Shown: in pieces, positions 1 to 64,000 of the stretch
Numbering within the stretch: the stretch's first letter is position 1
Layout of the letters: every line of letters begins with the position of its first letter
Source: Terriglobia bacterium
GTDB lineage: Bacteria; Acidobacteriota; Terriglobia; Bryobacterales; Bryobacteraceae
Reading direction: 5' to 3'
DNA: 64,000 bases
NCBI GenBank assembly: GCA_020073345.1
Contig: JAIQFI010000013.1
Location: 1 to 64,000, forward strand
The notes under the pieces: generated by a model
Database searches by the model: none
What the model saw: only the letters and a program-made list of their open reading frames with translations
What the model was told of the DNA's origin: nothing
Made by a program: the position numbers and the translations under genes

Positions 1-1
1 G

Positions 2-634
2 TGGGAAAAGACGGTGGACGAGCTGATGGAGGCGGTGGACAGTTATATCCCGCAACCCGTCCGTGAAAAAGATAAGCCCTTCCTGATGCCGATCGAAGAC
101 ATTTTCTCGATTCAAGGCCGCGGCACGGTGGTGACCGGAAGAATCGAAAAAGGGATCTGCAAGGTCGGCGAGGAAATGGAGATCGTGGGATTCCGCGATA
201 CTCGCAAGACCGTGGTCACCGGCGTCGAAATGTTCAAGAAATTGCTCGACCAGGGCGAAGCCGGCGACAACGTCGGCTTGCTTCTGCGCGGCATTGAAAA
301 GGACGACGTGGAGCGCGGGCAGGTGATCGCGAAGCCCGGATCGATCAAGCCGCACAAGAAGTTCAAGGGCGAAGTCTACGTATTGAGCAAGGACGAAGGC
401 GGGCGGCACACGCCGTTCTTCAAGGGATATCGTCCGCAGTTCTATTTCCGGACCACGGACGTGACGGGAGTCGCGCAGTTGCCGGCGGGCATGGAGATGG
501 TGATGCCGGGCGACAACGTGCAGTTGGAAGTCGAGCTGATCACCCCGGTGGCCATGGATAAAGGGTTGCGCTTCGCGATTCGCGAGGGCGGCCGCACCGT
601 GGGTGCCGGAACGGTATCCGAGATTTTGGAATAA
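2..634 (+). CDS. tuf: Elongation factor Tu, C-terminal part (partial at window edge)
   Basis: EF-Tu carries aminoacyl-tRNA to the ribosome as a GTP complex in the cytoplasm. The window starts inside the gene. About 210 codons are visible, covering the end of the GTPase domain (reading [13 protein letters not shown]) and all of beta-barrel domains II and III. Domain II begins around [20 protein letters not shown], and the protein ends in the family's typical [10 protein letters not shown]...E tail. The reading frame is open from base 2, so the ATG/GTG-like starts inside it are not real. It is followed 12 bp later by rpmG and then by tRNA-Trp, secE and nusG, the usual bacterial order. Identification is secure; only the start lies outside the window. 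Confidence 0.97.
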
Positions 635-646
635 CGGACTCACTAT

Positions 647-799
647 ATGGCACGTGAACAGATTACGTTTCAGTGTGGGGATTGCAAGCGCAAGAACTAC
701 ACCAGCATGAAGAACAAGAAGCTCACCACGGAGCGCCTGGAGCTGAAGAAGTTCTGCCCGTTCTGCCGGAAGCACGTGGCGCACAAGGAGATCAAGTAG
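647..799 (+). CDS. rpmG: 50S ribosomal protein L33
   Basis: This 50-codon gene encodes a small basic protein of the large ribosomal subunit. Translation from the ATG at 647 gives [18 protein letters not shown]... and ends in AHKEIK. Two CxxC pairs (CGDC and CPFC) form a zinc-ribbon, so this is the zinc-binding form of L33, and the length matches the family. It sits between tuf and tRNA-Trp/secE, a position common in bacteria. Confidence 0.95.
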
Positions 800-843
800 G
801 GGTCGGCATCCTGGGCTCCTACAGAGTACACTGGAATTGAAGT

Positions 844-918
844 AGGGGCGTAGGTTTAACGGCAGACCAGCGGTCTCCAAAACCGCGAGTGGGGGTTCGA
901 ATCCCTCCGCCCCTGCCA
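844..918 (+). tRNA. trnW: tRNA-Trp (anticodon CCA)
   Basis: A full cloverleaf can be drawn. The 5' acceptor strand AGGGGCG pairs with CGCCCCT, the anticodon stem GCGGT/ACCGC encloses the loop CTCCAAA with anticodon CCA, and the T arm is GGGGG-TTCGAAT-CCCTC-like. The discriminator G at 915 is followed by an encoded CCA at 916-918. It lies between rpmG and secE, the usual place for tRNA-Trp. A short hairpin (CCGCC TTT GGCGG, 921-933) follows and may mark processing or weak termination. Confidence 0.96.
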
Positions 919-985
919 CCCCGCCTTTGGCGGTCTTTCCGCGCTCCGCGCGAGAAGCAACAGGTTCCAGTAGAAGGAAATTGCG

Positions 986-1222
986 ATGAGCGAAGCAACC
1001 AGCATGACGCAGAAAGCAGCCGCTTGGCCGGCCCGGGTGAAGGACTATTTCGAAGAGCTGCAGCACGAGATGAAGCTGGTGACCTGGCCGTCGTGGAAGC
1101 AGGTGCGTGCAACCACGGGGGTAGTGCTCGCGGCGGTGTTCGCTTTCGGCGCGTATTTCTTCGTAATTGACAACATCATCGGCAAAGTGATCCAGCGGGT
1201 GTACGATACCTTTACCAAGTAG
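986..1222 (+). CDS. secE: Preprotein translocase subunit SecE
   Basis: SecE clamps the SecY channel of the inner-membrane protein export machinery. The 78-residue protein has the single-helix bacterial form: an amphipathic stretch with the conserved core KLVTWPSWKQV at about residues 31-41, then one membrane segment (about 44-64) ending in a short cytosolic tail. The ATG at 986 gives a normal length. It lies 67 bp after tRNA-Trp and 12 bp before nusG, the classic secE-nusG pair. Confidence 0.95.
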   Translation: MSEATSMTQKAAAWPARVKDYFEELQHEMKLVTWPSWKQVRATTGVVLAAVFAFGAYFFVIDNIIGKVIQRVYDTFTK

Positions 1223-1234
1223 GTCCACCTCCAA

Positions 1235-1909
1235 ATGAACGAAGAGATACTCCCCTACGAGAACCCGACGGTCCCTGAACCGATGGCCGAGCCTCCAGCC
1301 GGCACTCCCGAAGCGGAGGCCGCTGAAGAGATGGTCGCGGAAGGCGGTCCGGCTGCCGAGCCTGTTTCAGATGCTCCCTCCAACAAGAACTGGTTTATCG
1401 TCCACACCTACTCGGGCTTCGAGCAGAAGGTGGCCGATTCGCTGAAGAGCCGCGCAGACGCCTTCGGATTCGCGGATAAGATCGGCCAGATTCTGATCCC
1501 CACTGAAGAAGTGGTGGAACTACGCAACGGAAAAAAGGTCACCAGCAAGCGGATGCTGTATCCGGGATACGTTCTGGTGGAAATGGAAATGAATGACGAA
1601 TTGTGGCATGCCGTGAAGGCTACGCCCCGCGTCACCGGATTTGTGGGCGGTGGGAATGCTCCCGTGCCGCTGACGGCAGACGAAGTGAACTCGATCCTGT
1701 ACCGCCAGTCCACCTCGGCCGAGCGGCCCCGGCCCAAGCTCAGCTTCGAAAAGAACGAAAACGTGCGCATCGTCGACGGGCCGTTCACAAACTTCTCCGG
1801 GAAGATTGACGAGGTCAATCAGGAGCGCAACACCCTGCGTGTGATGGTCACGATTTTCGGCCGCTCGACGCCGGTGGAACTGGATTTCCTGCAGGTAGAG
1901 AAAATTTAA
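1235..1909 (+). CDS. nusG: Transcription termination/antitermination factor NusG
   Basis: NusG binds RNA polymerase and couples it to Rho or the ribosome. Residues about 52-155 form the NGN domain (NWFIVHTYSGFEQKV ... MLYPGYVLVEM ... VTGFVGGGN). Residues about 170-224 form the KOW domain (VRIVDGPFTNFSGKIDEV ... TPVELDFLQVEKI). The 224-residue length exceeds the usual 180 or so because of an acidic Pro/Glu/Ala-rich N-terminal extension of about 50 residues, a feature seen in some phyla. A stem-loop lies between this gene and rplK. Confidence 0.95.
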   Translation: MNEEILPYENPTVPEPMAEPPAGTPEAEAAEEMVAEGGPAAEPVSDAPSNKNWFIVHTYSGFEQKVADSLKSRADAFGFADKIGQILIPTEEVVELRNGKKVTSKRMLYPGYVLVEMEMNDELWHAVKATPRVTGFVGGGNAPVPLTADEVNSILYRQSTSAERPRPKLSFEKNENVRIVDGPFTNFSGKIDEVNQERNTLRVMVTIFGRSTPVELDFLQVEKI

Positions 1910-1912
1910 GGG

Positions 1913-1928
1913 AGCCGCGGGAGCGGCT
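1913..1928 (+). other. Intercistronic stem-loop between nusG and rplK
   Basis: AGCCGC at 1913-1918 pairs perfectly with GCGGCT at 1923-1928 across a GGGA loop. No T-run follows, and an AGGAG ribosome binding site comes right after it (about 1930-1934), so it is more likely an RNA-stability or translation-tuning hairpin than a terminator. Its function is inference. Confidence 0.45.
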
Positions 1929-1939
1929 TAGGAGTAAGC

Positions 1940-2368
1940 ATGGCGAAGAAGATCACAGGATCAGTGAAGCTGCAAATCCCGGCTGGCAAAGCCACGCCCG
2001 CCCCGCCCGTGGGCACCGCGCTGGGTCCCCAGGGCGTCAACATCATGGAGTTCTGCAAGGCGTTCAACGCCAAGACCTCCGCCAAGGATCAGGAAGGTCT
2101 CATCATCCCGGTGGTGATCACCATCTTTTCAGACCGCTCTTTTACTTTCATCACGAAGACGCCTCCCGTACCGGTGCTGATCAAGCGCGCCGTGAACCTG
2201 GCCAAGGGATCGCCCGAGCCGAACAAGAACCGCGTCGGCAAGATCACGCTGAAGCAGGTGGAAGAGATCGCCAAGATCAAGATGCCGGATCTGAACAGCT
2301 TCGACCTCAAATCGGCGATGGAGCAGGTGAAGGGCACCGCCCGGTCGATGGGCGTCGACGTCATTTAG
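1940..2368 (+). CDS. rplK: 50S ribosomal protein L11
   Basis: L11 forms the GTPase-associated centre of the large subunit together with 23S rRNA. The 142-residue length is normal. The N-terminal domain shows the proline-rich loop ([20 protein letters not shown]), and the C-terminal rRNA-binding domain ends [11 protein letters not shown]. The start follows an AGGAG site. In most bacteria rplA follows directly. Here a small inverted repeat (ACAGCC ... GGCTGT, 2377-2394) and then a permease gene follow instead, so the ribosomal operon is broken at this point. Confidence 0.97.
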
Positions 2369-2408
2369 CATCGACGACAGCCCACCTCGGCTGTGCTAAA
2401 ACAATCGT

Positions 2409-4784
2409 GTGGTCTTCAGATCCACGCGAATCCTGCTCAAGCACTGGAAGCTCACGGCGATCGCTGTTTTCTCGCTGTCGATCGCCATGGCACTGGGCGT
2501 CATCAGCCTGAGCGTTTCAAACACCTTCCTTCTGCTGCCTCCCGCGGCACCCGAGCCTGACCGCCTGGTCAAGATCTACACGCGCACGCCGGCGGAGGCG
2601 ATCGGCGCCGTCTCCTATCCGGATTACAAGTACTACCGCGAGAACAATCACGTCTTCACCGATATCGCCGCGGCTCCGAATACGATTCAAGTAAACACTA
2701 CCTTCGACGGCGACCGCGAGATCAAGGTCGTCGCCAGGCCTGTTTCCGAAAATTACTTCGCGGTGATGGGACTCCGGCCGTATCTGGGGCGCCTGTTTGC
2801 TCCGGGCGATGATTCCGTGGCGAAGCCGGTTGCGGTGATGACCTATTCGTGTTGGAAGCGCATGGGCGGCGACCCCAACATTTCCGGCAAGGAGATCGCG
2901 GGGTTCACCATTGTCGGCGTCGCGCCGCGGGAATTTACCGGATCCTTCTTCGGCTTCAACGGAGATCTCCTGACATCGCTGCCGCGGTCGGATCCGGCCT
3001 TTACGAAGCGGGACAATCGGGGCTTGATCCTCGTAGCGCGGCTCAAGCCGGGAGTCAGCAGGGGGCAGGCGCAGGCGGACATGGCGGCCCTCTCCGGCCA
3101 GCTGGCTTCCGCCTTCCCGAAGGAGGACAAGGACGTAGCTGCGGTTGTCACTCGCGCCACCCTGGCGCCGCCTTCCGACCCCGGCGTGGAGTTGGGCTTC
3201 GCGATCCTGATGGGGTTCGTACTGCTGGTGCTGCTGGTCGCGTGCGCCAATGTCGCGAATCTACTGCTGGCCGTCGCGGTAGGTAAACGTCAGGAAGCGG
3301 CGATCAAGTTGGCAGTGGGCGCATCGCGAGGCCGGTTGATCCGCGAATTCCTCAGTGAGAGCGCGCTCATCTGCGGCGCGAGTGCCGCGCTGGGCTACGC
3401 CGCCGCCGCGGCTTTGATCGCGCGGTTTTCCAATTTCTCGTTCGATCTCCCCATGCTGGGGACCTATTCCCTGGAACTCACTTTGCGGCTGGACGCCACG
3501 GTCGCAGGTTTGACGGTCTCCCTGATGCTCCTCGCGATCTTAGCCACGGGGCTGCCTCCCGCTCTTTACGCGTCGCGGCCCGATCTCGCGCAAGTTTTGG
3601 GCGGCGAAATCGTGGTCGGCGGGACCCACAAAAACGTTCGCCGAAGCGCTCTGGTGATCGTGCAGGTAGCCGTGTGCACCTTGGTTCTGGTGGGCATGGG
3701 ACTATGCCAGCGCAGCCTTTACAACCTGCGTCACACCGATCCTGGCTTCTCCCAACGAAATCTGGTAGCGGTGACGATCTATGCGCAGGATGACAAAGCC
3801 ACCGAAGCGGCCGGCAGAGAGGCTCAGGGGAATGTGCGCAGGGCGGTAGCCTCCTTGGCCGGCGTGGAATCAGTCACTCTCACATCGAGTTTGCCACTTG
3901 CGCTCGGGTATAACGAGGTTCCGGTGAAGTTGCCTCAGGGCGATAAAAAGACTCCCGTGGGACAAGCCGCCGTGGACGGCGATTACTTCTCCACATTCGG
4001 CATTCGGATCCTGAACGGCCGGGTATTCAAATCCGGCGATCGCGAGAACGCACCCGACGTAGTGGTGATCAATCGCAAAATGGCGGATACGCTGTGGCCG
4101 GGTCAAGACCCCGTCGGCCGGACGCTACTCACGGGCGACACCCCGCGGAAGGCAACTGTGATCGGCGTAGCCGCCGACGGAAAGTACGAGAGCTTCGACG
4201 AACCCGCGCGAGCCGTCATGTATGTTGCTCTCAGCCAGCACTATCAGCAATCGGTCGTTGTGGTCGCCAGAACCAAGGGCGACCCGCGCTTGTGGATCGA
4301 GCCGCTCAATCAAGCCGTCCAAGGCCTGGGTATCGTCCTCCCGTTCCGACCAGTGACGTTCGATACCTGGACCAATTTCACTCTTCTCGCCGAGCGCATC
4401 ACCGCCGTTAGCGTGGCGGGTTTGACTGCGCTGGGAATGCTGCTCGCGATCGTGGGCCTGTTCGGAGCGATTTCTTATTCCGTCAGCGAGCGGAAGAAGG
4501 AGCTCGGCATCCGTGTCGCGCTGGGGGCGCGGCCGGGGCAATTGCTGAAAATGGTCCTGCGCGAGACGTTGTCGGTCACCGGGGCGGGAATCGCCATCGG
4601 CATCTTGTTCGGCGTGGGCGCCACGGTGCTGCTTCGCTCGCAATTCTACGGAGTGAGCGCCGTGGAATGGACCGTGCTCGTTCCCGTCGCCGCCGCGATG
4701 CTGGCCATCTCGGCGCTGGTGGCTTACCTGTGCGCGAGGTCATGGATCACCATCGATCCAATGGAGGCAGTGCGTCACGCCTAA
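2409..4784 (+). CDS. MacB/FtsX-like ABC permease of the acidobacterial orphan type
   Basis: This 791-residue membrane protein has the layout of duplicated FtsX/MacB permeases: an N-terminal membrane helix (about residues 14-38), a periplasmic MacB core domain, three helices with the motif ACANVANLLLAVAVGKRQE (about 280-300), a second core domain, and a last three-helix FtsX block (SVSERKKELGIRVALGARPGQLLKMVLRE, about 700-725). No ATPase gene is adjacent, as is usual for these orphan permeases. The start is a GTG at 2409, 40 bp after rplK. The substrate is unknown. Such proteins are common in Acidobacteriota and are thought to act in export or efflux. Confidence 0.85.
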   Translation: MVFRSTRILLKHWKLTAIAVFSLSIAMALGVISLSVSNTFLLLPPAAPEPDRLVKIYTRTPAEAIGAVSYPDYKYYRENNHVFTDIAAAPNTIQVNTTFDGDREIKVVARPVSENYFAVMGLRPYLGRLFAPGDDSVAKPVAVMTYSCWKRMGGDPNISGKEIAGFTIVGVAPREFTGSFFGFNGDLLTSLPRSDPAFTKRDNRGLILVARLKPGVSRGQAQADMAALSGQLASAFPKEDKDVAAVVTRATLAPPSDPGVELGFAILMGFVLLVLLVACANVANLLLAVAVGKRQEAAIKLAVGASRGRLIREFLSESALICGASAALGYAAAAALIARFSNFSFDLPMLGTYSLELTLRLDATVAGLTVSLMLLAILATGLPPALYASRPDLAQVLGGEIVVGGTHKNVRRSALVIVQVAVCTLVLVGMGLCQRSLYNLRHTDPGFSQRNLVAVTIYAQDDKATEAAGREAQGNVRRAVASLAGVESVTLTSSLPLALGYNEVPVKLPQGDKKTPVGQAAVDGDYFSTFGIRILNGRVFKSGDRENAPDVVVINRKMADTLWPGQDPVGRTLLTGDTPRKATVIGVAADGKYESFDEPARAVMYVALSQHYQQSVVVVARTKGDPRLWIEPLNQAVQGLGIVLPFRPVTFDTWTNFTLLAERITAVSVAGLTALGMLLAIVGLFGAISYSVSERKKELGIRVALGARPGQLLKMVLRETLSVTGAGIAIGILFGVGATVLLRSQFYGVSAVEWTVLVPVAAAMLAISALVAYLCARSWITIDPMEAVRHA

Positions 4785-4806
4785 ATTATGTCCCCATGCC
4801 CTCCTG

Positions 4807-5370
4807 GTGGGCGCGATTCTGGCAGTCGGGCAAGAGCAGCCTGTAAGCTTCGGAACCACCGTAGTCGTCCCCGGCGGTTTGGAGGGCGTCATCTATCACA
4901 TTTCCAAGAACTCAAAAGTGATTCCTGACCTTCGCAAGATCAAGCCGCAAGGAAAAATCTACGTTTCCGCTCTCAATATTCCGCTCCGCGACTTCACGGA
5001 GGGCTTTCCGGGCGTGACCAAGCGCCAGGAGTGGTTCGCGATCGACTACACGGGCCGATTCTGGATTCAAAATCCCAGCCTGTATCGCTTCGCGCTCACG
5101 TCGGACGACGGCTCCCGGCTCGAGATCGATGACCAGACCATAGTGGACAATGACGGCATCCATCCGGTTGCCACGCACTCCGGAAGCGTGGAGCTCGCTG
5201 GAGGAATCCACAAGATCCGGGTGCAATACTTCCAGGGACCCCGCTTGCAGGTCGCCCTGATACTGGAGGTCGCCGGCCCGAACGATCCGGAGGAAGCCCT
5301 GCGGGTGTTCAGCACGGACGAGTTTAAGCCGCCCGCGAATCCCGAGGACTGGAAGTTTCCCAACCGCTAG
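4807..5370 (+). CDS. Secreted PA14-domain protein
   Basis: The 187-residue product carries one PA14-like beta-barrel. The stretch SLYRFALTSDDGSRLEIDDQ, then NDGIHP and HKIRVQYFQGPRLQVALIL (about residues 93-160) follows the family pattern in which the domain binds glycans. The best in-frame start is a GTG at 4807, which gives only a short hydrophobic lead (ILAVGQEQ). The frame stays open upstream with a hydrophobic run (ALLVGAILAVG), so the true start may lie further upstream, overlapping the permease. It is 22 bp downstream of the permease and probably co-transcribed. Binding target unknown. Confidence 0.7.
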   Translation: MGAILAVGQEQPVSFGTTVVVPGGLEGVIYHISKNSKVIPDLRKIKPQGKIYVSALNIPLRDFTEGFPGVTKRQEWFAIDYTGRFWIQNPSLYRFALTSDDGSRLEIDDQTIVDNDGIHPVATHSGSVELAGGIHKIRVQYFQGPRLQVALILEVAGPNDPEEALRVFSTDEFKPPANPEDWKFPNR

Positions 5371-5373
5371 CGA

Positions 5374-5841
5374 CTACTTTTGTTCGGCAGCGGTCGACTC
5401 GGCCGGACCCATGCCCACGATCTGGAGCACGCAATCGCCGTCCTTGGCGCCGTCATAGTGGATCTGCTTGCCGAAGTGGGTGACGAAGCTGCCCGCCGGA
5501 ATGGGCTTGGTGCTGTCCGGGTCATACTTCGGACCCCAGCCTACCCACCAGGTACCCGAGATCACGGTGATAAACCGGTCATTGGGGTGCATGTGCGGAC
5601 GGCTCATATGGCCGGCGGACCACTTGGTGAGAACGATGTACAGTCCGGGCTTGGAGGGATCGCCATACAACACGGCTGTGGAATTGCCCGAGGGACTGGT
5701 GCTCCATTTGATATCTGCCGGCAGGTTGACCTTCATCACCTTGGGATCGGGTTCGGCGGCGTTCACGAGGCCGAACAATCCAAACATCGCAGCCGCTGAG
5801 CCGGCCATCAATAAACTCCGAAGCAATCGAGTGTGCGTCAT
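5374..5841 (-). CDS. Secreted cupin-domain protein
   Basis: This 155-residue protein has a clear signal peptide (LLRSLLMAGSAAAMFGLFGL, cleavage near VNA-AE) and a single cupin barrel. Motif 1 is seen as SRPHMHPNDRFITVISGTW (about residues 80-98) and the second half as IPAGSFVTHFGKQIHYDGAKDG. His residues in both motifs could bind a metal. Proteins of this type are often annotated as cupin-domain periplasmic proteins without known substrate. It is convergent with the PA14 gene (3-bp gap) and lies just downstream of the PD40/kinase locus on the same strand, so it may be transcribed with it. Confidence 0.75.
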   Translation of the reverse strand: MTHTRLLRSLLMAGSAAAMFGLFGLVNAAEPDPKVMKVNLPADIKWSTSPSGNSTAVLYGDPSKPGLYIVLTKWSAGHMSRPHMHPNDRFITVISGTWWVGWGPKYDPDSTKPIPAGSFVTHFGKQIHYDGAKDGDCVLQIVGMGPAESTAAEQK

Positions 5842-7650
5842 GACTGTCTCCTTCTTATTTCTTGAGGCCCGCCGCCCAATTTAGCACGACGGTGAACGGC
5901 GCGGGCCGCCCTCCGTTGGGTGTGGTGATGAAGAGGAAGCGCTTGGCGTCGGCCGTTAGGTCCCAGCCAATGGCGAGCAGCGGCGGCGGCGCGGTGAACA
6001 AACGCCGGGGCGTCCCCGCCTGGAACCCTTTGCTGGTATCGATGTCCACTCCCATAATGTCGAGATTTGGACTCGCGTAAAAGAGTTGTTTACCGTCGGA
6101 GCGCCAGCGCGGATAGATGCTTAGGCCTCTGGAGACGAGCCATTTCGCGCCGCCGCCATTCCCATCGGCGGCGAATGGCCGGACATAGATATCGGAAGCG
6201 CCGGATTCGTTGGTTTGGTAAGCGATCCAGCGGCCGTCGGGAGAAACCTGCGCGTCCTGTTCATCGAACTGTGTCGTCAGAAGCGGCGTGGGCTTGGAGT
6301 CACCGGAAGCGGACCGGGGGTTAGGCAGGACCCAGATGTCATTGCCCGTTTTCGGGGAACCGCTGGTGAACAACAAGAAGCGTCCGTCTCTCGACCAGCT
6401 TGAGGGTATGCCGGGTTGGTCCGTGAGCAGCCGCTCCTCGCCGGAACCATCGGCCGGTTTGATATACAGCTTCAGTTCACCCTTGCGATTCGAAAAAAAC
6501 ACGACGTTCTTTCCATCCGGCGACCACACCGGGTTATCGTCGTTCGCCGGATCGAAGGTGAAGCGTGAGGGAGAGTTTCGCGCCACGTCCAGGATCCAGA
6601 TGTCGCGCGATCCCGCGGAGCCGGCGGCTACCGCAACGTGCGTTCCATCGGGCGAGACGGCGGGATTCGCATACTCGCCCGGCTCGCCCAGCGTCCCCGC
6701 CGGGTTGATATTCTGGTCAAACCAGGTAGCCACCAGCTTCGACCCCGCACCTGCGCGGTAGACCAACGCGCCCGTATCCGAGACCGAGAACAGTCCGTAG
6801 TTCGCCCCAACAAAGGAATCCACTCCTTCGGCAATCGCCGCCGGCTCTCCGCTGAGTTGCAGCTTGCCAGGATCGAAGGGCTGCGCCATCAACGTGCTAT
6901 CACGAAGGAAAATCAGGTTTCCCGTGCCACCATTGGCCGAAGGGGCGTAGTATGCCTGGCGGTTGGTCGCGAGCAGGCGCTGCTGGCTCTGCTCCTCGGG
7001 TTTGGAATCGAAGGAGCCCGCGTAGATCCCCATCTTGTTGGGATCGGCGGATACTTTCAAGTAGAGGAAGTGACGGCCATCGGGCAGTAGCTGAGGCCAG
7101 ATGTGACGGCTCTCGCCCTGGGCCAAAACCGTCGCGGGAGTAGCTGCGCCGCCGGAAGCAGATACCCGGATCAGCGGATGACTGCCCTGGGCCATTCCCA
7201 CGATGATGACTCCGTCCCGAGTCCAGGCAGCGCCATTGATTTGGCTGGGCACATCCGCCAAAGTCTGCGGAGGGCCGCCCTGGATATCCACTTTCTTTAG
7301 CTTGAGGCCGCCGAGGGAGGTAAAGACCACGTATCGGCTATCCCAGGACCAGGCAGCGGGCACGAAGGCTCCTTCCGTGCCAGGAAGCGCCCGCGCTTCG
7401 ACGGTGTCGAGCGACCGCAGCCAGTATCGCGCCACGCCGTCTTCGCCGGTCGCGGGGAACACCATCCAGTGTCCATCCGGAGAGACCGCCATCGCGCCTC
7501 CCGAGAAGAACTTCATCTTGTCGGATTCCGCGACCTCGAACCGCACTGGTGTGAGGTTTGGCTGTGATCGCCACGGCGCCCAGAAGGCTATCGCCACTCC
7601 GGCGATTACCACGACGCCCGCTGCCACGGCGGGCCACAGCCAGCGTTTGC

Positions 7651-7687
7651 CCGGGGCTGAAGCCCCGGTTGCAGGCTGGAAGCCTGC
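7651..7687. repeat. Double palindrome inside the kinase linker
   Basis: Two adjacent inverted repeats lie in the linker of the split kinase: CCGGGGCT-GA-AGCCCCGG (7651-7668) and GCAGGCT-GGA-AGCCTGC (7671-7687). They look like a short REP-type element and are read through in frame as a Gly/Ala/Pro-rich linker. No second copy was noticed in this window. That it is an inserted repetitive element is inference. Confidence 0.5.
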
Positions 7688-7692
7688 TCCAC

Positions 7693-7718
7693 TAGAGGGT
7701 GCGTCTAGAGGGTGCGTC
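7693..7718. repeat. Exact 13-bp tandem duplication causing a frameshift
   Basis: The unit TAGAGGGTGCGTC occurs twice without a mismatch (7693-7705 and 7706-7718). On the coding minus strand the extra copy adds 13 bases and creates the TAG that ends the kinase half. Perfect identity suggests a recent slippage event or an assembly error. Confidence 0.9.
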
Positions 7719-8534
7719 GTCGAGCAGCGACATCACGTCGCCGACGTGCCGCAGGCGCTTCTGCGGATCCTTCTCCAGGCAGCGCTTCAACAGGCGATGC
7801 GTCTGGGCGGGTACTTTCGACAGATCCGGCTCGTCCTTGAGGACGCTGGCCATGGTCTCCTGCAGCGTGTCGCCCTGATGCGGGCGGACGCCGCTCAACA
7901 TTTCGTAAAACACCAGGCCGAAGGCGTAGATGTCGGCGCGCTTATCGACCTCTTTCCCCTTGGCTTGTTCCGGCGCCATGTAAGCGGCCGTGCCCAGGAT
8001 CATGCCCGCTTGGGTCTGGCCGACGGTTATGGTGGGCGATTCGTCCGACGGCGCCACAGGCATGCCTCCGACCTTGGCCAGTCCGAAGTCGAGCACCTTG
8101 ACCAGGCCATCCGGACGAATCTTGATGTTGCCTGGCTTGAGATCCCGATGGACTACGCCTTTTTCGTGGGCGTAGTCGAGCGCGTCCGCGATCTGCCGGG
8201 CGATCGTCGAAGCTTCTTCCAGGGTCAAACGACCTTGCTTGATGCGGTCGGCGAGGGTGGGACCCTCGACCAGCTCCATCACCAGATAATTGGGCCCGAT
8301 ATCATAGAGCGTACTGATATTGGGGTGATTGAGCGCCGCGATAATCTTCGCTTCCCGCGCAAACCGTTCGCTGAATTGCTGGGTGGAGAACTTGACAGCG
8401 GCTTCCCGATGCAGGCGTATATCTTTGGCGCGGTACACCTCGCCCATGCCGCCCTTACCGATCAGCTCCACGATCTCGTAATGGTCGAGCCGCGATCCCG
8501 GGGAGGGACTCATGATGGAGATCGATCTATTGTA

Positions 8535-9122
8535 TCAGTGCGTAAGATCGATGCCGAGCTTCTTCAATTCCTCGGCGTAGTAGCGCTTGTGGAGCAGATC
8601 CCATTCTTCGGTGCCTTCGGCAATTTCCTTCTTCTGTGTGCGGATCTTGGTGCGGGCGGCCTTGTCGACCTTCTCCTCGGTCTGCAGGATTTCCGTCATC
8701 ACCTTGACCAGTTCCAGGCGAACATCGTTGGGATCGCGCTTCAGCCGGAAATCGCGGCTCTTGCGGAGGGCCGCCACTATTTTGTGCGAAATGTCGTTGA
8801 TCTTGTCGCGGGACAGCTTCATGGAGTCGCCCGAGTCGCGACCCGAGGCCCGGATGACTTTGCGCTGGGTGATCAGAGTGTTCTTGATACGCCGGAACAT
8901 CTCCTGGTAGCTGACGCCCTCGCGCCGCATGTAATCGCTGTATTGGCTGAGGAGCTCGCGCACCTCGTCGTTCAAGCGGTCTTCGACGCTCAGATCCTCT
9001 TCGACCACCGTGGCGATAAAATCGGCGGCCACCAGATTATCGGTGGTCTCAATCCACTGTGGCGTCAGCTTCCTGACGATCTGGCGCGAAACGTAGTCGA
9101 CAAACTCTCGTGCGAGCAACAT
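8535..9122 (-). CDS. DUF507 family protein with duplicated domain
   Basis: The 195-residue cytosolic protein seems to hold two DUF507 units. The first starts MLLAREFVDYVSRQIVRKL and the second, near residue 101, starts MKLSRDKINDISHKIVAAL. Each is followed by helical, charged sequence with DPNDVRLELVKVMTEIL in the second. DUF507 proteins are usually about 90 residues, so this is roughly twice the usual length. The function of the family is unknown. The gene is 21 bp upstream of the kinase, on the same strand, and follows the DUF2203 gene, so the three may form one unit. Confidence 0.8.
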   Translation of the reverse strand: MLLAREFVDYVSRQIVRKLTPQWIETTDNLVAADFIATVVEEDLSVEDRLNDEVRELLSQYSDYMRREGVSYQEMFRRIKNTLITQRKVIRASGRDSGDSMKLSRDKINDISHKIVAALRKSRDFRLKRDPNDVRLELVKVMTEILQTEEKVDKAARTKIRTQKKEIAEGTEEWDLLHKRYYAEELKKLGIDLTH

Positions 9123-9161
9123 CCCCTAAATAATCAGTCTATCGGCCCGAGCGCAAGGGTG

Positions 9162-9599
9162 TCAATGTGGGGCCTCGCCGCGATGATTCTGCAGGAATTC
9201 CTGGTCAATGGGTTTACGGCCGAGGAAGCCCTCCTCGGTGCCGTGCCAGAAGCGGATCTGGTCCTCGCCCAGTTTCCAGCACAGGCACACGTCGCGGTCC
9301 TGATAGCGCGTCATAAAGTCCAGCAGGCCGATATCGAGGTCCTTGACCACCGCGCCGGCCTCCTCAATCTCGTCCAACGCCTCCTTGAGTGCGGTGATGC
9401 TGGTGTCACGGCGGGCTCGTATCGCCAGGACCTCGCTGGGATTGACCCGCGCCCCGCCGGAAGACCTAACGCGTTCGGTAGTGCGGTTCATGTGGTCCTG
9501 CGCTTTTTGAGATTCGGACTTGTGGAACAGAGCCTCGCGGAGATGACGCTCCACTTCAGGCAGGGCGCGCTGCGCTTCGGGCAGCGTGAAATAACGCAT
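9162..9599 (-). CDS. DUF2203 family protein
   Basis: The 145-residue protein matches the DUF2203 pattern: an N-terminal F-T-L-x-EA-x-x-x-LP start (YFTLPEAQRALPEVE), a helical hairpin, and the C-terminal signature KDLDIGLLDF ... VCLCWKLGEDQIRFWH ... GFLGRKPI. No enzyme activity is known for the family. It is cytosolic, with no signal or membrane segment. It lies 39 bp upstream of the DUF507 gene on the same strand and may share its promoter. Confidence 0.8.
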   Translation of the reverse strand: MRYFTLPEAQRALPEVERHLREALFHKSESQKAQDHMNRTTERVRSSGGARVNPSEVLAIRARRDTSITALKEALDEIEEAGAVVKDLDIGLLDFMTRYQDRDVCLCWKLGEDQIRFWHGTEEGFLGRKPIDQEFLQNHRGEAPH

Positions 9600-9615
9600 A
9601 AGTTCTAGTTTACGT

Positions 9616-9654
9616 GGTTGCAGTTTATGGTTGTAGTTTATGGTTGTAGTTTAT
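9616..9654. repeat. Three 13-bp tandem repeats at the end of the DUF2339 gene
   Basis: Units GGTTGCAGTTTAT (9616-9628), GGTTGTAGTTTAT (9629-9641) and GGTTGTAGTTTAT (9642-9654) run head to tail. The last unit contains the stop codon of the minus-strand DUF2339 gene, so unit number may change that protein's C-terminus. Likely replication slippage. Confidence 0.85.
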
Positions 9655-11666
9655 GTGGATGAGTCCGCTCTCAAGAGGCGATCCAGCACCGGCCGCAACC
9701 GCGAGTAGAGATAGGAGAGAGCCAGCAGCAGGACGCCCAGCGCAAGGAACGCCGTGATGCGGAACAGGCGTCCCAGTACCCACACGTCGACCAGGTACAG
9801 CTTCGCGACCACCAGGGCGACTAACGCCAGACCCAAAATGCGGTGGATCGCCCCCTGTTTTCGCACGCCGACCATCACCAGGATCACCGCGTAGATCGTC
9901 ATCATCACCGAGACCGCGACGATTTGGACGCTGCTTTGGTCCGCCGGTACGACGTTCCGGCTCACCCATCCACCGATTTCCAGACCAAGTCCGAAGAGCA
10001 AGACCGCGTGTCCGACGACATAGGCCACGGCGGCTTCCGACCGTTCTGTCAGGAATCGGGCTGCGAACCATAGCGCGGCGGTCGCGACGGCGAACGTCAG
10101 GAAGCGCGTGTTCACGACCGTGGAATATTCGGAGCCGCGCGAGTAAATGGAGATATCGAGAAGGAATAGGCGGACGAGCACCAGCGCCAGTACGATCCAA
10201 CAGCAGGCGCGCAGCCAATCGCTGCTGAAGCGGGTGGATAACCACGCTAACGCCGTTCCTTCGAGCGCCCAGGCGATGGTGACACGGAACCCCACGAACT
10301 GGATGGGAACCGCGAGTGTGACGAACGCGAGAGCAACGCCAATCGTCAAGGCCTTCGCCGCTGACGAGGCCTCGAAATTGCGCGCGAGCAGCAGGTGGAT
10401 CGCTCCGACGACGGCGGCCAGCAGACCCATGTACTCGTGATGCGCGAGGTTCAGCAGGCTATACGACGCTGCATAATACAGTGCGGCATTCGCGGCAATC
10501 AGGGCCAGTCCGGGAGCCCCATCCTGCACGCGCCACAGCGCCCACGCAAAGAAGAGGAGGAACGCAGCGGATATCGCCGCGAATGGGGCATCGGGGCTGT
10601 ACCAGGCCCAAAGCGGGAGCCAGAAACATCCGAGCGCCCAAATGGGCGCGACGGTCCAGGACCGGCGATAAGTAGTAGCAAGTCCTCCGACTGCGATCGG
10701 CAAGTTCCACCAGATGAAACGCGCTTGGTCGCGCCAAATGAGCGCCAAAGCGATCGCGGAGCCCAGTTGAAACACGGCCCAGAGCTCGGACCGCGTGGCG
10801 ATACTGAACTGTCCATAAAACGCGAACGCAAACACGGTGGCCACGGGACGATTCGCGTCGCCGAACCATTGGTTGAACCAGCCTGCGTAGAGGATGATGG
10901 TCGCAGCCGCGGCGATCGGTTCAAGTGCGCTCCAGCGCCGGATTCGTGCCAGCAGCAGGGCTCCGACGTTCAGCAGGAAGACGTAACCGAACAGAATCCA
11001 CGGATGATCCTCACCGGTGGAAAGTGCCGGTGGAGTCAAGTATCCTCCGACCAAAGCGAGCACGGCGATGGCTTGAGAGTTATAGAGTAGGGCGAGTCCT
11101 ACCGCGCCGCCGGTGATGCCGCCCATCGCGACAAATGCGAGACTTTGCGGCAGCAAATGGTACAGCATCGCGGCGGCGTAGATCGACAGATAAAGCAGTG
11201 CCAAACCTAGCCCGATGACTCCCTGCGCAAAAACGGTTTGTCCGCGTCGCCACACGCGATCGCCCGCCAGCAGTGAAATGATCCCGGCCGCGATGCCGAG
11301 CGCAACGCGAACGCCGGGTCCGAACCAATCGTTATCGACGCCATATTTGAACAGGAAGGCCGCGCCAAGCAAAAGCGTGAAGACCGCGATGCGGTTGATC
11401 CAGTTGAGGCCGAGAGTGGTTTCGAGGGGGACTGGTTCGGGTGAAGCCACCTGCGGGCTGGGGATCGGTGCGGGCGGATCGAATCGTGGGAGCGGGGGAG
11501 GCGTCATGATGGGCTCCACGTTCTGCTCCGCAGGAGGCTCGCTCGTACCGTGCGATTCCAGCGCGCGCACTCGCTCTTCCAATTCGCGTTGGCGGCGAAT
11601 CAGTTGTGCCAATGCTTCGGAAAGGACTTCCAGCCGCTGGTCTCGTTCATCGGGGGGTGCCGGCAC
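9651..11666 (-). CDS. DUF2339 multi-pass membrane protein
   Basis: The 671-residue protein starts with a charged coiled-coil-like segment (residues about 8-42, rich in Glu/Arg/Leu), then a Pro-rich linker, then about 18-20 hydrophobic segments to the end. This is the architecture of DUF2339 membrane proteins, whose function is unknown. The start is a GTG at 11666. The gene is divergent from the DUF1844 gene with only 24 bp between starts. The 3' end overlaps a 13-bp tandem repeat. Confidence 0.75.
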   Translation of the reverse strand: MPAPPDERDQRLEVLSEALAQLIRRQRELEERVRALESHGTSEPPAEQNVEPIMTPPPLPRFDPPAPIPSPQVASPEPVPLETTLGLNWINRIAVFTLLLGAAFLFKYGVDNDWFGPGVRVALGIAAGIISLLAGDRVWRRGQTVFAQGVIGLGLALLYLSIYAAAMLYHLLPQSLAFVAMGGITGGAVGLALLYNSQAIAVLALVGGYLTPPALSTGEDHPWILFGYVFLLNVGALLLARIRRWSALEPIAAAATIILYAGWFNQWFGDANRPVATVFAFAFYGQFSIATRSELWAVFQLGSAIALALIWRDQARFIWWNLPIAVGGLATTYRRSWTVAPIWALGCFWLPLWAWYSPDAPFAAISAAFLLFFAWALWRVQDGAPGLALIAANAALYYAASYSLLNLAHHEYMGLLAAVVGAIHLLLARNFEASSAAKALTIGVALAFVTLAVPIQFVGFRVTIAWALEGTALAWLSTRFSSDWLRACCWIVLALVLVRLFLLDISIYSRGSEYSTVVNTRFLTFAVATAALWFAARFLTERSEAAVAYVVGHAVLLFGLGLEIGGWVSRNVVPADQSSVQIVAVSVMMTIYAVILVMVGVRKQGAIHRILGLALVALVVAKLYLVDVWVLGRLFRITAFLALGVLLLALSYLYSRLRPVLDRLLRADSST

Positions 11667-11690
11667 TGTTTACACTATAGATATAAACGT

Positions 11691-12002
11691 ATGTCTGATT
11701 CCGGCATGCCCCTTCCCCCGCCGACCTTCGAATTCCTGGTGTTTTCTCTCAAGATGCAGGCGGAGTTGCGACTGGGCCTGCTGAAGATGGGAGAGGAAAT
11801 GGATGACGCGCCGGACCTGCCGGCGGCTCGCCACGCGATCGATATGCTCGGGATGCTGGCGGAAAAGACCCGCGGCAATCTGAGCGTTGAAGAACAGAGA
11901 CTGATCGAAAACTCGCTGACCGAGCTGCGGTTCCGCTTCGTACAAGTCAGCGAAAGCGCTCCGAAACCAGCATCCGGGGAAAAATCGCCAGCCGCCGAAT
12001 GA
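11691..12002 (+). CDS. DUF1844 family protein
   Basis: The 103-residue protein matches DUF1844: PPPTFEFLVFSLKMQAELRLG near the start, then a helical stretch with ARHAIDMLGMLAEKTRGNL and EEQRLIENSLTELRFRFV. The frame is open further upstream, but the ATG at 11691 fits the family length. The family's role is unknown. Its stop overlaps the start of the next gene (ATGA at 11999-12002), showing translational coupling with the hydrolase and then ribF. Confidence 0.8.
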   Translation: MSDSGMPLPPPTFEFLVFSLKMQAELRLGLLKMGEEMDDAPDLPAARHAIDMLGMLAEKTRGNLSVEEQRLIENSLTELRFRFVQVSESAPKPASGEKSPAAE

Positions 12003-12784
12003 GCATACCCGCTATTAAGATCACCGTGCTCGGGTCGGGTACCAGCTCCGGGGTTCCCACTATCGGTTGCACCTGTGAGGTATGCTCGTCCTCCGATCCG
12101 CGCGATAAACGCCTGCGTCCTTCCATCCTGTTGCAGTATGACGGGCGCAACGTGGTTGTGGACACCACGCCCGACTTCCGCCAGCAAGTGCTGCGCGCCG
12201 GGCTCAGCCGCCTGGATGCGATCCTCTACACCCATGCGCACGCCGATCATATTCTCGGGCTGGATGACGTCCGTCCCTTTAATTTCCGGCAGCGCGAAAA
12301 CATTCCAGTGTATGGCACCGAAGACACGCTGGCGGCGCTGCAGCGCGTGTTCTGCTACGCGTTTGACGAAAAAGTCGAATCCATGGTTCCCAAGCTGGAT
12401 TTGCGGCGGATGGACGGGACGCCGTTTGAGGTGTTCGGCGTCGAATTTGCTCCCATCCGCGTGGTGCACGGAAAAGGCACCGTTTACGGCTTCCGGTTCG
12501 GGGCGGCGGCCTATCTGACGGATCACAGCGAGATTCCGGAGGAGTCGAAGGCGCAGCTGCAAGGGCTCGATGTTCTGTTCCTGGATGCCCTTCGGCACCG
12601 GCCGCATCCCACGCACACGACCTTGGCGCGCGCCGTGGAACTGGTGGAAGAGCTGCAGCCGAAACGCGCGTTTTTCACCCACATGTGTCATGACCTGCAG
12701 CATGAACGCACCGAGGCGACTCTTCCGCCTCACGCCCGACTGGCCTACGACGGGCTGGAGATCGACGTGGAGGCGATTGCGTGA
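11999..12784 (+). CDS. PhnP-like metallo-beta-lactamase-fold hydrolase
   Basis: The 261-residue protein has the metal-binding signature THAHADHILGLDD (about residues 78-90) and further His/Asp ligands (VVHGKG, LTDHSE, FTHMCHD). The N-terminus LGSGTSSGVPTIGC.CEVC is typical of PhnP-like phosphodiesterases, which hydrolyse cyclic phosphates such as 1,2-cyclic phosphoribose. No phosphonate-lyase genes are nearby, so the substrate here is open; a general cyclic-nucleotide or phosphodiesterase role is possible. It overlaps DUF1844 upstream and ribF downstream by 4 bp each, so the three form one operon. Confidence 0.85.
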   Translation: MSIPAIKITVLGSGTSSGVPTIGCTCEVCSSSDPRDKRLRPSILLQYDGRNVVVDTTPDFRQQVLRAGLSRLDAILYTHAHADHILGLDDVRPFNFRQRENIPVYGTEDTLAALQRVFCYAFDEKVESMVPKLDLRRMDGTPFEVFGVEFAPIRVVHGKGTVYGFRFGAAAYLTDHSEIPEESKAQLQGLDVLFLDALRHRPHPTHTTLARAVELVEELQPKRAFFTHMCHDLQHERTEATLPPHARLAYDGLEIDVEAIA

Positions 12785-13746
12785 TTGGACGAAACCTGAT
12801 CGCGCGTAACCTTGAACAGGCCACCGGCTTCAAACCGTGCGTCCTGACCATCGGGAACTTTGACGGCGTGCACCTGGCGCATCGCAGATTGCTGCGCGCG
12901 GCTACGGACGCTGCCGGTAATGCCGGTCTTCGGCCCGCGGTGCTGATGTTCGATCCCCATCCGTCTTGCGTGGTGGCCCCGGAGCGCGCTCCGCGATTGC
13001 TGACTTCGCTCGAGGAACGCAGTGAGCTGATTCGGGGGGAGGGAATCGAACACATCTTAATACAGCCTTTCACAGCGGAACTGTCCCGGCTCACACCCGA
13101 GGAGTTCGCGACTAAGTTCCTGCGCGATGGATTGGGCGCGCGGATCGTGATCGTCGGCGAAAACTTCAGGTTCGGGTGCAAGCAAGCGGGCGATACGCGG
13201 ACGCTCAAGGAGTTGGGCGCGCGGTTGGGGTTCGAGGTTCAGCTGCTCGAAACGGTGAGGTGGCGGGGCCGGCACGTATCCTCCGGGGAAGTCCGCAAGC
13301 TGGTGGCTGCCGGCGACGCGGGGATCGCGGCACGCCTGCTGGAGCGTCCTTATGCGATTTCGGGCGACATCGTGCACGGACATGGGATCGGGTCGAAGCA
13401 GACCGTCCCGACGCTGAACCTTCGCACGGATGCCCAAGTGATCCCGGCGCGGGGAGTGTACATCACGCGAACAAGCGATCTCGATGGCGCGCGGCGGTGG
13501 AACTCGATCACCAACATCGGTTATCGGCCGACATTCGGCAGCGACGATGTTCTCTCGATCGAGACGTTCTTGCTCGATCCGCTGGAGGGCGCGCCGCCGG
13601 AGAGAATCCGCCTCGAGTTTCTGCGGCGGGTTCGAGATGAACGGAAATTCGAGAGTCCCGAGGCGCTGAAGGCGCAAATTCTGCGCGATGTTGGCCGCGC
13701 GAAAGCGTATTTCCGCCGCTTGAAGGGGCGGGATATTTCGCTCTAG
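12781..13746 (+). CDS. ribF: Bifunctional riboflavin kinase/FAD synthetase
   Basis: RibF phosphorylates riboflavin to FMN and adenylates FMN to FAD. The N-terminal nucleotidyltransferase part shows TIGNFDGVHLAHRRLL (about residues 21-36) and GENFRFGCKQAGD. The C-terminal flavokinase part shows GDIVHGHGIGSKQTVPTLNL and the ITNIGYRPTFG...SIETFLLD motif. The 321-residue length is normal. The start is a GTG overlapping the preceding stop (GTGA), the end of a DUF1844-hydrolase-ribF operon. The 3' ends of ribF and the methyltransferase overlap by 4 bp in convergent orientation. Confidence 0.95.
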   Translation: MIGRNLIARNLEQATGFKPCVLTIGNFDGVHLAHRRLLRAATDAAGNAGLRPAVLMFDPHPSCVVAPERAPRLLTSLEERSELIRGEGIEHILIQPFTAELSRLTPEEFATKFLRDGLGARIVIVGENFRFGCKQAGDTRTLKELGARLGFEVQLLETVRWRGRHVSSGEVRKLVAAGDAGIAARLLERPYAISGDIVHGHGIGSKQTVPTLNLRTDAQVIPARGVYITRTSDLDGARRWNSITNIGYRPTFGSDDVLSIETFLLDPLEGAPPERIRLEFLRRVRDERKFESPEALKAQILRDVGRAKAYFRRLKGRDISL

Positions 13747-14945
13747 TCGAGGGTGATGGGAGAAAGCGCTCTACGGGTCTTGGTCTCGTATGACCAAAAC
13801 GCGACTTGCACTCCGAGTTCCCGGCAGTCTGCTGTATCGGTGGACTGCCAGGCCTTGTCGAGTTCAAAGCGGATGAATCGGTCGGTTCCGTTCCAGGCCG
13901 CGCTGGGAATCATTTGCGTATAAGTGTGTTCTCCCGGCGTTGGGTAGCCAATGCTGGGTAAGGAACACCCGCCTATGGTTGCGTGAAGTTGTATCGGGCC
14001 GAGAGCCTTCAGAATCGACTCGGGTAGGACGAACTTAAAAGAAAGCCTGGTTCCGGAAGTCCGGCTTGGCAGGCGCACGGAAAACACTCGTTCCGTCCAG
14101 CGCCAACTGCCATTTTCCAAGGCATGCCACCCGGCGGCGAGATCAAAATCCGTCCACGGATCGGGAAGTTTGCTGCGGAGCGCGCAATACGCCCGCTGAT
14201 CCCTATCCCCGCGGGTTGGGTCCGAGCCGCTGGAGCATCCTGTGGTGCTGTAGTCACACAGCTGCCAACCAGTGCGGTCGAGCAAGCGCCGGAGTCCTGT
14301 TTCGGAAAAGATCCAATAGTTGGAGGAGTCGTTGTTCGTTTCTTCCGTGTCCACCAGGTAAGCGACGGGATCGTTCGCGATCGGCGTTCCGCCCGACGTA
14401 ACCTGGGCGATGCGCGTGCTCAGAACGCAGTACCGGAGGTGCCGCGCTAGTGTTTCCAGAAAGTGGAATGGATTCTTGAGATGGTACAGTACTCCCAGAC
14501 ACATCCCCAATCCGTAGGTGTCGTGTTTCAGATCCAGGCCGGCATCCAAGTCACAGATCTCCAGTTCCACGGAGGAACTTAATTCAGCGTGCAAAGTCCT
14601 GAATCCCAAAGTGCGGTTGTAGTTTGTCGGGGGATGATCGAAGGCCTTCACGGTGGAGCCCATGGACTCAAGAAAAAACGACAGCGCGCCGTCGCCGCAA
14701 CCGATGTCGAGCACCGGGGAACTGCCGGCCAGAGCCAGCAGGTCCCGCCGCTCCTCCCTGAGCATCGCGTTCAGGATGGGAAAGACTTCGAGTGTGGTGT
14801 ATGGATACCATTCGAACTCCCGCGCCACGCGGTTCTTGACGATCTCCAGCCGCCGGGAAAACCGTGCGGCAGCTTCGGCCAGATCGCGGATTTCGGTCGT
14901 CTTGGCGGCCAGCATCTCGTACTTCCGATGGTACAACCGGCACAT
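13743..14945 (-). CDS. SAM-dependent methyltransferase with an extra C-terminal domain
   Basis: Residues about 70-190 form a class I methyltransferase fold: PVLDIGCGDGALSFFLESMG is the SAM loop and MCLGVLYHLKNPFHFLETL resembles the CmoB/DUF1698 signature. A C-terminal region of about 150 residues (from near residue 250) looks all-beta, with SVRLPSRTSGTRLSFKFVLP, and is not part of the core fold. Similar tails occur in proteins linked to polysaccharide or tRNA modification, so the substrate cannot be named. ATG start at 14945, divergent from the aldolase 38 bp away. Confidence 0.7.
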   Translation of the reverse strand: MCRLYHRKYEMLAAKTTEIRDLAEAAARFSRRLEIVKNRVAREFEWYPYTTLEVFPILNAMLREERRDLLALAGSSPVLDIGCGDGALSFFLESMGSTVKAFDHPPTNYNRTLGFRTLHAELSSSVELEICDLDAGLDLKHDTYGLGMCLGVLYHLKNPFHFLETLARHLRYCVLSTRIAQVTSGGTPIANDPVAYLVDTEETNNDSSNYWIFSETGLRRLLDRTGWQLCDYSTTGCSSGSDPTRGDRDQRAYCALRSKLPDPWTDFDLAAGWHALENGSWRWTERVFSVRLPSRTSGTRLSFKFVLPESILKALGPIQLHATIGGCSLPSIGYPTPGEHTYTQMIPSAAWNGTDRFIRFELDKAWQSTDTADCRELGVQVAFWSYETKTRRALSPITLD

Positions 14946-14983
14946 CCGCCCGAACCATCTGGCGGGTCGGTAAGATAAGAAGC

Positions 14984-15988
14984 ATGTCTCTCTCAGCAGG
15001 AAAGTTGAAGCACTTGAAAGCGCTTTCGAACAAGGACGGGGTCATCGCCGCGGCCGCGATGGACCAGCGCGGGAGCTTGCAAAAGTCGATTGCGAGCGCG
15101 AAAGGCGTCGACGTGAAGGCGGTCACGCCGGCGATGATGTCCGAGTTCAAGACTGCGGTGGTAAAGGTGCTGACGCCGCACGCGTCGGCCATCCTGCTCG
15201 ATCCCGAATACGGTCTGGATGCCGCCAAGGCACGCGCATCGAACGCGGGTCTGCTGCTGGCCTACGAAGAAAGCGGATACGACAATACCAAGCCCGGCCG
15301 CCTGCCGGACCTGCTGCCGCACGTTTCGGCCAAGCGCATCGCCGATTGGGGCGCGAATGCCGTGAAGATTCTGATCTACTACACGCCCTTCGACGATCCT
15401 GGCGTCAACGATATCAAGCACGCGTTTATCGAGCGCATCGGTGCGGAGTGTGAGTTCCACCAAATCCCCTTCTTCCTGGAATTCGTGGGTTACGATCCCA
15501 AGGGCGGGAACGAGAAAGGCCTGGAGTTCGCCAAGATCAAGCCGCAGGTGGTGATCGGGAGCATGAAGGAGTTCACGAAACCGCAGTACCGCGTGGATGT
15601 TCTGAAGGTGGAAGTGCCGGTAAATGCGGAGTTCGTCGAGGGAAGCGCGGTTTACAAAGGCGAGAAGGCGTATACGCGCGCTGAGGCGCTGGCGTATTAC
15701 CGGCAAGGCGCGGAGGTCGCGACCAAGCCGTTCATCTACCTGAGCGCCGGGGTCAGCAACCAGCAATTTGTCGAAAGTCTGAGCATGGCCAAGGAAGCCG
15801 GCACCGATTTTTCTGGTGTCCTGTGCGGCCGCGCGACGTGGAAAGAGGGCATGCCGATCTACGCCACCAAGGGCGTAAAGGCGCTCGAGGACTGGCTTTC
15901 GACTGAGGGCGTGAAGAACATCAACGCCGTCAACGACGCCCTGAAGGGCGCCACGCCCTGGAGCAAGAAGATGGGCGTCGCGGCGTAA
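14984..15988 (+). CDS. Class I aldolase, tagatose-1,6-bisphosphate aldolase (LacD) family
   Basis: The 334-residue protein resembles LacD-type class I aldolases, which split ketose bisphosphates to glyceraldehyde-3-phosphate and dihydroxyacetone phosphate through a Schiff-base lysine. Seen are AAAMDQRGSL near the N-terminus, LLDPEYGL, VKILIYYTPFDD, IPFFLEFVGYD, VDVLKVEVPVN (with the likely Schiff-base Lys) and FIYLSAGVSNQQF. The frame is open upstream, but the ATG at 14984 fits the family. No lactose or tagatose genes are near, so it may serve glycolysis. It is followed by the two BlaI-type operators of the next operon. Confidence 0.85.
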   Translation: MSLSAGKLKHLKALSNKDGVIAAAAMDQRGSLQKSIASAKGVDVKAVTPAMMSEFKTAVVKVLTPHASAILLDPEYGLDAAKARASNAGLLLAYEESGYDNTKPGRLPDLLPHVSAKRIADWGANAVKILIYYTPFDDPGVNDIKHAFIERIGAECEFHQIPFFLEFVGYDPKGGNEKGLEFAKIKPQVVIGSMKEFTKPQYRVDVLKVEVPVNAEFVEGSAVYKGEKAYTRAEALAYYRQGAEVATKPFIYLSAGVSNQQFVESLSMAKEAGTDFSGVLCGRATWKEGMPIYATKGVKALEDWLSTEGVKNINAVNDALKGATPWSKKMGVAA

Positions 15989-15997
15989 GCAAGTCCT

Positions 15998-16011
15998 GCT
16001 AAGAAATTAGC
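15998..16011. promoter_or_regulatory. BlaI-type operator 1
   Basis: GCTAA GAAA TTAGC is a perfect 5-bp inverted repeat with a 4-bp centre, just upstream of the likely -35 box (TTGACA, 16012-16017). It has the same arms and spacing as operator 2, 35 bp downstream. Binding by the adjacent BlaI-like protein is inferred. Confidence 0.75.
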
Positions 16012-16040
16012 TTGACAGGCGCGCGGCATCATGCTAAATA
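16012..16040 (+). promoter_or_regulatory. Likely sigma-70 promoter of the BlaI/M56 operon
   Basis: TTGACA (16012-16017) and TAAATA (16035-16040) are spaced by 17 bp, a good -35/-10 pair. Operator 2 covers the -10 box, so a repressor would block polymerase. The start codon at 16047 lies just downstream, which implies a nearly leaderless transcript. Confidence 0.6.
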
Positions 16041-16049
16041 ATTAGCATG
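16030..16049. promoter_or_regulatory. BlaI-type operator 2 over the -10 box and start codon
   Basis: CATGCTAA ATAA TTAGCATG is a perfect 8-bp inverted repeat with a 4-bp centre. It covers the -10 box and includes the ATG of the regulator gene at 16047, fitting tight autorepression. Confidence 0.8.
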
Positions 16050-16439
16050 ACTGATTCTGGCACAACGGGATTGAGCCGCCGCGAACGCCAGATCCTGGAT
16101 ATCCTCTACAGCCGGGGTCGCGCGACGGCGGCCGAGATCCTGGCAGCTCTTCCCGATCCTCCCAGCTACTCCGCCGCGCGGGCGCTCCTGCGGATCCTGG
16201 AGCAGAAGGGCCACATCCGGCACGAGTCCGACGGCCCGCGTTACGTGTTCCTGCCCAAAGTCTCACGGCAGAAGGCGCGCACCAGCGCCCTCAAACATAT
16301 GCTCACCACTTTTTTTGACGGATCTGCCGCGGAGGCTGCTGCCGCCCTGGTAGACGGATCCGCCGCGAAACTTTCGTCCGAGGAACTAGACCGACTGCAA
16401 GCCCTCATCGACCGAGCCCGCAAGGAGACCAAATCATGA
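16047..16439 (+). CDS. BlaI/MecI/CopY-family repressor
   Basis: The 130-residue protein has the BlaI winged-helix domain: LSRRERQILDILYSRG, ATAAEILAALPDPPSYSAAR, LRILEQKGHIRHESDGPRYVF (about residues 9-70), then a C-terminal dimer helix region. In this family a partner membrane protease usually cleaves the repressor to turn genes on. The two inverted repeats upstream suggest it represses its own operon. It overlaps the M56 gene by 4 bp (ATGA), so the pair is translationally coupled. The effector is unknown; no beta-lactamase gene is nearby. Confidence 0.92.
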   Translation: MTDSGTTGLSRRERQILDILYSRGRATAAEILAALPDPPSYSAARALLRILEQKGHIRHESDGPRYVFLPKVSRQKARTSALKHMLTTFFDGSAAEAAAALVDGSAAKLSSEELDRLQALIDRARKETKS

Positions 16440-17593
16440 CGAATCTCATCCTGACCGCTGCCCTCAAAGGGACCATCGTACTTGGCGCTGCCTGGATTGC
16501 CACGGCGCTGCTGCGTGCACGTTCGGCCGACCTGCGGCATCGCATCTGGCTGGCGGCCTTTATCGCGATGGCGCTGCTCGTTGTGCCGGTTTCCGTGCCG
16601 CAGACTTTGCGCATGACGATTGATGCGAACGCCGCTGCTCCCGGAACTGTATCGGTTGCAGCGCGCTCGTTACCCTCGTTCGCGCTTGTTTGGTCTGTGG
16701 TTGCAGCATTACTGTTGCTGCGGTGGGGATTGGGTGTCCTGCGGCTATTTCGAATCACGCGGCAGGCCGGATCGGCTGGCGCCGTGCTGGTGAGTCCAAC
16801 GATTCAAACCCCCATGACCTGGGGCGCGATCCGCCCGGTGATCCTGGTGCCGGCGTACGTCGAGGATTGGCCCACCGAGCAACGCGAGGTTGTTATCCGC
16901 CACGAGCGTGCCCACATCGAACGGCGCGACTGGCTGTGGCAAGCGTTCGCGCAGATCATGACTGCTGTGTTCTGGTTTCATCCTCTGGTGTGGCTGGCCG
17001 CGGTGCGATTGCGCCAGGAAGCCGAACACGCCGCCGACGATGCAACCCTGGCGACCGGCGTCCAGGCTCCCGATTATGCCGACCGCCTGATGGCGGTAGC
17101 GCGGCAGTTATCGGGGCGCTCGCCGGCGCCTGCGGCCGTCGCAGGTGTGGCGATGGTCCGCCAACCCGCGCTGACGTCGCGCATTGCGGCGATTCTGGAT
17201 TCCGGCCGCATCCGCACGGGCGCAAGTGTTGGCGCGCGGATCGGAGTGGTGCTGGCAGCGGTGGCATTGCTGGTCCCGTTGAGCGCGTTTCAAAATCGCA
17301 ACGTGTATCGCGCCGGAGTGGATGGAGTGACGGCTCCGTCGGTGACTTACAAAGTCAACCCGAGCTACACGCCGGAAGCGAAGGAAGCCAAGATTCAGGG
17401 AACCGTCGTGATTACTGCAGTTGTTACTGCCACGGGCCGCGCGGACGATATCAAAGTTACGCAGTCCCTGGATCCCGGTCTGGAGGCGAATACCCTTGCT
17501 GCCGTAAGCCAGTGGCTGTTCAAACCAGGCACAAAGGACGGCCAGCCCGTGGATGTCGCCGTGACGATCGAGATCAACTTCAAACTGCTGTAG
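16436..17593 (+). CDS. M56 (BlaR1-like) membrane peptidase with a C-terminal TonB domain
   Basis: The 385-residue protein has membrane segments near residues 9-27, 37-55 and 82-104, then the zinc-protease motif HERAH (156-160) with a downstream EAEHAADDATL ligand segment, as in BlaR1. In place of the penicillin-binding sensor, the C-terminus (about 310-385) is a TonB-type domain (KVNPSYTPEAKEAKIQGTVV ... LFKPGTKDGQPVDVAV). M56 proteins with TonB tails are common in Acidobacteriota. The likely role is to sense an envelope signal and cleave the BlaI partner. It converges with the symporter gene by a 14-bp overlap. Confidence 0.85.
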   Translation: MTNLILTAALKGTIVLGAAWIATALLRARSADLRHRIWLAAFIAMALLVVPVSVPQTLRMTIDANAAAPGTVSVAARSLPSFALVWSVVAALLLLRWGLGVLRLFRITRQAGSAGAVLVSPTIQTPMTWGAIRPVILVPAYVEDWPTEQREVVIRHERAHIERRDWLWQAFAQIMTAVFWFHPLVWLAAVRLRQEAEHAADDATLATGVQAPDYADRLMAVARQLSGRSPAPAAVAGVAMVRQPALTSRIAAILDSGRIRTGASVGARIGVVLAAVALLVPLSAFQNRNVYRAGVDGVTAPSVTYKVNPSYTPEAKEAKIQGTVVITAVVTATGRADDIKVTQSLDPGLEANTLAAVSQWLFKPGTKDGQPVDVAVTIEINFKLL

Positions 17594-18833
17594 TCGCCGC
17601 GGTAGCGGGTTCCGCATCGGTGGCGGGGAAATCAACTCCCTCCCACCGCGCGACGACCGCGGTCGCAAGACAGTTACCCAGCAGGTTTACCGACGTGCGG
17701 GCCATATCCATCAGCGCGTCGACTCCTAGCAGCAACGCCACGCCCTCCACCGGCAGATTGAAGGTGGCCAGGGTTCCGGCCAGGATCACCAGAGAAGCGC
17801 GGGGAACGGCCGCCACTCCCTTGCTGGTCAGCATGAGCGTCAGCATCATGGTGATCTGCGTGCCCCAGGAAAGATGGATTCCGGCGGCCTGCGCGACAAA
17901 CATCGAAGCCAGCGAAAGGTACAGCGTGGAGCCATCCAGGTTGAAGCTGTAGCCGGTGGGCAGCACGAACGCGGCGATATGCTTAGGCACGCCGAAGGTT
18001 TGCATGTTTTCGAGCGCCAGGGGCAGTGCGGCTTCGCTCGACGCGGTTGAGTAGGCGATCAGGAACGGTTCGCGCACCCAGCGGATGAAGCGGCGCAGCG
18101 GGATCCGCGCGATGGCGGTGACCGTACCCAGGACCACTACGATGAAGAACATCTGCGTAGCGTAGAGTGTCAGCACCAGCTTGCCGAGATTCAGCAGGAC
18201 ACCCAGGCCTTTATCGCCGATGGTGGCGGCCATGGCCCCGAAAACGCCCAGCGGCGCGAACAGCATCACGTAGTTGGTGTAGCGGAACATCACGTCGGAA
18301 AGGGCCTGGCAGAAGTCGACTACGGACCGCGATTTGGCAGGGATGGCCGCGCACGCAGTTCCGAACAGAAACGAAAACACCACGATCTGGAGTACTTCGC
18401 CGCGAGCCATGGCGTCGATGATGCTGGTGGGGAACGTGTGCTCGACAGTCTGCTGCAGACCGGTGCCGGTGGTGGCGAGGCCGGGATTCGCACCTGGCTG
18501 CAGTGCCACGCCGGAGCCCGGCTGAATCAGGTTGGCCGCACCCAGCCCGATCACCAGCGCCAGTGTGGTGACGATCTCGAAATACAGGATCGCCTTGCCG
18601 CCGATCCGGCCCATGGTTTTGATGCTGCCGGTGCCCGCGATCCCGACCACCAGAGTCGCAAAGATCAGCGGCGCGATGATGGATTTGATCAGGCGGAGAA
18701 AGATGGTCCCCAGCAGGCCAAATTCTTTCGCCGGAGCCGGAAACACCGCACCGAACGCGATGCCCGCCACCAGCGCGATCAGGATCCAGACGGTGAGCGA
18801 CGGCCTCTTCACCGGTCTTCCTTCATCTTTCAC
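17580..18833 (-). CDS. Dicarboxylate/amino acid:cation symporter (DAACS family)
   Basis: The 417-residue inner-membrane protein has about eight helices and the family signatures: a serine-rich hairpin AYSTASSEAALPLALENM (about residues 265-282) and PTGYSFNLDGSTLYL (about 297-311). These form the substrate and ion sites in GltP/DctA transporters for glutamate, aspartate or C4-dicarboxylates. The exact substrate cannot be told. The gene overlaps the nadK stop by 11 bp and is the last gene of the xseB-ispA-tlyA-nadK strand. Confidence 0.88.
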   Translation of the reverse strand: MKDEGRPVKRPSLTVWILIALVAGIAFGAVFPAPAKEFGLLGTIFLRLIKSIIAPLIFATLVVGIAGTGSIKTMGRIGGKAILYFEIVTTLALVIGLGAANLIQPGSGVALQPGANPGLATTGTGLQQTVEHTFPTSIIDAMARGEVLQIVVFSFLFGTACAAIPAKSRSVVDFCQALSDVMFRYTNYVMLFAPLGVFGAMAATIGDKGLGVLLNLGKLVLTLYATQMFFIVVVLGTVTAIARIPLRRFIRWVREPFLIAYSTASSEAALPLALENMQTFGVPKHIAAFVLPTGYSFNLDGSTLYLSLASMFVAQAAGIHLSWGTQITMMLTLMLTSKGVAAVPRASLVILAGTLATFNLPVEGVALLLGVDALMDMARTSVNLLGNCLATAVVARWEGVDFPATDAEPATAATTAV

Positions 18834-19713
18834 CCCACTTCAGTTTTTCGCGCAGTACATCGAAGAACATCATGTCGGGCGGGCGCACCAGGCTGATGCA
18901 ATGCTCCGATCGCCGGCAGACAATCTTGTCGTTTGATTCCAGGATCTCGCCGACCTGGCCGTCGATGGTCATGTACGTCGGTGAATTGTAGAGCACGATC
19001 ACCTGGATCTCGCTCTCATCGGGCACGATGACCGGGCGATTGGTGAGAGTATGCGGACAGATCGGAGTGATGGCAGTAGCGGCGACCGAGGGAAACATGA
19101 TCGGCCCGCCGGCCGAAAGTGAATAGGCGGTGGAACCGGTGGGCGTCGAAACGATCAGTCCATCGGCTTTGTAAACGCACACGAAGTGATTGTCGACGTG
19201 AACTTCCAGGTCGATCATGCGGGCGATTTCCGCCTTGGTAAGCACCACGTCGTTCAAGGCTTCGTGTGAAGCAATCTGCCGGTCACCTCGCCATAACTCG
19301 ACGTGGAGCATGCGGCGGCGGGCCACACGGAAGTCGCCATGCAGCGCGCGTTCGAGCTGCGGATAAAGCTCTTCGATCTTGATCGCGGTGAGAAAGCCGA
19401 GCCCGCCCAGATTCACGGCGAACAGCGGAAGATCATGTCCTAGTGACGCGCGTGCCGCTGAAAGCAGAGTCCCGTCTCCACCCAATACCACCAGCAATTG
19501 CGACTGGGCGGCCACCTGGTCACGCGAAAGCGCGGGCGAACGGTCAGCGTAGCCCGCGGCTCCTTCATCCAGGAAGACAGTCAATCCGCGCGCTTCCAGC
19601 CACGTAATCAGTTCCGGCACCAGCGTGGCGCCCTGGTCGCTGCGCGGCTTGGCGATGAGGCCGATATTTTTAACAGAAGGGCTAACGCCCGGCTTAATGG
19701 TTGCGCTGGGCAT
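18823..19713 (-). CDS. nadK: NAD kinase
   Basis: NAD kinase makes NADP from NAD and ATP. The protein shows VVLGGDGTLLSAAR (GGDGT motif), the LNDVVLTK segment, and STPTGSTAYSLSAGGPI. The frame is open well upstream, but the ATG at 19713 gives 296 residues (MPSATIKPGVSPSVKNIGLIA...), the usual length, with a 20-bp overlap of the tlyA end. The order xseB-ispA-tlyA-nadK is common in bacteria. Confidence 0.94.
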   Translation of the reverse strand: MPSATIKPGVSPSVKNIGLIAKPRSDQGATLVPELITWLEARGLTVFLDEGAAGYADRSPALSRDQVAAQSQLLVVLGGDGTLLSAARASLGHDLPLFAVNLGGLGFLTAIKIEELYPQLERALHGDFRVARRRMLHVELWRGDRQIASHEALNDVVLTKAEIARMIDLEVHVDNHFVCVYKADGLIVSTPTGSTAYSLSAGGPIMFPSVAATAITPICPHTLTNRPVIVPDESEIQVIVLYNSPTYMTIDGQVGEILESNDKIVCRRSEHCISLVRPPDMMFFDVLREKLKWGER

Positions 19714-20437
19714 AGAGTAGGAACTCCCGGTTCCCTTCGGCTCCGCGGAGGGGGCTCTCGATGATGGAGGTACGGAAACCGTGCGCCTCCACGCAAGCCT
19801 GCACACGGTCGCACGCCGCGCTATGCTGGGCGGGATCGCGCACGATGCCGCCCTTGCCGACCTCGCCTTTTCCGATTTCAAATTGCGGCTTGACCAGTAC
19901 AATCATTTGACCGTGTTCGGCTAGCCGCGGAACAATCGCGGGAATCAGCAGGGTGGCCGAGATGAAGCTGGCATCGCAAACCGCCAGGTCGAACTTCTCC
20001 GGAATCTCTTCTTCCGCGAGATAGCGGGCGTTGACGCCCTCGCGAACCACCACGCGCGGATCGTTGCGAAGCTTCCAATCGAGCTGGCCGTGGCCGACGT
20101 CGATCGCCCACACGCGCGCAGCGCCGCGCTGGAGCAGGCAATCGGTAAAACCGCCGGTGGAACTCCCCACGTCGAGGCAAACGCTGCCGCTGACATCGAT
20201 TCCGAAGTGATCCAGGGCGGCGGCCAGTTTCACACCGCCGCGGCCCACATACGGAAGGCGCGCAGTGACACTCACCTGGCTCTCGCTCGAAACGGATCTG
20301 CCGGGCTTGTCGCTCTTCTGGCCGTCGATCAGAACGTCGCCGGCGATAATGAGCGCGCGAGCCTTTTCGCGGGAATCGGCCAGCCCTCGCTCGACGAGTA
20401 ATTGGTCCACGCGTACCTTAGTGGCGTTAGCTTTCAT
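19694..20437 (-). CDS. tlyA: TlyA-type rRNA 2'-O-methyltransferase (S4 + FtsJ domains)
   Basis: TlyA methylates 16S/23S rRNA cytidines and is often called hemolysin A. The 247-residue protein starts with an S4 RNA-binding domain (VRVDQLLVERGLADSREKAR, about residues 8-65) and continues with an FtsJ-type methyltransferase: CLDVGSSTGGFTDCLLQRGA is the SAM motif and VCDASFIS and VLVKPQFEIGK follow. The open frame extends far upstream, but the ATG at 20437 overlaps the ispA stop by 4 bp and gives family length. It is coupled to ispA and nadK. Confidence 0.93.
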   Translation of the reverse strand: MKANATKVRVDQLLVERGLADSREKARALIIAGDVLIDGQKSDKPGRSVSSESQVSVTARLPYVGRGGVKLAAALDHFGIDVSGSVCLDVGSSTGGFTDCLLQRGAARVWAIDVGHGQLDWKLRNDPRVVVREGVNARYLAEEEIPEKFDLAVCDASFISATLLIPAIVPRLAEHGQMIVLVKPQFEIGKGEVGKGGIVRDPAQHSAACDRVQACVEAHGFRTSIIESPLRGAEGNREFLLYAQRNH

Positions 20438-21318
20438 GCGGTACGCTGCACGACCAGGTCGGCCAGCTGTAGCAATCGTTCGGCCCGGTTGCCGAACGGC
20501 CGCAGTGCGACGTGCGCGGCCAGACGTTCCTGTTCGGCCATGGCGCGCGAGCGTTCGAGCCCGTAGACTGCGGGAAACGTGATCTTCTTTTGCTGTGCAT
20601 CCTTGCCGGCTGTTTTCCCCAGAGCCTCCGAAGGTTGTTCCACATCCAGTACGTCGTCCACAATCTGAAATGCCAGGCCGATATGCTCGCCGAAGCAGGT
20701 TAGAGCAGCGAGCTGCGTATCGTCCGCACCGGCATAAATCGCGCCCATGCGCACGCTGGCGCGCAGCAGCGCCCCGGTCTTGGCGCGATGGATGGATTCG
20801 AGCAGCGCGGCGGTGGGTTCCTTGCTTTCGCCTTCCAGATCGTTCACCTGTCCCCCGATCATCCCGCCGACCGTTCCCGACGCGGTCGCGAGTTCGGCCA
20901 CCAGATGGATGCGCCGCCCGGCGTCCACCTCGGGCAACTTCGACAAAACCTCGAAGGCTAGAGTAAGCAGGGCATCGCCCGCCAGGATCGCCATGGCATC
21001 GCCGAAAACTTTGTGGCACGTGGGCCGGCCGCGGCGGAGATCGTCGTTGTCCAGGGCAGGGAGGTCGTCGTGAATCAGAGAATAGGTGTGGATCAGCTCC
21101 AGCGGGCAGGCCGCGTCCTCAATGCCATCCGCTTCCCCGGAGACTGCTTCTGCGGCCGCCATCGCCAGCAGGGGACGAATGCGTTTGCCGCCTGCGAACA
21201 AGCTGTAGCGCATCGCGCGGTGGATGATGGAAGGGTCCTGCGATTCGGCCGGGACCCAGCGGTCGAGCGCCTTATCCACGCGCTTCTGCTGATGTGCGAG
21301 GTATTCCGGAAGCGTCAT
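20434..21318 (-). CDS. ispA: Polyprenyl diphosphate synthase (FPP/GGPP type)
   Basis: The 294-residue protein condenses isopentenyl diphosphate with allylic diphosphates to C15 or C20 products. The two Asp-rich metal motifs are visible: DDLPALDNDDLRRGRPT (first) and FQIVDDVLDV (second), with GGKRIRP near the N-terminus. The residues before the first motif suggest short-chain products, but product length is inference. It overlaps xseB by 4 bp upstream and tlyA by 4 bp downstream. Confidence 0.93.
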   Translation of the reverse strand: MTLPEYLAHQQKRVDKALDRWVPAESQDPSIIHRAMRYSLFAGGKRIRPLLAMAAAEAVSGEADGIEDAACPLELIHTYSLIHDDLPALDNDDLRRGRPTCHKVFGDAMAILAGDALLTLAFEVLSKLPEVDAGRRIHLVAELATASGTVGGMIGGQVNDLEGESKEPTAALLESIHRAKTGALLRASVRMGAIYAGADDTQLAALTCFGEHIGLAFQIVDDVLDVEQPSEALGKTAGKDAQQKKITFPAVYGLERSRAMAEQERLAAHVALRPFGNRAERLLQLADLVVQRTA

Positions 21319-21587
21319 GCTTTTTCGTTGGTTTTAAATGGTTGCGGCTGGATTTCGCCCGCGCGGCGGGTGAGGATTTCCACGCGCGTTTCCGCTTCTT
21401 CCAGTTGCTTGCGGCAAGCCTCGCTGAGCTTCATGCCCTGCTCGAACAGCGTGATCGCGCGCTCCAGCGGCAGCTCGCCGGTTTCCATTTCCTTGACGAT
21501 GCTTTCCAGTTCCTGCAGGCCGGCCTCGAAGGTTGGGGGCGGGTTCGGCGTGGGGTTCGGTGTGGGCTCCGATGTCGTCTTCGACAT
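21315..21587 (-). CDS. xseB: Exodeoxyribonuclease VII small subunit
   Basis: The 90-residue protein shows the family core FEAGLQELESIVKEMETGELPLERAITLFEQGMKLSEACRK, broken here only for display, in residues about 20-62. XseB forms the helical partner of XseA in single-strand DNA degradation. The N-terminus has a Pro-rich lead (TPNPTPNPPP). The large subunit gene is not in the window. It heads the xseB-ispA-tlyA-nadK set, separated from the MgtC-like gene by 15 bp. Confidence 0.9.
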   Translation of the reverse strand: MSKTTSEPTPNPTPNPPPTFEAGLQELESIVKEMETGELPLERAITLFEQGMKLSEACRKQLEEAETRVEILTRRAGEIQPQPFKTNEKA

Positions 21588-21602
21588 TGACCCATTATAG
21601 GC

Positions 21603-22319
21603 TTAGGCCGGTTCCGCTTCGCGCCAATTGAGCGCCACAATCGCCGGGTCCGCCGCCAATTCCCGAAGGATCGCCGGCAGCGTGCTGTCGATCTTGCGGC
21701 TATGCCAATTGACGTCTAAAGTCAGAACGGTATGGCGACTGGTGGCGTCGTACACCACGCCGCGCGGCACTGTTTGAAACCCACCGGCTTCAATGCGGGA
21801 GCGGATTGCGGACTCGCCTGGACCTTGGGAGGACATGGTCAAAACCAGAACGGCGCGCCGGTCGCGGGGGAGACGATCCTCCGCCCAGGTCAGACCACCC
21901 AGGACACCCAGGCCCAGAGCGCCTGCCACGGCGCCCAGAGCAAGCTGGCCGCTTCCGAAGCACAGCCCCATAATGGTCACGAACCACACGGTCGCCGCGG
22001 TGGTGACTCCGATGATCAGATTCTCGCGGCGTATGATCGCGCCTGCGCCGATGAACCCCATGCCGGACAGCACGCCGAGTGGAATGCGGAGAGGGTCGCC
22101 TGGGTTTAGAATTGGGCCGGTGGGGAGCGGCGTGGCGGCCGGCAGCGTGAGCTTGTTGGCCAGGATCATGGCGATGCAGGCTGCGAGCGAGACCAGAAGT
22201 GTGGTGCGGAGTCCCGCCGAGCGCCCCTTTTCACTGCGGTTGATCCCGAACAGAGCTCCGGCGGCGGCGGTAAGGGCCAGGCGGAGGGCGATGTCGGTCC
22301 AGGTTAAAGTAGTCGGCAT
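21603..22319 (-). CDS. MgtC/SapB-family membrane protein
   Basis: The 238-residue protein has four or five membrane helices and the MgtC signatures GALFGINRSEKGRSAGLRTTLLV (about residues 20-42), SGMGFIGAGAIIR (about 88-100) and TAATVWFVTIMGLCFG. The C-terminal soluble domain of about 80 residues is ACT-like in this family. MgtC proteins relate to Mg2+ limitation and ATP synthase inhibition; the local role is unknown. ATG at 22319. Same strand as xseB. Confidence 0.85.
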   Translation of the reverse strand: MPTTLTWTDIALRLALTAAAGALFGINRSEKGRSAGLRTTLLVSLAACIAMILANKLTLPAATPLPTGPILNPGDPLRIPLGVLSGMGFIGAGAIIRRENLIIGVTTAATVWFVTIMGLCFGSGQLALGAVAGALGLGVLGGLTWAEDRLPRDRRAVLVLTMSSQGPGESAIRSRIEAGGFQTVPRGVVYDATSRHTVLTLDVNWHSRKIDSTLPAILRELAADPAIVALNWREAEPA

Positions 22320-22393
22320 CCGTTTGCGACATCTATTGTAGCGTCGCGCGCAGGCTGAGACCGTAGATTACAATGGAAAGTTGCCGCCACGCC

Positions 22394-22470
22394 GGGCGCG
22401 TAGCTCAGTTGGTTAGAGCGCCTGCTTCACACGCAGGAGGTCGCAGGTTCGAGTCCTGCCGCGCCCACCA
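22394..22470 (+). tRNA. trnV: tRNA-Val (anticodon CAC)
   Basis: A complete cloverleaf: acceptor GGGCGCG with CGCGCCC, anticodon stem CCTGC/GCAGG around loop TTCACAC (anticodon CAC), T arm GCAGG-TTCGAGT-CCTGC, and an encoded CCA at 22468-22470. A tyrosine recombinase gene lies 65 bp downstream and points toward the tRNA, which marks this 3' end as a likely integration site. Confidence 0.96.
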
Positions 22471-22504
22471 TCCCTCAACAACTTACAGCCCTGCTTGGCC
22501 AATG

Positions 22505-22523
22505 TTAGTGTCATTTAGTGTCA
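22505..22523. repeat. Two 9-bp direct repeats beside the integrase
   Basis: TTAGTGTCA occurs at 22505-22513 and 22515-22523 between tRNA-Val and the integrase gene. They may be arm-type integrase binding sites. No second att copy was found, so this is inference. Confidence 0.4.
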
Positions 22524-22535
22524 CAACCCATCAAT

Positions 22536-23711
22536 TCACGCGATGCCAGTCGCCAAAGCAGTGAGCTTTTCGCTCATAGCTTCGACGCCCGCCCTCCTTC
22601 GCTCCATGTCCGAATGCGTGTAGTGCATAGTCATCCGAACATCCCCATGCCCCATCTGTGCCTGCCGGTCAGAGAGTGCCATTCCGATCTGCTCACCAAG
22701 CGTGGCGTGAGTGTGGCGGAATACATGCCAACTCAGCCACGGTATGCCGAGCTTCACAGCGACCGGTTTGATTACCCTGCGTAGCAGGTTGTTCTCATTC
22801 AGCGGGGTCCCTTCTCTTGAAGCAAACACTAAATCGTCAGGTCCCGTGAATTTTCCCCGTGCCCGAAGACCTACCAGAGCCTCGACCACGCTCCGGCTTA
22901 GAGGCACCGCCCGCCGTCTGGACTTGGCCTTAACCGATCCGAACTTGCCTCGATAAAAGTTTTCCCGTACGACAAGTGTATGAGGCTGCAAGACCTCACT
23001 TCCGAGCAGCGCGGGTTCACCCGTGAGGTTAACCCGTTTCCACTTCAACGCCAGCATCTCTGCGACGTTTAGGCTAGCTGTCATCGATAGCAAGGACATC
23101 TCCCGGACGGGGGTTGGCAGGCTGAGGAGTACTTCCCGCCCTTGATCGAAGCTCAAAGCGTGGGTTTCTTTGCGTTGCATCTCCGGCAGCCGGATTCCCT
23201 GCGCCGGATTGTCCCCGTGATAAGCACGCTTCAGCTTCGCGTGACTAAACACGGCACTGATCCCATTTCTAATGTGCACAACTGTTTGGACCGAGTACCC
23301 CGCCTCGAACTTCTTCCGCACCAAAGCCTGCACGTGGTCAGTAGACACATCCCGAAGCCGCACATCTCCCATGGCTGGCAAGATGTGTTTGTCCAGAACG
23401 TATCCGTAGTGCTTCTGCCCCGCGTGCTTCAGTGCCCAAATCACGTCCGTCTTAAACCTCGTTTCAATGAACTCTCGAACGGTCAGAAGCGACATGGGTT
23501 GCTGTGCCCGTTCATCCACGATTGTTAGAATCTCTTTTGCGAGTCGCTGTGCTTCCCTTTTTGATACCTCCTTCGCGTCTGCGATTTTCGGATTCCGCCG
23601 GACCCGGACTATCTTTCCGTCCGCGTCCAGCGCGTCTTCTCTAAACGCCAGATACCAGGCGTTCCCCTGCTGGTGGACATGACCTAATTGCTGTCCCCTG
23701 CGTCGAGCCAT
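22536..23711 (-). CDS. Tyrosine-family site-specific recombinase (integrase)
   Basis: The protein has a SAM-like core-binding domain (about residues 80-165) and a catalytic domain with SWHVFRHTHATLGEQ (HxxR), MGHGDVRMTMHYTH (second His and the Tyr) and KAKSRRRAVPLS. At the usual first Arg position (GLRxxE) it reads SLNVAEMLALKW, with Asn. The ATG at 23711 (MARRRGQQLGHV) has a strong GGGAGGA site and gives 391 residues; an upstream ATG at 23807 is less likely. Its position beside tRNA-Val fits a genomic island integrase. The island's far end was not identified. Confidence 0.88.
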   Translation of the reverse strand: MARRRGQQLGHVHQQGNAWYLAFREDALDADGKIVRVRRNPKIADAKEVSKREAQRLAKEILTIVDERAQQPMSLLTVREFIETRFKTDVIWALKHAGQKHYGYVLDKHILPAMGDVRLRDVSTDHVQALVRKKFEAGYSVQTVVHIRNGISAVFSHAKLKRAYHGDNPAQGIRLPEMQRKETHALSFDQGREVLLSLPTPVREMSLLSMTASLNVAEMLALKWKRVNLTGEPALLGSEVLQPHTLVVRENFYRGKFGSVKAKSRRRAVPLSRSVVEALVGLRARGKFTGPDDLVFASREGTPLNENNLLRRVIKPVAVKLGIPWLSWHVFRHTHATLGEQIGMALSDRQAQMGHGDVRMTMHYTHSDMERRRAGVEAMSEKLTALATGIA

Positions 23712-23970
23712 TTGGATTCCTCCCAATGGCTCGCGGGGTGGCTCGTCCAAGACGATAGCATGTGCACCAGGACTTGGTGGCGCCGGTATGTGACGGCTGC
23801 GGCTCATGGACTAAGGCGAGTTTGGAGTAGGTCGCTGTCCTTGGCATGGCTCTTTTGCGGAGAAAGCGCGCGCCGTGCGGCGAAGTTTGGAGAACTTTGG
23901 TGTAGAGCGATGCTGTAAAAAGAGAGGGCTCTGTTATCTTATGCCCTCTATCCTGCTACACCGGCAGGCT

Positions 23971-24564
23971 TTAGGGGCGCTTCAGATAATCGCGGAAGAG
24001 TTGCATCGTTTTCTCCTGCGGCTTCGTCTTTCCACCGAGAAAATCAGTCAAGGTATCCCAAGTGCAGCCAATGTCGGCAGCCACCCTCTTCGCACCCAGG
24101 CTATCGACTAAGGCCTGGAGGCGCGACCGCAAGTCTCGGACAGATTTGTTCTCGGATGCCGGCGACGGGACGTGACCGGCTATGCGGGACCACCCAGCTA
24201 TCCGCTTGCCCTGCAACTCCAACAAGCGGATGCACTCCGACGCTGGCACGGGTGCACGTCCAGGCAGCGGCAGGGTGGCGAATCGGTCTGGAGCTTCCAG
24301 TTCGTGAACACAGAAGTCTCGAAGCTGGTCGACATACGCATCAAACTGGCTCACCCAGTCGACTGCCTCGACGTAGCGTTGCTCAAGTGGCCCGTGGAAA
24401 CCACCGCGCAGGTATCGCCAGTCGTTCGTGAGGATTCGGTTGAGAATGCGCTCGTCAGGGTCGAGGTGTTCGTCCGGGTAATTTTTTGTGAGCCGCTGGA
24501 GTTGGCGACGCAGCTTCGCGGTCTCCCGCAGTAGGTCCTTGAGATTCGGTGTCCGATTCTTCAA
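23971..24564 (-). CDS. Hypothetical protein with a C-terminal helix-turn-helix-like region
   Basis: No family is recognised for the 197-residue protein. Residues about 5-25 are highly charged and helical (KDLLRETAKLRRQLQRLTKNY). The C-terminus (LGAKRVAADIGCTWDTLTDFL, then GGKTKPQEKTMQLFRDYL) resembles an XRE-type helix-turn-helix. No membrane segment is visible. It lies just upstream of the integrase on the same strand, so it is probably island cargo. A DNA-binding role is inference from the tail only. Confidence 0.6.
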   Translation of the reverse strand: MKNRTPNLKDLLRETAKLRRQLQRLTKNYPDEHLDPDERILNRILTNDWRYLRGGFHGPLEQRYVEAVDWVSQFDAYVDQLRDFCVHELEAPDRFATLPLPGRAPVPASECIRLLELQGKRIAGWSRIAGHVPSPASENKSVRDLRSRLQALVDSLGAKRVAADIGCTWDTLTDFLGGKTKPQEKTMQLFRDYLKRP

Positions 24565-25659
24565 AACTCAGTGTACACGTCAAGTAACTGATTCGGCGGT
24601 CGTCTTGGGGAATGGGGAGCCTCGCGCGCGCGAATAGACTTACTGAAGATCTCATTGTGGGCGGGCATTGAGAAAAATTTTTCACACAAATTTTCGCCAC
24701 AAAAAACCAATCGGTAGCCAACGCGTCACAAGTTGTGCATTTGCCCCAGATACGCTTTTTTTGAGCTATAGCATATAACTGTAACTGTAAACTTTAGTAG
24801 GCGGCGATTCTGTCGAGCCGGAGTGGAGTTTGGCCGGCTGATCTCCCATTCTTGGCGCTTGCCGCGCCGAGCGCGCCTTCAGCGACCCGTCCCAAAATTC
24901 TCTCGGCGGTCTCTGGCGCACCGAGGCCTGGGAGGCGGTCATCGGGAGGCGTCGAGGCTCCCGAACGCGCCTAACGCGCCTACGGGCCGACCGCAAAAAA
25001 CAAGATCTTTGAATTCGCCCGACAAAGATTTTTTGAAGAGTTTTTTGGAGTGCGCCTCGTGTCGGAATTTCGTGCGCAAAAATGGGATCCCCGAAACAAT
25101 TCGTAAGCGCAGTACCATGTCTCGCGATCGTCGAAGGTGATCCAGCAATTCTGGCTACCGAATAAGACTCCTCTACTTCACCTGGTTTGTGCGTAATCCA
25201 CAAGAGGTGAGATTAGCGAACCGACTCGTCGCGGAAACGGAATGAAACGATGTAGGTCCTGCTGGGAACGCGCGACCTCTGCATGAGGTGTAGAGCATCG
25301 AGAGATCGATGCGCGAAAGGGCGGTATCGACTGGCTCTACGGACATCGCCCCCGATTTCGAAGCCCATTTCTCGCGCTCCCAGTAGCCGATGCGACGTTG
25401 GTTTCCCTACACGTGGCCTGATCGGATCGAGGGAGGGAGGCGCGGGAATCCGTGATTTCGTTGACTCTAGGAGGCCTCGCGCGATCCATATTATATGTAT
25501 AAAAAAGGCTGACTCGCGACGTGCCATCGTTAGCCGTAATCCGTCTGAAAGGAGTAGCTTAAGAAAATGCCACTAAGCGCGCGCCCGACCGAATCGAACT
25601 CGGCACAAAGCACGCTGGCGCGATACGGGCGCGAGAGTCGCTACGCGTGATCTGCTCCC
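24565..25659. other. Long gap with no recognised gene
   Basis: About 1.1 kb without a convincing coding frame. It holds AT-rich stretches near 24670-24720 (probable promoter area of the minus-strand gene), a region rich in short hairpins around 25260-25330 including GCATCGA GAGA TCGATGC (25295-25312, a GNRA-type loop), and short open frames that look non-coding. A structured RNA or decayed gene is possible but not shown. Confidence 0.5.
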
Positions 25660-25722
25660 CGAAAGGTGTCCCGTTATTGATGCCTTAACGGAACCTACAG
25701 TTCCGGAAGGCATTTCAAACGC
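25660..25722 (-). repeat. Leader-like repeat, related to 63036-63094
   Basis: Read on the minus strand, this segment aligns with the leader of the truncated recombinase at 63 kb: a TTTGAAATGCC box, then a CCG block, then TTCCG(A/T)TAAGGC, then a CCTTTC end. The 17-of-18 match of the first box makes chance unlikely. It contains site 1 of the dif-like family. No recombinase coding sequence follows it. Confidence 0.65.
25671..25691 (-). repeat. dif-like site 1
   Basis: Arms CCGTTAT and TTAACGG (6 of 7 pair) around a 7-bp spacer, one base longer than most copies. It lies upstream of the alpha/beta hydrolase gene, inside the leader-like repeat. Confidence 0.55.
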
Positions 25723-25998
25723 TTTCGTTCCCTCTACATCCACTTCATTCGCCAGATGATAACTGCGCTGTTATGCTCGCGGGCCGAAAAGAAACCCTTT
25801 TGAACCGGTGTCGGCGGTTTCCTTTGGGACGTCCACTCCTCCGTTAACCACTTCCTTGGAGCCTTCCGAATTCCGGAACCGCGCTCCGACGCTTCCCAGG
25901 GTGCAGGGTAAACAGAGCGGACTACCCGCGTAAATCGTTCAGAGTCGTTTGGCAAACGCTCATGCGCAAGCGTGCTTGAGCCAAGATAAACTGTTGAC

Positions 25999-27120
25999 AT
26001 GCGCAGGCATGTTTGGGCGATCCTATTTTCCCTCACGGCCTTAAATGCCGAGGACATTTCTGGTATCTGGCAAGGTACGCTGGGCGAAGGCACAGACAAA
26101 ACTCGGCTGATGCTGCGAATCGCGAAAGGCCACGATCGGTGGACCGGCACGCTATTCAGCATCGATCAAGGCGAGGATTGGGAGTCTGGGCAGCCCCTTT
26201 CTTCGGTGATTCTTCGAGCTAAGTCGATAACGCTCAAAGTCGATGAGCAAGGGATGTTCGGTGCCTTCGAGGGAACTTTGAACCCCGGGGGAGCATCCAT
26301 AATGGGCACCTGGATTCAAGGAGGTTTCGGCCAACCCATAGAGTTCGATCGAGCCACCAAGAAGACCGAATGGAAGGATCCGTCCTCGCACTCCGTCCGG
26401 TTCGCTACTGTAGACCGCGGCGTGCGATTGGAAATACTCGATTGGGGAGGACGCGGGCCTTCGCTGGTGCTGTTGGCTGGCTTGGGAAATACTGCGCATG
26501 TGTTCGACCGGTTTGCGCCGAAGCTGACAGCATCAAACCACGTCTACGGAATCACGCGCCGTGGATTCGGCACCTCCAGTGCCCCCCAGTCGGGATACTC
26601 GGCGGACCGGCTGGGAGATGATGTACTCGCCGTAATCGAGTCACTTAAACTCACACGGCCTGTTTTGGCAGGACACTCCCTAGCTGGCGAAGAATTAAGC
26701 TCCATCGGTTCGCGATTTCCCGGCAGGGTTGTGGGACTGATCTATCTGGACGCCGGCTACTCGTACTCGTTCTACAACCGTGCGACAGTCCTAGATACGG
26801 AGGAGATGCTGCGCAGTGCCACCGGACCCTCGCGTCTGATTGTGGAAGGCATGCAGAAGTACACGAGCATTCCCGTGCCCGTGCTTGCTATCTACGCTTT
26901 TCCACACGACTTGCGATCTATACCGGATGAGGCGGCGCGGAAGACGGCTGAAGGCTTGGACCCGATCATATCGGGGGAGCAATCGAAGGCATTTGCAGCT
27001 GGAGTGCCATCGGCGCGGGTGGTCCGGCTGCCGAACGCGGATCACTATGTGTTTCGATCCAATGAAGCTGACGTGCTGCGCGAGATCAACACCTTCCTCC
27101 AAGGCTTGCCCCGAAAGTAA
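25999..27120 (+). CDS. Exported alpha/beta hydrolase
   Basis: The 373-residue protein has a likely signal peptide (VWAILFSLTALNA), a beta-rich domain (about residues 20-130) and an alpha/beta hydrolase fold. The nucleophile elbow is AGHSLAGEE (about residues 220-228), the oxyanion area is LLAGLGNTAHVF, an acid is likely in IYLDAGYS or a later strand, and the His is in PNADHYVF (about 350). The fold is shared by esterases, lipases and others, so the substrate is open. It is the first gene after dif-like site 1. Confidence 0.8.
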   Translation: MRRHVWAILFSLTALNAEDISGIWQGTLGEGTDKTRLMLRIAKGHDRWTGTLFSIDQGEDWESGQPLSSVILRAKSITLKVDEQGMFGAFEGTLNPGGASIMGTWIQGGFGQPIEFDRATKKTEWKDPSSHSVRFATVDRGVRLEILDWGGRGPSLVLLAGLGNTAHVFDRFAPKLTASNHVYGITRRGFGTSSAPQSGYSADRLGDDVLAVIESLKLTRPVLAGHSLAGEELSSIGSRFPGRVVGLIYLDAGYSYSFYNRATVLDTEEMLRSATGPSRLIVEGMQKYTSIPVPVLAIYAFPHDLRSIPDEAARKTAEGLDPIISGEQSKAFAAGVPSARVVRLPNADHYVFRSNEADVLREINTFLQGLPRK

Positions 27121-27667
27121 CAATGCCAGCATGAATTCCCCTCAACTCGAACCAAGGACACCATGAATTACGAACAGATTTGGGACGATTCCCGCAGGTC
27201 AACCCCGATACGTGGCGAAATGTGCCGTGCCGAAATGGCTGTTGCCAGCCTTCCCTTTGCGGGCTGATTCAGGGCGGACCCAATACGTCGCAAGCCCCGT
27301 GAGAAAACCTCATAGTTTCGGCACGGGGTACATTTCGCACAACGCCGTTTTCGTGGGGATTCCGGCGAAGCTGAACGCTCATTCCGAAGGGAAGCCGAAC
27401 GGCATTCCGGGATGATCCCGAACACCATCGGAGCATAGCGACGCTGGCAACTCGATTGTGCGGAAAAGTTTTCGGCTTCGTCAAGAGAAACTTGTCCGGA
27501 GCGCAGCGAAGGATGGATGTTAAGTAGCGGAGTAAGGGGTGCGGGGGAAGGGGCGGCAGCCCTTGTCCCCGCCTCAGCACTGAAGCAGCCCGAGCGCGAA
27601 GCGCTCCGATAGATCCTTCAAATTCCGCTAAAATGCAACACGTGAGTCAGATCGCCCGTGATCCGGC
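27121..27667. other. Gap between hydrolase and zincin-like gene
   Basis: No convincing gene. Open frames here have no family features. The stretch around 27480-27600 is G-rich and may hold hairpins. A promoter for the downstream gene is expected but not identified. Confidence 0.4.
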
Positions 27668-29107
27668 GTGAAGTGGCAGGAGGAGTCGAAATTGCCTAAG
27701 TCCAAAAGCCTCCTTAACCTACGGAAACCTGTCTTCTGCTACGCGCCCCTCATCCTTTGCCTGGCCTCTTCCCTTCAGGCGTACCAACCCCGTTTCACTG
27801 CGGAAGTTTCCGCCCACGCTTCCGCGGTTTATGCGCTCGCCTGCCTCAACCGCCAAATTTCGTGCACACGGACCAAGTTTCAAGGGCGTGAGAGCCACCC
27901 TGCGGTCGCCGAATGGAAGGCCGCGTTCGACGCACTGCTTCCTATCGAGAGTGACGCAACTCCTGTTCCCTTCATACCTAACACTCCCGCGCTCTTCCCG
28001 GAGCAGCGCCGCCGCAACCAGATTCTTGATGCACTCCTCGAATCGCGGTCCGCGGAGCAACTTGCTCGCCGAGCCCGACTAGACCTAGCCTTGGCACGCA
28101 AGCTCTGGAGTGCACTACTCTCCATGCGCGGCACAATGCCCCGGACGCCGTCGTCGCTGCTCACGATGCGCAATGCGTCGCAGAAGCTGCTCCGAGACAT
28201 AAGGGTTTCCCAACTCACGCGAGACATCGGCACCCTGCTAAATCCATCCGGCGCCAACGAATCGATCATTCTGCATTTGATCCCTTCCCCCGATCCGACC
28301 ACTGACGAGGCCACGGGAACCATGGTCGGCCGGCATGTATTCGTCGAGGTTACGGACTACGCTAAGGCCGATTTTGCTCCCTCCATTGCATTGCACGAAA
28401 CCATTCACTACCTGTACGACTCGGTTTCGCCTAAAACACACCGAGGGCGCATGCAGATGTTTCTTGCTCGCTCCTACCCAAGAGCCTCGTCGTTCTATAC
28501 CCTATTCAATGAAGCCCTCGCCGTGGCCGCTCAGCATCTGCTTGACATTCGCATGGGCGAGGATGATGCGGAGTCCGAAGGCGATACCTACCGCGATGCA
28601 TACATCCCCCGTGCCGGGCGCGTCCTCGCGCCTATCCTCGATCAGTGGATCTCCCGGCGCCGCCGCTTTGACGAGCAGTTCGTGCAAGCCTACCTGGACG
28701 GGTGCGCCAAGGAATTTGCCCCTGATCTCGCCAGTCCCCGGTTCTTGCTGGTTTCTGGAGTCTTCGTCGCTTCGGCATCAGCCGAGGCCGCCTTAGATCA
28801 GTTGTTGAGCGATCTCCAGTCGCATAGTAACGTCACACTTAAGCCCGAGGATGGCTCCTGGAGTCGGTTCACGCACACTCCTTTAGTTTTACTAGGCACC
28901 TCGGCGGAGCTGCGGCCTTTCTGGACCCAATATCCGGAAATCGAGCGCTTTGCCGCCGAAGGCTCTTTCATCTCAGCAACGATGGACCGGCATGCGGGTA
29001 TGACCCGGCCGGTTATTGTTCTCGGGGGTAGCGGCGTCGACGCGATTCGGGCGGCGGCGAAAGAGCTGTTAACCCGGTCTGTCTGGGATGCCTCGGTGTC
29101 GCATTGA
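27668..29107 (+). CDS. Exported zincin-like protein, family not recognised
   Basis: A 479-residue protein with a probable signal peptide (FCYAPLILCLASSLQAY, about residues 24-40). The motif LHETIHYLYDS (about residue 240) is HExxH, and NEALAVAAQHL about 40 residues later supplies a possible third ligand, as in gluzincins. The rest is helical with a Ser/Ala-rich C-terminal part (VIVLGGSGVDAIRAAAKELL). This suggests a secreted metallopeptidase, but no substrate or family can be named. The start at 27668 may be later at the ATG- or TTG-like codons before the signal peptide. Confidence 0.6.
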   Translation: MKWQEESKLPKSKSLLNLRKPVFCYAPLILCLASSLQAYQPRFTAEVSAHASAVYALACLNRQISCTRTKFQGRESHPAVAEWKAAFDALLPIESDATPVPFIPNTPALFPEQRRRNQILDALLESRSAEQLARRARLDLALARKLWSALLSMRGTMPRTPSSLLTMRNASQKLLRDIRVSQLTRDIGTLLNPSGANESIILHLIPSPDPTTDEATGTMVGRHVFVEVTDYAKADFAPSIALHETIHYLYDSVSPKTHRGRMQMFLARSYPRASSFYTLFNEALAVAAQHLLDIRMGEDDAESEGDTYRDAYIPRAGRVLAPILDQWISRRRRFDEQFVQAYLDGCAKEFAPDLASPRFLLVSGVFVASASAEAALDQLLSDLQSHSNVTLKPEDGSWSRFTHTPLVLLGTSAELRPFWTQYPEIERFAAEGSFISATMDRHAGMTRPVIVLGGSGVDAIRAAAKELLTRSVWDASVSH

Positions 29108-29457
29108 CCAAACGGGCCTGCGAGTAGAGTAACGTGCCGCGAAGTGTTGATCGACCCTGCGGCTGGTGCTTGACTTAGGATCAGGAGTTTGCCTTTGGCC
29201 GATTCTTACGCATCGAATCGCCTTTCATCTCGATCCGGTGGGCAGTCCAAGGCCCAGACGCGGTCACAAGTTTCTTAGGCTACTGGAAGTGGGCCACACT
29301 CTGTCCCGAAACGGTGTGCTTTCCGCACGGCACCTAGACGCCGTTTGCTTCGTCTGCAATCAGCCAGCTAGAAAACGGGCGCCAGTGACCATTTCGGCGC
29401 AAGCGTCCAGGACACCATTCCGGTTTGCACACTGTCAGGAGTTGGAGGTTTGCGGCG
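29108..29457. other. Gap with nothing recognised
   Basis: About 350 bp between convergent genes. No RNA, repeat or coding features stood out. Confidence 0.4.
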
Positions 29458-32400
29458 TTACTTCGTGAGCATCGGTATAGTCGTGAGTGTGCCGTCGTTC
29501 TTGGCTCGCAGTCCGATCGCGCTGATCTTAGCACCCTGCGGGACGACGAACTCCACCATTCCGCGCTTGTTGGCGGCGGCCGGATACCATGCTGGGTCGG
29601 GAAGCATAAAGGATTTGTGCCCGCGGCTCCCCAGACTGATCGAACCCGTTTGCAGCAGGGTGCCCGCGTCATCGTATATTCGCGCTGTCACATTCGCGGA
29701 CGCGGCGTTCTGATTCGCCAACGCGACGCCGGTCGTCAGTCCGTTGGTGTCATCGAACACCAGTACGAAACTATTCGGAGTACGCGTTTCTAGCGGCACG
29801 GATGCTTCCTGGCCGAATGTGGTCCAGCGGAAGATTTCAAACCCGCTGATATTACCGGTGGTCGTCAATTGTGCCGAGCCGATCACCAACGCCTGTGCGT
29901 CCTGCGCCTGGGTGTTGACCACCAGCATCGCTCCAGCCGCAAGCGTTTGCGTCAATGCCGCTGTCGTGACGTTCGTCTCCGACTGTGGGAGGACTAACGG
30001 CACCGGAAGAGCAATCCCATTCTCGTCGAAGAAGCTCAGCGTGAACTGCGCCGATGCACTGCCGGTATTGACGATGTAAAACACGCTGATCCAGCCGCCG
30101 TTAAACGCGACGTGCGTGATCGAGCCGCCAGCGGTCCCGACGTTGGCTAGCACCGGCAATGTGGTCAGCGCCGCGCCGTTGGCTCGTAGTCCCAGCACGC
30201 TCAGTTGCCCGCCCGGAAACGTATCGAACTCGATGGTTCCACGCTTGCCGCTGGTCGCCGGAAATCCCGCGGGAGGATTGTTCAGCATGAACGAAGTGTG
30301 CCCTAGTGCGCTCAGTGAGATCGTTGCATTGCTGCCGATCTGCACTCCCGCGTCGTCTTTGACGATCGCCGTCACGTTCTGTGCCTTTGCAGCGAGACTC
30401 GCGATCGCCACCCCCGTCGTCAGCGGAGTCGTGTTGTCGAAAGCCAGAATATATTTAGTTGCAGTGCGGGTTTCGAGAGGCACTACGGCGTTCCAGTGCT
30501 GCTTGGGATTGGAGAAAATACCGAACCCACTGACGCTACCGTTGCTCAGCAATTGTCCCGACCCGATCAGCGTGGCCGCGTTATCGGGACCCGTGCTCTC
30601 CATCACGATCTGCGCATTCGGGCTCAGCGTGCGATCCAAAGTAGACACCAGCTCCGGACCCGCGGCCGAAGCCTGTTGTGGAAACGTCAGCGGCAACATC
30701 AGCGGCCCGCCGTTGTTATCGGCGAAGCTGAATCGCGCAGTCGCGGAGGAAGCTCCCAGGTTGATGCCGATGAGGCTGAAGTCCCAGGTCCCCTCCGAGG
30801 CCACCTGCCCCAGTGATCCCACCGCGGCCAAACCTGGGATGGAGGCGGCCGACTGCTCGATGGCGAAGGTTTGGCCGGCGATGGTGAAGGAGCCGGAAAC
30901 AGCTCCGCCGGCGTTCGGGGAGACTTGGAAAGTGATGCTACCAGGGCCAACACCTGAACCCGCGCTCGTCAGAGAAACTCCGGCCGGCAATGCACCGACT
31001 TTCCACGGACAATCCGCACTCGTGATGATGGTAATTGTGCCCGTCCCCCCTTGCGCCGCGAATGCCTGACCAGAATAGTTCAATGAGTAACTACATCCTG
31101 GAACATTGATTGGGTCCGCGCGCTGGAGCAAAATGCTGTCGAAGGCGCCTACCGTAACTTGCTGGACTGGAGAGCCATCGTTGTATCGCGCCGCCGAAGT
31201 CACATAAACGGCGTCGGCGATCAGGGCGCCGGAGCCGCCGTTGCGAACCCGCAGAAATGGCGCATCGCCAGCCTTTAAGTTCAGTGTCGCTACCTGGTGC
31301 AAAGCATCTCCCGCACTTGCAGACGTCTGATCGATTGTCGCTGAGGCCAAGACGTTCTCCCCGGCCATCACTTCATAAATGGCGTTCTTCGTCCAGGTTG
31401 CCGCGCCCGGCGCCGCCGGGAGCCAAGCTTGGATCGTATATTGGCCGTCCGCCGGAATTTTGAGTTTCCACTGCGCCTGGCCTGTGCCTGCATCGGATTG
31501 ATGGCATGACGCCCGCCAACAGTGATAAAAGGGGCCGGCTCCGCTTCCGTATTGGCTGCCGGTGTCATAGACAACGGTCCGCCATGAACCGGAGGCACTA
31601 AACTCCGAATCCGCGTCATCCACCATGTATTGATACAAGGGAGCCTGGGCGCCCGTGAACCGTTTAAAACCGGGCTCCAGCGTGACGGTTTGCGGCGCTG
31701 CCGAGCCGTTCAACAATACCACGCCGTTCGTGAAGTCGCGACGATACAAGGATGTTTGCGGAGAGAGCGGCACTGCGGCGCCAAGCGGCGAACCCAGGTT
31801 GAAATCGTATTCGTCATACCACCACGTGACATGAGGAGCCGAGTCGCCAAAATCGAACCCGAAGAATCCGTTGCCCATCAAGGACAATCCCAGCCCGAAG
31901 CGCATGTTCGGGTAAGCGCTCTGCGCGAACGCAACAGTCGACGGCAGCATCCCCTTGGTCGGATCGTAACCATAGCCATAGCTCAACTGGTCCGGAGGGC
32001 ATGCTTGAACCAGGTTGATGGCAGGGGAAACGCTTCGCGATTCCCATGCCTGATACAAATCCCACAAAGTTCCAAACGGCATCTGGCCTTGGCGGACAGA
32101 TTGGGGGAAAAACTCCAGGGCGATGCCGTTGAAGGCGGCCAAGTCTTCAGGCGCGGCAGAAGTCTGCACGATGTGAGCCATCGCGTAAGCGTTGGGCGCC
32201 AGACGTCGAAATGCGCTCACCATCGCGTACATGCCCGCCTTCCAGGCGGCGTTGAGGACTGCCGGATCATCCGCGATCCCGTCGCCATCGGCATCGATCT
32301 GAACCTTGTTGCCGTGGCAATCCGTGAATGGCTGCTGAATTGTCGTATTGAACTGGTCGAAGAAGATGCCGTCCGCCAGAAAGCTCGTATTCGCTAACTG

Positions 32401-33906
32401 CTGGTAGGCCGTCCGCGCAAAGAACTCCGCGACCTCGGGCTTGGTCTGGTTGGGAACGTAAATCTCGGGAACGCACCAATTGGCGATCTTGTTTCCGTGG
32501 ACGTCTTTGAGGAAGTAATCGTCGGGCTGTGTCCCCGCCGGAATCATCGCCGGGAGATTCAGGACGCCCGGGTTTGTGTTTCGGAGTTGGGCCACGCGTG
32601 CCGTGGCATTCGGATCGGCGGAATTCGCGCCAATGAAGAGCTGGGTTTCTTGTGCAGTATTGGGCGTGTTGGTCAGAAAATACACACCCGTCCAGATGTT
32701 GCCGATCCTCGGGAACGACTGTCCCGGCGGCGCTAGTGTCCGGTACGTGCCGCTGAGCAAATAATCGGGGTTTGAGGCGCACCGGAAATAGACTCGATTG
32801 ATCACGCGGGGATCCGAAGACACCCCATTCACGGTGCCCTTGTGTGAAGTCGTTGGGGCGCCGGTGTCGAGCGTCTGCATGGACGCGTAGTCTTGGGCGC
32901 TCCCGACGGAATACCCGCAGGTAGTCGGCTGAACTGTGTCAAGCGCTATCTGAAGGCTCGTGCTGCCCGGGCTCAGCAGCCCGCCTGCCGGATCGAGGTT
33001 GGTGATCGGGATGCCGGTGAAGCTATACGCGGCTGTTCCGCAGCCGGCCACGGAATAGTTCAACTCGCCAGGAGTAGCACCGTCCAGCGGCAGGATCACT
33101 TCGTTTTCCGGGAATGGACCCGAATGCGCCGCATCGTATGCGATGGCGGAGTCGGGCATCGCTACCTTTGAGATCCGCAGTTCATCGATCGTGAAAACCG
33201 CGGAGCCGATGTCAAAGGACCCGCCCGATGCTGAAGGCGGAAGGTACCGGCTGGTCTCGGCAATCTGAACACCGTCCAGGTAGAACTTAAGGTGATTGGC
33301 ACTGGCAGAAAATGTGGCGGCAATATGATGCCATTCGCCGGCTTTCCAGCCGCTGATATCGCCGGCCGAGCTGTTATATGCGACCACCGACTGTCCGCTT
33401 GCAGACGCGCTTGCGGCCATCGTGTGTCCCGGGGTGGCTTCTCCCATCGAAAAGTAGTCGCTGTTCGGAGCCGCATAGAAGAAAACGGCGTAACCGGCGT
33501 TCGTAAACACGGGATCGTTTCCGTTGTACCGCGATGCCACCCACATCTCTATAGTCCCTTCGGACAAGTTGACTGTATTTGCTGTCGGATAGGACAGGTG
33601 GCCTCCGGATTGAAGAGAAATTCCCTTCCCAAATTTCCCCGTATCGAATGCCACTCCCGATGCTGACAAGGGAGCAGTTCCGGATGTGCTGTTAAGGGAC
33701 GTATCGTAGTGGAAAAGGGCCAGCTGAGGCAAAGGCCCTTGCGCCAGTGTCTTGCCGCCGAGCGTAAGCGAATACACGCTGCCGCCTGTCGAGCTACCGA
33801 TGGCAAAACTGTAATCCGACGCAAGCTGGAGCTGGACCCCGCAGGATTGCGCAATCGCACCCGGGACGATTAGGACGCAAAGCGCAAGAAGCCTTAATGA
33901 TCGCAT
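29458..33906 (-). CDS. Very large exported multidomain protein (LamG, glycosidase-like, golvesin-like, BACON-like)
   Basis: The ATG at 33906 gives a signal peptide (SLRLLALCVLIVPGAIAQ) and 1482 residues; the open frame continues upstream without a signal. Order, by visible sequence: a LamG-like domain (about 30-250, with KAGEWHHIAATFSAS), a TIM-barrel-like glycosidase region with FLADGIFFDQFN (about 530), a golvesin-C-like domain (about 830-980, ending ALIADAVYV), a BACON-like beta domain (about 1000-1080), and two related repeats (from about 1090 and 1290, each with PLETRT and SGFxIF). Probably acts on extracellular polysaccharide. Substrate unknown. Confidence 0.75.
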   Translation of the reverse strand: MRSLRLLALCVLIVPGAIAQSCGVQLQLASDYSFAIGSSTGGSVYSLTLGGKTLAQGPLPQLALFHYDTSLNSTSGTAPLSASGVAFDTGKFGKGISLQSGGHLSYPTANTVNLSEGTIEMWVASRYNGNDPVFTNAGYAVFFYAAPNSDYFSMGEATPGHTMAASASASGQSVVAYNSSAGDISGWKAGEWHHIAATFSASANHLKFYLDGVQIAETSRYLPPSASGGSFDIGSAVFTIDELRISKVAMPDSAIAYDAAHSGPFPENEVILPLDGATPGELNYSVAGCGTAAYSFTGIPITNLDPAGGLLSPGSTSLQIALDTVQPTTCGYSVGSAQDYASMQTLDTGAPTTSHKGTVNGVSSDPRVINRVYFRCASNPDYLLSGTYRTLAPPGQSFPRIGNIWTGVYFLTNTPNTAQETQLFIGANSADPNATARVAQLRNTNPGVLNLPAMIPAGTQPDDYFLKDVHGNKIANWCVPEIYVPNQTKPEVAEFFARTAYQQLANTSFLADGIFFDQFNTTIQQPFTDCHGNKVQIDADGDGIADDPAVLNAAWKAGMYAMVSAFRRLAPNAYAMAHIVQTSAAPEDLAAFNGIALEFFPQSVRQGQMPFGTLWDLYQAWESRSVSPAINLVQACPPDQLSYGYGYDPTKGMLPSTVAFAQSAYPNMRFGLGLSLMGNGFFGFDFGDSAPHVTWWYDEYDFNLGSPLGAAVPLSPQTSLYRRDFTNGVVLLNGSAAPQTVTLEPGFKRFTGAQAPLYQYMVDDADSEFSASGSWRTVVYDTGSQYGSGAGPFYHCWRASCHQSDAGTGQAQWKLKIPADGQYTIQAWLPAAPGAATWTKNAIYEVMAGENVLASATIDQTSASAGDALHQVATLNLKAGDAPFLRVRNGGSGALIADAVYVTSAARYNDGSPVQQVTVGAFDSILLQRADPINVPGCSYSLNYSGQAFAAQGGTGTITIITSADCPWKVGALPAGVSLTSAGSGVGPGSITFQVSPNAGGAVSGSFTIAGQTFAIEQSAASIPGLAAVGSLGQVASEGTWDFSLIGINLGASSATARFSFADNNGGPLMLPLTFPQQASAAGPELVSTLDRTLSPNAQIVMESTGPDNAATLIGSGQLLSNGSVSGFGIFSNPKQHWNAVVPLETRTATKYILAFDNTTPLTTGVAIASLAAKAQNVTAIVKDDAGVQIGSNATISLSALGHTSFMLNNPPAGFPATSGKRGTIEFDTFPGGQLSVLGLRANGAALTTLPVLANVGTAGGSITHVAFNGGWISVFYIVNTGSASAQFTLSFFDENGIALPVPLVLPQSETNVTTAALTQTLAAGAMLVVNTQAQDAQALVIGSAQLTTTGNISGFEIFRWTTFGQEASVPLETRTPNSFVLVFDDTNGLTTGVALANQNAASANVTARIYDDAGTLLQTGSISLGSRGHKSFMLPDPAWYPAAANKRGMVEFVVPQGAKISAIGLRAKNDGTLTTIPMLTK

Positions 33907-34461
33907 CGGTCTCGCGCGACCTCCCCCGAATGAATGCGCGTGTATCGGGCTCGCCGACGGACTTGGCTTGGATTGGTCTGCGCGACAGCTAGTGGTCCGC
34001 AGAGAAGCAGCGCCCAGCGAGCGAGAACGCTTGAGGAACGAGAACGCCAAAGCGCACTGGCACTGATGAACATCCGTCGATTGTCCTAGGATCTCCGGGT
34101 AAGATTTGTTACATTTTACACCAGGATTTCTGGGTGACGCAGTACTCTTCGGCCAAGCCTCCAAACGGTCCGCCACTGTTCTGAGTGGCAAATTCCGTCA
34201 TTTCTTACAAGGACCCGAGCCAGCCAGGACATATGCGGTGAAGTTCCCGTGGACGGATGCGGCGGCATTCTGGTCCTGATAACTTGGGTGCGTAGTCTGC
34301 TTCCCCGAGGCTCAAGTAATTGGTTACGGTGTGCCGGAACGATTCCCTTTCAACACGTAATGGGAACTCTAACGGTTATCACCGCCGAATGTAGCGGATC
34401 AAAGCCTGTCGAAAGCATCATCAGTGCCTTTTTGCACAGTAATAGCTTGATCTGAATGGTC

Positions 34462-34481
34462 CCGGTAAGGAGCATTATCGG
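34462..34481 (-). repeat. dif-like site 2
   Basis: CCGGTAA GGAGCA TTATCGG: 7-bp arms with 6 of 7 pairing and a 6-bp spacer. It separates the large exported gene from sodC. Confidence 0.6.
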
Positions 34482-34521
34482 AACGTTTCCACGGGACCCG
34501 GGTGAAGATGGTGTCCGGCTA

Positions 34522-34536
34522 CGCCGTCATCCAGGA
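34522..34536 (+). repeat. 15-bp direct repeat, left copy (by sodC)
   Basis: CGCCGTCATCCAGGA, with further similarity upstream (TGTCCGGCTA). An identical 15-mer lies at 35181-35195 on the other side of sodC. Both are intergenic and in the same orientation. Confidence 0.7.
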
Positions 34537-34559
34537 GGTAACCGTTTTCTGACTGGAGG

Positions 34560-35081
34560 CTACTTTGTAATGGTGCCGCAAGCGATTCGGTCACCTGCGT
34601 TGCCAGCAGGATCCGTCTTGTAATCGTCTGCTTTGGCATGAATCATCAGCGCGGTGCCGCCGTTGGCGAAAAGTGAATTGCTCCCCGTACCCAGGTTGAC
34701 CGTGGAGTTCACGACGGTCACCTTCGCTGTACCGTTAGATCCTGCCGTGAAGTTATTAATGTCGCCCGCATGTGAGCCCATGGGATTATCCTTGCCGTGC
34801 TGCTTCATTGTCGGATTGAAGTGGCCGCCTGCGGTCGTAAACGCCGGACCTTCGCACTTCGCGTTGGCGTGAATATGCACAGCGTGCTCGCCCGGAGGAA
34901 GATTCTTCAGATTCAGTTTGATCGTGACGCCGTTACCACCCTTGTTTTCACTTATGCTGGCGGTCCCGACACTTTGCCCCTTCCCGTCAGATAGGTTCAC
35001 GGCCACCGGCTTATTCGCGGCGTAGGCTCCCACGGCGACAAACAGAGAAGCAAGAACAATTCTAAAGACGGACTTGATCAT
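34560..35081 (-). CDS. sodC: Superoxide dismutase [Cu-Zn]
   Basis: The 173-residue protein has a signal peptide ([17 protein letters not shown]) and the Cu/Zn-SOD fold. Metal ligands are seen in [11 protein letters not shown] (about residues 66-76), [14 protein letters not shown] and the late [10 protein letters not shown]; the Cys pair is KC and RIACG. It converts superoxide to peroxide and oxygen in the periplasm. It is flanked by a 15-bp direct repeat, which hints at transfer. It may relate to the nearby copper-linked genes. Confidence 0.93.
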
Positions 35082-35180
35082 GAAATCTCCTTCAAGTCTT
35101 CAGTCTAGCGATTCCAGCCCAAATCCCCAAGTCACAAGTCTCTGCCCAGCCCAGAGTTTCGAAAAAGTACTGTACGGATG

Positions 35181-35195
35181 CGCCGTCATCCAGGA
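35181..35195 (+). repeat. 15-bp direct repeat, right copy (by sodC)
   Basis: Identical to 34522-34536. A third, weaker relative (GTGACGGATACGCCGT) is at 35797-35812, so the copies bracket sodC and then the next small gene. Confidence 0.65.
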
Positions 35196-35283
35196 CTCGG
35201 GGCTTCCTGATGGGAATTGCCCTACAATGAATAGGCCACCTGCCAGTCTGGCGGTGTTGAGTCCAAGAAAGAGGGTGGTGTTC

Positions 35284-35619
35284 ATGGCTATAGGGGTTTA
35301 CTTCGCTCCCGCCGCAATGTCGGCGGCGCAATACGACGAGTGCATCAAATTATTGAAAAAGGCTGGGGCGGGCAACCCGGCTGGACGCTCGTACCACGCG
35401 GCGTTTGGCCCGAGAGAGAAACTGATGGTGTTCGATGTCTGGACATCGCAGACGGCGTTCGACAAGTTCGGGAAGACGCTGATGCCCGTCCTTCAACAAC
35501 TCGGGCTCGATGCCGGACAGCCGATGGTGATGCCGCTGCACAAGGTGATTGTGCCGACGGCGAAGGTTACGTCGCCCAGGAAGCAGGCGAAAGCCTCCGC
35601 TCGCCGGAAGAAGCGCTGA
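35284..35619 (+). CDS. Small protein of ferredoxin-like fold (ABM-like), uncertain
   Basis: The frame is open from 35074, but the ATG at 35284 is the likely start, giving 111 residues (MAIGVYFAPAAMSAAQYDE...). It has the alternating pattern of dimeric alpha/beta-barrel proteins (GVYFAP ... SYHAAFGPREKLMVFDVW ... FDKFGKTLMPVLQQLG) and a Lys/Arg-rich tail (RKQAKASARRKKR). No enzyme function can be assigned. It lies between two copies of the sodC-flanking repeat family. Confidence 0.5.
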   Translation: MAIGVYFAPAAMSAAQYDECIKLLKKAGAGNPAGRSYHAAFGPREKLMVFDVWTSQTAFDKFGKTLMPVLQQLGLDAGQPMVMPLHKVIVPTAKVTSPRKQAKASARRKKR

Positions 35620-35863
35620 CAACCACAGGACCATCCGGCCCCGGGGGTAGAGGGCCGCACCTCGTCCGTTGGGTCTACTCGAATCCGGTCCGAGCTGTCG
35701 GTTCCGTCACGGAAACGGGTTCGGATCGAGTCGGCAACTTTTCCACGGTTTTTGGCTGACGCTCAACTCCGCGCCAAACAGCAAATTTGAAAGTAGGTGA
35801 CGGATACGCCGTAATACATTCCTATCTACTTCTTGATCGAGTAAGCTTAGTTAAATCAAGTGT

Positions 35864-36300
35864 ATGCCGCTTTCGGTGGACGACAAACTCGGTCGCTACG
35901 AAGTCTCCCTGCCCGCCAGGGCGGGACTGGGCGAGGTGTACAAGGCTCGCGATCCGCGCCTCAATCGCACCGTCGCGATCAAAGTCTCAAAGACCGCCTT
36001 CGGCGAATGCTTCGAACGCGAGGTCCAGGCAATCGCACAGCCTGAATCATCCGCTCATCTGCCAGATTTACGACGTAGGGCCGGATTACTTGGTCATGGA
36101 GTACATCGAGGGCAAACCTATATCCGGCCCTCTGCGAGTTGGAAGAGGCGGTGAGGCTCGCTTTGCAAATCGCGGATGTGCTGGAAGAAGCGCACGGAAA
36201 TGTATTCTTCACCGCGACGTGAAGCCTGGTGGGCGGCTGGGGGTCGGCCCAGTTGCTCGATTTCGGGTTCGCCAAGCTGATGATCGACGCCGCTGAATGA
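35864..36300 (+). pseudogene. Decayed Ser/Thr kinase remnant
   Basis: Kinase motifs appear in order but in changing frames: GRYEVS...GEVYKARD and VAIKVSKTA from 35864 in one frame; LNHPLICQIYDVGPDYLVMEYIEGK from about 36043 in the next; ALQIADVLEEAH in a third; KCILHRDVKPG near 36200 back in the second; then QLLDFGFAKLM ending in TGA at 36298-36300. The glycine loop is damaged and the gene stops after DFG, about half a kinase domain. At least four frame changes make it a clear pseudogene. Confidence 0.85.
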
Positions 36301-36428
36301 AGCTAATCCCTTGGACTACCTCGCCAAGCTACAGGCCGCGGCGTAATATGATGAATCCTGCCTGGCCGGAAAACGATCTTCTGCGGCCACAGGCTTCGTG
36401 CTTTGGTGTGGAGGCGAGATCGGAAACA

Positions 36429-39260
36429 ATGAGGTCACGTTGGATGTGTCAGGTAACGCAGTATCAGTGGAACGCCTTGGGTTTGACGATCTTGTCATTA
36501 CTGTCAGGGTTAGCCGGGAACGTTTTCGGCCAGGCGGTCCCCAGAATCCTGACCAACGGAATCGGCAGCGCGGCAGGAGCGCCGCTGCAACAGGCCCCGG
36601 TCGCTCCAGGAGCGATCATCTCCATCTACGGCTCGAAGTTCAATTCCTCGTTCGGGGTGCATGCCAGCGGTGTTTCGGCGACGCCACCACTTCCCACCAT
36701 GATCGGCGACACGCAGGTCTTAATCAACAGCCGATTCGCTCCGCTGTATTACGTGGATTCAACTCAGATCATTGCGCAGGTGCCGTGGGAAGCCGCCGGC
36801 GCATCGTACCTCACTGTTCAGGTAATCGTGAATGGGCTCCCTTCGAATCTCGCTACGGTGTCGTTGACGGCAAATGCTCCGGGAATCCTAGGGGTCACGC
36901 ACGAGCTGGATGGAAGCCTCGTTACGCCATCGCAACCCGCGACTCCCGGCGAGCACCTGACGATATACGTCGTTGGACTCGGACCGGTCGCCAATCCTCC
37001 TGCGACGGGCGCGGCAGCATTGCCGAAGCCGCTTTCGACCACGCTGCTGATGCCGAACCTGACGATCGGAGGTATCGCAGCCAACGTCAGTTTCTCAGGT
37101 CTCACACCAGGTTTCAGCGGCTTGTACCAGATAAACACGCAAGTTCCCGCAGGGACTTCTAACGGAAACGACATCGCAGTAGTGCTCAGCACCGGCGGCA
37201 GCGTTTCCAACACGATTACGACGTCTGTGCAGTCTGGCATGCCTTCGGGAGTTCAGGTATCCGTGTCGCCCATCTCGGCATCTCTGGTTGAGGGTGCGAC
37301 TCAGCAGTTCACAGCAGCCGTCACGGGCACAAACAACTCGTCAGTGGTCTGGAGTGTGAACGGAGTGTCAGGGGGCAATCCTTCAGTCGGTACGATTTCC
37401 GCGAATGGCTTCTATACGGGTCCGGCAACGCCGCCAAGCGGAAATATAGCGTTCGTAGCGGCGACTAGCGCGGCGGATTCAGCTGTTGCGGGAACGGCTA
37501 CGGTTTCGGTGAGCGCGCCACCAGCGATCGCGTCGCAGCTTGGACGCGTTCGGTCGAGCGCTCCAGGCATCTATACACAGTTCGAAAGGAGGGGCCTGGA
37601 CTCCCATTATTGGCCTGGAGAAGTGATTCAGAACTTTAACGATTTCGATCCAATCGTAGGCAGCAAGGTTTCTCAGGAAGTAGCACTTCAATTCGACAAG
37701 ATCAGGGCAATGGGAATCAATGCCATCACCTATGAGTTTCGCTCGGCAAATGATCTGATCGGTGGTCTGCCCTATGTGCCGCCGAACTGTCCCATCGCAT
37801 ACGTCTTAGGGCTGAACTGGCCCCAGCCAACGTCGATAGAATTGGCCAACCTAAAGTCTTTCTTCGACCTCGCTCAGAGTAAGGGTATCCGGATCAGGAT
37901 TCATTTGGTTAATGCTCACATGGAAGAGCAGCCACCTACGAACTCACAGACGTGGTTGGGCGCGATCCTCGGAGTGGTCGGCCAACACCCGGCCTTGGAT
38001 GTGGTGGCGTTCGACGGAGATGTGCATATCGTGCACAGCCCGATTGGTGGGCCGGATACATGCGGTGGGCTGGCTGAGCCTCCATTGTGGACAGGCCCAT
38101 CCGATACGCCTGCTAAGTATGTCAAATGGGCAATCGGCTATGCGTTATCCTTAGGCATCCCGGCTCGGAAACTGTCCGCAGAGGCAATTGTAGGGGACTT
38201 CTATTCGGACAGACAGGGACCCAATCGTTTTTTCCCGGATGGCCACTACTGGAATCCCGTGGCGGCATTGAAAGCAATCTTCGACCAACTGGGGCTCCCG
38301 GACGACCAACGGACTTACGCGATCTCTTTTTATGAGCACCGTAAGTTCGATCCGCTGACCGCCCAACGATTTGGGTGCTCAACACTTGGCACCCCCCCGT
38401 GCATCGATCTCGACCCTCATTCGTGGGCTGAGCAAACGCTCCAAAATATGTATGCCATCATCGGCGTAGGAAACGGAGCTCGAGTAGTGTCGACGGAACT
38501 GGGCGGCAACCTCCCACCTGTTGAACCGGCCTGGCCCACACAAAGATCGCTGGAGAGCACGGTGTCTCTCTTAGAGAAATACCAGATCGAAGGCGGCTCG
38601 TTCTACAAATGGACCGCGTTTCAAGACTATGAGTTATCCGATCCGACTTTCGACAATGCCGTAAAGCGTCGGGGCGTCGACTTCGTCTACTTCCCCGTCC
38701 AGAAGGAGGTCCTCGACTGGGGCGGCTTTCACCTCACAAACATCCCCAACAGTTCCTTCGAAGGTGACCTGGACTCGAACGGAGTTCCGACCCACTGGGC
38801 CGTCGCAGGAAAGGGCTCAGCATCCGCCTACTACCTCCCTCAGGAGAACGGCCAGCCTCAGGTGCCTTCGCGCGGAAGCTATTGCTTGCGCTTGACGGCG
38901 AGCGACAATACCGCTGCGATCAGCGCCATGAGCGACCCGATCGCGGTTACGCCGGGCACGAGCTATACCACCGTCGGCAATTTCCGATTCGCCTGGAGCG
39001 GAGATCCCAATCCTACGGCGAGTGCATCGACACGGCCACAGGTATTCGCGACCATCCATTACTTCAACGCCAACGGCCAGCCTGCGTCCGTGTCTTCGAC
39101 TGCCTTCTCCTACTTTCAGGAGAACAGTACGCAGGGATTTCAGACGTTGGTCTTCCAGTACACAACACCCAGTGATGCGCGATCCGTGCAAATCGAAGTT
39201 GGCGCGGCGCGGAATGGCCTGTCTGCGCCGATCACAGTCGACATCGATAACTTGAGATAA
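36429..39260 (+). CDS. Large exported protein with N-terminal TIGR03437-like domain
   Basis: Start chosen at ATG 36429, which gives a signal peptide (WNALGLTILSLLSGLAGNVFG) and 943 residues. Residues about 30-260 resemble the Solibacter-type TIGR03437 beta domain, with PVAPGAIISIYGSKF and LTIYVVGLGPV; in most proteins it is C-terminal, here it is at the front. Then an Ig-like domain (about 270-360), a central region with no family recognised (about 380-750, with KIRAMGINAITYEFRSAND, barrel-like), and a C-terminal beta domain like carbohydrate-binding modules. A secreted polysaccharide-active role is possible. Confidence 0.65.
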   Translation: MRSRWMCQVTQYQWNALGLTILSLLSGLAGNVFGQAVPRILTNGIGSAAGAPLQQAPVAPGAIISIYGSKFNSSFGVHASGVSATPPLPTMIGDTQVLINSRFAPLYYVDSTQIIAQVPWEAAGASYLTVQVIVNGLPSNLATVSLTANAPGILGVTHELDGSLVTPSQPATPGEHLTIYVVGLGPVANPPATGAAALPKPLSTTLLMPNLTIGGIAANVSFSGLTPGFSGLYQINTQVPAGTSNGNDIAVVLSTGGSVSNTITTSVQSGMPSGVQVSVSPISASLVEGATQQFTAAVTGTNNSSVVWSVNGVSGGNPSVGTISANGFYTGPATPPSGNIAFVAATSAADSAVAGTATVSVSAPPAIASQLGRVRSSAPGIYTQFERRGLDSHYWPGEVIQNFNDFDPIVGSKVSQEVALQFDKIRAMGINAITYEFRSANDLIGGLPYVPPNCPIAYVLGLNWPQPTSIELANLKSFFDLAQSKGIRIRIHLVNAHMEEQPPTNSQTWLGAILGVVGQHPALDVVAFDGDVHIVHSPIGGPDTCGGLAEPPLWTGPSDTPAKYVKWAIGYALSLGIPARKLSAEAIVGDFYSDRQGPNRFFPDGHYWNPVAALKAIFDQLGLPDDQRTYAISFYEHRKFDPLTAQRFGCSTLGTPPCIDLDPHSWAEQTLQNMYAIIGVGNGARVVSTELGGNLPPVEPAWPTQRSLESTVSLLEKYQIEGGSFYKWTAFQDYELSDPTFDNAVKRRGVDFVYFPVQKEVLDWGGFHLTNIPNSSFEGDLDSNGVPTHWAVAGKGSASAYYLPQENGQPQVPSRGSYCLRLTASDNTAAISAMSDPIAVTPGTSYTTVGNFRFAWSGDPNPTASASTRPQVFATIHYFNANGQPASVSSTAFSYFQENSTQGFQTLVFQYTTPSDARSVQIEVGAARNGLSAPITVDIDNLR

Positions 39261-39656
39261 TTCGCTATCCTGCCAATCCACGCGGCGGCCGTTAATCGGT
39301 CGATCAATTTGCGACCTCACGTCGCGGCTGACGCTTAAAAGCCGGTTTCTTCAATCCTTCGTGCTGGTGTAAACGAGGTACGCATCTTCGCCGAAAGGAC
39401 ACAGAACGTTGCGAGCGCGCCACAACCCTTCATCAGACGGGAGTTTGCCGGATTGTGCACGAGTGGTCGGCTATCCGTCCATTACTTTTTGTAATCGTCG
39501 AATCGGGCTTACCCTATGGGAGGTCCGCTGCCCTGCTGCAGGCGGTAGACTGTCGCCCGATAATTCGTAATAACGGAAGGTTTCCAAAGTTCCCGCAACG
39601 CAGGGCAACAGAAAGAGGTCCTGATGGATTACGCTCACCCCGTAAACTGAGAGTCT
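39261..39656. other. Gap with dif-like site 3
   Basis: About 400 bp between convergent ends of the exported gene and the permease. No gene. It contains dif-like site 3 (39557-39576) and its TAACGGAAGGTTTCC flank, shared with site 4. Confidence 0.45.
39557..39576 (-). repeat. dif-like site 3
   Basis: CCGATAA TTCGTA ATAACGG, with 5 of 7 arm positions paired. The adjoining TAACGGAAGGTTTCC (39571-39585) is identical to that at site 4 (42281-42295), so the two copies bracket the permease gene as a direct repeat. Confidence 0.6.
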
Positions 39657-42149
39657 CTATTCGTATCGCAGCGCGGTAACGGGATCGATCCGAGTCGTCC
39701 GGCGAGCGGGCATCCATACAGAAAGCAGCGCGACCGCACTCAAAATCAATGGGACCACGATAAAAACTAGCGGGTCCCACGCCGTTACGCCAAAGAGGAA
39801 TCTTTCCAGCAGTCGCGTAAAACCAAATGATGCCACAAGACCGACAGCGACTCCAATCAGAGCCAGACGCATACCCTGTAGGACAACCATGTTGCGGACC
39901 TGCCTCTCTTGAGCCCCGAGCGCCAAGCGTATTCCGATTTCTTGCGTTCTCTGGTGGACAGAGTACGCCATTAACCCGTAGATGCCAATCGAGGCAAGAA
40001 GAAGAGCCGCACCTCCAAAAATCGTCATGAGCAAAGAATTTAGCCTCGCCCGAAGCGTCGACTGGATTGCCACTTCGTCCATCGACCTAATTCGCGTCAC
40101 GGGTAGTCCGGTCCCCTTGCGAAGCTCCTCTTGAATTACCGGAGCGAGTGTATGGGGATCGACTCCCGCGTGCACAATCCACGCAATCGGCAACAGCCTG
40201 AAGTTGAGGGCGTTAATGCCGTCAGGCAACTGGGCGATGGGAACATACATCGCCGGCCTTGGAACGGCTTCGAGCCGGGAGTCGCGAATATCGCCCACGA
40301 TCCCCACGATCTGCCGCGGAGAATCCGCGTCGTATTCTGGGCGCACTCCTTTGCCGATGATCAAGCGGTCGTTCAGTGGATCTCCTTTCGGCCAGTAGCG
40401 GCGAGCCATGGTCTCATTAATAATCACTACACCTGGCGCGCCAGCCACATCGCGTTCGTTGAACACCCGGCCACGCCGCACGGGAATGTGAAAGGCATCG
40501 AAGTATTCCGGCGAGATAAACGTCCAGCCCGCGAACCCGTGAAATGGTCGATCCAGAGGGCGACCGGTAACGATGAAGGAAAGCTGCCAGACGGTTTCCA
40601 ACGGCACGCAACAAGAGGAAGCGACAAACTCGACGCCTGGAATCGAATGGACGGATCGCACACCTTCACGAACCAAGTCGCTGGCTTCAGACGTTTTCTC
40701 AAAGCGCGTTCCAGAGAGAGACATTTGCATGACCAGAGTGTTGCGGGAATCAAAGCCGGGATTCACGGCCCGTAGCGCGATTGACGTGCGAATCAGTAGT
40801 GCCGCCCCGATCAGGAGAACTAGTGCCAGCGCGAATTCCAATGTTACAAGGAAGGCACGCGTCTTGTTCTGCCGCAAGCCCGATCCGAACCGGCCGCTGG
40901 TCTCCTTGAGCGTAGTGCTTAAATCGGTGTACGACGCCTGGAACGCGGGGATCAGACCAAACACCACCCCTGTACCCAAAGAGAGGATCATTGTGAAGGC
41001 GATAACGCGCCAATCGGGTGTAACCAAAGACCCGTTCGCACCGATGCGTGGAATGTTTCCGAAATTTGAAACTACGAAGAATGGAACGCCGCCCGAGTAG
41101 AAAGCCAAAAGAAGGCGAATTCCGACGGAGCCGATCACGAGACCGAAGGCCCCGCCCACTACAGAAAGTAGAACGCTTTCTGTCAGCAACTGACGCAGGA
41201 TACGACGGCGCCCGGCTCCGAGCGCGGCACGAATCGTTATCTCACGTTTGCGCCCAATGGCTCGAACCAATAACAGATTGGCGACGTTCGCACAGGCAAT
41301 CAGTAATACAAGGGTCACGGCGCCTTGGAGAATCAGGAGCGAGGATCGTATGTTGCCGGTCATGGCCTCCTGCAAGGGGCGAACAGTAAATCCGGCCTGC
41401 GACCCAAGCTGACTTGGGAACTCACGCTGGTACTGACGCGCCAAGACTTCCAGCCCGGCTCTTGCAGTGTTAATCAAAACACCTGGCCTGAGGCGACCGT
41501 TCACTTGGCAGTAGCAGCCGCCTTCAGTGCTCTCCGGGTCAATTTCAAACGGAATCCAAATATCTGGCCGTTGATCGAACTGCTCGCTCTCGAAGCCTGA
41601 TCCGACGATGCCGATCACTTCATAGGAAACTCCGCTTAATAGAATATGCCTGCCGATAGTGTGCGGATCACCGTTAAAGCGCTTTGTCCACAAAGCATGG
41701 CTCAGAACCGTAAATCGACCCGTCGTGCCTGCCTCTTCGTCAGAAGCGAAGGTTCGTCCTAGGACAATGGGCGCATTGAAGAGACGGAAGAAGCCGGCAG
41801 TAACGCGAGCTACCGCGAGTTGTTCAGGCTCCTGCTCCCCGGTAAGGTTCATGAGCTCCATGCGGCCAGCTGATACGTCTTCAAACAAGCTCGTCTGCCG
41901 GCGCCACCTGTCAACAACACGGGCGGGACCTCCGTCCTGCATCGCGCCTTGATACGTCATGAAAAAGCGCACCGCTCGTTCTGCGCCGGGGAGATTTAGA
42001 GGTTTCAGTAACACCGCGTTCGCAAGAGAGAACACGGCTGTGTTCACACCGATGCCGAGTGCCAAAGCGGTCACTGCGGCAAACGTGAAGCCTGGGCTCG
42101 CCAGGAACGCGCGCAATGAATATTTTAGATCGGCGACGAAGCTTCCCAT
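39657..42149 (-). CDS. MacB/FtsX-like ABC permease of the acidobacterial orphan type (second copy)
   Basis: From the ATG at 42149 this is 830 residues: an N-terminal DLKYSLRAFLASPGFTFAAVTALALGIGVNTAVFSL block, a MacB core, central helices with IACANVANLLLVRAIGRKRE, a second core, and the final SVHQRTQEIGIRLALGAQERQV block near residue 730. It is a separate paralogue of the permease at 2.4 kb, with different sequence. No ATPase lies beside it. It is bracketed by dif-like sites 3 and 4 with a shared 15-bp flank, so it may have moved as one module. Confidence 0.87.
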   Translation of the reverse strand: MGSFVADLKYSLRAFLASPGFTFAAVTALALGIGVNTAVFSLANAVLLKPLNLPGAERAVRFFMTYQGAMQDGGPARVVDRWRRQTSLFEDVSAGRMELMNLTGEQEPEQLAVARVTAGFFRLFNAPIVLGRTFASDEEAGTTGRFTVLSHALWTKRFNGDPHTIGRHILLSGVSYEVIGIVGSGFESEQFDQRPDIWIPFEIDPESTEGGCYCQVNGRLRPGVLINTARAGLEVLARQYQREFPSQLGSQAGFTVRPLQEAMTGNIRSSLLILQGAVTLVLLIACANVANLLLVRAIGRKREITIRAALGAGRRRILRQLLTESVLLSVVGGAFGLVIGSVGIRLLLAFYSGGVPFFVVSNFGNIPRIGANGSLVTPDWRVIAFTMILSLGTGVVFGLIPAFQASYTDLSTTLKETSGRFGSGLRQNKTRAFLVTLEFALALVLLIGAALLIRTSIALRAVNPGFDSRNTLVMQMSLSGTRFEKTSEASDLVREGVRSVHSIPGVEFVASSCCVPLETVWQLSFIVTGRPLDRPFHGFAGWTFISPEYFDAFHIPVRRGRVFNERDVAGAPGVVIINETMARRYWPKGDPLNDRLIIGKGVRPEYDADSPRQIVGIVGDIRDSRLEAVPRPAMYVPIAQLPDGINALNFRLLPIAWIVHAGVDPHTLAPVIQEELRKGTGLPVTRIRSMDEVAIQSTLRARLNSLLMTIFGGAALLLASIGIYGLMAYSVHQRTQEIGIRLALGAQERQVRNMVVLQGMRLALIGVAVGLVASFGFTRLLERFLFGVTAWDPLVFIVVPLILSAVALLSVWMPARRTTRIDPVTALRYE

Positions 42150-42266
42150 GGAACAGAAAACTACCCGTCTAGTGTAGACGTTTTGCGCGGCTGTTCGGAA
42201 CGTCGGAGCTGGACCTAGACCGGTCAGCGAAGTGGCACCCAAACCGGAAAGTGATGTCGACGCATC

Positions 42267-42286
42267 CCGTTAACGGGCATTAACGG
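42267..42286 (-). repeat. dif-like site 4 (perfect arms)
   Basis: CCGTTAA CGGGCA TTAACGG: perfect 7-bp arms and a 6-bp spacer. It is the best-preserved copy and sits between the permease and the multicopper oxidase. Confidence 0.7.
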
Positions 42287-42389
42287 AAGGTTTCCGCGCG
42301 GTCCCCAGGGGGGTGACAACTTACCCGGTTTGCCGATTAACCATTCTTGAGCATTCGCAGGGTTAGGTGCACTACCTGCCGTAATCCGA

Positions 42390-43823
42390 TCACGTGATTT
42401 CCAGCTGGCCCATCATCCCCAAGTCTTCGTGATCGAGGATGTGGCAGTGATACATCACCGTTCCTGTAAAATCCCGAAACGCGGCTCTCACGCGGACCCG
42501 GTCGCCGGCGCGGACCAGAACCATATCCTTCCAGGAGCGGGCCGCTCCTCCGCCAGGATCCACGACCTGAAACGGATTTGTGTGAATGTGCATCGGATGA
42601 TCCATCATCGAGGAGTTCACAAATTCCCATTCCTCCACGGTGTTCAGCGCCGCTCGCGTGTCGATCCGATCCGGATCGAAGGTGCGTCCATTGATGGTGA
42701 AGTTCATCCTGCCGCCCATCATCATGCCCATCCCCATTCCGCCCCCGAGTTGGAAGGTGCGGTAAACGGTAGGCTCCGGCAGCGGGTCGATGCGGACCAG
42801 TTGTTGAGGCAGGTTCCAGGTCTTGGCAGCCCGGCCCTGGTAGTTGAGGGTTGCCAGAACCTGCGGGCCGGACGACGCACTTGGGGCGCGTCCCATCATG
42901 CTCATGCCCATCATGCCGCTCCCCATGCTCCCGCCCATCTGCATTCCCATACCCATCATCCCGCCGCGATTGTAGGGACGGCTGAGCAAGCGGTATTGGC
43001 CGGCAGGTCGATTCCCGCGAACCATCACCTCGACTCGCTCACCGGGCAGAAGCAGAATCTCATCCCGTTCTTCCGGTGCGGCCTGCGCTCCGCCATCAGT
43101 CGCGATCACATGCAGCGGATGCTCCTCCAGTTGAATTCTGTGGAAGCGCGAACTTGATGCGTTGAGGATCCGCAGCCGAAGCCAGCCATCGCGCTGAATC
43201 GGAAGGGCGGGGTTGATTTGGCCGTTGGCAGTGACTAGGCCGCCCTCGCGGCCCATCATTCGTTCCATCATGTTGGCTTCGAGCGGATCGCCGCGGCTGC
43301 TGAGGCTGAAATCCTGCAAAACAAGCGCGGCCTCCGGTGCAGAGGCGATTTCAGGGATCTGGTCTAGTTCACCGCGAACAATGAAGACTCCGGCCAAGCC
43401 GCGCGAAACCTGACGCGCGACGGATTCATGCACGTGAGGGTGATACCAGAACGTGCCGCCGCGATGGTTCGCAGGAAGGTCGAATTCGTAGATGAGCACC
43501 TCGCCCGCCGGGATGTGCAGCATTACGTTGTCGGCATTGCCCGAAGGCGAGACGTGCAGGCCGTGATAGTGGATGTTGGTGGGTTCGGCAAGCCCATTAC
43601 GGAATCGCACGCGCACGTGGTCGCCGGGACGGGCCTCGATCATCGGTCCAGGGACTTGCCCGTTATAGCCGTAGAGATAAGCTCTCCGGCCCGCGACACG
43701 CATCCAGCCTTGCCGGGCTTCGAGATCGACGTCCACCACCGGGGAGGTCGAGGAAAGTTTGCGGAGCGCAAAAGGCAGGCCGAGGCTGGCCTTCAAAAAC
43801 GTGCGGCGATGACTGCTGGCCAC
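42390..43823 (-). CDS. Tat-exported multicopper oxidase, Met-rich (CueO-like)
   Basis: The 477-residue protein begins with a Tat motif (RRTFLKASLG). Copper sites are HYHGLH (about 85-90), WYHPHVH (126-132), HPMHIH (about 400) and HCHILDHEDLGMM (about 458-470). A Met-rich insertion (GGMMGMGMQMGGSMGSGMMG and following, about 285-310) resembles the CueO segment that binds Cu(I). Likely role: periplasmic Cu(I) oxidation for copper tolerance. It is bracketed by dif-like sites 4 and 5. Substrate remains an inference from Met content. Confidence 0.88.
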   Translation of the reverse strand: MASSHRRTFLKASLGLPFALRKLSSTSPVVDVDLEARQGWMRVAGRRAYLYGYNGQVPGPMIEARPGDHVRVRFRNGLAEPTNIHYHGLHVSPSGNADNVMLHIPAGEVLIYEFDLPANHRGGTFWYHPHVHESVARQVSRGLAGVFIVRGELDQIPEIASAPEAALVLQDFSLSSRGDPLEANMMERMMGREGGLVTANGQINPALPIQRDGWLRLRILNASSSRFHRIQLEEHPLHVIATDGGAQAAPEERDEILLLPGERVEVMVRGNRPAGQYRLLSRPYNRGGMMGMGMQMGGSMGSGMMGMSMMGRAPSASSGPQVLATLNYQGRAAKTWNLPQQLVRIDPLPEPTVYRTFQLGGGMGMGMMMGGRMNFTINGRTFDPDRIDTRAALNTVEEWEFVNSSMMDHPMHIHTNPFQVVDPGGGAARSWKDMVLVRAGDRVRVRAAFRDFTGTVMYHCHILDHEDLGMMGQLEIT

Positions 43824-44106
43824 AGGAACCTCCGAGTATCACATGAGCCCTCGCATGGGAAGTCTCAATTGGAGCATACCAAGGAATGTGAGTTTTCCGA
43901 CCTGGCGCGTTACGCGGTTGCCGCAAAAAGGACGGGCGACTCGGAAACAATCACTTGCCTGGTCGTGGGCAAACCGTACATGTGCCAAGAAACGGTGCTC
44001 TAGCGGCCCGATAAGACGTATATCGGTAGCGATTCTCGCAGCGACGTTTGATTTGGCCTCTGGACTTGTATTCCTAGGCCCATCGAAACCCCTTTGCGAT
44101 TCGGCC
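43824..44106. other. Gap with dif-like site 5
   Basis: No gene. It contains site 5 (44008-44026), between the multicopper oxidase start and the DUF2188 gene end; the oxidase promoter should also be here. Confidence 0.4.
44008..44026 (-). repeat. dif-like site 5
   Basis: CCGATAA GACGT ATATCGG: 6 of 7 arm positions pair, spacer one base shorter than the others. Lies between the multicopper oxidase and the DUF2188 gene. Confidence 0.5.
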
Positions 44107-44325
44107 TTACGCCGACCGCCAATGGTCGGGGAGTTTCTTGTCATTCAGATGCCGGACGCGAGCGACAAGAGGAGCATGACCTTTCGCTTTCGCCCAATCG
44201 ATTGCCTCTTTCTGGGTTTTGAAAGTGCCGAGCTCATGGTTCGCATGGTCTTCGACTACATAATCCTGAATGGGCGACCCTTCAGGACGACCCTTCGGAC
44301 GGGCTTCGACGTAAACGTTCGCCAT
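44107..44325 (-). CDS. DUF2188-like small protein
   Basis: The 72-residue protein matches the DUF2188 pattern: YVVEDHANHELGTFKTQKEAIDWAKAKG (shown in part) followed by APLVARVRHLNDKKLPDHW. Proteins of this family are small and of unknown function. It stands alone between dif-like sites 5 and 6, as a single-gene module would. Confidence 0.65.
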   Translation of the reverse strand: MANVYVEARPKGRPEGSPIQDYVVEDHANHELGTFKTQKEAIDWAKAKGHAPLVARVRHLNDKKLPDHWRSA

Positions 44326-44747
44326 AGTCTTCTCTTCCCTGACACTCCTGTCAGCACTTGAAATTATACGAAATAGAGGATTGCCTGATTGCTCCGTCCG
44401 ACGATACTCGCTTCACCTTCGCCCGTGCAATCCACTTCTTAACCGCCGGATCAGTATCAAGGTGGTTATCGTCGAGGAACCCAATAGGCGGGGCGAACCA
44501 ACTGGGTCTATGAGATGAGTCTCGACAAACGCGCTTGTGGGAAGTAGCTACCGATAATGCCCGATATCGCGCGCTCTCCTGGGCGTCGGTTCCAGAAACC
44601 ACAGCGCGGTAGAGATTCTGGCGCTGAGCCAACTCCAGATGTAAGATTCACGCGGCGGCCGGTTCCAAGTCATTTTATCGGAGTCGGCATCTACATTCCT
44701 CCGGCAAACTGGCGAGGAAGCGGCGGCATTTCTCGAATCTGGCCTAG
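44326..44747. other. Gap with dif-like site 6
   Basis: About 420 bp. Short open frames here show no family features. It contains site 6 (44551-44570) with an upstream GGAAGTAGCTA shared with site 8. Confidence 0.4.
44551..44570 (+). repeat. dif-like site 6
   Basis: CCGATAA TGCCCG ATATCGC: 5 of 7 arm positions pair. It is preceded by GGAAGTAGCTA (44540-44550), identical to the flank of site 8 at 62860-62870. Confidence 0.55.
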
Positions 44748-47700
44748 CTAGTTCTTTCTGGACCGCTTCAGATCCTCGGCCCAGCCCGGGATCACGTTTA
44801 ATTGCCGGCCCACGACGTCCTGCGCCTTGTCCTCGACCATCAAGAATCGCTGGCCGTCGGCAGTGACGTCATAGTTCGCTGAAGTGGGACCGGACATGCC
44901 GCAGGAGGAGCCGACGCCCGCCAGATAGTGACCTTTCCAAAGCACGTTGGGCTTGGAGACGCCGAGCTTCATGGGGTCGGTGATGGTCACCGCCATCATC
45001 TGGTCGCCGTTGCGATAGTAGATCTCCCCGCCCTTGGGTCGCCACACCGGATCCGTGCCACCGTTGGTCGAAATCTGAACGGTCGGGCCGGGGCCGGGAA
45101 ACGCCATCGCATAGACCTCAGGGTGGCCCGATTCGTCGGAGGAGTACGCGAGCCATTTCCCGTCAGGTGAAAACTTCGGTGATCCCTCGGCGAACCGCGA
45201 GTTGAGCAGAGCACGAGGCTTGCGGTCGCCGTCCATCGGAAGCACGTAGACGTCAACCGCGTTCTGAGGCTCGTTCATTTGCGTGAAGGCCAGTGTCTTG
45301 CCGTCCGGCGACCAAGATTCCGGACTCTGCATGCTGCCGATGTCGGTCAGCAATTCGGGCGGGCTGCTGCGATCCACGGGCATCGACCACATCGTCATGG
45401 TTCCGGTTTTCCAAGAGCGGAACGTGATGCGGTCCCCCTTGGGAGTCCACATTGGCCAGTGGCTGGCGCCGTCGAAGGTGAGTTTGGTAAGCGCGCCACG
45501 AGAAAAATCGTAGGCATAGAAATCGTGCGCGGGACCTTCTACCTCGATCGCCAGTTGCCGTTCATCAGGTGAAAGCCTGGGATGCAGATAAGAGCGCACC
45601 GGCAGAGGCAGCGGCGTGGCACCACCTTTGCGGTCCACCCAAATCGGCACGCGCTGGCCGCCTTCCACTCCGCCCGCGGCGTACACAAGACTACCATCGG
45701 AGGAAATCGAAAAGGCAGCCATCCCGGTATTGGAGCTCATGAAAACGCCGTCCAGCACCGGAACGGGCGGACCTGTGACCTCTAACTTGCGCAGATTGAA
45801 TGGCACGGCCATTAGCTTTCCTTCGCGGGCGTACACCAGATGGCCGGAAGGAGAATAGCGCGCGCTGGAGCCACCTTCCAGGATGGTTTTCTTTTCGCCG
45901 GTCTCCAGCGATAACACTGCGATGCGTCCGTTGTCATACGACTCGGTGTCTTCCGTACTGATCGTGAACAGGATGGCCTTACCGCCGGGCAGAAAGGAAG
46001 GATGCCGGTAGAAGCGCTCGCCGTTTTTTTCATCGACCTTGAGCAGCAATTTCGGATCGCCGCCTGCGGCGGAAACACGGAACAGATCGAACCAGGCGAA
46101 GACGATGGTGTCATCCGGGCCCCACGCGGCTCCGGAGACGCCGCTCTCTGCACCACAGATCTTCACTGGTGCTCCACCGCTTAAAGCGACCTTGCGCAGC
46201 GTCCGCGTGGGCGCGTGCCAAAATCCAAGCCATTTGCCGTCGGGCGAGAAGAAGGGTGCGTCACCCATCGCTCCCTCGATGGGCCTGGCCTCTTGCTGAT
46301 CGATGGGCCGGACATAGATCTGAGAGCCCATCATGGACGACATGGCCGGCATCGGCATCGATGGCATCGGCATAGACGGAGAAGCGGTTGACGGCATCGT
46401 GCCTCTGCTTGTGTCTGGACTCTGGCTCATGCCGGGAGCTTGACCCATACCGGAGCTTTTCGCCATCGTCGAACCCATGCCCGAGCCTTTGCCCGCGTCC
46501 GAACTCATCCCGGAGCTTTGTGTGGGCATCGCTGCGCTCTGGCTCTGCGGCATGGTCCCGGGCATGGAGATCGCCGCAGCCTGATCCATCGTCTTCGTGG
46601 CCCCGTAGGCGATCAAAGTTCCGTCCGGAGAAAACGCCACTTGCGAAGAGTGTGTGGGCGGGATCGATTCGCCGGCACGCAGATCGATACTGAATCGCGG
46701 GGCGCGCGGGGGCGTCGAAGTCGCTCGGTCGAAATAGAAGAACAGCCCGGCGCCCGCGGCAATCAGAACGCCGAGCGCCGATCCAGCCGCCACGGGCACG
46801 GTTATCTTGCGATGACTGGCGGGAGCCGCCGCAACTGCTCTCCCGGCCGTTCCGGTTCGGGCCGTCACGGCGTCCGTCAGGACTTTTTCCAGTTCGATGC
46901 GTGCCTCTCCAATGTCCCGCAAGCGCCGCAGAGGATCTTTTTCGAGGCAACGCTCGAGCACCGCCCGAACACCGTCTGGCGTGGACGCGGGCAGAGCCTC
47001 CCAGTCGGGTGGGTCGTTCAGAATGGCAGTGAGGTACTCCGTACTGGTCGCCCCCCGGAATGCCTTGCGCCTGGCGACCACTTCATAGAGCACGCAGCCG
47101 AACGACCAGATGTCCGTACGCTTGTCGAGGGGCTTGCCTCGGGCTTGCTCGGGGCTCATGTAGGCCGCGGTTCCCAACACGGTCCCTGCCCGGGTCATTT
47201 CGTCAGTGATGGTTTCAGCTTCTGATCCCACCGTCGAAGACGCGGACTGAAGGGATTTGGCCAAGCCGAAGTCCAGCAGTTTGACCCGGCCCTCGGGTGT
47301 GACCATGACATTGGCCGGTTTCAGATCGCGGTGGACAATTGCTTTTTCGTGTGCGTACTCCAGCGCCTCCGCGATCTGCGCGCAATAGCGCAGTCCTTCC
47401 TTCATGTCCACCTGGCCGCCGGCCAGTTTCTGAGCGAGAGTTTGGCCAGGAACCAGCTCCATCACCAGATAGTGGACGCCCTCAGAGTCTTCCAGTCCGT
47501 GTATTCCGGCGATATTGGGATGATTCAGGGCCGCCAGCATGCGCGCTTCACGCTGAAACCGGATGAGCCGTTCGGAGTCCCCGGCGAACCTTTCCGGAAG
47601 AACCTTGATCGCAACAGGGCGGTCCAACTTGCTGTCCCGTGCTCGATAAACAACGCCCATGCCGCCGCTTCCGAGAGTCCCTTCGATACTATAGCCACCG

Positions 47701-47945
47701 AGTTTTGAGCCGGCGCTCAGCAGTGCCGGGATGGAGTTCCCGAGCCTGCTCGCTTCGTCTTCCCACGCCGGACGTTCCAAAAACTGGGCCGCGGAACTCG
47801 GCTGACTCAGCAGGGACTCGACGTCGCGGAGCAGCTCGTCATCGCCCTGGCACGCTTCCACAAGAAAGCGCGCGCGCTTGCCTGGCTCCTTCTGCAGAGC
47901 CTCGTGGTAGATCTTCTCTACCTGGCGCCAGCGTTCCGAGTTCAT
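44748..47945 (-). CDS. Receptor Ser/Thr kinase with PD40 propeller and Met-rich insertion
   Basis: The 1065-residue protein has an N-terminal segment common to such kinases (NSERWRQVEKIYHEALQ), a Hanks kinase (about 85-350: LGSGGMGVVYRARD, VAIKVL, HRDLKPANVMV, DFGLAK, SPEQARG), a membrane helix (about 383-404) and an extracytoplasmic PD40 propeller (SPDGTLIAY, SPDGKWLGF, SPDGKTLAF, SPDGKWLAY). The first propeller blade is interrupted by a Met/Ser-rich stretch (about 453-541) with many MP, GM and MxxM steps. Likely senses an envelope signal. Metal binding by the insertion is inference. An ECF sigma gene nearby is a probable partner. Confidence 0.85.
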   Translation of the reverse strand: MNSERWRQVEKIYHEALQKEPGKRARFLVEACQGDDELLRDVESLLSQPSSAAQFLERPAWEDEASRLGNSIPALLSAGSKLGGYSIEGTLGSGGMGVVYRARDSKLDRPVAIKVLPERFAGDSERLIRFQREARMLAALNHPNIAGIHGLEDSEGVHYLVMELVPGQTLAQKLAGGQVDMKEGLRYCAQIAEALEYAHEKAIVHRDLKPANVMVTPEGRVKLLDFGLAKSLQSASSTVGSEAETITDEMTRAGTVLGTAAYMSPEQARGKPLDKRTDIWSFGCVLYEVVARRKAFRGATSTEYLTAILNDPPDWEALPASTPDGVRAVLERCLEKDPLRRLRDIGEARIELEKVLTDAVTARTGTAGRAVAAAPASHRKITVPVAAGSALGVLIAAGAGLFFYFDRATSTPPRAPRFSIDLRAGESIPPTHSSQVAFSPDGTLIAYGATKTMDQAAAISMPGTMPQSQSAAMPTQSSGMSSDAGKGSGMGSTMAKSSGMGQAPGMSQSPDTSRGTMPSTASPSMPMPSMPMPAMSSMMGSQIYVRPIDQQEARPIEGAMGDAPFFSPDGKWLGFWHAPTRTLRKVALSGGAPVKICGAESGVSGAAWGPDDTIVFAWFDLFRVSAAGGDPKLLLKVDEKNGERFYRHPSFLPGGKAILFTISTEDTESYDNGRIAVLSLETGEKKTILEGGSSARYSPSGHLVYAREGKLMAVPFNLRKLEVTGPPVPVLDGVFMSSNTGMAAFSISSDGSLVYAAGGVEGGQRVPIWVDRKGGATPLPLPVRSYLHPRLSPDERQLAIEVEGPAHDFYAYDFSRGALTKLTFDGASHWPMWTPKGDRITFRSWKTGTMTMWSMPVDRSSPPELLTDIGSMQSPESWSPDGKTLAFTQMNEPQNAVDVYVLPMDGDRKPRALLNSRFAEGSPKFSPDGKWLAYSSDESGHPEVYAMAFPGPGPTVQISTNGGTDPVWRPKGGEIYYRNGDQMMAVTITDPMKLGVSKPNVLWKGHYLAGVGSSCGMSGPTSANYDVTADGQRFLMVEDKAQDVVGRQLNVIPGWAEDLKRSRKN
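46322..46590 (-). other. Met/Ser-rich insertion within the kinase propeller
   Basis: About 89 codons with around 20 Met, in patterns such as SMPMPSMPMPAMSSMMG and SSGMGQAPGM. The flanks are normal PD40 sequence, so this is an insertion. Similar Met-rich tracts bind Cu(I) or Ag(I) in CusA/CueO-type proteins. Confidence 0.7.
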
Positions 47946-48065
47946 GGTGGTCTATCTCCGGAAAATTATAACGCTGCTAGTAACGGAGCGCATCGGGGTG
48001 CCTTCGGGACAAAGAGTCGTACTCGCACCGCGAGATTGCGTTCACGGCTTCCAAGGTAAAGCTCG

Positions 48066-48845
48066 CTAGCGTTTGGCTGCCACGAGATTGTGGGAGTAGG
48101 CGTATCCCAATGCTGCGACGGGTGTCAAGATGCCCGTCCTGGTATCGACTGTATAGAGATCCGAGACCGGCGTCTTGAAGTCGCTGGCATATAGCTTCTT
48201 ATCTTCCAAGCCGAACGCGAGCCCCATGATGGCGCTGCCGCCCACGAAATCGGCCACCTTGGTGGCCGCGGCCGTCTTTCGGTCGATGGTATACAGGGCT
48301 AGACTCGTTGCGCCGTACATCGTTCCCCCGCGGTCAAACGCGAAGTCCATGAAGAACGCTGGGGCGCTTGTCGAACCGATGCGTGTAAACGCTCCGGTGC
48401 TTGCATCGACCGTATAGAGCGAGTTGAAGGTCGGCGAACTCGGGTTCGAATCACCCACCGCATACAGGGTCCCATCAGGGGCGAACTTCATCGCCATGAC
48501 CGTGAGGCCGTTGACAACCGTTCCGAAAGGTTTGGCGGAGCCAGTTGCAAGGTCGATCATCGCGAGCTGCTGCGGCCCGGGGGAACCGAAGCCGGGTCCG
48601 CACATGCTGTTTAGAGCGCCTGACGGCGAGAGTGCCATGGAAATACACCCAACGGTCCCAGTCTGGCCGATGAGTTTGGTCGTGATCTTGCCTGCTTCCT
48701 GCACGTCGACTTGGATCAGTTTCGTTCCCATTTCGGCGCTCGCGTACAACCTGTCGGGAGCCCGGCGGCAACCTCCCGCAGCAGCGCACAACACCATCGC
48801 CAGCGCCATTGCTAGCAGCGCACGGCTGTTCGTTTGGATATTCAC
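48066..48845 (-). CDS. Exported beta-propeller-like protein, possible lipoprotein
   Basis: The GTG at 48845 has a good GGGAGGA site and gives 259 residues with a signal sequence (LLAMALAMVLCAAAGGC) that may carry a lipid-attachment Cys. The body shows repeated LYTVD-A/R-TG motifs (NSLYTVDASTGAFTRIG, LALYTIDRKTAAATKV, DLYTVDTRTGILTP), typical of beta-propellers of the DUF4394/PQQ-like kind. No enzymatic motif is seen. It lies between the kinase and the divergent sigma gene. Confidence 0.65.
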   Translation of the reverse strand: MNIQTNSRALLAMALAMVLCAAAGGCRRAPDRLYASAEMGTKLIQVDVQEAGKITTKLIGQTGTVGCISMALSPSGALNSMCGPGFGSPGPQQLAMIDLATGSAKPFGTVVNGLTVMAMKFAPDGTLYAVGDSNPSSPTFNSLYTVDASTGAFTRIGSTSAPAFFMDFAFDRGGTMYGATSLALYTIDRKTAAATKVADFVGGSAIMGLAFGLEDKKLYASDFKTPVSDLYTVDTRTGILTPVAALGYAYSHNLVAAKR

Positions 48846-48963
48846 TGGATTCCTCCCAATTTTATGTGCTGAAATGATCACCGGACCCACTAGCCAGGAA
48901 ATTGCGACCGCCAAGACCTAGCTAGTCGCCTCTGACTCTAATACCGGGAAACGCCGTCAAGAG

Positions 48964-49596
48964 ATGTCATCACAGTCGGAATTTCTTATCCTGGAACGGA
49001 TGCCTAAATCTCCCCACGAGGTCAGCGAGCTGCTGGCGGCCTGGAGCACGGGTGACGAGGAAGCCTTTAATCATCTCGTACCTATAATTTACGAGGATTT
49101 GCGGCGGATGGCGAGGAAGCATTTAGCCCGCCGCGGCGGCCGTCAGGAGCTGGAATCCGGCACGCTGGTGCACGAGGCGTACCTCAAGCTGATTCACGCG
49201 CGCGGAATCCAGTGCGAGCATCGGGCCCATTTCTTTGCCTTGTGCGCGCAGATAATCCGCCGCATTCTGGTGGATCATGCGCGCAAGCACGGGTCGGCGA
49301 AGCGTGGCGGGGATTGCGTGCAGGTATCTCTGGATGACGCCCGGGCCGTCAAACCATCAGGCCGCGTGGAGGTGCTGGCGCTGGATGAGGCGCTGTCATC
49401 CTTGTCCAAATTCGACGTTCGCAGGGGGAGGGTCGTGGAATTACGGTACTTCGGTGGCTTGAGCGTGGAGGAAACGGCTGAAGTCCTGCACATCTCGGTC
49501 GAAACTGTCATACGGGATTGGAAGCTTGCCAAAGCGTGGCTGTTTCATGAGCTGACCCGCCGCCCGGACGCCGCGGCTCCGCTTCAAGCGAAATGA
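48964..49596 (+). CDS. ECF-type RNA polymerase sigma factor (TIGR02999-like)
   Basis: The 210-residue protein has sigma region 2 (EEAFNHLVPIIYEDLRRMARKHLAR, then ALVHEAYLKLI-type sequence and IIRRILVDHARKHG) and region 4 (RRGRVVELRYFGGLSVEETAEVLHISVETVIRDWKLAKAWL). This is the group of sigma factors often found beside Acidobacteria/Planctomycetes receptor kinases. The kinase at 44.7-47.9 kb is the likely partner. The true start may be the ATG at 49000. An anti-sigma protein is not visible, which fits control by phosphorylation (inference). Confidence 0.88.
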   Translation: MSSQSEFLILERMPKSPHEVSELLAAWSTGDEEAFNHLVPIIYEDLRRMARKHLARRGGRQELESGTLVHEAYLKLIHARGIQCEHRAHFFALCAQIIRRILVDHARKHGSAKRGGDCVQVSLDDARAVKPSGRVEVLALDEALSSLSKFDVRRGRVVELRYFGGLSVEETAEVLHISVETVIRDWKLAKAWLFHELTRRPDAAAPLQAK

Positions 49597-49709
49597 ACGG
49601 CGATGGACTACGCGCCGCGTTTTGGGACAGGGCAAATCCCTACTCGCATGTAGTTCTGGGTTCGTGGTTGATGTTCCCGCCGCGCAGAGTGTTCGCGTGA
49701 CGTGAGCTT

Positions 49710-49729
49710 CCGATATTGCTCCCTATCGG
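49710..49729 (+). repeat. dif-like site 7
   Basis: CCGATAT TGCTCC CTATCGG: 6 of 7 arm positions pair around a 6-bp spacer. It follows GAGCTT, as at site 9 (TAGCTT). Confidence 0.6.
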
Positions 49730-49838
49730 GCTGTTCCTGATCAAGCTGTTTGCGGTACCAAAAGGTATTGGTGACGGTTTCGTCACGCCTTGATCCACTA
49801 CATTTGGCGGGTGATAAGCGTTAAGTCCCCATCGCGTT

Positions 49839-49858
49839 CCGAAAGGGAATCCTTTTGG
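49839..49858. repeat. CCGAAAGG hairpin A
   Basis: CCGAAAGG GAAT CCTTTTGG (one mismatch in the arms). A stronger relative lies at 62954-62975. Both are within about 150 bp of dif-like sites. Confidence 0.5.
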
Positions 49859-50016
49859 CACGAGTGCCGGGCAGTCCGAAAAGGATTACTTCCGGATACG
49901 GCTTAATACAGGACTGACCAATGGGGGCGGCTGAGGGCGACTGCGCAAGCCTGACCGTTTCCTGACACAACTCCAACTGATATCAGACTGGCGATCGCCT
50001 ATAATAAAGTGCGATT

Positions 50017-51936
50017 TTGGGCGCTCCACGCAAGCTTCAGTTCGCGTTCCTTGCCATCATGCTGTTGCTGGTGGCAACCTTGGGCTGGCTGGCCTGGCGG
50101 CTACTCGCGCAAGATCGGCAGCTCTTCGTGCAACGGCTTGCCGATCAGCGGGAGACCGCGGCAGATCTGGCCGTCTCCGCGTTGGAAAAACGTCTTTCGG
50201 GAGTCGAACAGGATCTTGACCGCACACTTATCGCCAGTGACACACCAAGCAAGCTTGCTTTGCCAGGCGGCGCCATCCTCGTTCAGTTCCAGCCGGGATC
50301 CGTTCGCGTAAGGCCGGAGAACGGCCTACTCTACCATCCCGACCTGGGAGAAGCCCCAGAGGCTCCGGCCGCATTGTTCGCGACCGCCGACGATCTGGAA
50401 TTCAAGAAACGCGATTATTCCGGCGCCATCGCCGCCCTGCGTGCGCTCGCCACTTCGAGCGATCCCGAGACCCAGGCGGCCGCCCTGGTGCGCGTGGCGC
50501 GCAACTATCTCAAGAGTGGGCAGTCGCAAGAATCCCTGAAGACTTACGCGCGCCTGTCCGCCCTGGGGACTGTTCCCGTTGGCCGAATGCCGGCAGCCCT
50601 GGCGGCTCGCGCCGGTGCTCTTGCAGTCCTCGAGCAGGAGAAGAACCAAGCGCCTCTTCTCAATGCGGCCCGCGAGCTGAATCGCGAGCTGAACTCCGGC
50701 CAGTGGCCGATTTCTTTCGCGACATATGAATACCTGTCAGACGAAGTGAGACGTTCTCTGCCGGAAGCAGAACGCCAAGTCGAGCCGCGTGCGGCGCTAG
50801 CAGAAGGAGTTTCGTGGCTCTGGGAAAACCGGGAACAGACTCACGGAGGTCGCGAGAGCCTGACCACCCCTTCCGGTAGCGTCATGCTGTTGTGGCGGGT
50901 CTCCGGCTCAACTCTGGCCGGACTTGCCGCTGGGAACGATTACCTCGAAAACCGGTGGCTCGCTGAGATGAAGCCAATGCTCGATGCCCGGCATGTCCGG
51001 CTCGTCCTCACCAATGCCGACGGGCGCATCGTTTTGGGTAATGTCCCTAGTGCCGGCAGCCGTTCCGCCATTCGGCTGGCATCTTTCACCCAATTGCCGT
51101 GGACACTTCAAGTGTTTAACGTGGTCGAGGATGATGTTACGTGGCGTTTCCGGCGTAATCTGCTGGTGGCGGGCCTTGGAGTACTTCTGCTGCTGATTCT
51201 GACGGGCGGCTGGTTTATCGGTCGCACCGTGACGCGAGAGCTGGCCGTGGCGCGGCTCCAGTCCGACTTCGTCTCAGCGGTGTCACACGAGTTCCGCACC
51301 CCGCTGACGACGCTCTGCCAGCTCTCCGAGTTGCTGATGAGAGGGCGCGTCGCCAGCGAAACGGACCGAAGGGAATACTACGAGCTTCTGCACCACGAAA
51401 GCCATCGATTGCGACGCCTGGTCGAGTCCCTGTTGAACTTCGGCAGTCTGGAAGCAGGCAAGATGCAGCTGCGTTTCGAGGAAGTGGATGCCGCCGAGCT
51501 GTTGCGCCAGTCGGCCGCCGAGTTCGCCGAGGGGCAGCAGTCGCGTGGTCACCGGTTCGATGTGGTTACCTGCGCCGGTTCGATGGTTCATGCAGACCGC
51601 GAAATTCTGCGCTGCGTATTCTGGAATCTGTTTGAAAACGCCGTAAAATACTCACCGCATGGCGACACCGTTTGGGTGGAACTGGCCCGTCGTGGGAAGC
51701 GAGTTGAGATCGCCGTCCGTGACCAGGGCGTGGGAATCCCCGCCGCTGAACAGCGGCGCATTTTCGAGAAGTTCGTGCGCGGCTCGGCGGCGCGCGCAAG
51801 CGGCATTCGAGGAACGGGCATCGGTCTCGCATTGGCGCGCCAGATGGTGCGTGCTCATGGCGGGGATATTACGCTCGAAAGCGAGCCGGGCCGGGGCAGC
51901 ACCTTCCGCGTCGTGCTGCCGGGTAAGGAAGAATGA
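50017..51936 (+). CDS. Two-component sensor histidine kinase
   Basis: The 639-residue inner-membrane protein has helices at about residues 9-30 and 381-403 with a periplasmic region between them that includes helical, TPR-like sequence. The cytoplasmic part has HisKA with SHEFRTPL (phosphorylated His 424), N box NLFENAVKY (537-545), G1 DQGVGIP and G2 GTGIGLAL. The start is TTG at 50017; a nearby GTG is out of frame. It overlaps the response regulator by 4 bp, so the pair forms an operon. Signal unknown. Confidence 0.93.
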   Translation: MGAPRKLQFAFLAIMLLLVATLGWLAWRLLAQDRQLFVQRLADQRETAADLAVSALEKRLSGVEQDLDRTLIASDTPSKLALPGGAILVQFQPGSVRVRPENGLLYHPDLGEAPEAPAALFATADDLEFKKRDYSGAIAALRALATSSDPETQAAALVRVARNYLKSGQSQESLKTYARLSALGTVPVGRMPAALAARAGALAVLEQEKNQAPLLNAARELNRELNSGQWPISFATYEYLSDEVRRSLPEAERQVEPRAALAEGVSWLWENREQTHGGRESLTTPSGSVMLLWRVSGSTLAGLAAGNDYLENRWLAEMKPMLDARHVRLVLTNADGRIVLGNVPSAGSRSAIRLASFTQLPWTLQVFNVVEDDVTWRFRRNLLVAGLGVLLLLILTGGWFIGRTVTRELAVARLQSDFVSAVSHEFRTPLTTLCQLSELLMRGRVASETDRREYYELLHHESHRLRRLVESLLNFGSLEAGKMQLRFEEVDAAELLRQSAAEFAEGQQSRGHRFDVVTCAGSMVHADREILRCVFWNLFENAVKYSPHGDTVWVELARRGKRVEIAVRDQGVGIPAAEQRRIFEKFVRGSAARASGIRGTGIGLALARQMVRAHGGDITLESEPGRGSTFRVVLPGKEE

Positions 51937-52631
51937 CCACAATCCTGGTAGTCGAAGACGAGCCGGCCATTGCGCTCGGCCTGCGTAACGATCTGACACT
52001 CGAAGGCTACTCGGTGGAGGTGGCCGGAGATGGCGAGACCGCCTCGCGACGCGCCACCGAAACCCCGTTCGACCTGATTCTGTTGGACGTGATGCTGCCG
52101 CGCAAGGATGGTTTCGCGGTGGCTCGCGACCTGCGCCGCGCTGGATTGAAGACTCCCATCATTCTCCTGACTGCGCGCGCCCAGGAGGCCGAAAAGGTGC
52201 TGGGCCTGGAAATCGGCGCCGACGACTATGTGACCAAGCCCTTCAGTCCTCTGGAGCTATGCGCCCGCATCAAGGCCGTTCTCAGGCGGACAGCGGGCGG
52301 CCATCCGGCGCTCTACCGCTTCGGAGCCATCGAAGTGGATTTCGAACGTTTCCAAACGAAACGCGCAGGCCTGGCCGTGGATCTGACGCCGCTCGAATTC
52401 AAAGTACTTGCCACGCTGATCCAAGCGCGCGGCCGTCTGCTCAGCCGCGATCAGTTGATCGGCCAGGTTTGGGGATCGGGCGTTTCCATCACAGACCGCG
52501 TCGTGGACAACCACATCATGAACCTGCGCCGGAAGCTCGAGAACACGCCAGCCGAGCCGCGTTACCTGTTGAGCATGCGCGGTCTCGGCTATCGCTTCGA
52601 GAATCCCGATGAGAACCTGACCGAACTCTGA
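51933..52631 (+). CDS. OmpR/PhoB-family response regulator
   Basis: The 232-residue protein has a receiver domain with acceptor Asp52 (LILLDVMLPRKDG), acidic pocket (VVEDE), Thr/Ser (LTAR) and Lys (VTKPFSPLEL). The C-terminal winged helix (about 130-225) shows LTPLEFKVLATLIQARGRLLSR and NHIMNLRRKLE. It is the cognate partner of the preceding histidine kinase (overlapping ATGA). It probably controls neighbouring genes such as the PD40 protein, but no binding site could be read. Confidence 0.95.
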   Translation: MTTILVVEDEPAIALGLRNDLTLEGYSVEVAGDGETASRRATETPFDLILLDVMLPRKDGFAVARDLRRAGLKTPIILLTARAQEAEKVLGLEIGADDYVTKPFSPLELCARIKAVLRRTAGGHPALYRFGAIEVDFERFQTKRAGLAVDLTPLEFKVLATLIQARGRLLSRDQLIGQVWGSGVSITDRVVDNHIMNLRRKLENTPAEPRYLLSMRGLGYRFENPDENLTEL

Positions 52632-52685
52632 TTGACTCCTGGTGATCGCCAGACCCCGTCCCTCTAAGCTTCTTGTGGAGGCAAT

Positions 52686-54761
52686 ATGAAACGAACTATC
52701 ACAATCGGATCCTTCGTCGCGCTGGCGCTTGCCGTTCTACTTTCCGCCGACGATAAGAAGGCTGTCGTCCTACTGCAGGCAGCGCTCGCTAAAGAGACCG
52801 TCCAGGGCGACCTGAAAGGCGCCATCGCCCTGTACCAGAACGCGCTCAAGGAAGCCGGCGCGAATCGCGCCCTGGCCGCACAGACGCTGGTCCATATGGC
52901 CGAATGTTATCGGAAAGAGGGTGACGCGGAGTCCCTCAAGATTTACGAACGTGTCGTTCGGGACTACTCGGACCAGAAGGAAGCGGTCGCAATGGCGCGG
53001 GCGCGGCTCGGCCCGGGCGGGTCATCCGAGTCGGTCGTCAGACGGCTTCCCTGCGCTTGGTGCGGTGGGGAAGAGTGGTATGTGTCGAAGGACATAAACT
53101 CGGTTGCCATTATCGATTCCGGCGACATTGCAATCCGTGATCTATCCACAGGTCAGGTCAAGCATCTTCTGGCCAAGACCGGATCCTCGCAAGATTCCCT
53201 AGCGTCGGCCAGTTCCCCCGTTCTTTCGCCCGATCGCCGGCAAATTGCGTATACCTGGGAGACGGGCGAAAGCGTATATCGACAGCAGTTAAGGATCATG
53301 GCGAACGAGCCCGGCGCCAAATCGCGAGTGCTCTTTGAAACCAACGCGGAGAATCGATATATCTGGCTGTTCGATTGGTCCGCCGACGGGAAGTCCCTAC
53401 TGGCGGAAATCATGCGGGCCGATCAAACCTGGCAATTCGTCTGGCTTTCCGTGGCCGACGGCACAGTGAAACCGATCAAGTCCCTTCAGTGGCGTCGGGA
53501 TTACGGAACTGACCCGATCCTTTCTCCGGATGGACGCTACATGGCATACCAGGCTCGGGCCGTCAATCCCAGCAAGGTTCCCCCTGAGCCCACCGATCCC
53601 AAGGACGTTCATATCTATGTCCTCGCTTCCGATGGAACCAGTGAGACCGAGGTAGTGAGAACCGCCGGAGTCAACAGGAATCCTGTGTGGACGCCCAACG
53701 GCAAACACCTGCTGTTCATCAGCGACCGTATGGGAAGCGCGGGCCTATGGTCGATCGCCATGGACAACGGGAAAGCCGTGGGCTCGGCCACACTGGTCAG
53801 CTCAAACCTGGGTTCGGGCTATGTGTGGCTGAACGGCTTGACGGCTTCAGGCTCTTTGAACTACGTTTTGTCGCAGCCAGGGGAGCAGATATTCATCACG
53901 GATATCGATTCTGCCGGCCGGAGAATTCCTGGACGCAAACAGGAAAGTTTGGTGGGCATCCGTCCCGCGTGGTCGCCGGACGGAAAGTTCATCGCCTTTA
54001 AGAGACGTCATCCCGGCGTCGAATGGGCGGGCGACAAGATGCCGGGCACCTTCGACCTCGTAGTTCATTCCGTCGAAACCGGAGACGAGAGGACATTTCC
54101 AACCACTCTGGGCGACCACGTCCGCGAAGCACCCGAGTGGTTCCACGATAGCAAGAGCCTGTTAGTTGGACTGGCGCGCAACGGCGAGCCGCTCGGCGGC
54201 TATCGTGTCGATCTTGCCAGCGGCGAGTTCACAAAAGTCCTCGACGGCCAGCTTATTAACACCGGAGCACCGATGTGGCTCTCTCGGGACGACAAGACCC
54301 TCTACGTCTTTCGCAGGGGCATCGTGGCTCACGATCTCGCTACCGGCAAGGATCGTATGGTGCTGTCCGTCCCAACTGGAGGACGCTTGTCGCACCGACT
54401 GAGCCCCGACGGCCGCAGTTTTGCCTTCTGGAGCACCGACCCGCAAGCCAAAAAGAAAATCCTGGGCACCATCGGTGTCGATGGCAGTAATCTCCGCGAA
54501 CTTTACACGGCGGACTTCAATATGAGTTTCACCCATCTGGCCTGGACCCGTGATGGCCGGACGATTCTCTTTGAACATCAAGAGGATCGGCGGGTCATGC
54601 GTATTCCGGCCGAGGGCGGCACTCCTGAATTCACAGGAATCGAGACAGAATCCATGCTGAATATGGACGTCAGCCCGAGCGGCTCGAGTCTTGCCTACGG
54701 CGTGACGAACGCCCGCAACGAGCTCTGGTCACTCGACAACGTGCTTTCGGCGCTCAAGTGA
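52686..54761 (+). CDS. Exported PD40/TolB-like protein with N-terminal TPR
   Basis: The 691-residue protein has a signal peptide (ITIGSFVALALAVLLSA) and TPR-like sequence (KGAIALYQNALKEAGANRALAAQTLVHMAECYRKEGDAE, about residues 34-90, shown in part only here as a region), followed by PD40 repeats (SPDRRQIAYTW, SPDGRYMAY, TPNGKHLLFIS, SPDGKFIAFKR, SPDGRSFAFW). This resembles TolB-like or peptidase-linked propellers but lacks a peptidase domain. It lies 54 bp after the response regulator, same strand, with an AGGCA-type site. Function unknown; likely periplasmic. Confidence 0.75.
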   Translation: MKRTITIGSFVALALAVLLSADDKKAVVLLQAALAKETVQGDLKGAIALYQNALKEAGANRALAAQTLVHMAECYRKEGDAESLKIYERVVRDYSDQKEAVAMARARLGPGGSSESVVRRLPCAWCGGEEWYVSKDINSVAIIDSGDIAIRDLSTGQVKHLLAKTGSSQDSLASASSPVLSPDRRQIAYTWETGESVYRQQLRIMANEPGAKSRVLFETNAENRYIWLFDWSADGKSLLAEIMRADQTWQFVWLSVADGTVKPIKSLQWRRDYGTDPILSPDGRYMAYQARAVNPSKVPPEPTDPKDVHIYVLASDGTSETEVVRTAGVNRNPVWTPNGKHLLFISDRMGSAGLWSIAMDNGKAVGSATLVSSNLGSGYVWLNGLTASGSLNYVLSQPGEQIFITDIDSAGRRIPGRKQESLVGIRPAWSPDGKFIAFKRRHPGVEWAGDKMPGTFDLVVHSVETGDERTFPTTLGDHVREAPEWFHDSKSLLVGLARNGEPLGGYRVDLASGEFTKVLDGQLINTGAPMWLSRDDKTLYVFRRGIVAHDLATGKDRMVLSVPTGGRLSHRLSPDGRSFAFWSTDPQAKKKILGTIGVDGSNLRELYTADFNMSFTHLAWTRDGRTILFEHQEDRRVMRIPAEGGTPEFTGIETESMLNMDVSPSGSSLAYGVTNARNELWSLDNVLSALK

Positions 54762-55090
54762 AGCGCTTCGTCAAATCCGCGGAAGGTTGGGAAGATCGCA
54801 CCAGGACGGAACTCCGGCCTGCGTGAGAGACTACCACTCAACGGGTATCGGCAAGCCTGAAAGCCCGGTGTGTCGAAATGGCCACTTACACACATCGAGT
54901 AATCGACGGATTCAACAGTCCTCTTTCGCCCGGCAGAATCCGTGCGAAAACCACACGCTTTTGACACGGGGCGGCCGAGGGCAACTTCTTACTATGTGAT
55001 GCCGACTTTACGGCCAAGGGGTGGTGGTGTTTGAAGTCGACCCTTGCGCGACTAGCTAAGACTAAACTTATAGCCAGAGGAGCTTAATCC
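54762..55090. other. Gap with nothing recognised
   Basis: About 330 bp. No gene or repeat family was identified. An AGAGGAG site near the end serves the next gene. Confidence 0.4.
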
Positions 55091-55510
55091 GTGCCGAACC
55101 GACAGCAATGGATCATTTTGGTCGCTATTGTGACCTCGCTGACGCGAGACGCCGCGGGCAGCCCTAAGTGCCCGAATCTTTCAGGAAATTACATGATTCA
55201 GGGGGAAGATGGGCAGGTTCACATTTCCATCGAGCAGCTTAGGTGTGACCGCATCACGATTGTTAGGAAGAGCGGTTACCTGGGAAAAATATCCTTCGAA
55301 AAACATACCCTCAATCTGGACGGAAACGATCAAAAAGACTCGCCTTGGCTGGGTAGCTCGGAGCACTTCAAGACTTCTGCGAAGTTCGTTGGTTCCAAGT
55401 TGGAAGTAAAAGCGAGAACCAGCGGCGGTTCGACGCTCAGGCTGATTTACTCTTTGACTTCCTCCCGCGATCTCCTGGAAGGAGAGCTTGTGGCCAAGCG
55501 CCAAGAGTGA
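55091..55510 (+). CDS. Small exported hypothetical protein
   Basis: The GTG at 55091 follows an AGAGGAG site and gives 139 residues with an N-terminal hydrophobic segment (WIILVAIVTSL). The body is beta-rich (LSGNYMIQGEDGQVHISIEQ ... STLRLIYSLTSSRDLLEGEL) and two Cys near residue 27 and 51 could pair. No family is recognised. Probably periplasmic. Confidence 0.5.
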   Translation: MPNRQQWIILVAIVTSLTRDAAGSPKCPNLSGNYMIQGEDGQVHISIEQLRCDRITIVRKSGYLGKISFEKHTLNLDGNDQKDSPWLGSSEHFKTSAKFVGSKLEVKARTSGGSTLRLIYSLTSSRDLLEGELVAKRQE

Positions 55511-55604
55511 ATCTTCTGCGATCAGCCCGGAAAGTGGGTGGTAATCTCAAACTGAACCTTTCTACACGCTCCTTCGCAGCGCGTCTGGAGAACTGTTTTT
55601 TCTC

Positions 55605-56162
55605 TTGGCAATGACTTACATAGAGGTCGGCGATCCGGGAAAGGGCCCGTGTCAAAAGCGTGCGGTTCTGGCACAGCTTCTGCGGGAGGAGACGGAGATC
55701 CTCGGTGGAAGAAGCACCGCGGCCAAGATCGACAACCCCGATCGTTACTGGAGTTGGTTTGAGGAACTGTACAAGACGTGCAAACCCAGCAAAGCCGGAA
55801 GTGAGAAGGCTACCAGGGTGGTGGACGGCCCGGCGCTCGAAGAAAAATTCTGCGCCTGGGTTTCCGAGAAGAAACTGCCGAAGGCCGAGCAGGTCCGCAA
55901 GCTGGCCACCATCCTGGAAAACCCGGCAGCCATGAACGTGTTCGAAGAGTCCGGAATCGACCGGGCCATGGATGCTATCGCCGAAGACGATCCGACGGTT
56001 AACTCCAAGCTCTGGAAGCAACTGCAGACCGCGGACATGCTTACCCACATGGAGCTGCCCCAGTTGGAAGCTCTGCGCAAACATGAGCCGGCCAAGAGCC
56101 GGATCTTCGATGAGCTAGGGGCGGCCGTCGACCGCATCCGCGCCGAAATCAAGCATCCCTAG
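55605..56162 (+). CDS. Possible ParB-like C-terminal fragment
   Basis: No signal or membrane segment in 185 residues. A stretch EEKFCAWVSEKKLPKAEQVRKLATILENP followed by AMNVFEESGIDRAMDAIAEDDPTVNSKLW (each part of a longer run) resembles the C-terminal part of ParB-like proteins that end in a helical segment, but the N-terminal nuclease/HTH parts are absent. It may be a truncated partition-type gene, or an unrelated helical protein. No parA is nearby. Confidence 0.4.
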   Translation: MAMTYIEVGDPGKGPCQKRAVLAQLLREETEILGGRSTAAKIDNPDRYWSWFEELYKTCKPSKAGSEKATRVVDGPALEEKFCAWVSEKKLPKAEQVRKLATILENPAAMNVFEESGIDRAMDAIAEDDPTVNSKLWKQLQTADMLTHMELPQLEALRKHEPAKSRIFDELGAAVDRIRAEIKHP

Positions 56163-56251
56163 CAGCGCTTTCGTAACAGGTGTCCTTTCGGCAAGGCTGC
56201 ACAAACCATTGGCCAATCGGCGAAATAGTGCGTTTTAGAACTACCGTCAGC

Positions 56252-58081
56252 TCACCGTTTACGCATCGGAATCCAAGAGGGTGCACCCTCTTCGGTCGAG
56301 TTGTCTGTCAGCAGATGAACGTTCGAGCCGTCCGCACGCATGACGGCGATCTCTCCATATGGCTGGAACGTCAGACCGGCGGGAGAAGCCAACAGCAAGT
56401 GGATCGCTTCATCCTTGAATCCCTGCCGCCCCGTCGAGAAGGCGATCCATTCCCCATCGGGAGAGAAACTGGAATGAGCATTCTTGCCTTGCGCATGAGT
56501 CAGACGTTGCAGGCTGGATCCATCCGGCCGAATCCTGTAGATCTCATAATCGCCGTCCCGCTTACTGGTGAAAGCGATCCAGTCGCCGCGGGGCGACCAA
56601 TCGGGGAATACATCGTATTCCGATCCGGTTTCCAGCTTCCGGCTTTTGCGACTCGCAAGGTCCAGAATGTGTAGACCCCGCACCGGACCGTTCGTCACAC
56701 GATAGGCCACCTGTTTGCCATCAGGCGACCAACTCGGCGATCCGCTATTCTCATCGGCCGCTGTGATGGCAGTCATACTGGACCCATCGGGACGAATGCT
56801 CATTAATTGCGCCGGCTTGATCGTCTCCCTCTGATAAAGCCCTCCCAAGGTAAACAGGATGACGTCGCCCACCGGAGACCACATCGGCAACATCATGTCA
56901 TCGGTCGCCGGACCCTCAAATATCACCCGATGATCGGAACCGTCCGGACGTGCCACAACGATCGAGCCGCTACGGGACGCTCCATTAAGGGTGCCCTGCT
57001 GGTAGACCATCCGGTCTCCGCTGGGAGAAAAGGAAGCAGGATAGGGGAAACGCCGCAAAGCGAACGACGGGTTCATGCCCGGCCAGGCTCGGACCGTATA
57101 GTCGCGCTCCGCGCCCACCTCCACCTCGCGATGAAAGATCATGCTGCGACCGTCGGGCGACCAATCCGGCGCTTCGAAGTCGCCCGCGAGTTTAACCCCG
57201 CCGGTGAAGGTGAGGCCGGTGCTGGTCTGGTAAGCGATCTCGTTCGAATCCACGTAGCGTGGAAAGACTTTCAGCCCCCCGCCGTCCGTAATTGTCTTTC
57301 GCTCGCCCGTCTTCCAATCCACTGAGACGATCTGGCTCAAGCCGTTGCCGAAAATCAAGCCGCCTTTGCAGACCTGGTCCAGAGCAGCGGTGTAGAAAAT
57401 GAGGCGCGATGCATCCGGCGACCAATGTGGGGTTCCCGTCAACTCGGAGGAATCGGTGATTCCGCGCAGGCCCGAGCCATCGGGATGCACAATGTAAATG
57501 CGGGTGAATTGCGGGGTAACAAAGGGCGCAGGACCGGGCGCGGTCGTGGCCGGACAGGCCTTGATCCGCGGATCCCGATCCGAAGAGAAGGCAATCCATT
57601 GTCCGTCCGGAGACCAGGCGGGCCTGAAATCTCCGGCCGGATGATTGGTAATGTTGCGCAATTTATGCGTCGCAAGATCGAGGACCCAGATGTCCGCCTG
57701 CCCGCTCCGGCTCGACACGAATGCAAGGGTCTTCCCGTCGGGCGAGAGCGCGCCCTGGTCATCAAAGGCGGGATCGTCTGTCAGCCGCTCCAACTGCGAT
57801 CCGTCCGGATGTACCCGATATATGTCCGCGGAGCCGGCGCGATGTGACGTGAAGACGATCCATCGTCCATCCCGAGAAAACGTTGCATTGTAATCCAGGG
57901 CGGAGTTGGGCACCAGCGGACGCGGGTTACTGCCGTCTCGCGGAGCTACAAAAATGTCCGTGTTGTACGGTGCGTAGCTCTTGATAGCGATGGTATATTT
58001 GGCCGCGCTATTCCCTTGCGCGGCCGCAATCGCACAAGACAAAAGCGGTAGGAGTAGTAAGCCGAATCGGGAACAGCCCAT
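56252..58081 (-). CDS. Exported PD40/TolB-like propeller protein
   Basis: The 609-residue protein has a signal peptide (GLLLLPLLSCAIAAAQG) and more than six PD40 repeats, such as SRDGRWIVFTSHRAG, SPDGKTLAFVSSR, SPDGQWIAFSSDR, SPDGRSMIFHR, SPDGKQVAYRV and SPDGEWIAFSTGR. No peptidase or kinase domain is attached. TolB-like proteins often act in envelope processes, but a role cannot be given. It converges with the possible ParB-like gene. Confidence 0.8.
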   Translation of the reverse strand: MGCSRFGLLLLPLLSCAIAAAQGNSAAKYTIAIKSYAPYNTDIFVAPRDGSNPRPLVPNSALDYNATFSRDGRWIVFTSHRAGSADIYRVHPDGSQLERLTDDPAFDDQGALSPDGKTLAFVSSRSGQADIWVLDLATHKLRNITNHPAGDFRPAWSPDGQWIAFSSDRDPRIKACPATTAPGPAPFVTPQFTRIYIVHPDGSGLRGITDSSELTGTPHWSPDASRLIFYTAALDQVCKGGLIFGNGLSQIVSVDWKTGERKTITDGGGLKVFPRYVDSNEIAYQTSTGLTFTGGVKLAGDFEAPDWSPDGRSMIFHREVEVGAERDYTVRAWPGMNPSFALRRFPYPASFSPSGDRMVYQQGTLNGASRSGSIVVARPDGSDHRVIFEGPATDDMMLPMWSPVGDVILFTLGGLYQRETIKPAQLMSIRPDGSSMTAITAADENSGSPSWSPDGKQVAYRVTNGPVRGLHILDLASRKSRKLETGSEYDVFPDWSPRGDWIAFTSKRDGDYEIYRIRPDGSSLQRLTHAQGKNAHSSFSPDGEWIAFSTGRQGFKDEAIHLLLASPAGLTFQPYGEIAVMRADGSNVHLLTDNSTEEGAPSWIPMRKR

Positions 58082-58580
58082 TCGTCATCCCTCTTTCGTT
58101 TCATCGATGCTAACACAACCCCCGCCTCAACCAAGACTGTGTCTCAAAAGCAAACGACCACAACGAACAATCCAGTCGGAGCTGAAAATGCGTCGATCTG
58201 CGTGCCGACAACATCGCGTCTGGACAGCCGAAAGTGAGGCCGGAGCCGAGAATCCTTATCATTTTTGCGGGTGGCCGAAAACCGTGTGGTTCCTGCACAT
58301 GCTGTCAGTGGACATACTCTGGGCTTAGAATCAGTTGCATCGATAGACCCATGTCAGCGGCCATTTCGGCACACACCTTGTCCTGAATCAGAACCAACAC
58401 CATCCATTCTTCCGTTTACACAATCATGTCGTTGCCGTGCTAGACGAGGGGAGTGACTTGTCCCATGCTTCGTCGGCGTTCGTATGCTATAGAACCAGGA
58501 CTTGGGGAATTGAAATGTACGCGTGGCTCTCGGCTGGTTGGCAAGGCGTCCGGTTTGCTCTTCGAGGTGGCGAACGACGC
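58082..58580. other. Gap with nothing recognised
   Basis: About 500 bp upstream of the PD40 gene and downstream of the carboxypeptidase-regulatory gene. No gene, RNA or dif-like site was found. Confidence 0.4.
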
Positions 58581-60080
58581 TTAAGGGAGGACGAACAAAT
58601 CAAGATCCTGCTGTGAATCGTGCGTATTTTCCACGACCACTGACTTAGCAGCAGGCTGCACCATCGCCGTGGAATCAACGGTGAGGTATTCGAATGAACT
58701 CAACACGCGATAATTGCCGGGCGCCAGTCCGCTGAAGCGGTATTGTCCATGCACATCCGTGCGGGTTATCAACGTCTGTGAAACACGTCGTGCCGGCTCC
58801 AGATCTTCTGATTCCAGAAATACCGGTGCGCCAATAACCGGATCCGCACCGGATTTGACAGTGCCGTGTATCGCACCAGGGTTGCCCGACAGAGCGAACC
58901 GGACGCCAACTCCACCAGTAAAGTCGTTCCAGCCATCTGCGCGGCCGTTGCCGGATTGTTGGATTCTCTGACCCGAGAAGCCTGATGCATAGAACGTGGG
59001 GTTCGGCACAAGCGCGAGTTGCCACGGTCCTGCCGAGAGATGGGCCCGATTGTTCTCCAGTTTCAGTACCTGCTCGGTTCCGGGGCCTGCCAGGTCCTTT
59101 CGCCTCGCCAACATTTGGATCGAACCCGGATTGCCGGTCTGGACCGAAGTGCCCTCAAACGTGAACAGAACGTCCACTTCCTCATGCAGCACGAACTTGA
59201 TCGTAGTGTCCTGGTTCAGGTTAACCTTCCGGTAGTCGCCCTGAAATCCGGGGCGCTGGTCGAGGGGGGCCTGGGAAAACACTTCATATTCTCCCGCCGG
59301 CATCGGACCAAAACGGTGAACGTTGCCTTGTACCATTTCTCTTCCAAGCTCCGAGGCCAGCGTCATCGTCACAGGGAGCGGCTCCGATGGATTCGGAGGG
59401 ACCGTGACCGCCTCCACCGTAAGCATGAATAACCGGCCGGTAACAGGCCGAACGTCCGCCCGATCCACTTGCTGATCCATCTCCACCTGCACCGGAAATG
59501 CTTGGCTCACCCCCTCGGATTCCTTCCCGAACGTTGGAAGATAGCTGATATCTTCGTACTGTTTGCCCGCAGTTCGAACCAGATAGCTGCCGGGCTCCAG
59601 GCCAGAGATTCGAAACATGCCGCGGTCATCCGATTTCGCACGGGCAACCGGCCGCGGCGGTTGGGTATTGCGGTAAGCGATCACGTCGTGATCCGGCAAG
59701 CCGACGTCGTTCTCGTCCAAGACCGTTCCGGCGATGGCTCCATAGCGGGGAAGCCGGATGTTGAGGACGGCTGCATCGTTTTCGGTAACAGTCACAGGCA
59801 TTCCGGCGGATTTCCACTGCTTTTGTCCGTACTGAACGGCGGCAAAGCCAGTCCGTGCCGCAGTGATCAGATAAACACCGGCGGGAAGCGTCGGGAACTC
59901 AAAGAAGCCATTTATATTAGTGCGAGCGGATCGCCGAAGCCCCGAAGCGCCTGGAACGGACTCTAACGTGACAGCGGCGCGCGCCACCGGATGACCGGTC
60001 TGGTTCTCTACGACGGTACCCTTGATATCGGCGGCGTGAAGGGCGGCTGTTGCCACTGCCAGGACAAAATACGTTCGCAT
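58581..60080 (-). CDS. Exported protein with carboxypeptidase-regulatory-like repeats
   Basis: The ATG at 60080 gives a signal peptide (YFVLAVATAALHA) and 499 residues. The frame is open upstream, but without a signal. Beta-sandwich repeats are seen at about 18-90 (IKGTVVENQTGHPVARAAVTL), about 105-180 (IAGTVLDENDVGLPDHDVIAY, then FRISGLEPGSYLVRTAGK) and near the C-terminus (IHGTVKSGADPVIGAPVFL, then YRFSGLAPGNYRVLSS). These are CarboxypepD_reg-like domains, often surface adhesion or scaffold units. No catalytic part. Function unknown. Confidence 0.75.
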   Translation of the reverse strand: MRTYFVLAVATAALHAADIKGTVVENQTGHPVARAAVTLESVPGASGLRRSARTNINGFFEFPTLPAGVYLITAARTGFAAVQYGQKQWKSAGMPVTVTENDAAVLNIRLPRYGAIAGTVLDENDVGLPDHDVIAYRNTQPPRPVARAKSDDRGMFRISGLEPGSYLVRTAGKQYEDISYLPTFGKESEGVSQAFPVQVEMDQQVDRADVRPVTGRLFMLTVEAVTVPPNPSEPLPVTMTLASELGREMVQGNVHRFGPMPAGEYEVFSQAPLDQRPGFQGDYRKVNLNQDTTIKFVLHEEVDVLFTFEGTSVQTGNPGSIQMLARRKDLAGPGTEQVLKLENNRAHLSAGPWQLALVPNPTFYASGFSGQRIQQSGNGRADGWNDFTGGVGVRFALSGNPGAIHGTVKSGADPVIGAPVFLESEDLEPARRVSQTLITRTDVHGQYRFSGLAPGNYRVLSSFEYLTVDSTAMVQPAAKSVVVENTHDSQQDLDLFVLP

Positions 60081-60524
60081 GATTGGTTGAATAAATGACG
60101 TAGAAGCCTCTTTCGGAGTGCAGGACAAAAGTGGCATATTGGGAACATAACATTCAAAGAGCCGTAACTCACAGCCAATCAAGGAGTGAAGTTGCATTGC
60201 TCCCCATCTGCTCGAACCGTGTGCCGCCGGTTGGGCCCATCCAAGGGCTCTGGGGTCGTCGGATCGCACAAGCGGATCTTTGGGGAGTTCAGCGCTCGGT
60301 ACCCAGCTTGTACCCATGTGGGCCTGGGCTTGCCGACTTTCGGCCGCGTTGACCCAAGGCCGGATTATCGGAACTCCGGCAGACTGAATCCCTCCAGGGA
60401 ATTCACTCCACGGGAATGCAAGTGATAACGTCGGGTATTGCATGATCGCCCGATGAACTGGGCAAGCGGCACTTCTTAATCTGCTAAGACAAAGGGGTTC
60501 GATTCGGCATCTGCTTCGAATAGA
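60081..60524. other. Gap, with one weak half-site
   Basis: No gene. A single TTATCGG arm of the dif-like pattern lies near 60365-60371 without a good partner arm; it is not counted as a site. Confidence 0.35.
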
Positions 60525-62705
60525 ATGAGGCAAAACATGATTCCAAGATCACGCGTTCTCTTGTATTTATTGCCGCTTGCGCTGGCGTTCGCTCAAGGTC
60601 CGCCGCCCAATCCAATCGTGAATCCCGGATTCGAGGTTGGCAAACTCGGAGATGTACCGATCGGCTGGATGAACACCATTCCTGCTTCTCCAACAAGGCT
60701 TGTCCAAGAATCTTGTCACACTGGAAAACAGTGCGCCGACTTAACTAGCACCGCTCAAGGTGTTCTGTTGCAATCTTTCGATGCCGCTCCATACCGGGGC
60801 AAGAAGTTTCGCTATCGCGCCGAAGTACGCAACAAGGCAGGGACCCGCGCGCAACTCTGGCTTCGGGTGGATCGTTTGAATGGCAGAGTGGGCTTCTTTG
60901 ATAACATGGGCGACCGGCCGATCACATCGGAGAATTGGAACGTCTATGAGATTAGCGGCGAAGTTGACCGCGATGCACGGAATATCTTTCTCGGTTTGTT
61001 ACTGCCAGGAGCGGGAGAAGCCTGGATCGATGATGCGTCGTTTGAAATCATTGGCGATGCCGATCCGGTAGAGCCAGCCAAGCCGCTGACTTTGCGGGGT
61101 CTTCAGAATCTGGAAGCACTAGCCCGTGCTTTTGGGTACATCCACTACTTCTATCCGAGCGATGAAGCAGCGGCTGCGGACTGGAACCATTTGGCTGAAG
61201 ACGGAATCCGTGCCGTGGAGCCTGCGCAAACGCCCGCTGAATTGGCGGCCAAACTACAATCTGCTTTCGCTGAGGTCGCTCCCACCGCGCGGATGTTTCT
61301 AACCGGGACTCCATTTCCCGTGCTGAATCTAAAACCCGGACCGAACATCATCTCGTGGCGGCACGAAGGAGTCAGCTTGAGCGCACAGAGTGTTTATCAC
61401 AGCGTCCGTGTGATCGAACCCGCGCCGCAGGCATTACGGCTTCTTCGCCGTGACCTTCCGGGTGGAGTTTCACTTCTCATGCCGATGGCGCTTTACCGCG
61501 ACGTGGCTGGACCGCCGATACAAGCGCCCATTCCGGCCAAACCCAGTGGTTCCGGCGATGATCGCACCACACGGTTGGCGGCGGTCATTGTTGCGTGGAA
61601 TGTGATGGAGCACTTCTATCCATACTTCGACGTCGTAAAGACTGATTGGGCGATGCAACTGCCAGTGGCGCTCAGCGCCGCCGCCGAAAATAAGGACGCG
61701 GATGAATTTGGCGTCACTCTGCGGAAGATGGTTGCGGCGCTACACGACGGCCACGGCAATGTAACTCCAGTCGCCGCCACGTTCAATCAGCCGATTATCT
61801 GGACGTGGGCGGAAGGGCGGATCGTCGTTCTCGCGACCAACGGCGTAGGCGGAATTAGTTCTGGCGATGCGCTTGTTTCAATCGACGGAAAGCCCGCGCT
61901 CGAAGCCATCGGCGAAATCGAATCTCTCGATTCTGGAGCCACGCCACAGTTCATACGGTACCGAGCGCTAGGGGAACTACTGGCACGTCCACGCGGTGCC
62001 ACTGCTCAACTTGAGGTGGAACCAGCCGCCGCGCCCGATACGCTCAAACCCGTAACGATTCGTTACGACCAGGCGTTTCGCCAGGTGCAGGAACCACGTC
62101 CCGACAAGGTCAGCGAACTGGAGCCCGGCATCTTCTATCTCGATCTAGACCGCATTACAGACGCCGACTACGCCGCTGCCCTACCGTCGCTGGCCAAGGC
62201 GAAAGGCATCGTCTTTGACATGCGCGGATATCCTAGGGGAATCCAGAATCCAGTGGAGTTTTTCAGCCACCTCATAGATAAGCCAGTTCGGACCGCCCAG
62301 TTTTTAGTTCCTATTGTCACCGAACCGGAGCACAAGATCACGGATTTTCGGGACGGCGGTTGGTTCATCCAGCCCAAGGCTCCATTCTTGACTGCTAAGC
62401 GCGCGTTCATTACGGACGGACGCGCGATCAGCTACGCCGAGACCTGTATGGCCATCGTGGAGAATTACAAGCTGGCCGAAATTGTCGGCGAGCCGACCGC
62501 CGGCACCAACGGTAACGTGAACCCTTTTCCCGTTCCCGGCGGCTACACAATTACGTGGACCGGGATGAAGGTGCTGAAACACGATGGCTCGCAGCATCAC
62601 GGCGTCGGGATTCAGCCCACCATTCGGGTTTCGCGCACTCGCGCGGGCATCGCCGCTGGGCGGGACGAGATGATCGAACGCGCTATCGAAGAAGTCAAAA
62701 AGTGA
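60525..62705 (+). CDS. Exported S41-family peptidase
   Basis: The 726-residue protein has a signal peptide (LLYLLPLALAFAQG), an N-terminal CBM-like beta domain (about 30-170), helical middle, a PDZ-like part (about 430-480, with GGISSGDALVSIDGKPA) and a C-terminal S41 domain. The Ser nucleophile is likely in TDGRAISYAE (about residue 634), with KLAEIVGEPTAGTNGN and GVGIQPTI nearby. Start at 60525, or 60537 where GAGG precedes ATG. It probably degrades peptides in the periplasm. Confidence 0.83.
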   Translation: MRQNMIPRSRVLLYLLPLALAFAQGPPPNPIVNPGFEVGKLGDVPIGWMNTIPASPTRLVQESCHTGKQCADLTSTAQGVLLQSFDAAPYRGKKFRYRAEVRNKAGTRAQLWLRVDRLNGRVGFFDNMGDRPITSENWNVYEISGEVDRDARNIFLGLLLPGAGEAWIDDASFEIIGDADPVEPAKPLTLRGLQNLEALARAFGYIHYFYPSDEAAAADWNHLAEDGIRAVEPAQTPAELAAKLQSAFAEVAPTARMFLTGTPFPVLNLKPGPNIISWRHEGVSLSAQSVYHSVRVIEPAPQALRLLRRDLPGGVSLLMPMALYRDVAGPPIQAPIPAKPSGSGDDRTTRLAAVIVAWNVMEHFYPYFDVVKTDWAMQLPVALSAAAENKDADEFGVTLRKMVAALHDGHGNVTPVAATFNQPIIWTWAEGRIVVLATNGVGGISSGDALVSIDGKPALEAIGEIESLDSGATPQFIRYRALGELLARPRGATAQLEVEPAAAPDTLKPVTIRYDQAFRQVQEPRPDKVSELEPGIFYLDLDRITDADYAAALPSLAKAKGIVFDMRGYPRGIQNPVEFFSHLIDKPVRTAQFLVPIVTEPEHKITDFRDGGWFIQPKAPFLTAKRAFITDGRAISYAETCMAIVENYKLAEIVGEPTAGTNGNVNPFPVPGGYTITWTGMKVLKHDGSQHHGVGIQPTIRVSRTRAGIAAGRDEMIERAIEEVKK

Positions 62706-62870
62706 TGCCTTAAAAGCAGACTTGAGCGCTTTCAGGAAGCTGTCACCTGGTAGCCTCTGCCTACGAAGTATGGCGTTGGCCAAGTCGAGCCGCGCTTGGA
62801 CGTAAAGGCCCTATCCGCAGGAGTGATCTTTCCCGTTTACTTCCGTGAACGGCGTTCCTGGAAGTAGCTA

Positions 62871-62890
62871 GCGACAATGCTCGTTATTGT
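62871..62890 (+). repeat. dif-like site 8 (degenerate)
   Basis: GCGACAA TGCTCG TTATTGT: 4 of 7 arm positions pair, but the flank GGAAGTAGCTA (62860-62870) matches that of site 6, supporting relation. Confidence 0.5.
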
Positions 62891-62953
62891 CTAGCACCCA
62901 CCACGCTGGGCCAACATCCCGCACGCTGTCACAAGGCCAGGGTCTTGGGATTT

Positions 62954-62975
62954 GCCGAAAGGATTTCCTTTCGGC
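62954..62975. repeat. CCGAAAGG hairpin B (perfect)
   Basis: GCCGAAAGG ATTT CCTTTCGGC has perfect 9-bp arms. It resembles hairpin A at 49839-49858. Both lie near dif-like sites, in the intergenic space. Confidence 0.65.
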
Positions 62976-63035
62976 CCGGCATGCTCAGTCGTGGAGTTAT
63001 CTCTGGCGACTGAAATGGGTGGAGGCGTGCTGAAA

Positions 63036-63094
63036 GTGTTTGAAATGCCTTTCGGCACGGTAGCTTCCGATAAGGCCCATTAAAAGGACCTTTC
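63036..63094 (+). repeat. Leader of the truncated recombinase
   Basis: TTTGAAATGCC, a TTTCGGC block, TTCCGATAAGGCCC and CCTTTC precede the ATG at 63095. The same order, inverted, is at 25660-25722. It contains dif-like site 9. Confidence 0.65.
63067..63086 (+). repeat. dif-like site 9 (right arm decayed)
   Basis: CCGATAA GGCCCA TTAAAAG: left arm intact, right arm decayed (4 of 7 paired). It is 8 bp upstream of the truncated recombinase start. Confidence 0.5.
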
Positions 63095-63373
63095 ATGGAT
63101 GAGTTGATCGCGCTGCAAAAGATTGCGGGATGGGAAACACTGAAGACGCTCGTGCTCGATAGCGTAACCTTGCCGATCACGAAACGGGTGTACAACATGC
63201 CGCTCGATGAATTTGTCGCCTGGTTCCGGCAGGAGCCCCGTCCCGCCTTCGGTAAGGCGACGGTCAACGCCTGGCGAGTGTCGTTGGAAGCTTGTGGCCT
63301 CGGGTCGGCGTCGATGATCATCCGAATGTCAGCCCCAAAGAGTAGATCGCCTCAAGCGATTTACCAGCTCTGA
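63095..63373 (+). pseudogene. Truncated tyrosine recombinase (N-terminal core-binding domain only)
   Basis: The 92 residues resemble the SAM-like core-binding domain at the start of phage-type integrases: ALQKIAGWETLKTLVLDSV, ITKRVYNMPLDEFVAWF, and KATVNAWRVSLEACGLGSAS. From RMSAPKS the match to the family ends and a stop follows, so the catalytic domain (Arg, His, Tyr) is missing. It is probably a decayed recombinase. It is not the same protein as the integrase at 22.5 kb. Confidence 0.6.
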
Positions 63374-63393
63374 CAGGATACCGTTTTAGGCTG

Positions 63394-63858
63394 TTACCGG
63401 AATTTCCATCCTTCGCTCTTCATGAGTTCCAACAGTGTCAGGGATTTGATTCCGTAGGCATCACACACATCCGGGATCTTAGGCCGCGCCGGATTGCCCT
63501 TGCGCTTCTCGCCTGTCACAACCGACAGCCCGCGAACCTTGGCCACGGCGATGACGAAAGGATCGGCAATGCTACGATTCCGCTCGTTGTTTACCAGTTT
63601 GGGGAAGGCTCCAAGGATCTCAGCTGTGGCGATTTGAATGTCGGCCTCTAGTGGGCAAAAGAGCCCATCTTGCAACCGCGCCCAGCTATGAAGGTCGTCA
63701 TCGTTCTTGGAAAGTTCTTTCAGAACTTCGTCCGGGGCTACCAACCGACCTCCGGCAATCATGTTCTCAAGGTTGTCCCATAGCGTTGGGAAAACATCGC
63801 GCGGATAGTAGCGTACCCAGCCGTCAAGGATGGCGCTCGTGTCGATACAATAGGCCAT
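63394..63858 (-). CDS. PIN-domain toxin-like protein (DUF4411-like)
   Basis: The 154-residue protein (ATG at 63858) shows PIN-fold acidic residues: Asp in AYCIDTSAILDGW, Glu in VLKELSKNDDD, Asp in SIADPFVIAVAKVRG. It ends LLELMKSEGWKFR. DUF4411 proteins are predicted RNase toxins, usually paired with an ImmA/IrrE-type protein, as here (2-bp gap). Target unknown. Confidence 0.75.
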   Translation of the reverse strand: MAYCIDTSAILDGWVRYYPRDVFPTLWDNLENMIAGGRLVAPDEVLKELSKNDDDLHSWARLQDGLFCPLEADIQIATAEILGAFPKLVNNERNRSIADPFVIAVAKVRGLSVVTGEKRKGNPARPKIPDVCDAYGIKSLTLLELMKSEGWKFR

Positions 63859-63860
63859 CT

Positions 63861-64000
63861 TCAATCAGCACCCTTGGACACGAGTTGTTCCACCTTCGGA
63901 AGGTGCTTGATCTTCAGGCCAAGGTAGTTCGAAAGATCTGCCGAGGTAATGGCCTCCTGATGATACGCGCTCACCATGGTGCGGACGTAGAGTTTCCCGA
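63861..64000 (-). CDS. C-terminal part of ImmA/IrrE-like antitoxin partner (partial)
   Basis: The minus-strand frame from the window edge reads GKLYVRTMVSAYHQEAITSA then DLSNYLGLKIKHLPKVEQLV and ends KGAD. This resembles the C-terminus of HTH-ImmA/IrrE (COG2856-type) proteins that precede DUF4411 PIN genes. The N-terminal HTH and metallopeptidase parts are outside the window. It is 2 bp upstream of the PIN gene. Confidence 0.6.
   Translation of the reverse strand, partial: GKLYVRTMVSAYHQEAITSADLSNYLGLKIKHLPKVEQLVSKGAD

What the first reader, a model, noticed from the sequence alone, without database searches (positions are those of the whole stretch)
25671..63086. Family of nine dif-like inverted repeats separating gene modules
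Read by eye, nine intergenic 19-21 bp sites follow CCGATAA, about 6-bp spacer, TTATCGG: 25671, 34462, 39557, 42267, 44008, 44551, 49710, 62871 and 63067. Site 42267 has perfect 7-bp arms. Six or so have 5-6 of 7 paired; two are decayed. All lie between genes in the accessory half; none was noticed in the first 25 kb. The ATAA-6-TTAT core is the layout of Xer dif/pdif sites, and the spacer often begins TGC. The sites isolate small modules: one permease, one multicopper oxidase, one DUF2188 gene, kinase plus sigma, and a last site at a truncated recombinase. This looks like a cassette array moved by Xer or a related recombinase, in a phylum where I know of no such description.
Basis: partly seen in the sequence, partly recalled or inferred. 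Interest (0 to 1): 0.78.

Follow-up and report, generated by a model that had tools for sequence, protein, structure and literature searches.

The report
Integron-like gene cassettes in soil Acidobacteriota
Short dif-like DNA sites in a soil bacterium mark the exact ends of gene cassettes that have moved between genomes, apparently through a Xer-type recombinase with a matching site beside its own gene, which resembles an integron but uses neither integron enzymes nor integron sites.

Summary
The sites are real. A motif model made without the window's sites recovers six of the nine at over 20 bits and nothing else in the window at 11 bits or more; the window's genome has 37 matches at E 0.1. 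The cassette reading holds: a 1.76-kb multicopper-oxidase module matches a related genome at 97% from site 42267 exactly to site 44008. Two other modules are shared site-to-site and a fourth from one site; crossovers fall in or beside the 6-bp spacer. Neighbouring sites share orientation in 37 of 44 pairs. A Xer-like tyrosine recombinase clade carries the same site just before its start codon: 17 of 19 N-termini, one of them weakly; the window holds a remnant at 63095. The enzyme is not IntI and the sites are not attC or the candidate dif. Single enzyme/site pairs on Acidobacteriota plasmids suggest a multimer-resolution origin. Inferred, not shown: catalysis by this recombinase, circles, and entry at the recombinase-adjacent site. 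Most intact recombinases were not seen heading arrays. Eight open full-text searches showed no description.

The parts
22394..22470 (+). tRNA-Val (CAC); its 3' part (51 bp, 22421-22471) is repeated at C43:66684-66734, outside the window: ends of the ~44-kb island that holds the array
22536..23807 (-). phage-type integrase beside tRNA-Val, a different enzyme from the cassette recombinase
25671..25691 (-). cassette site, minus orientation (by eye), 7-bp spacer; flank homology with the 63067 site starts at its centre
34462..34481 (-). cassette site, spacer TGCTCC, right-flank family B
39557..39576 (-). cassette site, spacer TACGAA, right-flank family E
42267..42286 (-). cassette site, spacer TGCCCG; exact end of the cassette shared with G020
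42267..44028 (.). mobile cassette with multicopper oxidase (42390-43823); 97.2% to G020:C63:89-1851; homology stops at both sites (on one side G020 has only 88 bp of contig left)
44008..44026 (-). cassette site, 5-bp spacer variant, orientation by eye; other end of the shared cassette
44551..44570 (+). cassette site, spacer TGCCCG
49710..49729 (+). cassette site, spacer TGCTCC, right-flank family B
62871..62890 (+). decayed cassette site
63067..63086 (+). recombinase-adjacent (attI-like) site, core end 8 bp before the ATG of the recombinase remnant
63095..63373 (+). truncated Xer-like tyrosine recombinase (92 aa, 69% to the intact enzyme over 88 aa), lacks the catalytic domain
34462..39557 (.). 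module between sites: Cu/Zn superoxide dismutase and TIG/Big_2-domain protein genes
39557..42267 (.). module between sites: MacB/FtsX-type permease
44551..49710 (.). module between sites: protein kinase, DUF4394-like protein, ECF sigma factor
49710..62871 (.). module between sites: two-component pair, PD40-repeat, CarboxypepD_reg and S41 peptidase genes

Best explanation
The sites are recombination sites of an integron-like cassette system. A Xer-like tyrosine recombinase (about 307 aa) has one copy of the site, as a rule 7-9 bp before its start codon. Other copies of the site, mostly in direct orientation, lie between gene modules. Recombination in the 6-bp spacer between two direct copies should release a module as a circle with one hybrid site, and the reverse reaction should insert it at another compatible site. 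Shown by sequence: modules bounded by sites in different contexts in different genomes, crossovers in or beside the spacer, mostly direct orientation, intergenic position, and the site at the recombinase start. Inferred: that this recombinase (siteATG clade or its Y2 sister) is the catalyst, that circles form, and that the recombinase-adjacent site is the entry point. In the window the array lies inside a tRNA-Val genomic island and its own recombinase is a remnant.
For: Shared blocks: window 42267-44028 = G020:C63:89-1851, 97.2%; G000:C66 5592-6303 vs G020:C30, 88.6%; G000:C1 vs G018:C324, 91.6%, all site to site; G000:C95 vs G020:C63, 98.6% then 94.9%, starting at a site. By the 12-bit cut-off alone all four ends of the C66/C30 block are sites; the other two need variant sites read by eye (44008 and its G020 partner, C1:38457). 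Crossovers in or beside the spacer. One-sided flank homology breaking inside the site: 34 of 38 left-only pairs; of 80 right-only pairs, 36 start in the site and 37 are recombinase genes against each other (recount; many repeat a few flank families). 37 of 44 neighbouring sites share orientation (p 5e-6). 1 of 76 sites is in a predicted gene at coding fraction 0.73. Of 19 distinct siteATG-clade N-termini, 16 have a site of 13.6 bits or more, core end 7-9 bp from the start in 15 and 20 bp in 1, and one more has 10.6 bits at 8 bp. Of the 11 found by protein search, 8 have it at 13.6 bits or more and 1 at 10.6. A PWM from 19 G000 sites not beside such starts still gives 12.7 bits or more in 10 of 12 recombinase upstreams picked for having a site, two Chloroflexota included. 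siteATG clade one side of a branch, 100/99. R154 K181 H251 R254 H277 Y286 (catalytic set, recalled) invariant in 15 enzymes. In the genus, genomes with a recombinase hit have 2 or more sites in 8 of 10, those without in 0 of 13 (Fisher 9e-5).
Against: No reaction was observed. The window's genome has no intact siteATG-clade enzyme; its four full-length copies are of the Y2 sister clade, whose site, seen in three, lies about 290 bp past the 3' end. Most siteATG recombinases were not seen heading arrays: a second same-direction site lies upstream in 4 of 19 (window, C36, L253, L247), though many stretches are short. Two of 19 N-termini lack the site: a broken copy in G020:C14, and L255, where only 37 bp of contig remain. 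Leaving out sites beside recombinase starts weakens the co-occurrence to 6 of 10 against 0 of 13 (my recount, p about 0.002 by hand); relatedness is not corrected for. G004 has recombinase hits and 0 sites, G007 only the recombinase-adjacent one. Spacers vary widely, so many pairs should not recombine if spacer identity is needed. Most window modules have no recent copy in the 22 relatives searched. The G020:C14 oxidase copy beside an intact recombinase is inverted and its ends do not reach sites. Most of the 22 shared blocks do not end at sites on both sides.
Confidence: 0.8

Rival explanations
1. dif modules: the modules are moved by the host XerC/XerD acting on dif-like sites, as described for Acinetobacter plasmids, and the special recombinase is incidental.
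For: Same core layout ATAA-6-TTAT; the left arm TTCCGATAA equals that of the candidate genus dif TTCCGATAACAGATATTATGTTAACT. The window genome has distant Xer-like genes. Few intact special recombinases head arrays.
Against: Right arm and spacer differ from the candidate dif. In the genus, the 13 genomes without a recombinase hit have at most one site each, though every genome should have XerCD (general knowledge). Neighbouring sites are mostly direct, not alternating (PMC13141974, passages). The site sits at the start codon of the special recombinase.
Confidence: 0.13
2. Integrative elements: each module is a small element that carried its own recombinase and used the site as attachment site; arrays are nested insertions with recombinases lost.
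For: Recombinase remnants lie beside sites (window 63095, C36:17177); the Y2 blocks of C43, C80 and C36 end at a site.
Against: The site-to-site modules annotated mostly carry ordinary genes and no recombinase; modules share single sites in direct orientation.
Confidence: 0.05
3. Targets, not tools: the palindromes are passive repeats that attract IS110-type elements, and the module borders are traces of transposition or homologous recombination.
For: IS110-type ends sit in the middle of the site at 12 distinct half-sites (transposase PF01548 in L165).
Against: No transposase was predicted in the three site-to-site cassettes; their borders fall in the sites at both ends; 20-bp repeats are short for homologous recombination; the site at the recombinase start is unexplained.
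Confidence: 0.02

Closest known systems
Integrons (IntI / attI / attC)
   Same: Site next to the recombinase start, gene pointing away from the array where an array is seen, directly oriented sites, cassettes exchanged precisely between genomes, site clusters without an intact recombinase
   Different: Enzyme is Xer-like (XerC/XerD 105-131 bits in five enzymes, integron integrase 26-43 bits against a cut-off of 265); sites are ~20-30-bp dif-like palindromes, not attC; intervals 0.2-14.5 kb (median 2.7 kb), often several genes in either direction
Acinetobacter pdif / dif modules (XerCD)
   Same: Gene modules bordered by dif-like sites with a 6-bp spacer; crossover in the site
   Different: There modules alternate so that sites alternate in orientation, and host XerCD acts (passages of PMC13141974); here sites are mostly direct, differ from the candidate dif, and a dedicated recombinase carries its own site
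Recombinase plus single site pairs on Acidobacteriota plasmids
   Same: Same recombinase family (51.5-53.8%) with a CCGATAA-6-TTATCGT site just before the gene, near parA, on an Acidisarcina and a Granulicella plasmid
   Different: One site found per plasmid, no cassettes seen; presumably multimer resolution (inference)
XerCD/dif
   Same: ATAA-6-TTAT core; left arm TTCCGATAA
   Different: Candidate dif of the genus is found once per genome (10 of 23 genomes searched, not in the window's genome) with right arm TTATGTTAACT

Membership tests
Integron | IntI integrase with its catalytic-domain insertion | tested here: not met
   TIGR02249 far below cut-off; the XerC model runs over 267 residues and 267 positions, so no net insertion. 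AlphaFold model is low in confidence (pLDDT 66.9); Foldseek ranks Xer first, with the integron integrase 2a3v at rank 31
Integron | attC sites (RYYYAAC...GTTRRRY, recalled) | tested here: not met
   1 of 93 sites against 3 of 1000 control windows
Integron | attI-type site adjacent to the recombinase gene | tested here: met
   17 of 19 N-termini, one of them weakly
Integron | recombinase gene pointing away from a cassette array beside it (recalled) | tested here: inconclusive
   in 4 of 4 cases with a further same-direction site it lies upstream; 14 of 19 had no second site beyond their own, within stretches that are often short; the remaining one, the broken G020:C14 copy, has only its neighbour's site
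Integron | array of sites in direct orientation | tested here: met
   37 of 44 neighbour pairs
Integron | single-strand folded cassette site as substrate | not testable with these tools
   Flank families B and E gave little covariation
dif modules (XerCD) | both arms and spacer layout match the host dif | tested here: inconclusive
   Left arm and 6-bp spacing match, right arm does not; dif was not found in the window's own genome
dif modules (XerCD) | sites alternate in orientation | tested here: not met
dif modules (XerCD) | recombination by host XerC and XerD | not testable with these tools
   needs an assay
Site-specific recombination cassette system (general) | module borders coincide with sites, crossover inside the site | tested here: met
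   three modules at both ends, a fourth at one

The most novel reading that the evidence does not exclude
A second, independently evolved gene-capture platform: a plasmid multimer-resolution recombinase with its dif-like site, still found as single pairs on Acidobacteriota plasmids, gave rise in this Acidobacteriota family to chromosomal arrays of mobile gene cassettes. It would be a living counterpart of the duplex-site stage proposed for the ancestor of integrons.
Probability: 0.5. Interest if true: 0.9.

Novelty: new variant of a known kind. Interest (0 to 1): 0.8.

Why it matters
Integrons are the textbook gene-capture platform, and how they arose from Xer-like enzymes is open (PMC4792948, passages read, discusses a Xer-like ancestor and duplex sites). 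A system of similar layout with Xer-like enzymes and dif-like sites would show that the layout does not need IntI or attC, and would make the transition testable. It could also explain accessory-gene exchange in an important soil phylum and gives a motif for finding such cassettes.

Tried and rejected
A loose palindrome count does not exceed shuffles. The conserved 110-150-bp right flanks B and E were folded as possible attC-like structures; the covariation terms were negligible (-0.03 and +0.48) and I dropped it. Two matches each to the site pattern turned up in two Chloroflexota genomes, so no arrays are shown there. Phage records held no relative at E 1e-20. 75 viral-contig relatives were found; 36 of them (L264-L299) were scanned for a CG-N-TAATG core, with one hit, L288. 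A generic dif consensus (recalled) did not match the window's genome, nor did the genus dif. The island's own phage integrase was considered as the cassette enzyme and set aside: it is beside tRNA-Val and of a different type. The oxidase copy at G020:C14 was first read as a cassette beside the recombinase; it is inverted and its ends miss the sites, so it is not counted.
Full report
OBSERVATION. Their number as loose palindromes is not above chance (13 against 4-19 in shuffles), but the specific motif is. A PWM trained on 20 sites without any from the window finds six of the nine at more than 20 bits, nothing in the first 25 kb, and 0.03 hits per shuffle at 15 bits. Fourteen of the training sites had been gathered with patterns taken from window sites, so they are not fully independent; the six recombinase-adjacent ones came from protein searches.

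GENOME-WIDE. A covariance model of 27 sites gives 37 matches in the window's genome at E 0.1 (seven in the window), 16 in G019, 15 in G020 and 12 in G018. It gives 0 in 38 genomes of other genera. In a larger sample of the order, 39 of 232 genomes match at E 0.02; all 39 are in the same family and 27 are of other genera. So the motif is not confined to the genus; G099, G131 and G130 have 9, 7 and 5. G020 appears to be Terriglobia bacterium SRVP_10, because its recombinase positions agree with JAIQFE01 contigs (inference).

CASSETTES. Of 93 site flanks compared, 34 of 38 left-only alignments break inside the site. Of 80 right-only ones, 36 start inside the site and 37 are recombinase genes against each other. 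Comparing 38 stretches (604 kb) gave 22 blocks of 250 bp or more at 78% or more. The multicopper-oxidase module 42267-44028 is 97.2% identical to G020:C63:89-1851; homology stops at both sites, though on one side only 88 bp of the G020 contig remain, and one unrelated 388-bp match (66.8%) lies elsewhere. The DUF1775 module of G000:C66 (5592-6303) matches G020:C30 from site to site. The PBP-domain module of G000:C1 matches G018:C324 from site to site, one end being a degenerate site. A molybdopterin-oxidoreductase cluster in G000:C95 starts at a site and matches G020:C63; its right end has an 820-bp difference and then reaches the contig end, so it is not informative. Other blocks do not end at sites on both sides: IS110 copies; blocks between L059 and L168, L059 and L180, L176 and L177, and L068 and L169, which I did not resolve; the diverged oxidase copies; and L165/L180, with one end at a site. 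The Y2 recombinase blocks end at a site on one side. Letter by letter, the oxidase cassette carries the left arm plus spacer at one end and the right arm at the other, as expected for a crossover in or beside the spacer.

ARRAY ORDER. Sites are directional, because the left half (AGCTtCCGATAATGC) is better conserved than the right. Of 44 neighbour pairs in 23 stretches that I chose for having two or more sites, 37 share orientation, 6 go minus-plus and 1 plus-minus (25671 and 44008 fall below its cut-off). The window shows five minus then four plus sites, which looks like two arrays back to back. 25671 and 63067 have the same left flank in mirror image. 1 of 76 sites lies in a predicted gene; with the looser gene cut-off, L171 13234 also does. 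Intervals between direct neighbours run from 196 to 14,511 bp, median 2.7 kb, n = 37. Genes in them run in either direction.

RECOMBINASE. Just outside the window, at C43:65490-66422, is an intact 310-aa tyrosine recombinase (Y2). It has about 90% identical copies at C80, C36, C51 and C93, the last cut by a contig end. The blocks shared by the C43, C80 and C36 copies end at a site about 290 bp past the gene. In two G020 copies that site is split by an IS110-type end, and in L088 I saw none. In the siteATG clade, 19 distinct N-termini were found at 60% identity or more. Sixteen have a site of 13.6 bits or more, with the core end 7-9 bp from the start in fifteen and 20 bp in one; L247 has 10.6 bits at 8 bp. 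A broken copy in G020:C14 has none, and L255 has only 37 bp of contig. Eight of the 19 (window, L056, L250, L258, L344, L346-L348) had been reached through site searches and so had to have it. Of the 11 reached through the protein, 8 have it at 13.6 bits or more and 1 at 10.6. Other members of the wider family scored (Y2 clade, Pyrinomonadaceae, further Acidobacteriota) show no such site upstream, apart from L089 (Bryobacterales) and the Chloroflexota L090 and L091. A PWM from 19 G000 sites not beside siteATG starts (one is the Y2 3' site) gives 12.7 bits or more in 10 of 12 selected upstreams; L126 (1.4) and L247 (7.0) fail. The tree puts the eight siteATG enzymes and the seven Y2 enzymes each on one side of a branch, 100/99, apart from the more distant Xer-like genes of the genome, whose long branches are unreliable. 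Catalytic residues are invariant in 15. The enzymes score best with XerC/XerD, far below the equivalog cut-offs, and poorly with integron integrase; the best PDB matches are Xer proteins. The predicted fold is low in confidence and only supportive. The window's siteATG enzyme is a 92-aa remnant beside site 63067. A second site in the same direction lies upstream in 4 of 19, so the picture of recombinases heading arrays rests on few cases, and in the window and C36 the recombinase is a remnant.

SETTING. The array lies in an island between tRNA-Val (22394-22470) and a 51-bp copy of its 3' end at C43:66684-66734, with a phage-type integrase at 22536-23807. That is why the first 22 kb are free of sites.

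ORIGIN. Relatives of the enzyme (51.5-53.8%) lie on 7 plasmid records of Acidisarcina, Granulicella, Paludibaculum and Deinococcus; I read the surroundings of five. On an Acidisarcina and the Granulicella plasmid the palindromes CCGATAA-TCCCAG-TTATCGT and CCGATAA-TCCAAC-TTATCGT lie 34-35 bp before the gene, near parA. The Acidisarcina stretch occurs once on each of four Acidisarcina plasmids, three identical and one at 88.6%. The Deinococcus QL22 plasmid has ACCGATAATGTCTGTTA upstream; the Paludibaculum and D. aetherius genes show no such palindrome. One site per plasmid suggests multimer resolution as the older role (inference).

COMPARISON. Acinetobacter dif modules alternate in orientation and rely on XerCD (PMC13141974, passages read). 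Integron cassettes rely on IntI and attC (PMC9668308, PMC8138268, passages read). A Xer-like ancestor for IntI has been discussed (PMC4792948, passages read). PMC3414803 (passages) reports tyrosine recombinase families shared by Solibacter and other hosts, and trio elements, but I saw no cassette array of this kind there. Searches of open full text (listings) showed no account of Xer-like cassette arrays in Acidobacteriota; subscription papers and preprints were not covered.

VERDICT. That the sites are cassette ends used in site-specific exchange is well supported. That the site-bearing Xer-like recombinase does it is likely but untested; host XerCD is the main rival. It works like an integron but fails two membership tests (enzyme, attC), so it is filed as a new variant, not as an integron.

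Noticed in passing
L013, L058, L064-L067, L086, L087, L150 (12 half-sites): IS110-type ends of two kinds sit precisely in the middle of the cassette site, so this site also seems to be an IS110 target.
   Followed up: partly
window 34326-34481, 49710-49865, 39443-39576 and other loci: Two families of 110-150-bp conserved right flanks (B with spacer TGCTCC, E with TACGAA) follow the site in otherwise different modules; function unknown, no convincing covariation.
   Followed up: partly
Acidisarcina pACPOL plasmids, Granulicella pACIX905 (L341, L342): Same recombinase family with a single palindromic site before the gene, near parA: probable plasmid multimer resolution.
   Followed up: partly
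past the 3' end of the Y2 gene, L062 about 4795-5000 and its copies in L053, L057: A short reading frame with a resolvase-like HTH lies between the Y2 recombinase and its 3' site; possible accessory factor (read from the sequence, not tested).
   Followed up: no
window 63394-63864 and L053 3394-4967: DUF4411/PIN-type gene next to an HTH plus IrrE-type (M78) gene: toxin-antitoxin-like pair at the island end.
   Followed up: no
upstream of the site in L109-L112, L114, L136, L152: A second conserved stretch, CTTGATGT...GAGGTAATGTCCACATGA, lies just before the recombinase-adjacent site; possibly an accessory repeat (GGTAATGTCC resembles the left half-site).
   Followed up: no
L181 2012-2809 (G020:C63): Another tyrosine recombinase (25% to the cassette enzyme) directly after the multicopper-oxidase cassette.
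   Followed up: no
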